In this document: positions 1 to 26,018 of the stretch, piece after piece
How the letters are laid out: each line of letters starts with the position of its first letter
Numbering within the stretch: position 1 is the first letter of the stretch
IMG/VR virus record: IMGVR_UViG_3300022591_000061
Span: 1 to 26,018 of that record
Length of the DNA: 26,018 nt
Origin: a virus
Reading direction: 5' to 3' (one strand)
The notes under the pieces: model-generated
What the model was told of the DNA's origin: nothing
The model's input: only the letters and a program-made list of their open reading frames with translations
Databases searched by the model: none
Program-made: the position numbers and the translations under genes

Positions 1-153
1 ATGATCTAAAAAATTATGCTCGTCGTTAGATAACTGTTGATTATTTACTTGACTAATCAACCCTTGTAATTTTCCATCAATCAACGGAAACACTCGATTA
101 AAGTTCAAATATGTTTCGCTATATTCAGCGGGTAGAGATAATATTTGGGTCAT
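1..153 (-). CDS. N-terminal fragment of an unrecognised protein, cut by the left edge
   Basis: The minus strand reads open from an ATG at 153-151 to the window edge, giving 51 codons that begin MTQILSLPAEY and contain no stop. I do not recognise the family, and too little is visible for a domain call. The reason to accept it as a real gene is the perfect late-promoter octamer TATAAATA on the same strand at 187-180, which would give a leader of about 20 bases. No clear Shine-Dalgarno sequence lies before the ATG. The gene diverges from the radical SAM gene that starts at 190, so the 36 bases between them must carry both promoters. Confidence 0.6.
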   Translation of the reverse strand, partial: MTQILSLPAEYSETYLNFNRVFPLIDGKLQGLISQVNNQQLSNDEHNFLDH

Positions 154-179
154 GTTTATAAACTAGTAAATAGATATGA

Positions 180-187
180 TATTTATA
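180..187 (-). promoter_or_regulatory. T4-like late promoter octamer for the left-edge gene
   Basis: The minus strand has a perfect TATAAATA, the -10 element recognised by T4-type late sigma (gp55 family). The expected start site is about position 174, which is 21 bases before the ATG at 153. Confidence 0.55.
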
Positions 188-189
188 GT

Positions 190-1269
190 ATGTTTACATT
201 CAAAGAACTCAAACAAATCCATTTGGAAATCACCAACAATTGCCAGTCCAGTTGTCCTATGTGCAGCCGAAATATACACGGCGGTATAGACAATCCTTTA
301 TTAATGTTAAATTCGTGGTCTCTGGATATGTTTAAAACTATAATGACTCCTGCGGTCTTAGCGCAATTAGAAAGCTATTACTTCTGCGGTAACTTTGGCG
401 ATCCATTACTTAACAATGATCTTATAGCTATGTGCGAGTACTCCACTGGTGTAGCACCTAACACAGGAATACGCATACATACCAATGGTAGTTTACGTTC
501 AAATGATTGGTGGCGGCGACTTGCGCAGGTATTGCCTAAGAACCATCTCGTAATATTTGCGTTAGACGGATTAGCTGATACTCACAGTTTTTATAGAGTT
601 GGTACAGACTATAACCAAATATTACGCAACGCCAAAACATTTATTGATGCTGGCGGACGAGCTGAATGGGCATTTATTAGATTTAAACATAACGAACATC
701 AAATTGAAGAAGCACGAGCTCTTGCTACTAAGATGAAATTTGAAAAGTTTGTTATGAAAGACAGTTCTAGATTTTTGTTAGACAAACAATATGCTGTTTA
801 TAATAAGTACAATCAAATAACTCATCATCTTGAACCGTCGGTATATAGTGAAATTAAGTTTATAGATAGAAAAACAATTAGCAATTATAAATCAATTGTA
901 GCCAATGCAGAAATACGTTGTCAAGCACTAGATTCAAAAGAAGTTTATATTGATGCGTTTGGGCGACTGTTCCCTTGTTGTTATCTAGCAATGATTCCTT
1001 ATGTGCCGCTAGATATAGAATTTGAAATCACTGCTATCAGAACTGAAATACTAAAAGAATACAGAGCATTGGTTCAAGACTTAGGCGGGAGTGATGCCAT
1101 TGATGCTACAAAATACTCAGTCAAAGATATAATTAATTCTCAACCATATCAAACTGTGTGGCACAAATACTGGAATGAAGAAAAATTAATTACTTGTACT
1201 AGAAGTTGTGGTATTACTACAGATTTTTCTAATCCAAGAGATCAGTTTACCAGTGACGAATCACTATAA
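190..1269 (+). CDS. Radical SAM protein with C-terminal auxiliary-cluster cysteines (family A)
   Basis: This 359-residue radical SAM enzyme would bind a [4Fe-4S] cluster and cleave S-adenosylmethionine to form a radical; its substrate is unknown. The CxxxCxxC cluster motif is CQSSCPMC (C18, C22, C25). It is followed by a GNFGDPLL segment (about 68-74) where many relatives have GGEP, by HTNGS (97-101), and by ALDGL (124-128). The C-terminal half has C244, a CC pair at 263-264 after a DAFGRLFP segment, and C336/C340, which resembles a SPASM/twitch domain binding extra Fe-S. I chose the ATG at 190 because the upstream TTG at 145 would add 15 unconserved residues across the divergent promoter. 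It is a clear paralogue of the gene at 10421-11512, sharing FKHNEHQ and the overall motif order. Its last 23 bases overlap the convergent gene. Confidence 0.88.
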   Translation: MFTFKELKQIHLEITNNCQSSCPMCSRNIHGGIDNPLLMLNSWSLDMFKTIMTPAVLAQLESYYFCGNFGDPLLNNDLIAMCEYSTGVAPNTGIRIHTNGSLRSNDWWRRLAQVLPKNHLVIFALDGLADTHSFYRVGTDYNQILRNAKTFIDAGGRAEWAFIRFKHNEHQIEEARALATKMKFEKFVMKDSSRFLLDKQYAVYNKYNQITHHLEPSVYSEIKFIDRKTISNYKSIVANAEIRCQALDSKEVYIDAFGRLFPCCYLAMIPYVPLDIEFEITAIRTEILKEYRALVQDLGGSDAIDATKYSVKDIINSQPYQTVWHKYWNEEKLITCTRSCGITTDFSNPRDQFTSDESL

Positions 1270-1912
1270 AATCTTTGGCAGGTAATTCACCAAGACCATC
1301 AATTACACCAGGATTTACCTTGAAGGTAACTTCTGTGTCGTTATAAGCAAAGTCTTTTATATGTCCATTTTTATTTGCACGATTCAACCACGGACTATAA
1401 ATTTTATCAAATACAAATCTAGCGTTATGTGTGTCAGGCATAGGTATAATAATGCTAACAGGATTGTCAAATGTTCCCGGCAGTAATAACTGCCTGACTA
1501 CTAACTGTATCCTGTCAGTTTCACCAAAATTTGCGGCACTATGTAAACGTCCAGCATTCATAGTGTACCAAACGCCTAAATCTGTTTCAAACATTTTGTG
1601 TGATTCTAGATCAATTAAAAATGCTTGTTCATTGACCAACGACACATGCCAGCGGTCGTCTATGTCAGCATGTACCCAATAATTAGTCCCGGGCGCAAGT
1701 TTAATTAATCGTGCTTCACCTATAGGTCCTGGTAGCGTGTTTAGAATTTCTTCCCAAACGGTATTTTCAAATTCTGGTTTAATTTGCCACGGGTCGTAAA
1801 AGAAATTGCCGGTTGGTTTATTCAGTGCTAACTTAAAATCAAATTTGGGCAAAAATTCCTGTGCCATTTTGAGTTGATTAACAGTGAGTGCGGTCTGAAT
1901 TTGGTTGATCAT
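1247..1912 (-). CDS. Aspartyl/asparaginyl beta-hydroxylase-like 2OG-Fe(II) oxygenase
   Basis: This protein of about 221 residues has the pattern of the aspartyl/asparaginyl beta-hydroxylase family of double-stranded beta-helix oxygenases. These enzymes use Fe(II), O2 and 2-oxoglutarate to hydroxylate protein side chains or small molecules. The proposed metal ligands are HAD (H81, D83) followed by DRWH, and H124 in GRLHSAANFG. R134 or R140 is the likely 2-oxoglutarate-binding arginine. The start is uncertain. The ATG at 1912 lies only 4 bases beyond a TATAAATA element, so a transcript from that promoter would begin at the ATG itself. An in-frame ATG at 1867 (MAQEFLP) is the alternative and would still keep all motifs. 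It is one of four oxygenase-like genes in the window and is encoded alone. Confidence 0.75.
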   Translation of the reverse strand: MINQIQTALTVNQLKMAQEFLPKFDFKLALNKPTGNFFYDPWQIKPEFENTVWEEILNTLPGPIGEARLIKLAPGTNYWVHADIDDRWHVSLVNEQAFLIDLESHKMFETDLGVWYTMNAGRLHSAANFGETDRIQLVVRQLLLPGTFDNPVSIIIPMPDTHNARFVFDKIYSPWLNRANKNGHIKDFAYNDTEVTFKVNPGVIDGLGELPAKDFIVIRHW

Positions 1913-1916
1913 AAAC

Positions 1917-1924
1917 TATTTATA
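1917..1924 (-). promoter_or_regulatory. Late promoter octamer almost abutting the oxygenase ATG
   Basis: The minus strand has a perfect TATAAATA, followed by GTTT and then the ATG at 1912. T4-type late transcripts start about 6 bases after this octamer, so the message would be leaderless or would use the internal ATG at 1867. Confidence 0.6.
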
Positions 1925-1950
1925 TGTTACTATTATGTATTAAAAAGTTA

Positions 1951-2808
1951 ATGAACAGAATAAAAATTGCACCCTCTTATGATGCTACGTGGTTAGAGAC
2001 CGAACGTCCGCAACCGTTGTCTGACCTGGTAATTGAAGAACTTATACAAGAGTTACTTCCGCATCAATGGGGATATGAGATTACTGATAATCTATATACG
2101 CAGTTTAAGTCTGAAATGTCTGCTTGGTTGTTTAATAGTCAACTTAATCAAGTCTCTGGATTTGATACATTTGATCGCGTAGATATTATCAATGGTTGCA
2201 CTCAATTTATTGATACTGTCTATATGAAAGGTCCTGTGCAGACATTAAAGGGCGATTATAGATACCATAATAGATTAAATCCTAATCTGGTGTATAGTGT
2301 TCCTGGCTACTTGCGTAAAGGACTACCGCTAATTATAGCCATGCCTTTTCCTAGTACTGGAGATGTTCATACAGAAATGACGGAGATATTAAATGAATGC
2401 TTGGAATTGGCAATCCCTGTTCACATTGACGGGGCTTGGCTCACTTGTTCTCGGGATATTGTTTTCAATGTTGGGCATAGTGCTATTCGCAGTTGTGGTA
2501 TCAGTCTTAGTAAAGGTCTAGGCTTAGGCTGGAATAGGATAGGCTTGCGTTGGACTCGAGACACGGATACTGATGCTGTTACTGTAATGAACGAATTCAA
2601 TATGAATCTAAGAGCTCCGGTGATGATTGGACTACATTTTTTAAGAAACTTGCCGCCCGATTACTTATGGAATACTTACGGTCATTTATATTATAAAATT
2701 TGCCAGGACTTTGATTTGGCGCCAACTAAAAGCATTTATCTTGCTATGCGTAACGGACAACCGGTGGGAGTTAGTCCGCTAATAAGGTATTTACATGAAT
2801 CTGGTTAA
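1951..2808 (+). CDS. PLP-dependent aminotransferase-like protein (fold type I), short
   Basis: This 285-residue protein has hallmarks of fold-type-I PLP enzymes. LIIAMPFPSTGDVH is in the place of the usual NP-x-x-P-TG loop. PVHIDGAW holds the aspartate that contacts the pyridine nitrogen (D160). SLSKG (K188) holds the candidate Schiff-base lysine, followed by GWNRIGLRW with R196. The motif order and the D-to-K spacing of 28 are right for aminotransferases. At 285 residues it is shorter than the usual 380-450, mainly after the lysine, so part of the C-terminal small domain seems missing or replaced. I prefer the ATG at 1951; an ATG at 1924 would add nine residues (MLLLCIKKL) and lies within the divergent promoter. 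It is the first gene of a four-gene plus operon and overlaps the next by 14 bases, which suggests a coupled pathway. The amino acceptor is unknown. Confidence 0.7.
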   Translation: MNRIKIAPSYDATWLETERPQPLSDLVIEELIQELLPHQWGYEITDNLYTQFKSEMSAWLFNSQLNQVSGFDTFDRVDIINGCTQFIDTVYMKGPVQTLKGDYRYHNRLNPNLVYSVPGYLRKGLPLIIAMPFPSTGDVHTEMTEILNECLELAIPVHIDGAWLTCSRDIVFNVGHSAIRSCGISLSKGLGLGWNRIGLRWTRDTDTDAVTVMNEFNMNLRAPVMIGLHFLRNLPPDYLWNTYGHLYYKICQDFDLAPTKSIYLAMRNGQPVGVSPLIRYLHESG

Positions 2809-3532
2809 CGTAGATGGTATAAATATCCCATACGATTTAACTTGGCAGAATATTGCTGTCAGTATTAGCGGTGGCGCCGACAGCGCACTATTGGCATTTT
2901 TATTATGTGACATAATTGACAGCAACCAATTGGCAACTACTGTACATGTTATTAATCACACTCGTATGTGGAAAACTCGCCCATGGCAAAGATATGATAG
3001 CCAACAAGTAACCAATTGGCTAATCAGTAAGTTTCCTAATATTAAATTTGAGCATCATAATAATTTTATAGCACCCGATGTAGAGTATGGCAATATGGGT
3101 CCCACAATTACAGATGAGTATGGAAGAATGGTCAGCGGCGATAATGCACAACAACGTGCCTATGCAGAATACGTATGCTACTACAACGGTATAGATGCTT
3201 ATTATAATGCAGTCACTCATAATCCTAGAGGCATTGATTTAGGTGGCATGGTAGAACGAGACATTGAACGCAACAATACTAATGGACATTTAGAGTTTAT
3301 GATACACATGGATAGAGTTGCTAGCCATCCGTTTCGTTTTGTAGAAAAGTCCTGGATAGTTAAACAATACATTCGACTAGGTATTACAGACTTACTTGAT
3401 ATTACACGCAGTTGCGAAGGCGAGTTTGCAGATATAGATTATACAAATTATACTCCAGGGCAGTACGTAGGCACGTGCGGCACATGTTTTTGGTGTAAAG
3501 AAAGAGAGTGGGCAATTGAACAATCAAAGTAA
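2795..3532 (+). CDS. QueC-like PP-loop ATP pyrophosphatase
   Basis: This 245-residue protein has an N-terminal PP-loop, SISGGADS (S25-S30). That motif marks N-type ATP pyrophosphatases, which adenylate a carbonyl or carboxyl group before attack by a nucleophile. The C-terminus has C207 in DITRSCEG followed by C228, C231 and C234 (CGTCFWC), matching the zinc-binding cysteine pattern of QueC, 7-cyano-7-deazaguanine synthase. The HPFRFVEKSWIVK segment also fits the QueC family. QueC makes preQ0 from 7-carboxy-7-deazaguanine and ammonia, and phages use preQ0 for DNA modification. However, no QueD, QueE or FolE partner is visible here, so a related ATP-dependent amidation or ligation is equally possible. 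It overlaps the aminotransferase-like gene by 14 bases and the following radical SAM gene by 17 bases. Confidence 0.72.
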   Translation: MNLVNVDGINIPYDLTWQNIAVSISGGADSALLAFLLCDIIDSNQLATTVHVINHTRMWKTRPWQRYDSQQVTNWLISKFPNIKFEHHNNFIAPDVEYGNMGPTITDEYGRMVSGDNAQQRAYAEYVCYYNGIDAYYNAVTHNPRGIDLGGMVERDIERNNTNGHLEFMIHMDRVASHPFRFVEKSWIVKQYIRLGITDLLDITRSCEGEFADIDYTNYTPGQYVGTCGTCFWCKEREWAIEQSK

Positions 3533-4778
3533 AACATTTTGTATACATCCTTTTACAGGATTAGCAACTAGAGAAGACGGCGCTATATGTGCTTGCTGTC
3601 GTAGCCATCCCATTGGCTTTATTGACAAAGAACGACTGGAAGATATTTGGAACAACGATACAATGAAGCGTATCCGCCAACAGGTATTAAATGATGAACG
3701 TCCACCCGAGTGCGAGCCATGTTTTAGCCTAGAAGACCAAGGTGTTGAAAGTTTACGTATGCGTCATATTGCTGGCAAGATTCCCGAAGCACGTATTAAC
3801 TTGTATCCTACAGCATTAGATAACTTAGCAGATGATTATTCGATGCCGTTTGAAATTCCTACCATGGAATTAAAACTCAATAACTTGTGTAACTTAAAAT
3901 GCCGTATGTGCCACCCAATGGATAGCACCAGCTGGAATGACTGGAGCGAGATTAAAGAGTTTTATCAGCGTGAAGGTAATATCATGTACGATATTGTTGC
4001 TGAACACGATTTAGAAAATACACCAACATTAGACAAGTTTCAAGACAGTCCTGAATGGTGGGCTAGTTTGGAAAAGTTACTTCCACACTTTAGACGTGTA
4101 GAATTTGCCGGCGGTGAGCCCTTGATGGATCCACAACACTATCGTATATTAGATATGCTTGCCCCATATGGCGATCAAATTGAAATCAAGTACGCAACTA
4201 ACCTGAGTATGTTAGGTAAAGGTAAGCGTACCGTTTGGGAATACTGGCCCAAGTTTAAATCTGTTGCTGTTAATGTTAGTATTGATGGCATTGGTGATAG
4301 TTACAAATACATACGTGGTAATGCTGATTGGAATATTCTATTAGATAATATTCAACAAATACAAACTATACCCAATATCAGTCGTATTGTTGGCGCTGTC
4401 ACTGTACAAGTAAGTAACATATTAATCTTAGATCAAATGATTGAACTATTTTTAGATCAGTTAGGTATTGTATTCCATACCCATCGTGTAGCTTATCCTA
4501 ATGTATTAAGTGTACAAGTGCTACCACGTAAATTAAAAGAATTGGCTGTTAAAAGATTAATTAATATCGAAAAACGCTTGAAATCATTTAAGATGATCCA
4601 ACTACATCCAGAGCTGTTGGAATACACACGTGGGCAAATACAGGACAACATTAACTATCTAATATCCAAAGATCAAAGCCGATTGTGGTCTGATTGTATA
4701 GAGTTTAATCGTAGACTGGATGCTACCCGCAATCAAAGTTTCTTAGATGTGACTCCTGAATTTAAAGATCATGTATAA
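3516..4778 (+). CDS. Twitch domain-containing radical SAM protein (first of three)
   Basis: This 420-residue protein belongs to the 'twitch domain-containing radical SAM protein' type. Its auxiliary Fe-S cysteines precede the radical SAM barrel: FCIHPF (C9), ICACC (C25, C27, C28) and CEPC (C66, C69). The radical SAM motif CNLKCRMC (C125, C129, C132) follows, then AGGEPL and VSIDG. Its substrate is unknown. The start is TTG at 3516: no ATG or GTG is available between the in-frame stop at 3468 and this codon, and starting later would remove the conserved FCIHPF segment. A purine-rich AAAGAAAGAGAG run lies upstream. It overlaps the PP-loop gene by 17 bases and the next radical SAM gene by 8 bases, so the four genes at 1951-5697 are probably translated together. 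Confidence 0.85.
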   Translation: MNNQSKTFCIHPFTGLATREDGAICACCRSHPIGFIDKERLEDIWNNDTMKRIRQQVLNDERPPECEPCFSLEDQGVESLRMRHIAGKIPEARINLYPTALDNLADDYSMPFEIPTMELKLNNLCNLKCRMCHPMDSTSWNDWSEIKEFYQREGNIMYDIVAEHDLENTPTLDKFQDSPEWWASLEKLLPHFRRVEFAGGEPLMDPQHYRILDMLAPYGDQIEIKYATNLSMLGKGKRTVWEYWPKFKSVAVNVSIDGIGDSYKYIRGNADWNILLDNIQQIQTIPNISRIVGAVTVQVSNILILDQMIELFLDQLGIVFHTHRVAYPNVLSVQVLPRKLKELAVKRLINIEKRLKSFKMIQLHPELLEYTRGQIQDNINYLISKDQSRLWSDCIEFNRRLDATRNQSFLDVTPEFKDHV

Positions 4779-5697
4779 AGTAACAAGTCGCTGGCCGCAT
4801 CAAGATTCAATCAAAGTAGAATGGAACTTAGGAAAGCGTTGCAACTACGACTGTAGCTACTGCCCGGCGGTTATACATGATAACACTAGCGAACACACAG
4901 ACATTGATACATTAAAAGGTGCAGTTAATCAATTACTCAAAATAGGTAAACCTATACGTCTTAGTTTTACCGGTGGGGAGCCTTGCATACATCCACAGTT
5001 TGCAGAATTAATCAGTTATGCTAAAAATCAAGGAATCGGCTGGATCAGCGTAACAACCAATGGCACACGTCAACACGATTGGTATAAAGAGCAACGTGTG
5101 GATCAATATGTGTTTAGCCTACACTTTGAACATGACTGGCGCAGGGCATTAAACACTATAACTACCTTGTTTCAAACTGTAGAACAATATAACATACCAA
5201 CAAACATTATGGTCAATGTTATGGCACACCATAATCATATGCGTAAAGTCAAATTTGCTGTTGGAAAATTACAACACGATCAAGTACCATATGTTATACG
5301 TAGAATACGCTGGACCGAGGATGATCATAATGTGTTTGACGATTTACGTTATAATTTAAACGACTTAGAATGGATTACAGAACGTGAAGCTACTGTCAAA
5401 GCTAATTGCGTTATAAACGATAATCCTGTTAAAATGTATCATGCTAACGATATTATTAAGTTACATATGAATGAGTATAAGGGGTGGACCTGTGCGGCTG
5501 GCATTGAAAGTTTAATGGTCAACTGGGACGGTGATGTACATCGTGCTACTTGTCGTGTGGGTGGCAGTTTAGGTAATATCTATACGGGTACGTTTACTAT
5601 TCCCGCAGAACCCATTACTTGTACCCGCGATAATTGTACCTGCGCTGCTGATATACCACTTACAAAATATGCGCCAGCTCCGGGAATGTTGCCTTAA
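4771..5697 (+). CDS. SPASM-type radical SAM protein (family F)
   Basis: This 308-residue radical SAM enzyme has the motif CNYDCSYC (C24, C28, C31), FTGGEP (67-71) and TTNGT. A cysteine-rich C-terminus holds C241 in WTCAAG, C261 in RATCRVGG followed by LGNI, and C284, C289 and C291 (CTRDNCTC). This is the SPASM-like layout that carries extra Fe-S clusters, common in peptide- and protein-modifying radical SAM enzymes and in some sugar-modifying ones. It is a paralogue of the minus-strand gene at 12077-13039, which has matching cysteine positions. It is the last gene of the four-gene operon. The ATG overlaps the previous stop by 8 bases, and its 3' end overlaps the convergent gene by 38 bases. 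Confidence 0.85.
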   Translation: MYKVTSRWPHQDSIKVEWNLGKRCNYDCSYCPAVIHDNTSEHTDIDTLKGAVNQLLKIGKPIRLSFTGGEPCIHPQFAELISYAKNQGIGWISVTTNGTRQHDWYKEQRVDQYVFSLHFEHDWRRALNTITTLFQTVEQYNIPTNIMVNVMAHHNHMRKVKFAVGKLQHDQVPYVIRRIRWTEDDHNVFDDLRYNLNDLEWITEREATVKANCVINDNPVKMYHANDIIKLHMNEYKGWTCAAGIESLMVNWDGDVHRATCRVGGSLGNIYTGTFTIPAEPITCTRDNCTCAADIPLTKYAPAPGMLP

Positions 5698-7081
5698 AGT
5701 TTGTGCCGCGCTGTGCATCCATTGTGGTAATATAATCTTTAAAGTCTGGCAACAAATTAGTATGGTCTTCGGCATCCATCCAATCTAGTATGCCCTCCCA
5801 CCGTTTCCATCCGTAAGGATTAACTTCCCAAAATTCTTTGTCGTGTGTATAGTTTGTCCAGAGCCAGTCTTTTAGTTCAGCAAATAGATTTCGCACTTCT
5901 AACTTATCTTCTGCCGGCAATACACGTAGACTTAGCCAGGTTGGGATCCATAATAAATGTACCCCCACCAATCCTCCGCCCATAGTCTGTCCGCTAGCGT
6001 TAGTATCAAAGTTAATCTTTTTAAAGTTACTCTTAACTTTCCATTTAATGAAGTCTGGAACGTGTTTAATGTTTAGTATCTGTACTGCAAATGCTATATT
6101 AGTTTGTATGTTGTCCGGTGCTCGATCGAGTAAGTGTAAATTCTGCTCGACAGTTCCCCAATCTAAAGGGTAGCGTATGTAATGGCCACGTTCTTCCATG
6201 CCGTCTAGACTAAAACCAACTTTGACTTTACGGAACTTGCTCCACAAATCAATTATGTTTTCACTAATAAGTGTACCGTTAGTATTGTAACGTAATGTAA
6301 TCTTGTCTGCGTACCCACGTTCTACTATTTCTTCTAAGAAACGCCGATGTTCTTTAATTAGTAAAGGCTCTCCACCAGCAAAGTATAATTGTTTAATGTT
6401 AGGAATTTGATCAAATACTTCTTGCCAGAATTTAGGATTTTCGTGCCACACGTTATTAAAATCTTTTGAGTCCCAATTCATTTGTTTTTGAATTAGCGGG
6501 CTTTGGAATAACGGATATACTTTTTTATACTCAGGTACCCACATACTGCTGTCATGCGGACTACACATGATACACTTTAAATTACAAGTATGCCCTAAAC
6601 GTAAATCTAGGTACTGTAATTTATAAGGGATACTACCATCTTCTTTTGTTTGCTTAATAAGTTCTGGAATATCGATACCTTCTTGTAAATGCCAAGTTCC
6701 TGTTTCCCAAATACGTTTACTGGCAATGCCCTGTTGTTCTTCTTTAAAACATTTAGTACAACTGGCCGGTATTTCCCCAGCTAGCATTGTTCTACGAACC
6801 GATTTCATGTAATCGTTATTAAATGCTTCGGTAGGTAAATCGTGAGCAAAGTTAGCAGGCGTACCATCTTCCATCTTAACTAATCCTACAGTATAATCGC
6901 CGGACTCTGCACCACTTGCATTTGCTACACAACAGATACGCATGTCACCATTTGGGCGTGTTGCTAAATGTATCCAAGGTAGTACACAAAAGCTAGGACT
7001 ACCCGATATGTCCGCTAATTGTTGTTGCCACTTACCTAATTGTGTTTCTTCTGGTTGTAACCAAAATACTTTATTTGTCAT
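5660..7081 (-). CDS. Twitch domain-containing radical SAM protein (second of three)
   Basis: This 473-residue relative of the protein at 3516-4778 has the same architecture. N-terminal auxiliary-cluster cysteines are FCVLPW (C32), RICC (C50, C51) and CTKC (C108, C111). The radical SAM CNLKCIMC (C166, C170, C173), AGGEPLL (about 235-241), NTNGT and FSLDGM follow. The C-terminus ends in a conserved PDFKDYI...RGTNFKATFPEL region, also seen in the gene at 14091-15530 as RRGTNFAETFPEM. This conserved tail probably marks the complete family length. It shares an ATGA overlap with the upstream sulfotransferase-like gene, so the two should be co-translated. The two proteins may act on the same substrate. 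Confidence 0.88.
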   Translation of the reverse strand: MTNKVFWLQPEETQLGKWQQQLADISGSPSFCVLPWIHLATRPNGDMRICCVANASGAESGDYTVGLVKMEDGTPANFAHDLPTEAFNNDYMKSVRRTMLAGEIPASCTKCFKEEQQGIASKRIWETGTWHLQEGIDIPELIKQTKEDGSIPYKLQYLDLRLGHTCNLKCIMCSPHDSSMWVPEYKKVYPLFQSPLIQKQMNWDSKDFNNVWHENPKFWQEVFDQIPNIKQLYFAGGEPLLIKEHRRFLEEIVERGYADKITLRYNTNGTLISENIIDLWSKFRKVKVGFSLDGMEERGHYIRYPLDWGTVEQNLHLLDRAPDNIQTNIAFAVQILNIKHVPDFIKWKVKSNFKKINFDTNASGQTMGGGLVGVHLLWIPTWLSLRVLPAEDKLEVRNLFAELKDWLWTNYTHDKEFWEVNPYGWKRWEGILDWMDAEDHTNLLPDFKDYITTMDAQRGTNFKATFPELAHIL

Positions 7082-7710
7082 ATTGAATTTACTATTTGAG
7101 TTATTATATACTCATCTGGTATCCAAGTCAATACTTCTTCTAAATTAGTAACTGAATCCCAACTTGTAGTCATCCCCATTTTCATTAATGTGTCGTCCGG
7201 AGTCCAAGTCCATCCAAATTTAGATCCTATACTAGACCAGTCCTGGATTAGGGTATCAAAGTCTATACGCATTACTTGCCCAAACCCAAGGGCATCTGCA
7301 TTGCGATCAATTATACGTTGCCAACAGCGATAATACCAGTATGATGACATAAAAGAATCTTGTTCAAAATGTAAGCTGTCCGCTATGTAGTCTTTTCCTG
7401 GGTGCCATTTATTTGTAGCATTGAGAGCATTAATACTTAACAACCAACTAGCAAAGTCATTTCTAGTTAATATGATCAAGCACCATTCTTTAGGATCAAT
7501 AGCACTTAATATATTAGATATGTGGAATGGGTTAAAATTAGTAAATACCGCAGACTCTGCACGGTTAAATTGATCCCATTCTTCACTAGAATACTGTCCG
7601 CGATCAACAGCTGCTACAGTCAAACTGGTTTCCAGTAAGCTACGCTCAATATAGTTAAAAAAACTAGTACTGGCAGTTCTGCCCGGGGTGCTGATTAAAA
7701 ACTTCTTCAT
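7078..7710 (-). CDS. Sulfotransferase-like protein
   Basis: This 210-residue protein begins with a short beta strand and a loop, STPGRTASTSFFNY (7-20). It resembles the 5'-phosphosulfate-binding loop of PAPS-dependent sulfotransferases, which often reads PRTGST. IILTRNDFASWLLS (79-92, with R83 and S88) resembles the 3'-phosphate-binding segment. Such enzymes move a sulfate from PAPS to a sugar, lipid or protein hydroxyl. I rate the family as likely but not certain, since P-loop kinases share part of this pattern. The gene starts a two-gene minus operon and overlaps the twitch radical SAM gene by 4 bases. It diverges from the oxygenase gene at 7751 across 40 bases. A TATATAAT string directly abuts its ATG, too close to serve as its own promoter in the usual way. 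Confidence 0.65.
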   Translation of the reverse strand: MKKFLISTPGRTASTSFFNYIERSLLETSLTVAAVDRGQYSSEEWDQFNRAESAVFTNFNPFHISNILSAIDPKEWCLIILTRNDFASWLLSINALNATNKWHPGKDYIADSLHFEQDSFMSSYWYYRCWQRIIDRNADALGFGQVMRIDFDTLIQDWSSIGSKFGWTWTPDDTLMKMGMTTSWDSVTNLEEVLTWIPDEYIITQIVNSI

Positions 7711-7737
7711 ATTATATAATTAGCAGTAAACCCTATA

Positions 7738-7745
7738 CATAAATA
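7738..7745 (+). promoter_or_regulatory. Late-promoter-like octamer exactly 5 bases before the ATG
   Basis: CATAAATA matches the T4 late element at seven of eight bases. It is followed by TTTTT and then the ATG at 7751. With normal late-promoter spacing, transcription would begin at the A of the ATG. No Shine-Dalgarno sequence is present. Confidence 0.5.
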
Positions 7746-7750
7746 TTTTT

Positions 7751-8275
7751 ATGACCACTAAATTTATCAAAAATAACACAGAATGGGTCAATCAAGACTT
7801 GCTTACCAAAATAATAAACGGTACTGGAGAGCAACGTCCATTAATTGACGAACACGACGAGCCGTGGAAACGAGACCAATGGCAACGATGGCTCAACAGT
7901 GGCTATGATATGAAAGGTGTTAGCTGGAATATGTTCTACTGGCATCACTTAGGAATGAGCTCTTCAGAAGATTTGGTATTGCCAATTGATATCAAAGCAG
8001 ATCGTGTTGAATGGTGGTTTAGCAGGATCAATCCTTGTTGCGTATTTCCCATGCACGTAGATGCCTTTAAAACAGAATGTAAAAACTTTCGCCGCTTTAG
8101 TGTGCCTATGCAGGACTATGTTGATGGGCATATCTTTGTATACGAAGGTAAAAATTTAGAAGGATACAAAGCCGGAGATATATTTGAATTTGAGGATCCA
8201 AGAGCCTGGCACGGTGCTGGCAATATTAGTATGATTCCAAAAGTTAGTTTTCAGTTTGTTTGTTACGATTTATGA
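7751..8275 (+). CDS. Small 2OG-Fe(II) oxygenase-like protein
   Basis: This 174-residue protein looks like a compact double-stranded beta-helix oxygenase of the aspartyl/asparaginyl hydroxylase group. MHVDAF supplies H102 and D104 as metal ligands, and PRAWHGAGN supplies H154. Between them, YKAGDIFEF is the usual strand before the distal histidine. The expected 2-oxoglutarate-binding arginine near the C-terminus appears to be a lysine (K164 in IPKVSFQF), which may alter co-substrate binding. It is the first of five plus-strand genes at 7751-11512 and shares an ATGA overlap with the next oxygenase-like gene. The substrate is unknown. The protein contains a CC pair at 96-97, of no known role. 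Confidence 0.65.
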   Translation: MTTKFIKNNTEWVNQDLLTKIINGTGEQRPLIDEHDEPWKRDQWQRWLNSGYDMKGVSWNMFYWHHLGMSSSEDLVLPIDIKADRVEWWFSRINPCCVFPMHVDAFKTECKNFRRFSVPMQDYVDGHIFVYEGKNLEGYKAGDIFEFEDPRAWHGAGNISMIPKVSFQFVCYDL

Positions 8276-9051
8276 TACGCGGAATTAACAATCAGCCGTA
8301 CTTAAACTTAGATCCTTACTTTGATATAGAAGGACTTAAACTTTTACACAATAAGATATGTAAGGGAATTGTACTATCCAAACATAAAAAAGAAGGCAAC
8401 ATAGTCGAGCCTGGTGGATTTAACAACGCATACGAGTTATCGTTTAAGCCCTTATTCAAAGCTGTACAAGAATACGAAGCACTAAACGAAGATCATGAAA
8501 TTAAAGTATTAGGTAGAGAAATTGGTGAGTGGAAAAATCGTGATCAGTTTGTTTTGTTTCTTAAACTTGTGCTGGGTGCGTACGATCCTTATCAGTTTAT
8601 ATTCATTAAAACAGAAGATGGCGGGTGGGAAAATAGATTTGAAGAAAAAGCATGGACCAAGGATGCTGAATTATTTCCAGAGTTACGTATTTGGTTAGAA
8701 CAATTAGTACCTACTGTGTTTACACATCTTGGCCGTATAATAATTTTTAAAGCAGAACACGATTGTATAATGCCAATGCACAGAGATTTAATTCTGCCAG
8801 AGGAAATTGAATATTCCAATCATAGACACGAGTTCATACATTTACGTACAAGTTTAGATAAACCATTTTACATGTGGGATTCAGAAACAGATACAAAAAT
8901 ATTAACTGATAGTCATGCAACATTCTTCAATGATCAAGACTGGCATGCCGGCGGTCGTACAAATAAACAAACATACAGTATACGTGTTGACGGAATCTTT
9001 GCAGAAGAATTTAGACAACGCATTGGTATAAGTCACCTGGAACATTATTAA
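8272..9051 (+). CDS. 2OG-Fe(II) oxygenase-like protein
   Basis: This 259-residue protein has the oxygenase facial triad pattern. MHRD gives H170 and D172. DQDWHAGG gives H225 as the distal histidine. SIRVD gives R238 as the likely 2-oxoglutarate-binding arginine. An RTSLDKPFYMWD segment lies between them, as in aspartyl/asparaginyl hydroxylase-like proteins. About 150 residues of unassigned N-terminal sequence precede the catalytic domain and could bind the substrate. I chose the ATG at 8272, which overlaps the preceding stop as ATGA; a TTG four codons upstream is less likely. Translation coupling to the oxygenase before it suggests that the two act on the same target. One base separates it from the next gene. 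Confidence 0.7.
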   Translation: MIRGINNQPYLNLDPYFDIEGLKLLHNKICKGIVLSKHKKEGNIVEPGGFNNAYELSFKPLFKAVQEYEALNEDHEIKVLGREIGEWKNRDQFVLFLKLVLGAYDPYQFIFIKTEDGGWENRFEEKAWTKDAELFPELRIWLEQLVPTVFTHLGRIIIFKAEHDCIMPMHRDLILPEEIEYSNHRHEFIHLRTSLDKPFYMWDSETDTKILTDSHATFFNDQDWHAGGRTNKQTYSIRVDGIFAEEFRQRIGISHLEHY

Positions 9052-9052
9052 T

Positions 9053-9772
9053 ATGGAATGGGATTATTACTATAATTTAGAAGGTGGTGAGCAAGTTCGT
9101 GCTAACTTGGTTTATACTCCATATGTAAGTGTTGATAAAAAAACATTCTGCATGAGTTTTAACAGAGACCCAGGGTATCATTCAGATAGTGACGAAAATG
9201 CACAATGGAACGATGACTTGTTAACGGAAAGATTTAATCGCGAACTTGAATTTTATTTCCGTGCTGGCAAAACTATGCCTACGTTAAAAATCATTGACTT
9301 AGACATACGGGCTAGAAAAATCTACTTAGAGTGGCATGGCGATGATTTTTATATGCAAGGCTACATGAATGGCGGATTTGGTCGTGTACTCCCAGACTGG
9401 CAAGAACAGTGGTTAACCAGAATGGAACAAATGTGGAATGCTGGTATTGTAAAAATGAGTTTGCATCCGAACAGTTGGGTGTCTAAAGACGGAGTACTAG
9501 TACCATTCAATTGGTTCTTTAGTTATTGCGACTCCGAACAAGTTGTTATACGTGATGTTCTGCAACAAATTAGCCCAGGTCGTCAAGAAAAGTTAAGTAA
9601 AGTATTATCTTCTGCTGGCATGGATGTAGATACTCCTTATAATGCCAAATATCTACAGCGTATTACCTTTGACAGCTTTAGATCAAACTATCCTGCAGAT
9701 TTAATAGATCGAGCATTAAAATTACAGTTAGGAGATCACAATGTCCATAGCATTCTTACCGATAACTATTGA
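9053..9772 (+). CDS. Unrecognised protein within the oxygenase operon
   Basis: I do not recognise this 239-residue acidic protein with confidence. It is rich in Tyr, Trp and Asp and has no signal peptide or membrane segment. Two stretches faintly recall a degenerate kinase or phosphotransferase fold. One is an RFNRELEFYF segment followed by LKIIDLD. The other is KMSLHPNSWVSKDG followed by a hydrophobic PFNWFF, in the place where the catalytic loop and metal-binding segment would fall. The key catalytic aspartates are not convincing, so an enzyme call would be speculation. It lies one base after one oxygenase-like gene and overlaps the next by 32 bases, so it probably works with them, perhaps as a substrate-binding partner. 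Confidence 0.7.
   Translation: MEWDYYYNLEGGEQVRANLVYTPYVSVDKKTFCMSFNRDPGYHSDSDENAQWNDDLLTERFNRELEFYFRAGKTMPTLKIIDLDIRARKIYLEWHGDDFYMQGYMNGGFGRVLPDWQEQWLTRMEQMWNAGIVKMSLHPNSWVSKDGVLVPFNWFFSYCDSEQVVIRDVLQQISPGRQEKLSKVLSSAGMDVDTPYNAKYLQRITFDSFRSNYPADLIDRALKLQLGDHNVHSILTDNY
9730..9735 (+). promoter_or_regulatory. Strong ribosome binding site inside the preceding gene
   Basis: AGGAGA lies 5 bases before the ATG at 9741. This fixes the start of the next gene despite its 32-base overlap with the previous one. It is the clearest Shine-Dalgarno sequence I found in the accessory half. Confidence 0.65.
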
Positions 9773-10424
9773 TGTAAGACTTCCCAACGAAGAACTCTTA
9801 CTTGAATTTTGCAAGCAATATAAAATAAGAACAACTGCAAAAGACGGGCATAGTTCTTGGTGGGACTTTACTCCTGTGCTCATGCGAGCCACAGAAGAAG
9901 AAGTTTATGATGCTAACAAGTTAAAAGACATATTGGCCAATAGATATAATGCCGGCTTAGGTACTCCTAGATATCTAAATAACATTGATAAATTGTTTCC
10001 AGAAATTCCGTATATGCTTGAACAATTACCGTATAAGGAATTAACACTGGTTACCATAATGAAACAGATGAAGCCAGTTGATTATCATACCGATACTAAC
10101 GACTTTGACATACATTTAGATCCCACAGAAGTAGCATACGAACTAGAACCAAAACGCTATAACATATTACTAAACAAACATGAATACCAAGATTGTTTAT
10201 TTGTTGCAGATCAAATAGGCGGTACTAAAATATATCCCCGTATACCAAAAGAACGTCCATGCCATGTTATACCAGATCGAGTACACGCACACGGTGCTGA
10301 CTATTGCGGCCCTGATAAATTGATGCTATGTGTTATTGGCGGCATACTAGACAGAGAACTACATCAAACAATGATTCAAGACAGTCTAACAAAATATTCC
10401 AGCGAGGCTATAATATTCTCATGA
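9741..10424 (+). CDS. 2OG-Fe(II) oxygenase-like protein, divergent
   Basis: This 227-residue protein probably has the same oxygenase fold as the other members of the operon. DYHTDTNDFDIH gives H116 and D118 as candidate metal ligands. A RYNILLNKHEY segment follows, as in aspartyl/asparaginyl hydroxylases. DRVHAHGAD gives H182 or H184 as the distal ligand. Where the 2-oxoglutarate-binding arginine is expected (DKLMLCVIGG) there is only a lysine, so activity or co-substrate use may differ. The start is fixed by a strong Shine-Dalgarno AGGAGA. Its stop overlaps the ATG of the following radical SAM gene as ATGA, which suggests oxygenation and radical chemistry on one target. Confidence 0.6.
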   Translation: MSIAFLPITIDVRLPNEELLLEFCKQYKIRTTAKDGHSSWWDFTPVLMRATEEEVYDANKLKDILANRYNAGLGTPRYLNNIDKLFPEIPYMLEQLPYKELTLVTIMKQMKPVDYHTDTNDFDIHLDPTEVAYELEPKRYNILLNKHEYQDCLFVADQIGGTKIYPRIPKERPCHVIPDRVHAHGADYCGPDKLMLCVIGGILDRELHQTMIQDSLTKYSSEAIIFS

Positions 10425-11512
10425 CATTTTATAAAAACATTGTAGATATGGAAATTGAAAACAGCTCGCTGTGTAATGCTGCATGCCCTGCTTGTGCCCG
10501 AGAGCAAACGCCTGGAGATTATTCTTGGCTAACAGAAAAATATTTGAGTATTGATTTTTTTGATCGTATTCCTACTGGCGTATTACTAGGATTAAACAAA
10601 TTACTGTTTACTGGCACCATTGGAGATCCATGCACAGCTCCTAATTTAGTTGAAGTTATAAAAAGCATTAGACAACGTGCCCCTAACTTGTTTATATCCA
10701 TATCAACCAACGGTGGAATGAAATCATCAGGATGGTGGGCCAGTTTGGCTCGAGCACTTGGTCCTAATAGCGAAGTAACCTTTGCCATAGATGGACTAGA
10801 AGATACCAACGACATATATCGTGTAAATGTGCGGTGGAATAAGATTATAGCAAATACCAGTACATTTATTGCTGCCGGCGGGCAAGCACGTTGGCAATAT
10901 ATTGTTTTTAAACACAACGAACATCAAGTTAATCAAGCTAGGCAATTAGCCAATGACATGGGATTTAAATCTTTTGTAATGCGACCGAGCCATAGATTTA
11001 AAGTAGATGAATTTTTGGGCATCGATGGACGCTTTGGTAGAGATGGTATTCAAATTTTGCCACCTACTAATCCACAATTTGTACACAAAGTAATGATAGT
11101 GAAAAAAGAGGATTATGTCAGACCCGGGTCTGACATATGGTACTCCACGTCAAACGATACTAAAATAAATTGCTATGTAAAAGAAGCTGGATCAATATAC
11201 ATAGACTATCAGGGACGTATACTACCTTGCTGTTTTTTATCTGGCGGAGTATTTGTACGACGTAATGCGAAATATCCTGACGGGTGGGATTCAATTTGGA
11301 ATCAGTACGGCAATGACTTGGTTAACTTACACAACTACACGTGGGAAGAAATTATTAACTCAGAATTCTTTAAACAAATAGAAGCAAGCTGGACCAAGAG
11401 TTATAAAGATGGTAGACTGTTAACCTGTGCTGGAACTTGTAGTGAGTTTAAGGGTAGACTAAACAACCCTGAAGAGTTTTGTAACGAAGAAACTACGCAC
11501 TTTGACCAATAA
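10421..11512 (+). CDS. Radical SAM protein (family A paralogue)
   Basis: This 363-residue radical SAM protein is closely related to the one at 190-1269. CNAACPAC gives C18, C22 and C25 at identical positions. It shares the GTIGDP segment, STNGG, FAIDGL, the FKHNEHQ motif, and a C-terminal auxiliary region with INCYVKEA, a LPCC pair and LLTCAGTC. The preserved spacing means both copies should bind the same Fe-S clusters, while the variable C-terminal 100 residues may set different substrates. The ATG at 10421 overlaps the preceding stop by 4 bases; the reading frame extends upstream but those codons lie inside the oxygenase-like gene. It ends the five-gene operon and its tail overlaps the convergent methyltransferase-like gene by 20 bases. 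Confidence 0.87.
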   Translation: MTFYKNIVDMEIENSSLCNAACPACAREQTPGDYSWLTEKYLSIDFFDRIPTGVLLGLNKLLFTGTIGDPCTAPNLVEVIKSIRQRAPNLFISISTNGGMKSSGWWASLARALGPNSEVTFAIDGLEDTNDIYRVNVRWNKIIANTSTFIAAGGQARWQYIVFKHNEHQVNQARQLANDMGFKSFVMRPSHRFKVDEFLGIDGRFGRDGIQILPPTNPQFVHKVMIVKKEDYVRPGSDIWYSTSNDTKINCYVKEAGSIYIDYQGRILPCCFLSGGVFVRRNAKYPDGWDSIWNQYGNDLVNLHNYTWEEIINSEFFKQIEASWTKSYKDGRLLTCAGTCSEFKGRLNNPEEFCNEETTHFDQ

Positions 11513-12086
11513 TCATATATCTGGTATAGAGTTCAGTTGGTAGTTCGCCAACTGATAAAATATCAAGATGACTTTGTTCTATAAAATGATTTAAACTATT
11601 AGCAGGACGTATATGCTCGTCAACTAAAAAGTTATTACTTTGCAATACAATAAGACTATTAGCCGGCATACCCGATAGCCATAGATCGTAGTTGTCTTGG
11701 CTAATGTGCTCGCAACTGGTATTGATAATAACATCAGCACCGCTTCTGTAAGTTGTCATATCATGTGTGATAGCGCGAAAACGCCCTTGTATTTCTTCTG
11801 GCTTATTCATCATGGTAGCAACAGCTTCGCAACCGGGATCAATGTCTATACTTAATATCTGTGTAATAGGTATACCGCTTTGAAATAACATACTAGCTAA
11901 CACACCGGCCCATCCGCCGTGTATTTCAATTGAGACAGGATTTGTAATTTCTGACTGTAAATTTTCTATTAGCCACTCTTTACTACGAATCTGTCCTGCC
12001 CAGAAAGCATCTAGTGTACGAATAGGGTTAGGACTTTGGCGTATGGCCTGCATCCAGAAGTGTAAGTGATCAGTATCTATTTGCAT
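11493..12086 (-). CDS. Class I SAM-dependent methyltransferase-like protein
   Basis: This 197-residue protein fits a Rossmann-fold methyltransferase. IEIHGGWAG (53-61) is in the place of the SAM-binding glycine loop. ILSIDIDPGC (77-86) has the acidic end of strand 2 that usually binds the ribose. ADVIINTSCEHI corresponds to strand 4, often NPP- or NTS-like. It would transfer a methyl group from SAM to an unknown acceptor. The glycine loop is unusual (HGGWAG instead of GxGxG), so catalytic activity is likely but not assured. It overlaps the upstream radical SAM gene by 10 bases and forms a two-gene minus operon with it. Confidence 0.65.
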   Translation of the reverse strand: MQIDTDHLHFWMQAIRQSPNPIRTLDAFWAGQIRSKEWLIENLQSEITNPVSIEIHGGWAGVLASMLFQSGIPITQILSIDIDPGCEAVATMMNKPEEIQGRFRAITHDMTTYRSGADVIINTSCEHISQDNYDLWLSGMPANSLIVLQSNNFLVDEHIRPANSLNHFIEQSHLDILSVGELPTELYTRYMIIGQSA

Positions 12087-13039
12087 TTTGGTATTTTACT
12101 ATCTGCTGAGCTAACGCAACTTGGTGTTCCGCATATTTGTGGGCTAGTAAACAATTCAAAATTATCTATTGTGCCAAGTGGATAATCGTAACAACTGTAT
12201 CCGCGTTTAACTTCTGTTCCTCTTATTATAACACTTTGATATCCACTATTGCAACGCCACCGCGCAAATTGATTGAAACCAAAACTATTAAAGCGTTCGG
12301 CTTGATCTAAATAGTAGTCTTGCTTGCCATCTGTCAGACGGATTTGATAAATTGGTTGCGTATCAACTTGATATCCAAAATCTTCCTGCATAGCCTTAAA
12401 CATGTCTTTGGTGTAGCCGTCAACAATAAAACTAGCGGTAGGATCGCTTTGTGGTTTGAGTGTTACATTAATACCGCGTTTTTTTAATCTAGCACAGCGA
12501 TCGTATGTTGCCCAAAAATCATCTGGCACCATAACTTGATTTACAGTTACATAGACTCCTTCAGATTGTAACAACAAACACCTGTCAGCAAAATCGTTTT
12601 CAGTGGCAAACTCAGCATGAAAACTAGCAGTTATGCTCCTGCGTTGTAATAAACCAGTGTGTTCCAACCACGTTTTCCACCACTTCTGACCCGGTGATAG
12701 ATTAGTAGTCATATGTACACTTTGATAAGGTGTTTGTTCGCCGTCATCAAGGTATTTTATTAAGTCCAAAAAGTTTTTGTATGCGGTAGGCTCTCCGCCA
12801 CTGAAACTCCAATGGAACCGAGTAAATCCGTTACGTCTGGCTTGACGTTTGATTTCATCTATGGCACGGATGTAAACTTCAAGAGGCTGATGATCGGGTT
12901 CGCTGGATCTAGCGTAGGGCCAGCAATAGCTACAATTATAATTACAAAAACGACCTAATATCCAACTAACGGAAAAAAGATCCATGTCTAGCATAGTCTG
13001 CTGTCCAAAACGAGTAATATTTTGCCATGGGATTGTCAT
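12077..13039 (-). CDS. SPASM-type radical SAM protein (family F paralogue)
   Basis: This 320-residue radical SAM enzyme has CNYNCSYC (C32, C36, C39), SFSGGEPT and HMTTN. Its C-terminal auxiliary cysteines are C263 in RCNSG, C283 in RGYSCYDY followed by LGTID, and C303, C308 and C319. The order and spacing match the gene at 4771-5697 (C241, C261, C284, C289), so the two are paralogues on opposite strands. The family most often acts on peptides, proteins or sugars; the substrate here is unknown. It heads a two-gene minus operon with the methyltransferase-like gene. A GTTAAATA element ends exactly 5 bases before its ATG, and no Shine-Dalgarno sequence is visible. Confidence 0.85.
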   Translation of the reverse strand: MTIPWQNITRFGQQTMLDMDLFSVSWILGRFCNYNCSYCWPYARSSEPDHQPLEVYIRAIDEIKRQARRNGFTRFHWSFSGGEPTAYKNFLDLIKYLDDGEQTPYQSVHMTTNLSPGQKWWKTWLEHTGLLQRRSITASFHAEFATENDFADRCLLLQSEGVYVTVNQVMVPDDFWATYDRCARLKKRGINVTLKPQSDPTASFIVDGYTKDMFKAMQEDFGYQVDTQPIYQIRLTDGKQDYYLDQAERFNSFGFNQFARWRCNSGYQSVIIRGTEVKRGYSCYDYPLGTIDNFELFTSPQICGTPSCVSSADSKIPKCK

Positions 13040-13044
13040 CTATA

Positions 13045-13052
13045 TATTTAAC
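13045..13052 (-). promoter_or_regulatory. TAAATA-type promoter element 5 bases before the ATG
   Basis: The minus strand has GTTAAATA, matching the late octamer at six of eight bases, then TATAG and the ATG at 13039. It lies back to back with a similar plus-strand element at 13054-13061. In AT-rich sequence such matches can occur by chance. Confidence 0.35.
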
Positions 13053-13053
13053 T

Positions 13054-13061
13054 ACTAAATA
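13054..13061 (+). promoter_or_regulatory. TAAATA-type promoter element before the plus-strand gene
   Basis: ACTAAATA matches the late octamer at six of eight bases. Its normal start site, 6 bases downstream, is the A of an in-frame ATG at 13067. This favours 13067 over 13061 as the true start. Confidence 0.3.
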
Positions 13062-13900
13062 TGAGTATGAAACAGTTTCTATTAGAGAAAATCAATAATT
13101 TTACTCAAGTTGCAGTCGAAGAATTTCAACAAGAAATAGTCGGACCGTTACCAAAATTTACGATACCCAGTGTCTACGATGAGAGTACAACTATCTGGGG
13201 ACAAAATGAACACGGCTTTTGGTATACTAATAAAGTACAAGGATACTTTTTTGAAAACAATGGTACCATACATACTGCCGGTGTTGTATTAAGTCCCTGG
13301 TACTATCAAATTTATAAAGATTTACATACCAATCAAAATGGATATAACGTATTAACTCCTGTATTAACCAACAGAGAAGTATCCACAAGTGAACATATAG
13401 ATCACATACAATACATACAATTTCAAACTCCTAATAGGGTATATGGCAAAAACTTAGAGTTTGTAAGAGTTACAAATCTCACAGAAGAAATACCATTATA
13501 CCTACAAGACTACATAGATCAACTAGGAGCAGTTTACTTGACTTTACACCGCCTTGGAAAAGGCCTATTACCTGTTTGCAACTTTTTTAATTTTTCTATA
13601 GGTGTAGGACAAAACTATTTTATGTTCTTTGAAAATTTTGAAACAGTCTACAACTATCAAGACGGAGTTAATAAAATGTTGATAACGTTAAATGATAGAT
13701 TAGACAAGCACCTATTTAAAAACATCACAGATGAAAATAGAGTACGTATTATTAGATACGCTAAAAATCGGTGGATGCGTCCAGTATTAGAAGATGCTTT
13801 ATCTGCAACACTAGATAACCTAGGTGAATTAGTAACAAATAAAAATAAAAATGATATTATAGGATATGCTAAAGAATTATGTCTACCATCAACGATCTAA
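13061..13900 (+). CDS. Unrecognised protein, first of two
   Basis: I do not recognise this 279-residue protein. It is rich in aromatic residues and Asn, with no signal peptide or membrane segment. It has no cysteine-cluster, nucleotide-binding or metal-binding motif I can trust. The region LGAVYLTLHRLGKG followed by a hydrophobic NYFMFFENFE weakly recalls the catalytic region of small-molecule kinases, but the essential residues are not clear. The start may be 13061 or the in-frame ATG at 13067. It is followed by a small gene overlapping by 22 bases. The pair stands alone on the plus strand between two minus operons of radical SAM genes, so it may supply a partner or a substrate to them. Confidence 0.7.
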   Translation: MSMKQFLLEKINNFTQVAVEEFQQEIVGPLPKFTIPSVYDESTTIWGQNEHGFWYTNKVQGYFFENNGTIHTAGVVLSPWYYQIYKDLHTNQNGYNVLTPVLTNREVSTSEHIDHIQYIQFQTPNRVYGKNLEFVRVTNLTEEIPLYLQDYIDQLGAVYLTLHRLGKGLLPVCNFFNFSIGVGQNYFMFFENFETVYNYQDGVNKMLITLNDRLDKHLFKNITDENRVRIIRYAKNRWMRPVLEDALSATLDNLGELVTNKNKNDIIGYAKELCLPSTI

Positions 13901-14085
13901 ACTGTACCTTTGTTTACTATACAGAAAAAACTGCTAAGATAGCACGAATACCGGTTAATTCATTGATGCCAAATCCAGTGACAGTAATAAATCAGTACTG
14001 GGACGATGGCGAACAAACATATTACACAGATGTAGGTGTGGAGTATGATGGACAAACTATTTTAAAATACAGCCTAAGAGACTAG
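13879..14085 (+). CDS. Small unrecognised protein, 68 residues
   Basis: This small acidic protein starts MSTINDLNC and is rich in Tyr and Asp. It overlaps the previous gene by 22 bases and stops 5 bases before the end of the convergent radical SAM gene. This tight packing supports it as real. It has one cysteine and no repeats, Gly-Gly leader or core-like tail of the kind seen in ribosomally made peptide precursors. I cannot assign a function. Confidence 0.6.
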   Translation: MSTINDLNCTFVYYTEKTAKIARIPVNSLMPNPVTVINQYWDDGEQTYYTDVGVEYDGQTILKYSLRD

Positions 14086-14090
14086 AGAAC

Positions 14091-15530
14091 TTAAATTTCT
14101 AATGTAAGTTTCTTACATTCGTTATAAAAATCCATCATTTCTGGAAATGTTTCTGCAAAGTTTGTACCACGTCTGCGATCGTGCTCGTCGCAAAATGCTA
14201 CAAAATCTTTTAGTAGAATTGGATCTGTTTTATCATTAAACAAGTATTGTATCCTATCTAACTTATTAACTTCGTCTGGAATAAATCCATCTTTGGAATT
14301 TGCTTTCATAAATTCCAATTGTTTTTGTATTTCATTTCTGTATGTTGTCGGTAGTATGCCAACGTTCATCCAATTTGGATAATTGAGATACGGAATATCA
14401 ATCATCACTATTCTCTGATCGTTATTAAATGTTCTTTTTAAATTTAATACGTCTTGTAAAAAATCAGTGTACGAAGTAACAGAAAATGCATTATACGTCG
14501 ACATGATACAAAAATACGCTGTAGGTATTTCTTTTAATAACTTAACACAATTTTCTAACCATTTGTTATAATCAAGTCCGTGTCGGATGTATTCTGCTTT
14601 AGCACCGTGAGCTTCGCAACTGGTGTATAATGTAAATGATCTAACAGCACGGGTGTCCTCAATGATTTTAATTTTTGCAATAAACTCATCAAACAATGCA
14701 TCAGGGACTACACAGTTCGAATTAATCGCCAATTCTATTTTAGGATTAGGATTTGCAATAATATAGTCTAGTACTTTAAAAGTGTGTTTACTCAGTAACG
14801 GTTCTCCGCCGGTGATACGAAACGTATATAATGATGGATATAGATCTGGCCACCATTTCCAAAAAGCATCGGTATACGGATTATCATCCTTTTCTGGAAT
14901 AGGCATTTTGTCTTGCATCTTAACCCAGTCCAAATTATTATAGTTTAGCGAGGTTGGGTATGGGCCTTGTTGTTTAATTTCTTCCATCCATTTGCTACTT
15001 ACTTCAGGATTGCAATAACTGCACTTAAAGTTACACACATTTGAAAAACTAACTTCAAGATAACTTGGATTGATATTTTTTTCTGCCCCAGCATCCATTA
15101 CTTCACTAAAATGGGGTAATGCCCATGGCTCTGAACTTTTTAATGTTCTATCACTAAAAACTATTACTTGTTCTGGTGCGCTATCCTCAACGTTCCAACA
15201 GTAGTGACACTCGCTTGGTCTGCCACCAGTTAACATTTCTTGTCTGGCACATTTTTTTATGCTAGTGTTGTGTAGTGCGCTAGGATCCACTGCTATTTCA
15301 TCTAGTGGTATTTTATGTGTTTTAGGGTGATGACAACTGTGGGTGTGCCCGGTACCTAAATGTAATGTAACTTGTTTCCATTTAGCTAAACACATACCCG
15401 GACCGATGCTATTAAGTTTCTTAAGTACGTTGTTTTTATTTACATTTTGTAACACGTAAATTACCTCTTTCCAATTTCTTACCCCTATTAAAAATCTGAG
15501 TGCTCGATTAATTTGCCATTTGATATTCAT
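14091..15530 (-). CDS. Twitch domain-containing radical SAM protein (third of three)
   Basis: This 479-residue protein has the radical SAM motif CNFKCSYC (C166, C170, C173), at the same residue numbers as the gene at 5660-7081. ITGGEPLL and an altered substrate loop (INSNC in the place of TNGT) follow. The N-terminal auxiliary cysteines are C47, C66, C94, C108 and C111; the CC pair of the other two members is reduced to one cysteine in HSCHHP, with histidines beside it. The last cluster may therefore have changed ligands. The C-terminal RRGTNFAETFPEM region is shared with the other long member. It is the last gene of a seven-gene minus operon and overlaps the glycosyltransferase-like gene upstream by 23 bases, which links it to glycan chemistry. 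Confidence 0.87.
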   Translation of the reverse strand: MNIKWQINRALRFLIGVRNWKEVIYVLQNVNKNNVLKKLNSIGPGMCLAKWKQVTLHLGTGHTHSCHHPKTHKIPLDEIAVDPSALHNTSIKKCARQEMLTGGRPSECHYCWNVEDSAPEQVIVFSDRTLKSSEPWALPHFSEVMDAGAEKNINPSYLEVSFSNVCNFKCSYCNPEVSSKWMEEIKQQGPYPTSLNYNNLDWVKMQDKMPIPEKDDNPYTDAFWKWWPDLYPSLYTFRITGGEPLLSKHTFKVLDYIIANPNPKIELAINSNCVVPDALFDEFIAKIKIIEDTRAVRSFTLYTSCEAHGAKAEYIRHGLDYNKWLENCVKLLKEIPTAYFCIMSTYNAFSVTSYTDFLQDVLNLKRTFNNDQRIVMIDIPYLNYPNWMNVGILPTTYRNEIQKQLEFMKANSKDGFIPDEVNKLDRIQYLFNDKTDPILLKDFVAFCDEHDRRRGTNFAETFPEMMDFYNECKKLTLEI

Positions 15531-16218
15531 ATTGTTTTTTTAACCAATCAAAGTTGTTAATGAGACGTAGTGCTTCTGTATTATTTTTATTATCTGTACC
15601 GTACCGTCTGCCAGCATTGGCACCAACAATAGCCCAATCTCCGTAAGCAGCGCCATTATGATATGTACACCATGTATCAAGTCGTTGTTGTGTATCTGTG
15701 TCAACTTGTCCATCAATTATACAACTGCTTAATTTAACACTCTCTCTAAATGCCGACTTCCATGTGCTAAACGGATCGGTATTAAACTTAGTTGTGCTGG
15801 CAATTTGATCTACAGGATAAAAGTGTTTGCTGATACTGGTAGTCATGTCTACTGATTGCGTATCCATTGTTGCGGTAGCCAGTCTAGGTAGTAATTTAAG
15901 TCCGCCATATCCATAAGATAAATCATTAACTGGATTGAGTGCCCGGTATACATAAACAACATTATCAATTTTATCTTTTTGGTATTGATCCATTAACTTG
16001 TGCGGGGGTGTAAAATCAAAGTCTGTAACTATGGTACTATCACCATCTACTACCCAAAAATATTTTGAACTGGCAAGTTTAGCAGCCAAACTGTGCGCCT
16101 TATGGATTCCATCTACGCCATGTAAACGGCGAGCATAAGGAAAACAAGATCGTAAATGATCCCAGTTACTATCCGCATTGGGCTCTTGATAACTTATAAA
16201 GAAAATATCAAACAGCAT
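15508..16218 (-). CDS. Glycosyltransferase-like protein (pair 1, copy 1)
   Basis: This 236-residue protein looks like a GT-A glycosyltransferase. FFISYQEPNAD begins the domain, and VVDGDSTIV (56-64) supplies a DxD-type metal and nucleotide-sugar site (D58, D60). A YGYGGLKLLPR stretch and a WKSAFRESVKLS stretch follow. It is a paralogue of the next gene upstream: both share the FISY-x-EPNA start, the HGV-x-G segment, the DxD site, the L-K stretch and the AFRE/GFRE-VK segment. The pair therefore arose by tandem duplication. It would transfer a sugar to a protein, lipid or nucleobase, none of which can be identified. It overlaps both neighbours by 11-23 bases. Confidence 0.68.
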   Translation of the reverse strand: MLFDIFFISYQEPNADSNWDHLRSCFPYARRLHGVDGIHKAHSLAAKLASSKYFWVVDGDSTIVTDFDFTPPHKLMDQYQKDKIDNVVYVYRALNPVNDLSYGYGGLKLLPRLATATMDTQSVDMTTSISKHFYPVDQIASTTKFNTDPFSTWKSAFRESVKLSSCIIDGQVDTDTQQRLDTWCTYHNGAAYGDWAIVGANAGRRYGTDNKNNTEALRLINNFDWLKKQYEYQMAN

Positions 16219-17110
16219 TACGTTTCATTGTCCAGGTTATTTGTTCCACTGCTTGTTGATACTGATCCTTAATTGTTTCAACAAAGAAACCACTAGCAAC
16301 TGCGGTTAAAGTAACAACCTTAAGTCCGTATTCTCTTTCTAATAGAGTTTCGTAATCATTTAACGCATCCATAATATTGAGATCTTTAACTTCTTGCCAA
16401 GTTTCTTCCAAACAATCAAAGTCACGTACATCAACATAGTTCCAGTCTGTGCAATTGGTTTTATAACAGCCGTGTCGTGCTCCTAACATGGCCCATACTC
16501 CATTTTGTACGTGTCCGCCCACACTAGACCAAACTTTAAGTCTATGTAAGTTATGCCACAATAATTTAGCCGGGGTAGGATCTTTGGGCAACACACCATC
16601 AACCAATGACATCTTCACACCTTCGCGGAATCCGGCACGCCATGCTTGTTGTGGAGTCGCATTAGGGTACGTTACACTATAGCTGTCAATCATTGGGCGA
16701 TATCCATCCTCCCAGCAAAAGTCAACTTGCCCATCATCTTTGTCTGCGGCTTCGTGTGTTTTCATGTTTAATACAAAATCTTTGCGCCATACTTTAAGAC
16801 TGCCGTTTCCGTATTGTAGCCCATTGATAACATTTACTCCAGGCCAACTAAATGCTAACGCACCAGATGGTATAGTAATAGTCTGCTCAAAAAACTTAGG
16901 ATCTACTATGTTATCGGCGTCGACTGTGATAAACCACTCGGTTGCACTTTTGTTTGCGGCTGCCTTGTGACATTCGTCCGACCCTTTAACTCCGTGTACA
17001 CGTTCGGCATACATACACTTAGTAAGTAAGTCGCTCCAATTACGTTCAGCATTGGGTTCATCGTAACTGATGAATACGCAGTCTAATTCTGCGAGGTTTA
17101 AAGTATCCAT
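16208..17110 (-). CDS. Glycosyltransferase-like protein (pair 1, copy 2)
   Basis: This 300-residue paralogue of the downstream gene has the same opening (VFISYDEPNAERNW), a DxD-like site VDADNIV (63-69, D64 and D66), a YGNGSLKVWRK stretch and WRAGFREGVKMS. It carries about 65 extra residues, largely at the C-terminus: a helical region with TVASGFF-like content and no clear domain. It overlaps copy 1 by 11 bases and lies 5 bases after an unrecognised protein gene. The two copies probably recognise different donors or acceptors. A metal-dependent nucleotide-sugar transferase is the most likely activity; no signal peptide suggests it acts in the cytoplasm. Confidence 0.68.
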   Translation of the reverse strand: MDTLNLAELDCVFISYDEPNAERNWSDLLTKCMYAERVHGVKGSDECHKAAANKSATEWFITVDADNIVDPKFFEQTITIPSGALAFSWPGVNVINGLQYGNGSLKVWRKDFVLNMKTHEAADKDDGQVDFCWEDGYRPMIDSYSVTYPNATPQQAWRAGFREGVKMSLVDGVLPKDPTPAKLLWHNLHRLKVWSSVGGHVQNGVWAMLGARHGCYKTNCTDWNYVDVRDFDCLEETWQEVKDLNIMDALNDYETLLEREYGLKVVTLTAVASGFFVETIKDQYQQAVEQITWTMKRNAV

Positions 17111-17115
17111 AATAA

Positions 17116-17664
17116 TTATTTTCTTATTACCCAGAGACTAATAGGGCAGTTTGTAGTTAGGTCAAATGTTTGTGTTTGTGTTTGGCTCAATTGATAGATA
17201 TCAAAATCAAAACTTTCCAACAATGCTGTTGGCTCTTGATATTTAGTAACATAAAGTACGCAATCACCATTTTTTTCATTGATGCTAGTATTAAAATTAT
17301 TTCTAATATTTGCGCCGTTGCTATTTAAATCAAATAACAATGTTAATTTAGAATCTTGTAAATCAAATTTAATATCTAAATTGGTTATAAAATTTATGTT
17401 ATAATTTAAATCCTGTACTATATTATTGTCTATTTTATATTTTTTATGTTTTACAATATTCCATCTGTAACCAAATTCAGCGTACCCATCAACAACAGTA
17501 ACAAGATAATTTGTAATACTTTTATTGCCAAGAATAAAATCTTCCCCTTCTTGGGTATATACAAGACAGGACCCGTGTCCCGGTGGAATAGGATCAATTG
17601 GTGCTCCGCTTAATGTTTGCGGAACCCTAGTATCTAAATCATAGGTCAGATAATAATTGGTCAT
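17116..17664 (-). CDS. Unrecognised protein within the glycosyltransferase operon
   Basis: I do not recognise this 182-residue protein. It is rich in Asn, Asp and aromatic residues, with alternating hydrophobic stretches that suggest beta-sandwich structure. It has no signal peptide, catalytic motif or cysteine cluster. It sits between the two glycosyltransferase-like pairs, overlaps the upstream gene by 26 bases and is separated from the downstream gene by 5 bases. This favours a role with them, for example as a binding protein or an acceptor. Its base composition is even more AT-rich than that of its neighbours. Confidence 0.65.
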   Translation of the reverse strand: MTNYYLTYDLDTRVPQTLSGAPIDPIPPGHGSCLVYTQEGEDFILGNKSITNYLVTVVDGYAEFGYRWNIVKHKKYKIDNNIVQDLNYNINFITNLDIKFDLQDSKLTLLFDLNSNGANIRNNFNTSINEKNGDCVLYVTKYQEPTALLESFDFDIYQLSQTQTQTFDLTTNCPISLWVIRK

Positions 17665-18475
17665 ATTGTTTTTCTAATAGTGTAATTACATCGCTAGATA
17701 TAATATCTTTTTTAACATAATGTAATAGATCGCTTTGCGACCAAACTCCCAATTTAATTTCTATATTTTTAGTAATACTAAATCTAAGTTTATCAGTCCA
17801 GTCTGGTATGCTTTCACTCCAGTTCTGTACTGCCGGTTTCATATGAGTGATTCTGGGGAAAGGCCAGGGCGGTACTGCTAGCTCACATAAGTCTAGCATA
17901 CACAATGCCAACGCAAATGCTTCGTCTGTCGGAATGTTTTTATATAATGTATCCGACAAAAACATATTAATATACGGTGTAGGATTATCTGTTATAGTTT
18001 TTGCCAAATCAAAAAATTCTTGGGCAACATTAGATTTTTTAAAATAGGTCCAGGCTGTATAAATGTCAGGCCATTTATTTCTTTCCATAACCCGGCGATA
18101 ATATCCATAATGGAATCTTTTTCCTTTGTAGGTTTGTGGTGCCGAACTAATAAATAAATCTCTATTATTCATCATATTCCAATAATGATCCATTGGTTTA
18201 AGAAATAACATATCTGAATCTAATAGTACTGTTTCATCGTAGGGAGAATAATCGTACGCACGACTTCTAGCATCCATTCCTTCAGGACCTTGATATTCAA
18301 TGATATTGTCAAATACTTTGTGTCCTGTAAATGATTCGGGGCGATTTGTAACCACAGTGACATTATTATATCCTATGGGCTGTGTTAATTTAATTGATAA
18401 AGCACAGGCATAGGCCAATGTTACATAGTTACTTTTTATGTGTTCTACAGCAAATATCAAATATCCACGTGTCAT
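17639..18475 (-). CDS. Glycosyltransferase-like protein (pair 2, copy 1)
   Basis: This 278-residue protein begins MTRGYLIFA and has ETVLLDSDMLFL (81-92), a DxD-type motif with D86 and D88 like those of GT-A transferases such as family 8. It has YDYSPYD just before this motif and a later TDEAFALALCML segment typical of the acceptor side of such folds. It shares MTRG-x-LIFA, Y-DL/S-PYD and D-x-D with the gene immediately upstream, which is its tandem paralogue. The ATGA overlap with that gene implies coupled translation. The sugar donor and acceptor cannot be told from the sequence. Confidence 0.66.
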   Translation of the reverse strand: MTRGYLIFAVEHIKSNYVTLAYACALSIKLTQPIGYNNVTVVTNRPESFTGHKVFDNIIEYQGPEGMDARSRAYDYSPYDETVLLDSDMLFLKPMDHYWNMMNNRDLFISSAPQTYKGKRFHYGYYRRVMERNKWPDIYTAWTYFKKSNVAQEFFDLAKTITDNPTPYINMFLSDTLYKNIPTDEAFALALCMLDLCELAVPPWPFPRITHMKPAVQNWSESIPDWTDKLRFSITKNIEIKLGVWSQSDLLHYVKKDIISSDVITLLEKQYDQLLSDL

Positions 18476-19389
18476 GCTAACTCCAATAGTCTATCTAAGT
18501 TAGCTAATATATTTCTTTTGTTCATTACATGTACATCTTGATTAACACTTTTTGCCAATAAAAAATCATACAATCTTGCTGTGTCGCCTAATAGGAATGT
18601 AAGTTGACCATTATCTTTAATATCTATTATACTATCGTCGTCGGTAAAAAATAGTGGGCACGGTAGTAGCCCGTGCCATTGTTCTGCGCCATGCCCGCCA
18701 ATAATATGACAAGCTACACTAAAAGCAAAATCGTTACGATATTGTCTCGGTTCAAAATTATACAGGTGAGCAAAATAATTGTATTGTTCTTTAATGTATT
18801 TTAACAAATTAAAAAATATTCTAGTTTCTTCTGTTTTAGAAAATATAAATGTTGTGGCCCAAAGTTGATCAATTGTATAATCGTTAATTTGATATTGGTC
18901 TGGTGCTATTGTATTTTCTTGTAAATTTAACATGCCAGGACTGATTAAAAAATCGTAAGTTGAATCCCAATATTTGTTTAACCGATTACTAAAAATTAAA
19001 AAATCTGTGTCAAATACCAAAGTTTGGTCATATGGTGTAAGGTCGTAAGCCAACACCCTGCTGTCATTGATAAATGATATTTGTTCTTTAAGTGGTTGTC
19101 TGGATTTTAAGTTGTCAGGTAAACCAAGTCGAGTCATTGCTAAGTTTGCGGCAAGCACTGAATGGTCAGTTAACAAACGTATGTTATTCGAATTAGGGAG
19201 ATTTATTAGAATAATTTGATCAAACGGTAATTGATCAAATTTTGTTTTAATATTTTCTAATGTTACAGAATCCGTAACTAAACTAACCGGAATGTCAAGA
19301 TGTTTTGTGGCCAATCGTGCGGACAATACCGCCTGGCTACCGTAGTCAATAGTACCATCGTGGGCAAAAATTAGACCGCCGCGTGTCAT
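18472..19389 (-). CDS. Glycosyltransferase-like protein (pair 2, copy 2)
   Basis: This 305-residue paralogue of the downstream gene starts MTRGGLIFA, has AYDLTPYDQTLVFDTDFLIF with D127 and D129 in the DxD position, and has a conserved segment NDFAFSVACHI that matches TDEAFALALCM in its neighbour. The arrangement is that of a GT-A fold transferase. It is co-translated with its neighbours through 4-base overlaps at both ends. The two pairs in this operon, differing from each other in family, suggest that at least two separate sugar additions are possible. Confidence 0.66.
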   Translation of the reverse strand: MTRGGLIFAHDGTIDYGSQAVLSARLATKHLDIPVSLVTDSVTLENIKTKFDQLPFDQIILINLPNSNNIRLLTDHSVLAANLAMTRLGLPDNLKSRQPLKEQISFINDSRVLAYDLTPYDQTLVFDTDFLIFSNRLNKYWDSTYDFLISPGMLNLQENTIAPDQYQINDYTIDQLWATTFIFSKTEETRIFFNLLKYIKEQYNYFAHLYNFEPRQYRNDFAFSVACHIIGGHGAEQWHGLLPCPLFFTDDDSIIDIKDNGQLTFLLGDTARLYDFLLAKSVNQDVHVMNKRNILANLDRLLELA

Positions 19390-19736
19390 ATGTTCATTAT
19401 TGCTGCCGGACTACGCTTACGTCTGAGTTGGTCAAAGTCTTGCTGATATTGATTAACAACCTGAGTATATAAGTTGAGTACATCTTTTTGTAATTGTTGA
19501 AGGTCTTCAATATAAATGGGTGTAAGGTTGTCGTCTAAAATAGTAGCCGACACAGTTCCTTCAGAAGGCACAAGTAAATTTAAATACACAATAAAGTTAC
19601 GATCAATATAAAACTGTCCGCCGTTGACTGAATAGGTCAAGTCAGCTTTTAATTTTTCTTGTAAGCGTCGTTTTTCTAAAAAAAGAGTATATCTGGTTTT
19701 GGATAAATCTAGTGCTTGCTCTAAACGTACATCCAT
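19386..19736 (-). CDS. Small helical phage protein heading the glycosyltransferase operon
   Basis: This 116-residue protein has an N-terminal amphipathic, charged helix (residues 1-32), a short beta region in the middle, and a Gln-rich helix at about 75-106 likely to form a coiled coil. I do not recognise the function. Its ATG is well defined by a Shine-Dalgarno AAGGA 6 bases upstream and by a sigma-70-type promoter. It is the first gene of the minus operon that runs through four glycosyltransferase-like genes to the twitch radical SAM gene at 14091. Confidence 0.75.
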   Translation of the reverse strand: MDVRLEQALDLSKTRYTLFLEKRRLQEKLKADLTYSVNGGQFYIDRNFIVYLNLLVPSEGTVSATILDDNLTPIYIEDLQQLQKDVLNLYTQVVNQYQQDFDQLRRKRSPAAIMNI

Positions 19737-19762
19737 AAAAAATCCTTGGTTATCATCATACG

Positions 19763-19791
19763 ATTATATATGATTTTTTTAAGGATAGCAA
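19763..19791 (-). promoter_or_regulatory. Sigma-70-type promoter of the glycosyltransferase operon
   Basis: The minus strand has TTGCTA (19791-19786), a 17-base spacer, and a perfect TATAAT (19768-19763). Transcription should begin near 19756, giving a leader of about 20 bases with AAGGA at 19747-19743. This differs from the late octamers elsewhere and suggests earlier expression by host RNA polymerase. Confidence 0.55.
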
Positions 19792-19800
19792 GAGTATTTT

Positions 19801-20043
19801 TTAAGAGTTTGGGGTGATATGTTGCCAATTCCCGCGTTCTTCTTCGCTTGCTGCTAAGAATTTCTGGTGGTCATCGGCCAAGCGTTGTAAAAACGTTGGA
19901 TCATTTTTTATAGCAATACTGCGAGCAATTACTTCATCTAATTGCTCTTGTGTATAATCTACGTAGTGGTCGGCTAATGTTTCCATTGGGGCTTCACTGC
20001 CTTTGGCAATAAATTGTTCAATAATTTGTTCTACTGTAAACAT
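19801..20043 (-). CDS. Small unrecognised acidic protein, 80 residues
   Basis: This 80-residue protein starts MFTVEQIIEQF, appears fully helical and acidic, and has a TQEQLDEVIARS helix. I do not recognise it. The ATG has a good Shine-Dalgarno AAGGA about 7 bases upstream. It lies 17 bases after the fibre protein gene and is probably transcribed with the fibre genes. It could be a small accessory, chaperone or regulatory protein for fibre assembly, but there is no motif to prove this. Confidence 0.7.
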   Translation of the reverse strand: MFTVEQIIEQFIAKGSEAPMETLADHYVDYTQEQLDEVIARSIAIKNDPTFLQRLADDHQKFLAASEEERGNWQHITPNS

Positions 20044-20060
20044 GATATTCCTTGAAATTT

Positions 20061-21899
20061 TTATGGGCGGTCGCCAAAGTCGCCGTAACCCGTCCCGCTG
20101 ACAAATGATTTATTAGGGGTCAAACATCTATCGTGGTCGCCACCTAACCCAATGCTAGGCTGATTATCACATGCCCAAAAGAACGCATCGGTAGCCTGTT
20201 GGTCAGACCAGCCGTTTGCTATGGAAGCTGACGCCCAAAAATCGCATCCGCTGACCTCTCCTCGACGGTACAGTCCATACCGCAGGCCGCCGGCGCTTTG
20301 GAATGCGGCGTTTGACGAATAGAATATTGTTTGAACCCTCAACGCCAAATCGGCATATCTTGTTGATTTACCAAATTCTTGCATATACCCATTGTAAGCA
20401 GTATACGGCACATAAGTTGCGTTTGGTGGAACGGTTACTGTTGTTGTATAATTGTAATATCCACTGGCCGACACAGTAAGTGTTACTGTTCCACCGCTGT
20501 GCGGTCCAAGGAAAGAAATAATGGCATTAGTATTGCCATTATAAAATGTGCCACCTGTGCTGCTGGTACTAAGTCCAGCGTCTACAGTAAGGCCACCAGA
20601 CACAGATACTGACCAAGATTGTGTTCCGGCAGCCGATGCATCCCAAATAACATGTACATAACTATTTTTAGTAGTAAAAGCTCCGACAGCGGTGTAGTTT
20701 GTAGAGGCAAATGCAGACGCACTTAACGTTGGTACATATACTGCGGTAACTGTAACCGAATAACTTCTTGTATGCCCAGTGGCAAAAGAAAAAGTAAGAT
20801 TATATGTGCCAGCACTACTAAAGCTAATGTTTAACAAACCATTTCCACTACCATCTAAATAGATAGTGCCGCTAGAAGACCCTGAGTAGGTTGCACTAGT
20901 ATTTGGTTGCCCACTGTAAACATTTACCGCAATATTTTGTCCAGCTACCTGACTGCCCGGTCCAGAAATATATTCGTTATAGGTCACCGGAGGTGCTGGA
21001 ATTCCAGGCTGTGCTGTTATGGTTGTTGCTGTCCACGAATTAGTTAATACGGCCGTTGGTGCCGTTCCTACAACTGCATCGATTGCAGTGTTAGCGTATA
21101 CTGTATATCCGGCGCCGGCGCTAACAGAATCACTATAAGCAGTATTATGTACGTCCTCATAGATAACACGCCAATTGATTGTGTTGCCTGCGATACTAAC
21201 ACTCACGCGAATAAAGTTACCTGAGTAAGGACTTGGTTGATTAGTTTGGCTATATCGTTGTACTAACGAAGTAGTTAACGCTGAAAATTCTGACAAATTA
21301 ATAGCATAACTAAAAGCTGATAATGCTGTTTGCCAAGTTGAATCTTGACTACTACCACTTTGGTTGGGCCCAACACCGGCTAAGCGAATGGTACCGCCTT
21401 GATTAAAGAAATACTGCATGGCAGCCGCAGAAGCAAATTGTACAGAGCCATCGTTGGTAATATTGGCATCACCAACACCCCAGGTACTATTGTAAGTTGA
21501 TGATCCTAATGTACTTAAAGATAGCTGATTGGCTGATACTGTTGTACGAGTAGCGACCAATGAAGTCATTAAATTAAATAAATTATTATAATTGGCAGCG
21601 GTAACTACTTGGCCAACTGCTTCATTAGAAATTTGACTAGCATAACTAGCCCAATTGGCACCGTTTTGGTGTTTATAAATCTTGTTCACATCAACAGTTA
21701 AATTACTCCATTGGTTAGACGTGATAACCTGGCCTGCACTGACTAAACTGGATTGTAAAGATTGATTGTAGCCATAGGTTAGATCTCCACTACCGGTTGG
21801 GCCATATGGAAGCCCTGATCCCAAAACTTGGTTAACAAGACTTTGTACTGTATTATAATCTGATCCGTAAATTATTGATCCGGCACTAACTGTTGGCAT
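20061..21899 (-). CDS. Phage fibre or tail-surface protein with N-terminal repeats and Ig-like domains
   Basis: This 612-residue protein is rich in Ser, Thr, Gly, Asn and Tyr, typical of phage surface fibres. Residues 4-115 hold three copies of a unit of the form AG-x-[IV]-[IV] followed by [YW]-[NS]-x-[LV]. The middle (about 300-500) has two beta-strand-rich segments ending in stretches such as YSVTVTAVYVP and TTVTVP, like bacterial Ig-like domains. The C-terminus (about 500-612) is a separate Cys- and Trp-containing domain ending near GYGDFGDRP, which may be the receptor-binding tip. A Shine-Dalgarno AGGA lies before the ATG. It follows the fibre gene upstream by 16 bases and is in the same minus-strand block. 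Confidence 0.75.
   Translation of the reverse strand: MPTVSAGSIIYGSDYNTVQSLVNQVLGSGLPYGPTGSGDLTYGYNQSLQSSLVSAGQVITSNQWSNLTVDVNKIYKHQNGANWASYASQISNEAVGQVVTAANYNNLFNLMTSLVATRTTVSANQLSLSTLGSSTYNSTWGVGDANITNDGSVQFASAAAMQYFFNQGGTIRLAGVGPNQSGSSQDSTWQTALSAFSYAINLSEFSALTTSLVQRYSQTNQPSPYSGNFIRVSVSIAGNTINWRVIYEDVHNTAYSDSVSAGAGYTVYANTAIDAVVGTAPTAVLTNSWTATTITAQPGIPAPPVTYNEYISGPGSQVAGQNIAVNVYSGQPNTSATYSGSSSGTIYLDGSGNGLLNISFSSAGTYNLTFSFATGHTRSYSVTVTAVYVPTLSASAFASTNYTAVGAFTTKNSYVHVIWDASAAGTQSWSVSVSGGLTVDAGLSTSSTGGTFYNGNTNAIISFLGPHSGGTVTLTVSASGYYNYTTTVTVPPNATYVPYTAYNGYMQEFGKSTRYADLALRVQTIFYSSNAAFQSAGGLRYGLYRRGEVSGCDFWASASIANGWSDQQATDAFFWACDNQPSIGLGGDHDRCLTPNKSFVSGTGYGDFGDRP
21555..21890 (-). repeat. Three protein-level repeats at the fibre N-terminus
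   Basis: Residues 4-27, 53-75 and 93-115 of the fibre protein each read AG-x-I/V-I/V, a turn, Y/W-N/S, then a hydrophobic helix. The spacing is about 40-49 residues. They are diverged at the DNA level, so this is old duplication rather than recent slippage. Confidence 0.5.
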
Positions 21900-21915
21900 T
21901 CTTTATCCTAATTGA

Positions 21916-23580
21916 TTAACTATTCAATTTAACTATTGCTTCAATGACGCCTTCTCCGGCGGTTTCTTTATTTTCTAATGCTCGCCCAATTACGTTGAAT
22001 GCTGTTAATTCTGTTCTTAGTCCTGTACGTGCCATCCCGTTTCCGGCACTAACTAATCGATCACCTTTAACAATCATTCCAACTACACGGACCGGAACAC
22101 GTCCACTCATAGCAACTGGAGGATGTGTAGCATCTGTTCCTGCGCTTGAATTCATTAAGTAAGCTGCATTGGTACTTATCACTCCGAATACTCGCTCACT
22201 ACATTCTTCAACCACTTTGGTAATTTCGTTTATACCGCCCATTTCAACCACAGTACCCGGTGCGTATTCGGCATCAGCATGAAAGCGTTCAGCTAAGTCG
22301 GCATATAGGGCCTGGATACTGCGACCATAAATGTTGTTGAACCACATTGTGGGCGATCCAAGGTTGTATGTTAAATTAGCACTTGGAATTAAACTACTAC
22401 CAATTGCGCCAGCTGTTAAGGTTCCAAGAATAGTTGCTGTATTAGCAAAAAGTCCGTTCCAAAAGTTTGATGTACCGCCAAGATTAACAACCAAATTGGA
22501 TACCGGAGTCAATGAGCTGTAAATTTGCAACGTAGTGAATGCGCCAGAGTTTGGAGATGCGTTACCAATTGGTGTTCCGTTGATCGATGTAAATGCTACG
22601 GTATTGTTGGATGTGGCAATTTGTTGGCCGTTGAGCGTAGCGGTACCAGTAAATGCAATAGGCACCACTGTGCCGTTTACACTTAAACCGTTTAGTGTAC
22701 CTACACTAGTAATGTTTGGTTGTGCCGCAGTATATAGCGTGCCGTTGATTCCCGAAGACGCCTGTATACTCTGTGCCTGAACGGTTGTAGCAGATACTGT
22801 ACCAGCACTTACGTTTCCAGTTAAATTACCATTAAATGTTCCGTTGATAACGCTGGTTGCTGTAATTGTTGAGACATTTAAACTAGAACCATTAACAGCA
22901 CCTACTGTAATGCCACCGGAACCGTCTCGTTGTACTAGTGTGTTTGGTGTAGCATTAACGTCTTGATTACTTAATTGCCAAATTGGGCTTGCGTCTGATT
23001 TAAAATTAATACCAGCTTTAATATTAATAAAACCAGGAGTGGTTGTGGTAAATGTTTCGTAAGCAAAGATTGCATACACCACACCGTTAAATTGTAATTG
23101 TACCACCTTATGGCTAACGCTGGCTGTATCACTAATAGTGGCCGCAACTACGCCGGTAGTTTGTAAATCAACTCTAGCTGCTGGTCCAACTACAATCCAT
23201 CCTGATCCCGAATATACTTTTAATTGTTGATTAGTTGAGTCATACCATAGATCACCGCCTAGAGTACTTAAATCCCCAGGAGGAGCACTAAATGGAGATG
23301 CCGTGGCACCAGTTGAAATTTTCCAACTTGTACCAGAATATACTTTTAATATGTTGTTTGTTTTATCCCACCATAATTGTCCAGTTAATGGGTTTGATGG
23401 GCTACTTGTATTGGCAAAATTTTCCAATAGATAAACAAAGTTTTCATTTAAAAACTGTCCGTAACCAGCATAATCTTTACCAATTAGGGTTAAACTTGTA
23501 TGCGATGTATCTACGTGCCCATCGGATAAACCGCCTGGTACAAGCGTTGTTCCGTTAGTAAGATTAATGGTGTAAGACAT
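21916..23580 (-). CDS. Phage tail-fibre protein with chaperone-like C-terminal domain
   Basis: This 554-residue fibre protein has an N-terminal module of about 90 residues (GYGQFLNENF, LLENFA, GQLWWDK) shared with the next fibre gene upstream, probably the baseplate or tail attachment part. A low-complexity Thr/Ser/Gly/Asn stalk follows, including QPNITSVGTLNGL, a stretch common in phage fibres. Residues from about 426, starting YADLAERFHAD, form a distinct domain of about 129 residues with VFGVIST and GRVPVRVVG. This type of domain occurs at the ends of phage fibres and may act as a trimerisation or self-cleaving chaperone; I cannot tell which. A Shine-Dalgarno AAAGGA lies 6 bases before the ATG. 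Confidence 0.82.
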   Translation of the reverse strand: MSYTINLTNGTTLVPGGLSDGHVDTSHTSLTLIGKDYAGYGQFLNENFVYLLENFANTSSPSNPLTGQLWWDKTNNILKVYSGTSWKISTGATASPFSAPPGDLSTLGGDLWYDSTNQQLKVYSGSGWIVVGPAARVDLQTTGVVAATISDTASVSHKVVQLQFNGVVYAIFAYETFTTTTPGFINIKAGINFKSDASPIWQLSNQDVNATPNTLVQRDGSGGITVGAVNGSSLNVSTITATSVINGTFNGNLTGNVSAGTVSATTVQAQSIQASSGINGTLYTAAQPNITSVGTLNGLSVNGTVVPIAFTGTATLNGQQIATSNNTVAFTSINGTPIGNASPNSGAFTTLQIYSSLTPVSNLVVNLGGTSNFWNGLFANTATILGTLTAGAIGSSLIPSANLTYNLGSPTMWFNNIYGRSIQALYADLAERFHADAEYAPGTVVEMGGINEITKVVEECSERVFGVISTNAAYLMNSSAGTDATHPPVAMSGRVPVRVVGMIVKGDRLVSAGNGMARTGLRTELTAFNVIGRALENKETAGEGVIEAIVKLNS

Positions 23581-23609
23581 TTGAATTCCTTTAGGTACTT
23601 AATATGTTA

Positions 23610-23617
23610 TATTTATG
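23610..23617 (-). promoter_or_regulatory. Late promoter of the second fibre gene
   Basis: The minus strand has CATAAATA, seven of eight bases of the late octamer. It predicts a start near 23604 and a leader of about 24 bases containing AAAGGA at 23592-23587. Spacing is normal for a late gene. Confidence 0.6.
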
Positions 23618-23618
23618 C

Positions 23619-25613
23619 TTAATACAGCTTCATAATGTAGCAAAGAGCATAGTAGGGCGGACGTATATCCACGTTTGCGCCTGTTCCAACACTACCTGTA
23701 GTACCTGATACTGTAAGTATATGCTGGTGATTATTTACAGGTGTTAATGTAGTATTAGTGAAAGTTGTTGTAGCTGTTGATACACCAACACTGATGCCTG
23801 TTGTTTGAGTACTTGTACTACTTGTACCAGCTAAAGCACGGGTTGGGCCGTCTTGACCACCAAGACCTCCAGCAGAAACCGTAATAGTATGGGCATGACC
23901 AGGATCATTTACTGTAGAATTTGAAGTGGAAGTTGACGTAGAACTTGATGTTGCTGTATGAGTATGCCCACCAGCATCTCCAGTGTTTGCTGTAATAGAT
24001 AAACTGTGTGAGTGAGCTGGTAAATTACTTGTTGCAATAGCAACATTAGATGCGCCGCCTGTATCACCTACAGTATAACTTCCGCCGGCACCAACAACAA
24101 ATCTATCAACTAAATTTGGTGTACCATAGTTACCGTCGCATATTCTCCAACCAACCGGAATACTAGTTGATGCGCCGCTCCACATCAAGATAACGCCTTG
24201 TGGTAGTACACTATTTACATAAGCAGTAGTAGCTATTGACGAGTTATTACTATTGTAACTTGGTGTAGTAGCAGTTGATGTTGCTACATTTGAACCAATT
24301 AGCGTGGCATTGGTAGCTGTCATTCTAGTGGTTACTGTAAGGTTATTAATTGTTGCGTTAGTAGCTGTAGCTGTTGCTGTTGTTAATGTTCCTGTAACGC
24401 CCACAGAAGTTAATCCACTAAGTGCTCCACCCGTAATTAAAGCATTGCCTGTACTAAAGTTTGTTGCATAACCAGTGCCAGCTGATACATCTGTTAGTCC
24501 AGTGATACTACCAGAGGCAATAGCAACACGTGACGCAGTAAGAAATGATGCTGACAGATTAATAAAATTACCGTTTTGATTACTGATGCTACCACTTGAA
24601 ACTACCAAGTTACTGACTGTTAAATTAGTAAAAGAACCATTGGTAGCTGCAACTGAATTCAATGAGGCTGTTCCACCAGCAACTAATATATTGCTACTGC
24701 TAAAATTTGTAGCTTGAAGTGTAGTAAACCCGCCTGCTCCGTTGGCAATTTGAGCATTACCTGTTGAAAAATTTGTAGCCTGTAGTGTGGTTGACCTAAT
24801 GTTTGTAGCAATAAGATTAACTGTCTGACCATTGGTTGATGAAAAGTCACCAATTAGTTGTCCAGTCAGTGTTGTAGCCGCAACAATCGTACCAGTTAAG
24901 TTACCGATCACGCTACCAGTTAGTGTACCACTTAGTGTGGTTGCTACAACGTTTCCAGTTAAGTTTCCTACTACATCGCCTGTCACCCCACCTATTAAAT
25001 TTGAATTAATTACAGGATTAGCAACTTGACCACTAAAATTAATACCAGGATAAATTGTTGAAAATCCTGTAATAGGCGTTGCTGGGACAAAGGCAGGATC
25101 TTCGCTGATAATAGCAACAACTCGTCCGCTTGCTTGTATTTCAGTCACATTGTGAGTAACACCAGCTGCAAACCCATCCTGCAATGTAACTGGTATTGCT
25201 CCGCTAACACCCTGTGAACGAGTGTATAGTGGGCCTAATAAATTGTACTGTCCATTGGCATATAAAGATGTTTGATTAGTACTAGTGTTAAACCAAATGT
25301 CACCTTCATTTAAAATAGTTGGTTGTGTTCCTGCGACTGTTACCCCAGATATAGGTTTGTATCCTTGATCTGTAAATACGTACAAAGATTGTTTGGTTTT
25401 ATTAAACCAAATTTGTCCCTGGATGTTTGTTGTTTGGGGGCTGGTATTTGAAGCAAAGTTTTCCAATAAACGCAATAAATTTGTATCAAGATATTGCCCG
25501 TACCCTACAAAATTAGGCCCAGGAAAACTTAATCCTGTTTGTGTAGTATCTAAACTTCCGTCAGGAATGGGATTTAGTAGTGTGCCGTCGCTTTTTTGTA
25601 GTTGGTATGCCAT
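23619..25613 (-). CDS. Phage tail-fibre protein with tail-collar domain
   Basis: This 664-residue protein shares its first 90 residues (GYGQYLDTN, LLENFA, GQIWFNKT) with the neighbouring fibre protein. Residues about 209-460 form a repetitive Thr/Asn/Gly stalk. A phage tail-collar domain follows at about 471-530: GVILMWSG, PVGWRICDG, PNLVDRFVVGAG and LPAHSHS. The last residues, IRPPYYALCYIMKLY, are the standard end of collar-type fibres such as T4 short-fibre-like proteins. Four HxH motifs (534/536, 550/552, 573/575, 629/631) probably bind metal between chains of a trimer, as in T4 gp12 and gp37 tips. It would be part of the host-binding apparatus. A perfect late octamer lies upstream. Confidence 0.88.
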   Translation of the reverse strand: MAYQLQKSDGTLLNPIPDGSLDTTQTGLSFPGPNFVGYGQYLDTNLLRLLENFASNTSPQTTNIQGQIWFNKTKQSLYVFTDQGYKPISGVTVAGTQPTILNEGDIWFNTSTNQTSLYANGQYNLLGPLYTRSQGVSGAIPVTLQDGFAAGVTHNVTEIQASGRVVAIISEDPAFVPATPITGFSTIYPGINFSGQVANPVINSNLIGGVTGDVVGNLTGNVVATTLSGTLTGSVIGNLTGTIVAATTLTGQLIGDFSSTNGQTVNLIATNIRSTTLQATNFSTGNAQIANGAGGFTTLQATNFSSSNILVAGGTASLNSVAATNGSFTNLTVSNLVVSSGSISNQNGNFINLSASFLTASRVAIASGSITGLTDVSAGTGYATNFSTGNALITGGALSGLTSVGVTGTLTTATATATNATINNLTVTTRMTATNATLIGSNVATSTATTPSYNSNNSSIATTAYVNSVLPQGVILMWSGASTSIPVGWRICDGNYGTPNLVDRFVVGAGGSYTVGDTGGASNVAIATSNLPAHSHSLSITANTGDAGGHTHTATSSSTSTSTSNSTVNDPGHAHTITVSAGGLGGQDGPTRALAGTSSTSTQTTGISVGVSTATTTFTNTTLTPVNNHQHILTVSGTTGSVGTGANVDIRPPYYALCYIMKLY
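24234..24989 (-). repeat. Imperfect repeats of the fibre stalk
   Basis: The stalk repeats short units such as GNLTGNVV and GNLTGTIV, and three copies of ATNFS followed by [TS]-[GS]-N. This pattern fits a trimeric beta-helical shaft. Confidence 0.55.
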
Positions 25614-25636
25614 ATGTTTATTTCTTTATATTAACT

Positions 25637-25644
25637 TATTTATA
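25637..25644 (-). promoter_or_regulatory. Late promoter of the collar fibre gene
   Basis: The minus strand has a perfect TATAAATA in the 37-base gap after the glycine-rich gene. It predicts a start near 25631 and a leader of about 18 bases before the ATG at 25613. Confidence 0.72.
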
Positions 25645-25650
25645 GTAAAA

Positions 25651-26018
25651 TTACGTCAAAGATGTTAATGCCCCAGTTGATGTAAATACGTGGGTAATAA
25701 CTCCGTTATTAACTGTGATTACACCGCCTGTAAACTGTGCTGCCGGGGCACTATATTGTATTACAACTAGACCAGACCCGCCACTGCCGCCGCTAGTATA
25801 TGCCATGTGTAAGCTACCGCCACCACCACCGCCGGTTCCACGTACTCCAGCACCGCCGTTTCCGTTGCCACCAACACCAGACCCGCCTACTCCACCAGGG
25901 CCACTACCGTCGCCGCTTTGTGTACCCCATCCACCGCCACCGCCGCCGCCTACTACAAAACCTAATACTTGTGCGCCAGCGCCACCGTTGCCGCCACCGT
26001 TACCATACGATGAATCAC
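25651..26018 (-). CDS. C-terminal part of a glycine-rich phage adhesin-like protein
   Basis: The minus strand is open from the right edge to a TAA at 25653-25651, giving at least 121 residues. The visible part has glycine runs (VVGGGGGGGWG, GTGGGGGGS), then LVVIQYSAPAAQFTGG, and ends in GVITHVFTSTGALTSLT. Glycine-rich proteins of this form, ending with a conserved HxFTSTG-like tail, are common in phage tail-tip and adhesin loci, such as the glycine-rich gp38 adhesins of T-even phages. The start lies outside the window. Its location upstream of the fibre genes supports a host-recognition role. The glycine-rich part is noticeably more GC-rich than the rest of the window because of glycine codons. 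Confidence 0.8.
   Translation of the reverse strand, partial: DSSYGNGGGNGGAGAQVLGFVVGGGGGGGWGTQSGDGSGPGGVGGSGVGGNGNGGAGVRGTGGGGGGSLHMAYTSGGSGGSGLVVIQYSAPAAQFTGGVITVNNGVITHVFTSTGALTSLT

Follow-up and report, generated by a model that had tools for sequence, protein, structure and literature searches.

The stretch of viral DNA analysed here, a 26,018-nucleotide sequence from IMG/VR record IMGVR_UViG_3300022591_000061 that we call the window, carries seven predicted radical SAM (rSAM) proteins, and this set recurs as a unit with fixed partner genes in many distinct phage loci. The presence of many rSAM genes in one phage was known before, as a curiosity. What is new is that one such set forms a fixed pathway whose members can be named and which occurs in several hundred viral contigs or more, and a defined enzyme set is now available for testing. 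The reading that we favor, to which we give roughly one chance in three, is that the seven proteins might belong to a tailoring pathway in the cytosol, which produces an unusual glycan-like decoration for host recognition or attaches it, with the tail fibres as the likeliest site; what this pathway does chemically, what it yields and on which acceptor are inferences of ours.

Radical SAM proteins of the island and their partners

A preliminary description had reported seven genes with a CxxxCxxC motif, and all seven ORFs are indeed present with one such motif apiece, the in-frame ATG starts at 190 and 10421 lying within slightly longer ORFs (145 and 10328). Judged by their sequences, all seven proteins are rSAM enzymes. 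Five of them match PF04055 above its curated cut-off, namely F1 (4771..5697, + strand; 43.9 bits), F2 (12077..13039, - strand; 47.4 bits) and the twitch proteins T2 (3516..4778, + strand; 30.2 bits), T1 (5660..7081, - strand; 47.3 bits) and T3 (14091..15530, - strand; 29.6 bits). The evidence is weaker but clear for the two family A proteins, copy 1 (190..1269, + strand) and copy 2 (10421..11512, + strand), which fall below that cut-off with 26.4 and 23.4 bits, match phrog_21308, annotated 'radical SAM' (1.7e-22 and 2e-19, respectively), and are placed in a clade of rSAM proteins in the tree. The motif reads CQSSCPMC in A copy 1, which has an extra C-terminal Cys set, and it is invariant in the alignments of F1, F2, A and T1; mean column identity in the F2 alignment is 62%.

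The proposed twitch type of T2, T1 and T3 is borne out by NF033640 (N_Twi_rSAM), which they match with 324.6, 402.9 and 340 bits, respectively, against a cut-off of 170 bits. This NCBIfam entry for twitch domain-containing radical SAM proteins leaves the other four (190, 4771, 10421 and 12077) outside, with scores far below the cut-off; its library label is the name of a subfamily and gives no function. On the other hand, the description of family F as SPASM-like is not borne out by the SPASM profile: F1 and F2 have no SPASM match, yet they contain extra conserved Cys residues, and the SPASM cut-off (21.5 bits) is passed by A copy 2 (22.9 bits) and the N-terminus of T2, with A copy 1 below it at 16.8 bits.

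A grouping into two A genes, the families F1 and F2, and the twitch families T1, T2 and T3 fits the seven better than three paralogous families. Sister proteins within the window are 21-32% identical (32% for the two A copies, only 21% for F1 and F2), whereas the best phage orthologues reach 86% for T1, 80% for T2, 72% for F2, 66% for F1, 64% for A copy 1, 62% for T3 and 55% for A copy 2. Because orthologues elsewhere are closer than sisters in the window, local duplication is rejected for most members, and the proposal of expansion by duplication or repeated capture is unsupported for them; the tree agrees with this rejection, with low support in places. Six of the seven rSAM proteins come from old families of orthologues whose genes lie together in locus after locus, and T3 is part of a tail-fibre and glycosyltransferase run, not of the core island. 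The genes do lie scattered among separate operons in the window, as had been stated, but they follow a conserved layout, PLP-QueC-T2-F1 and F2-MT-A-T1.

The partners named in these layouts are a fold-type-I PLP enzyme-like protein (PLP; 1924..2808, + strand; SLSKGLGLGWNRIG), whose Bdellovibrionota homologue matches PF00155 at 0.0022, slightly under the cut-off, a QueC-like PP-loop ATPase (2795..3532, + strand) with an SGGADS motif and four invariant Cys residues close to its C-terminus, and MT (11493..12086, - strand). The AF2 model of MT (pLDDT 94.9) predicts a class I SAM methyltransferase fold, with Z scores of up to 17.8 to methyltransferases. A nicotianamine-synthase-like identity of MT, ranked second by Foldseek, was rejected, no such chain being found among the 50 matches listed by a second alignment. 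Profile searches against the PDB returned no match for MT, PLP or the QueC-like protein. Several oxygenase-like proteins complete the island: Ox1247 (1247..1912, - strand), a putative 2OG-Fe(II) or aspartyl-asparaginyl hydroxylase-like protein with a weak Pfam match (0.019), and Ox7751 (7751..8275, + strand), Ox8260 (8260..9051, + strand) and the rare Ox9741 (9741..10424, + strand), which are named from motifs only (HxD...H in the first two, which have no profile match, and HTD...H in the third). Between the last two lies U9053 (9053..9772, + strand), a conserved protein whose family assigns no function.

Conservation of the set in large T4-like phages

Those six of the seven rSAM proteins recur, together with methyltransferase, PLP, QueC-like PP-loop ATPase and 2OG-oxygenase-like proteins, in 97 non-redundant IMG/VR loci, in which family A is present in 95, single-copy MT in 86, Ox1247, one per locus, in 69 and U9053 in 54. 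In the 52 non-redundant loci that span 18 kb or more, with a median of 7.5 rSAM genes per locus, A and T2 are found in all 52, F1 and Ox1247 in 49, T1 in 48, MT and F2 in 45, PLP in 38 and QueC in 35. When MT was used as a neutral bait to collect loci, these contained a mean of 6.2 rSAM genes, with A in 22/23, F2 in 21/23 and T1 in 19/23. Such a set is far beyond chance, since all 45 related contigs longer than 30 kb have 4-15 PF04055 matches each. The genes thus occur as a conserved unit and not each alone among unrelated neighbours, which supports the earlier suggestion of a dedicated chemical programme.

The carriers are large T4-like phages, recognized by their Gp23 capsid protein, and comprise hundreds of uncultured contigs; F2 and MT were the two genes compared with isolate phages, and neither had any match in 50,697 phage records. 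Matches of F2 in marine bacterial MAGs might have been taken as bacterial, but three of them lie on contigs that bear Gp23 and are therefore phage.

Several known systems come close. The Campylobacter phages CP220 and CPt10 are also T4-like, and of their 11-12 rSAM proteins an exchangeable cluster accounts for five (PMC2853527). The CP220 cluster adjoins two genes with NDP-sugar-transferase domains and has a tail fibre ~10 kb downstream, a likeness to the island, but the rSAM proteins of CP220 are only ~21% identical to the A protein of the window and are paired with an amidinotransferase. The host recognition cluster of T4-like pelagimyophages is a hypervariable island of tail fibres, GT8 glycosyltransferases and rSAM cassettes (PMC7029224); there the rSAM genes are mentioned as optional, whereas the set described here is near-fixed with its partners in many loci. 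No rSAM gene occurs in freshwater SAR11 phages according to the same authors. The 183-kb T4-like marine virus genome TARA_ERS488813_N000010 has 12 rSAM genes (PMC5332604); it is likened here by its description, and in the part of that source considered they are treated under Fe-S metabolism with no gene families named.

Tail-fibre linkage and possible roles of the pathway

In the window, three fibre or structural genes (20061, 21916 and 23619; 20061..25613, - strand) lie upstream in the run that ends with T3. They are followed by a small conserved protein (19386..19736, - strand), with look-alikes of the same size in the same place in four contigs, by two GT82-type glycosyltransferase-like proteins (18472..19389 and 17639..18475, - strand), and by the long and short forms of a GT14 glycosyltransferase-like protein (16208..17110 and 15508..16218, - strand). 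The GT82 protein at 17639..18475, GT8-like, is named from its motif only (LDSDMLFLKP) and corresponds to phrog_1903, of function not known. The AF2 model of the long GT14 (pLDDT 90.4) has weak GT-A-type matches; GT14 has a DGDN/DADN motif, and its top matches are nearly all nucleotide-sugar enzymes, albeit weak (E ~1e-3, TM ~0.3). A GT14 profile search of the PDB returned one insignificant match (E 0.18), and the nucleotide-sugar pyrophosphorylase family PF00483 was not found in ten large contigs.

The window has the order fibres-GT82-GT14-T3, its gaps measuring between -26 and 64 bp; in the contigs G027, G029, G030 and G041 the order is fibre-GT82-GT82-GT14-(T3/T1)-GT14-F2-MT-A, on one strand and with mostly overlapping genes. 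Gp23 is found on G029 and G030 and is absent from the window fragment itself. A fibre-adjacent island in a Gp23-bearing phage, as expected of a T4-like host-recognition region, is thus found, the linkage being seen in the window and these four contigs. The gene immediately upstream of F2 is GT14 in no more than 15/79 cases, and other lineages have unrelated genes there. The fibre linkage is not universal, which limits the fibre model.

The tailoring model places the pathway in the part of large T4-like phage genomes that serves host recognition. F2, A, T1, F1 and T2, together with MT, the PLP enzyme, a QueC-like ATP-using ligase and hydroxylases, might build an unusual sugar-like or amino-acid-like group. 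The glycosyltransferases whose genes directly follow those of the tail fibres would, together with accessory rSAM proteins such as T3, attach or finish this group on the adhesin, that is, the tail fibre, and the decorated fibre might tune adsorption. Points in favor of this model are the conservation as a unit, the fibre linkage, the scarcity of membrane segments in the core, the pairing of F2-T1-A with GT14 in Bdellovibrionota and the similar gene content of the CP220 and pelagimyophage islands; besides the limited spread of the linkage, the missing PF00483, the weak fold match of GT14 and the Bdellovibrionota clusters with no fibre in view count against it.

Alternatively, the glycosyltransferases and rSAM proteins might alter the O-chain or other surface glycans of the host during infection and thereby block superinfection, a possible if doubtful role. 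The glycosyltransferases of pelagimyophage host-recognition clusters have been interpreted in that manner (PMC7029224), related islands carry GDSL-type acylhydrolase-like, sulfotransferase and fatty-acid desaturase genes, and Gram-negative Bdellovibrionota carry F2-T1-A(-GT14) as a native core. Membrane segments are nearly absent from the core proteins, however, no flippase or polymerase was seen in the maps, and in a subset the genes continue from tail-fibre genes instead of standing alone.

It is rather improbable that the pathway supplies phage DNA or tRNA with a modified nucleobase, such as a relative of 7-deazaguanine. The QueC-like enzyme of the island, a QueD-family gene elsewhere in 6/10 large virus contigs, weak QueE-like matches of F1 and the canonical QueC and QueD of CP220, itself an rSAM phage, would fit such a product, but the QueC cut-off is passed by the island protein of just one virus contig, no canonical QueC was found elsewhere in these contigs, QueE models score far below their cut-off, and the glycosyltransferases and the tail-fibre linkage would be left unexplained. 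Auxiliary genes that would support the host's metabolism when oxygen is scarce, the proposal made for CP220 and CPt10 (PMC2853527), are very unlikely: among the island products are several oxygenase-like proteins with named relatives that depend on O2, and no known host-pathway enzyme was matched above a curated cut-off.

Across 870 pairs of neighbouring core genes the median gap is -8 bp; only two gaps measure at least 70 bp and none at least 150 bp, which leaves the core without space for a separate precursor gene. SPASM and twitch rSAM enzymes often act on peptides, and RiPP maturase models give numerous weak matches, but maturation of a small phage-made peptide is least probable, as no such model is matched above its cut-off and an intergenic precursor was sought and rejected, none being present.

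A counterpart in Bdellovibrionota

Bdellovibrionota chromosomes hold a three- to four-gene core of F2, T1, A and often a glycosyltransferase, and in many of these clusters F2-T1-A is paired with GT14. No phage fibre is in view at these clusters, and a literature search for rSAM or glycosyltransferase links in Bdellovibrio returned no relevant result. It is conceivable, though unlikely, that one and the same radical-made decoration occurs on the tail fibres of the phages and on an appendage or envelope component in Bdellovibrionota, built by a common F2-T1-A-glycosyltransferase core that the T4-like phages would have extended to a pathway of about ten genes. Through the small chromosomal counterpart in predatory bacteria, the product might be reached without a phage. 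T1 is 43-49% identical to proteins of Bdellovibrionota and marine MAGs, and prepilin-like genes neighbour A in two related Bdellovibrionota genomes only.

Seven radical SAM proteins and their partner enzymes

The CxxxCxxC motif is present in seven ORFs of the 26,018-bp IMG/VR fragment, named here by their start coordinates. In profile searches, 3516 (T2), 5660 (T1) and 14091 (T3) scored well above the curated NF033640 cut-off as twitch-type radical SAM proteins, 4771 (F1) and 12077 (F2) exceeded the Pfam Radical_SAM cut-off, and the family A proteins 190 and 10421 fell slightly below it and strongly matched a radical SAM PHROG. The count of seven in the preliminary description was thus correct, but its sub-grouping was partly wrong: F1 and F2, joined there as a "SPASM-like family F", are 21% identical and neither matched the SPASM profile, the SPASM matches being located in 10421 and in the N-terminus of 3516.

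Among the partners, 11493 (MT) has a class I SAM methyltransferase fold (predicted model pLDDT 94.9; Z up to 17.8), and the QueC-like protein 2795 retains the PP-loop and four invariant Cys. In the PLP enzyme-like protein (1924-2808) the lysine motif is of the SLSK type, and a homologue from Bdellovibrionota gave a marginal Aminotran_1_2 match. Class I/II aminotransferases usually carry NPTG; at what we take to be this place the window protein has MPFPSTG, and a W presumably replaces the usual Tyr after D-x-A. The glycosyltransferase-like GT14 gave a confident structure model and weak GT-A-type matches. A simple hydropathy scan detected almost no membrane segments among the core proteins, and the tightly packed core genes leave no room between them for a peptide-precursor gene.

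A recurrent gene set in large phages

ORFs were called in all loci, redundancy was removed to leave 97 loci, and the proteins were clustered. Of these, 52 are 18 kb or longer; family A and T2 occur in all 52, F1 and the oxygenase-like Ox1247 in 49, T1 in 48, MT and F2 in 45, PLP and the conserved protein U9053 in 38, and the QueC-like gene in 35. Because these loci had been collected with radical SAM baits, the count was repeated with MT, which is not a radical SAM protein. The 23 long loci found in this way, which share a few contigs with the first set, hold a mean of 6.2 radical SAM genes (A in 22, F2 in 21, T1 in 19, F1 and T2 in 16 each). The set therefore recurs in other phage genomes as a unit with its partners. 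Gene order is kept piecewise, as PLP-QueC-T2-F1 and F2-(A)-MT-(A)-T1-R6, and the window conforms to this arrangement; T3 lies outside the conserved core (12/97 loci). Related islands also hold a fatty-acid desaturase (PF00487, L129:4459-5235), a sulfotransferase (PF03567, L012:13293-13910) and a GDSL-like acylhydrolase-type gene (L136:12061-12690), and IF-1-like and ThyX-like genes were seen by eye in flanking sequence (L107:1007-1228 and L117:3908-4579).

The seven genes had been attributed to duplication or repeated capture within three paralogous families. Local duplication is rejected for most of them, since the sister proteins of the window are 21-32% identical to one another and each has a closer orthologue elsewhere (best identity 86% for 5660, 80% for 3516, 72% for 12077, 66% for 4771, 64% for 190, 62% for 14091 and 55% for 10421). 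In a tree of 184 radical SAM proteins, F2, T3 and R16 each form their own well-supported group, and support is low in the T1/T2 part.

Viral-contig relatives numbered 99 with 5660 as the query, 381 with 190 and at least 587 with MT, and PF04055 matched 4-15 times per contig in 45/45 related contigs above 30 kb. F2 and MT had zero matches among 50,697 annotated phage records. The carriers are large T4-like phages, since a gene for the T4-type capsid protein Gp23 is found on 4/21 related contigs tested, including contigs of 353, 270 and 169 kb. A second contig, IMGVR_UViG_3300022592_000375 (L008 and L088; 18,245 bp), is 99-100% identical to the window in the two query genes and seems to be a separate assembly of the same phage.

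Multi-radical-SAM T4-like phages are already known: CP220/CPt10 have 11-12 such proteins and an exchangeable five-gene radical SAM cluster (PMC2853527), a 183-kb T4-like marine genome has 12 (PMC5332604), and the pelagimyophage host recognition cluster contains radical SAM cassettes (PMC7029224). As far as searchable papers show, three things are new: the definition of a conserved family set together with its partners, the breadth of its distribution, and the core in Bdellovibrionota.

Counterparts in Bdellovibrionota

F2 relatives of 45-52% identity were found in 16/241 sampled Bdellovibrionota genomes, a sample that includes genomes already known as F2-positive. They are accompanied by T1 and A, often by GT14 and at times by MT and PLP, among non-phage genes, and Gp23 was not found in the Bdellovibrionota genomes tested. 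In the F2 tree, 35 IMG/VR phage sequences lie on one side and Bdellovibrionota and marine-MAG sequences on the other (support 100/100), so the split is old. Three marine MAG contigs (G055:C28, G057:C1 and G059:C3) are best read as phage mis-binned into bacterial genomes, since Gp23 shares the contig with the F2 match. Marine bacterial MAG contigs (L184-L186, L188, L191) have dense radical SAM clusters, and three of them encode Gp23 as well. A protein with a prepilin-like N-terminus adjoins a family A gene in two related Bdellovibrionota genomes (L183:14135-15769, L189:13793-15814).

Tail-fibre linkage and proposed role

The MT fold, the PLP and QueC-like motifs, the GT14 model, the missing precursor space and the near absence of membrane segments fit a putative cytosolic tailoring pathway that would act on a small building block or a cytosolic protein. 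The best acceptor candidate of this predicted pathway is the tail fibre, favoured because of gene runs that lead from fibre genes through glycosyltransferases to radical SAM genes. In the window, a one-strand run begins with the tail-fibre genes (from 25613 to 20061), of which 23619 matched a PHROG for tail fibres (1.6e-17), and passes through two GT82-type (18472, 17639) and two GT14-type genes (16208, 15508) to T3; the gaps between its genes range from -26 to 64 bp. A similar order, with mostly overlapping ends, is carried on via GT14 to F2, MT and A in four related contigs (G027, G029, G030 and G041). The linkage is seen in a subset, as GT14 lies directly upstream of F2 in 15/79 cases and unrelated genes precede F2 in other lineages. 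The main alternative acceptor is host surface glycans (PMC7029224). Between F2 and T3, the window also encodes a 279-aa protein (13061-13900) that has hardly any relatives among the loci retrieved.

Follow-up and report, generated by a model that had tools for sequence, protein, structure and literature searches.

What does a virus do with a run of four overlapping genes for a PLP enzyme, a QueC-like ATPase and two radical SAM enzymes, and do the four enzymes act as a single pathway? A preliminary description of this DNA had proposed the latter, with amino-group transfer by the PLP enzyme, ATP-dependent activation and two radical steps leading to a nitrogen-containing modification. The window, which is the whole stretch of DNA analysed here, corresponds to IMG/VR virus record IMGVR_UViG_3300022591_000061 (26,018 bases). 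The four genes, referred to as P, Q, T and R, are arranged as follows:

1951..2808, + strand: P, PLP enzyme of fold type I, 285 aa
2795..3532, + strand: Q, QueC-like PP-loop ATPase, 245 aa, with SGGADS at 25-30
3516..4778, + strand: T, radical SAM protein with a twitch domain, 420 aa, putative TTG start
4771..5697, + strand: R, radical SAM protein with conserved C-terminal cysteines, 308 aa

The open reading frame list confirms the four overlapping genes described before, with overlaps of 14 bases for P/Q, 17 for Q/T and 8 for T/R. The frame of P is open from 1924, and a start at 1951 agrees with its family, while for T, which has no in-frame ATG nearby and whose homologues start at about the same position, TTG is the putative start. 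The overlaps had also been taken to make the genes one translational unit; translational coupling is plausible, with only weak Shine-Dalgarno-like stretches.

Folds and active sites of the four proteins

The predicted model of P (AF2 pLDDT 89.2) presents the fold-type-I architecture of aminotransferases and C-S lyases, with 4dgt matched at a VIA Z of 18.8 (rmsd 4.1 over 271 residues). Of 39 aligned relatives, 38 keep each of the catalytic residues D160, K188 and R196, and the remaining one has a gap. Fold and PLP lysine, aspartate and arginine together place P in the fold-type-I PLP aminotransferase superfamily, alongside MalY, PatB, HisC and RohP. In contrast to that group, P is only 285 aa long and lacks a match to a Pfam aminotransferase family, including Aminotran_1_2 (PF00155); a Pfam search at E 0.1 gave no sensible match and NCBIfam gave none. 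A HisC-like gene at one locus (L086) does match PF00155, unlike P. Since the top 50 structures catalyse several reactions and have close Z values, no single reaction can be assigned to P; arginine oxidation is not inferred from the presence of RohP and MppP among these structural matches, as the best of them differ so little in Z.

With regard to Q, the model (AF2 pLDDT 92.7) is closest in fold to QueC (3bl5, VIA Z 15.2), followed by Cap9 (9nto, 13.7) and QatC (9y01, 13.0). The latter two are QueC-fold enzymes acting on proteins, according to PMC11996544, PMC13279940 and PMC13329287. Q has the SGGxDS PP-loop and four zinc-type cysteines of the QueC family, both conserved in 62 of 62 distinct sequences. 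The preliminary description had made its reading depend on an intact PLP lysine pocket and PP-loop, and both are intact and conserved; the models are confident and have the expected folds. Searches of solved-structure sequences with P and Q, as single sequences or profiles, returned nothing useful, and the predicted folds alone were informative. Foldseek with Q on viral models found mostly QueC-annotated phage proteins and no closer relative; identity was low, 9-19% among the 18 matches at E 0.001 or better.

Q nevertheless departs from canonical QueC. It scores 13.3 bits on PF06508, under the gathering score of 22 bits, while a second QueC-like family, Q', passes with 37.4 bits. The canonical zinc motif is C(x)8CxxCxxC (as defined in PMC13329287), whereas the pattern of Q in the window is C207-(20)-C228-xx-C231-xx-C234. 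The QueC motifs YxQxHxxE, VPxRN and YPDC are not kept either. When Q was aligned by hhalign (probability 95.9) with nine QueC sequences, two loci without a usable QueC open reading frame (L109 and L128) being left out, V113-S-G-D-N of Q fell at VPxRN and Q65 at YxQ, and YPDC was absent from the aligned region. The loss of this substrate motif means that the donor of Q is not readable from sequence.

Cap9, from type IV CBASS, has PF(x)4K and CE in common with Q. It recognises deazaguanine through a Y/D pair, whereas Q has no YxD in the aligned region, and it has a CD-NTase partner, of which none was seen with Q; hhalign against a Cap9 alignment of two sequences, too few for the purpose, yielded no alignment. 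QatC (of qatABCD) has a long cysteine spacing, C(x)19CGxC, close to the spacing of 20 in Q, its match being structural. In QatC two threonines replace Tyr/Asp; its N- and C-terminal extensions would not fit in Q, by length, and no counterpart of its partner QatB was identified for Q. Whereas Cap9 and QatC go with CD-NTase and QatB, respectively, Q is encoded by viruses and linked to radical SAM genes. PADLOC gave only weak matches to QueC. Moreover, only two remote relatives of Q were found in bacterial genomes, and this near absence argues against a recently borrowed host gene.

Both radical SAM proteins are recognised above their cut-offs, T by NF033640 (N_Twi_rSAM; 324.6 bits, cut-off 170) and R by PF04055 (43.9 bits, cut-off 29.5). 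The CxxxCxxC motif of T is present in 61 of 63 relatives, with gaps in the other two, and that of R, together with the C-terminal cysteines C241, C261, C284, C289 and C291, in all 57.

Recurrence of the cluster in related viruses

The cluster is found again in many contigs of uncultured viruses. Loci were collected around Q (best 80 of 311 stretches) and around P (best 80 of 191), so that distant members are under-sampled in both sets. The Q count excludes the window itself (L001) and a duplicate record (L082), and identical Q proteins were merged, reducing 82 loci to 63, of which 61 have Q and two do not; the P set went from 80 to 66. One locus almost identical to the window (L002/L203) stays in both sets. 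Open reading frames were taken from the first start codon, and overlaps counted among Q loci are therefore upper limits.

Among the 61 distinct Q loci from the best 80 of 311 stretches, Q-T-R is kept on the same strand and in the same order in 56, and the full P-Q-T-R set, ordered on one strand, in 35, which indicates an association beyond chance and bears out the co-occurrence that the preliminary description had made a condition of its reading. That P, Q, T and R form an obligate four-step pathway is very improbable, however. P is missing nearby in 22 of the 61 Q loci, a few of which end upstream at a contig end, and Q lies within 6 kb in only 26 of the 66 P loci and is missing nearby in 40. 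The pattern extends to entire contigs, where P is absent from 4 of 18 long Q contigs and Q (at E 0.001) from 10 of 18 P contigs sampled from those 40 loci, although these records may be fragments. P was accordingly dropped as a constant companion of Q, given the four long Q contigs and the 40 P loci. A 404-aa gene, present at 21 loci of which 11 have P, was rejected as its stand-in, having no PLP-type match and being equally frequent with and without P.

T and R, by contrast, accompany P in 63 and 62 of the 66 distinct P loci (best 80 of 191). The T-R pair is the constant core of a modular island, in which P and Q appear to be optional inputs.

T4-like genes were present in all three long contigs examined (G001, G006 and G010), and all 18 long contigs carry 6-17 radical SAM domains per record, as counted from the table of a search that gives best matches only. 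Further content occurs in subsets, namely an amidinotransferase cassette (n=52 loci, identical ones unmerged), the second QueC-like family and an adenylation enzyme; one relative has an AMP-binding enzyme and TauD oxygenases. An SDR/epimerase-like gene is present in 11 loci and an epimerase-like gene in G001, both labels coming from reading.

The island and its surroundings in the window

Other genes of the window are the following:

145..1269, + strand: A, radical SAM protein, C-terminus SPASM-like (PF04055 at 26.3 bits, under the cut-off; phrog_21308 at E 1.6e-22)
1247..1912, - strand: O, 2OG oxygenase-like (weak match to Asp_Arg_Hydrox, PF05118, at E 0.019, under the cut-off)
5660..7081, - strand: t, second twitch radical SAM protein (NF033640 402.9 bits)
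7078..7710, - strand: sulfotransferase-like, weak (Sulfotransfer_4 E 0.14)
7751..10424, + strand: 2OG-oxygenase-like b, c and d, and unknown u (label from reading; no Pfam match)
10424..11512, + strand: radical SAM gene
11493..12086, - strand: M, methyltransferase-like (label from reading; no Pfam match)
12077..13039, - strand: R2, radical SAM
14091..15530, - strand: third twitch radical SAM protein (NF033640 340 bits)
15508..19389, - strand: four glycosyltransferase-like genes (weak, label from reading) and one unknown (17116-17664)
20061..21899, - strand: no assigned identity (no PHROG match), in tail-fibre region
21916..23580, - strand: virion/fibre-like gene, in tail-fibre region
23619..25613, - strand: tail fibre, in tail-fibre region (20061..25613)

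O is divergent from P, and the 3' end of t overlaps R. Their families are present in 80 and 79 of 84 loci, respectively, and families b, c and u in 44, 45 and 55 of the 84. PADLOC matched R, T and A to viperin, which was put down to general similarity among radical SAM proteins. Within the glycosyltransferase-like block, which recurs in G006 and G010, one gene matches DUF5672 (E 0.0028) and another phrog_1903. The tail-fibre region, which the island adjoins, matches phrog_8469 (tail fiber, 1.6e-17), phrog_1800 (tail collar fiber, 9.5e-17) and phrog_14394 (2.4e-10). In G006, relatives of the fibre-region proteins of the window also lie beside the island.

Comparison with known phage systems

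The preliminary description knew of no named phage pathway of this composition. This holds for the exact P-Q-T-R set, which was not found described in the literature searched; radical-SAM-rich phage modules, on the other hand, have been published since 2010 (PMC2853527, PMC5332604, PMC7029224). Among isolate phages, searches with Q and T gave no match, P matched only Mosig (E 1.4e-13), and R matched only two records of one uncultured phage, over 31% of its length.

The Campylobacter phages CP220 and CPt10 (PMC2853527) are T4-like and carry 11-12 radical SAM genes, an exchangeable block that includes an amidinotransferase, and glycosyltransferase-like genes, with QueD and tail genes nearby. The CP220 island lies near tail lysozyme and tail-fibre genes and contains remote homologues of A and R, whereas P-like and Q-like genes were not found in the 40 kb read and the T twitch family was undetected. 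The host-recognition cluster of pelagimyophages (PMC7029224) is a variable island that lies by the tail-fibre genes and includes radical SAM cassettes and 2OG oxygenases. The island of the pelagimyophage Mosig lies between tail-fibre genes and has a P homologue and a remote relative of A, while no Q homologue was found. The pelagimyophage cluster lies between VrlC and the neck gene gp14, neither of which was identified in the window; tblastn from Mosig found no VrlC or neck match in G001, G006 or G010, an absence that is not evidential. The marine virus TARA_ERS488813_N000010, which is T4-like too, has been reported in an Fe-S cluster context (PMC5332604) and resembles the island viruses in its large number of radical SAM genes, 12.

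Proposed function and alternative explanations

The reading favoured here, tentative at a probability of about 0.45, is that this modular island of T4-like phages builds and attaches a chemically unusual decoration containing nitrogen, the likeliest site being the tail fibre or some other component of the virion surface. It draws on the predicted folds of P and Q and the conserved active sites of the four proteins, the constant T-R pair with optional P and Q, the abundance of radical SAM domains in all 18 long contigs, the T4-like genes of the three contigs examined, the near absence of Q from bacterial genomes and the precedent of Cap9 and QatC for protein substrates in QueC-fold enzymes. Judging from their conserved cysteines, T and R would each split SAM at a [4Fe-4S] cluster, with auxiliary clusters serving to alter an unactivated C-H bond. 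Where present, P would catalyse an addition, removal or rearrangement at an amino group, and Q, once P and the radical enzymes had shaped the unit, would adenylate a carboxylate with ATP and join it to an amine. The product could be diversified by neighbouring 2OG oxygenases and, in some relatives, by amidinotransferases, the adenylation enzyme and further QueC-like enzymes.

A tail fibre or virion glycan seems the likeliest target, because tail-fibre genes adjoin the island in the window, relatives of the window's fibre-region proteins lie beside it in G006, and islands of this kind lie between tail-fibre genes in Mosig and near them in CP220. Such proximity may simply mark the variable part of T4-like genomes, and the P-Q-T-R cluster of G010, at about 151-180 kb, is far from the glycosyltransferase/fibre block (10-26 kb), which speaks against a fibre target. 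A more specific version, in which Q and Q' are phage counterparts of the bacterial defence enzymes Cap9 and QatC and ligate an acid, tailored by the radical enzymes and shaped by the PLP enzyme, to a phage tail protein at its amino end or on a side chain, giving tail fibres a new class of post-translational modification with cassette-swapped chemistry, is speculative and on balance unlikely.

The island might instead remodel the host surface (LPS or capsule) during infection, for example against competing phages, through a modified sugar or amino-acid substituent on a host glycan. Such a role has been proposed for glycosyltransferases of the pelagimyophage host-recognition cluster (PMC7029224), and in Synechococcus phage S-SCSM2R an amidinotransferase adjoins KdsA, KdsB and 2OG oxygenases. 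The window has glycosyltransferase-like genes too, but that label comes from reading, and sugar-nucleotide enzymes are few near Q in the loci examined, making this explanation possible yet rather unlikely. Production of a diffusible small molecule or RiPP-like product, such as an anti-competitor or anti-defence compound, would account for the natural-product-like mix of AMP-binding enzyme and TauD oxygenases in one relative, amidinotransferase cassette and SPASM/twitch radical SAM proteins; it appears improbable, as no precursor peptide, carrier protein or exporter was seen among the tightly packed genes of the window.

Nucleic-acid hypermodification, in which the island would make or install an altered nucleobase, a derivative of 7-deazaguanine for example, is also doubtful. 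It is favoured by the fold of Q, by QueD in 10 of 18 contigs, which leaves a nucleobase route possible and counts against a decoration, by FolE in two of the 18 and by QueE in G006 (phrog_2076, E 2.6e-50). PLP and radical SAM enzymes are present in the thymidine hypermodification of other phages, where their partners are a hydroxymethyl-dU kinase and aGPT-PPlase. However, canonical QueC was found above cut-off in none of the 18 contigs, nor was DpdA by model NF041059, which phage variants may escape, and QueD is absent from eight, possibly fragmentary, records. Furthermore, Q has no CDG-recognition motif, and in the window the island adjoins tail-fibre rather than replication genes.

Implications for T4-like phages

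Reports of phage genomes crowded with radical SAM genes, that of CP220 among them, date back to 2010 (PMC2853527), and no tested function for these genes was found in the literature searched. From this puzzle the comparison draws a defined set, with a constant T-R pair, optional P and Q and exchangeable cassettes, and adds a QueC-like ligase family that adjoins two anti-phage protein-modifying enzymes in fold space. The isolated phages Mosig and CP220 make part of the question testable now. The island is a mix-and-match collection of unusual enzymes, found close to the tail-fibre genes in many uncultured T4-like viruses, and would probably serve to decorate the virion or some other molecule at a surface. 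If the tail fibre is the target, variation in host recognition would arise from chemistry as well as from protein sequence.

Gene content of the window

The preliminary description took four genes of the 26,018-base window, an IMG/VR virus record, as a coupled operon and a plausible short pathway to a nitrogen-containing modification. The coordinates of the open reading frames bear out the overlaps of 14, 17 and 8 bases.

Genes of interest in the window
1951-2808, + strand: P, minimal fold-type-I PLP enzyme; without meaningful match in Pfam, PHROG or NCBIfam
2795-3532, + strand: Q, PP-loop ATPase; weak PP-loop/QueC similarity in profile searches
3516-4778, + strand: T, twitch-domain radical SAM protein (NF033640, 324.6 bits, cut-off 170)
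4771-5697, + strand: R, radical SAM protein (PF04055, 43.9 bits)
Other radical SAM genes: A (SPASM-like C-terminus), t (second twitch protein), 10424-11512, R2 (12077-13039, - strand) and 14091-15530
Several 2OG-oxygenase-like and several glycosyltransferase-like genes, with weak labels partly from reading the sequences
23619-25613: tail-fibre protein (phrog_8469, E 1.6e-17)

Distribution and gene order

A pattern scan of viral contigs for relatives of Q returned 311 stretches, of which the best 80 were taken; merging identical Q proteins left 61 distinct loci. One neighbourhood recurs in their gene maps: Q, T and R keep this order on the same strand in 56 of the 61 loci, P is present in 39 and the full P-Q-T-R in 35, so that the four genes do co-occur in related viruses. 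Among 66 distinct P loci, T is found in 63, R in 62 and Q in only 26, and the gene directly after P is T in 27 and Q in 22. P was not found anywhere in 4 of 18 long Q-bearing contigs. Since P-seeded loci nearly all carry T and R but often lack Q, and some Q contigs lack P, T-R is the core of the island and P and Q are optional. A single obligate P-Q-T-R pathway is unlikely on these counts, although the records may be fragments.

In two loci (L083, L084) T comes straight after P and Q is absent, so that the operon occurs naturally in a form without Q. Some loci (L002:53-973, L043, L045, L065) have another, divergent P-like gene on the opposite strand, and in L002, a near-identical twin of the window, it sits just upstream of the window's start.

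Radical SAM domains number 6-17 per contig in all 18 long contigs tested, and the T4 capsid family gp23 was detected in 3. Named genes of the pelagimyophage Mosig (DNA polymerase, portal, capsid, sheath, terminase and recombination genes) were mapped on three long contigs, G001, G006 and G010, each type being matched in at least one of them; on this gene content, the three are classed as T4-like viruses.

When Q, as the only query, was scanned as a profile over 84,980 bacterial and archaeal species (genome_contigs collection, one genome each), just two remote relatives appeared, with 30% and 25% identity, and Q is therefore essentially virus-borne. One belongs to a Bdellovibrionia assembly (L087:7794-15849), with T-like, A-like and 2OG-like genes; the other, filed as Chloroflexi, accompanies amidinotransferase-like, HisC-like and twitch genes on a contig that may be viral. 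By reading, this small Bdellovibrionia counterpart of the phage island also has a sulfotransferase-like gene and adjoins ordinary chromosomal genes resembling cysC/D/N. On a Streptomyces plasmid (L126:1-1093), a QueC-like gene is flanked by genes for an Asp/Asn hydroxylase and a 2OG oxygenase, resembling the phage-island pairing.

Active sites and predicted folds

Among distinct aligned relatives of each protein, the SGGADS PP-loop and four cysteines of Q are kept in 62/62, the PLP lysine of P in 38/39 (a gap in the 39th), CxxxCxxC of T in 61/63 (gaps in the other 2), and both CxxxCxxC and five C-terminal cysteines of R in 57/57. AlphaFold2 models are confident (mean pLDDT 89.2 for P, 92.7 for Q), and the PLP lysine site and PP-loop are intact. 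Fold-type-I aminotransferases and C-S lyases are the structural neighbours of P (Z 18.8; rmsd 4.1 over 271 of its 285 residues), and many reactions are tied among them. The best match of Q is QueC (3bl5; Z 15.2, rmsd 3.7 over 178), followed by Cap9 of type IV CBASS (9nto, 13.7), TilS/MesJ (13.3) and QatC of qatABCD (9y01, 13.0).

Canonical QueC converts 7-carboxy-7-deazaguanine to preQ0, and Cap9 links that acid to a protein N-terminus; QatC, with an altered pocket, is thought to act similarly to Cap9 (PMC11996544, PMC13279940, PMC13329287). In an hhalign alignment with QueC (probability 95.9), Q keeps both the PP-loop and the zinc site, whereas VPxRN is replaced by V-S-G-D-N and YPDC is not found. 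The PF(x)4K of Cap9 is also present, and the cysteine spacing is 20, against 19 in QatC. Judged by its V-S-G-D-N, cysteine spacing and lack of YPDC, Q falls outside canonical QueC and probably uses a different acid.

With regard to the deazaguanine pathway, QueD occurs in 10 of the 18 long contigs and FolE in 2, one of them G006, which also encodes QueE; examples of these deazaguanine genes lie at G001:247048-247533 and G006:12374-14927. A deazaguanine role is therefore possible. Canonical QueC was found in none of the 18, nor was DpdA with the one model tested.

Exchangeable partners

Out of 18 P contigs sampled among those without nearby Q, 10 gave no QueC-like match and 8 carry a second, remote QueC-like family, Q'. 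Its motifs are TRSCEN/D, then HCxxCWWCxER (L283-L287). Five Q' regions were read, and in each Q' either overlaps or sits close to a gene of 477-513 aa whose family was not recognised; one region has TauD oxygenase(s), an AMP-binding enzyme and an Asp/Asn-hydroxylase-like gene close by, and its Q' exceeds the PF06508 cut-off.

In 7 of 83 loci, R is followed by an amidinotransferase-like gene of 409 aa and its three small partners; in L009:11467-13430 the cassette consists of a 110-aa protein, the amidinotransferase-like protein and two small proteins. The amidinotransferase label rests on similarity to a protein annotated as glycine amidinotransferase (30.2% identity, E 2e-24) and on a gene of Campylobacter phage CP220 matching a related gene of L086 (E 1.7e-17). 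An independent scan with this gene gave 52 loci, identical proteins not merged; Q is present in 23 of them, and a further 10 have P without Q. The cassette is common to P-Q-T-R loci, P-only radical SAM loci and contigs with neither detected. In L075:546-1604 and 15 other loci, the islands encode a radical SAM protein whose zinc ribbon is of the pterin-methyltransferase type (PF23545).

The radical SAM and amidinotransferase combination has been reported in CP220/CPt10 (PMC2853527); close to this block in CP220 are QueD (gp069), tail lysozyme and tail-fibre genes. The P homologue of Mosig lies inside a 2OG-rich island flanked by tail-fibre genes.

Possible role of the island

We favour, at a probability of about 0.45, a modular tailoring island acting on the tail fibre or a virion glycan, in which T and R would perform radical chemistry, P would act on an amino group, Q would form an ATP-driven bond and the exchangeable cassettes would vary the product. 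The genes and their order, the conserved motifs, the predicted folds, the modularity and the virus-borne distribution are shown by the analysis; reactions, substrates and target are inferred from them. The cluster of G010 lies far from the fibre block, which is a caution for a tail-fibre target. Modification of the host surface is an unlikely but credible alternative. Nucleic-acid modification seems rather less probable, and a diffusible product is rated marginally lower still. A fixed four-step P-Q-T-R pathway is the most improbable reading.

Both T4-like phages rich in radical SAM genes and variable tail-fibre islands have been described before (PMC2853527, PMC5332604, PMC7029224); the literature searched contained no description of the QueC-like family, of the T-R pair at its core or of the optional partners. 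That the tailoring island makes a new protein modification is a real but unproven possibility.
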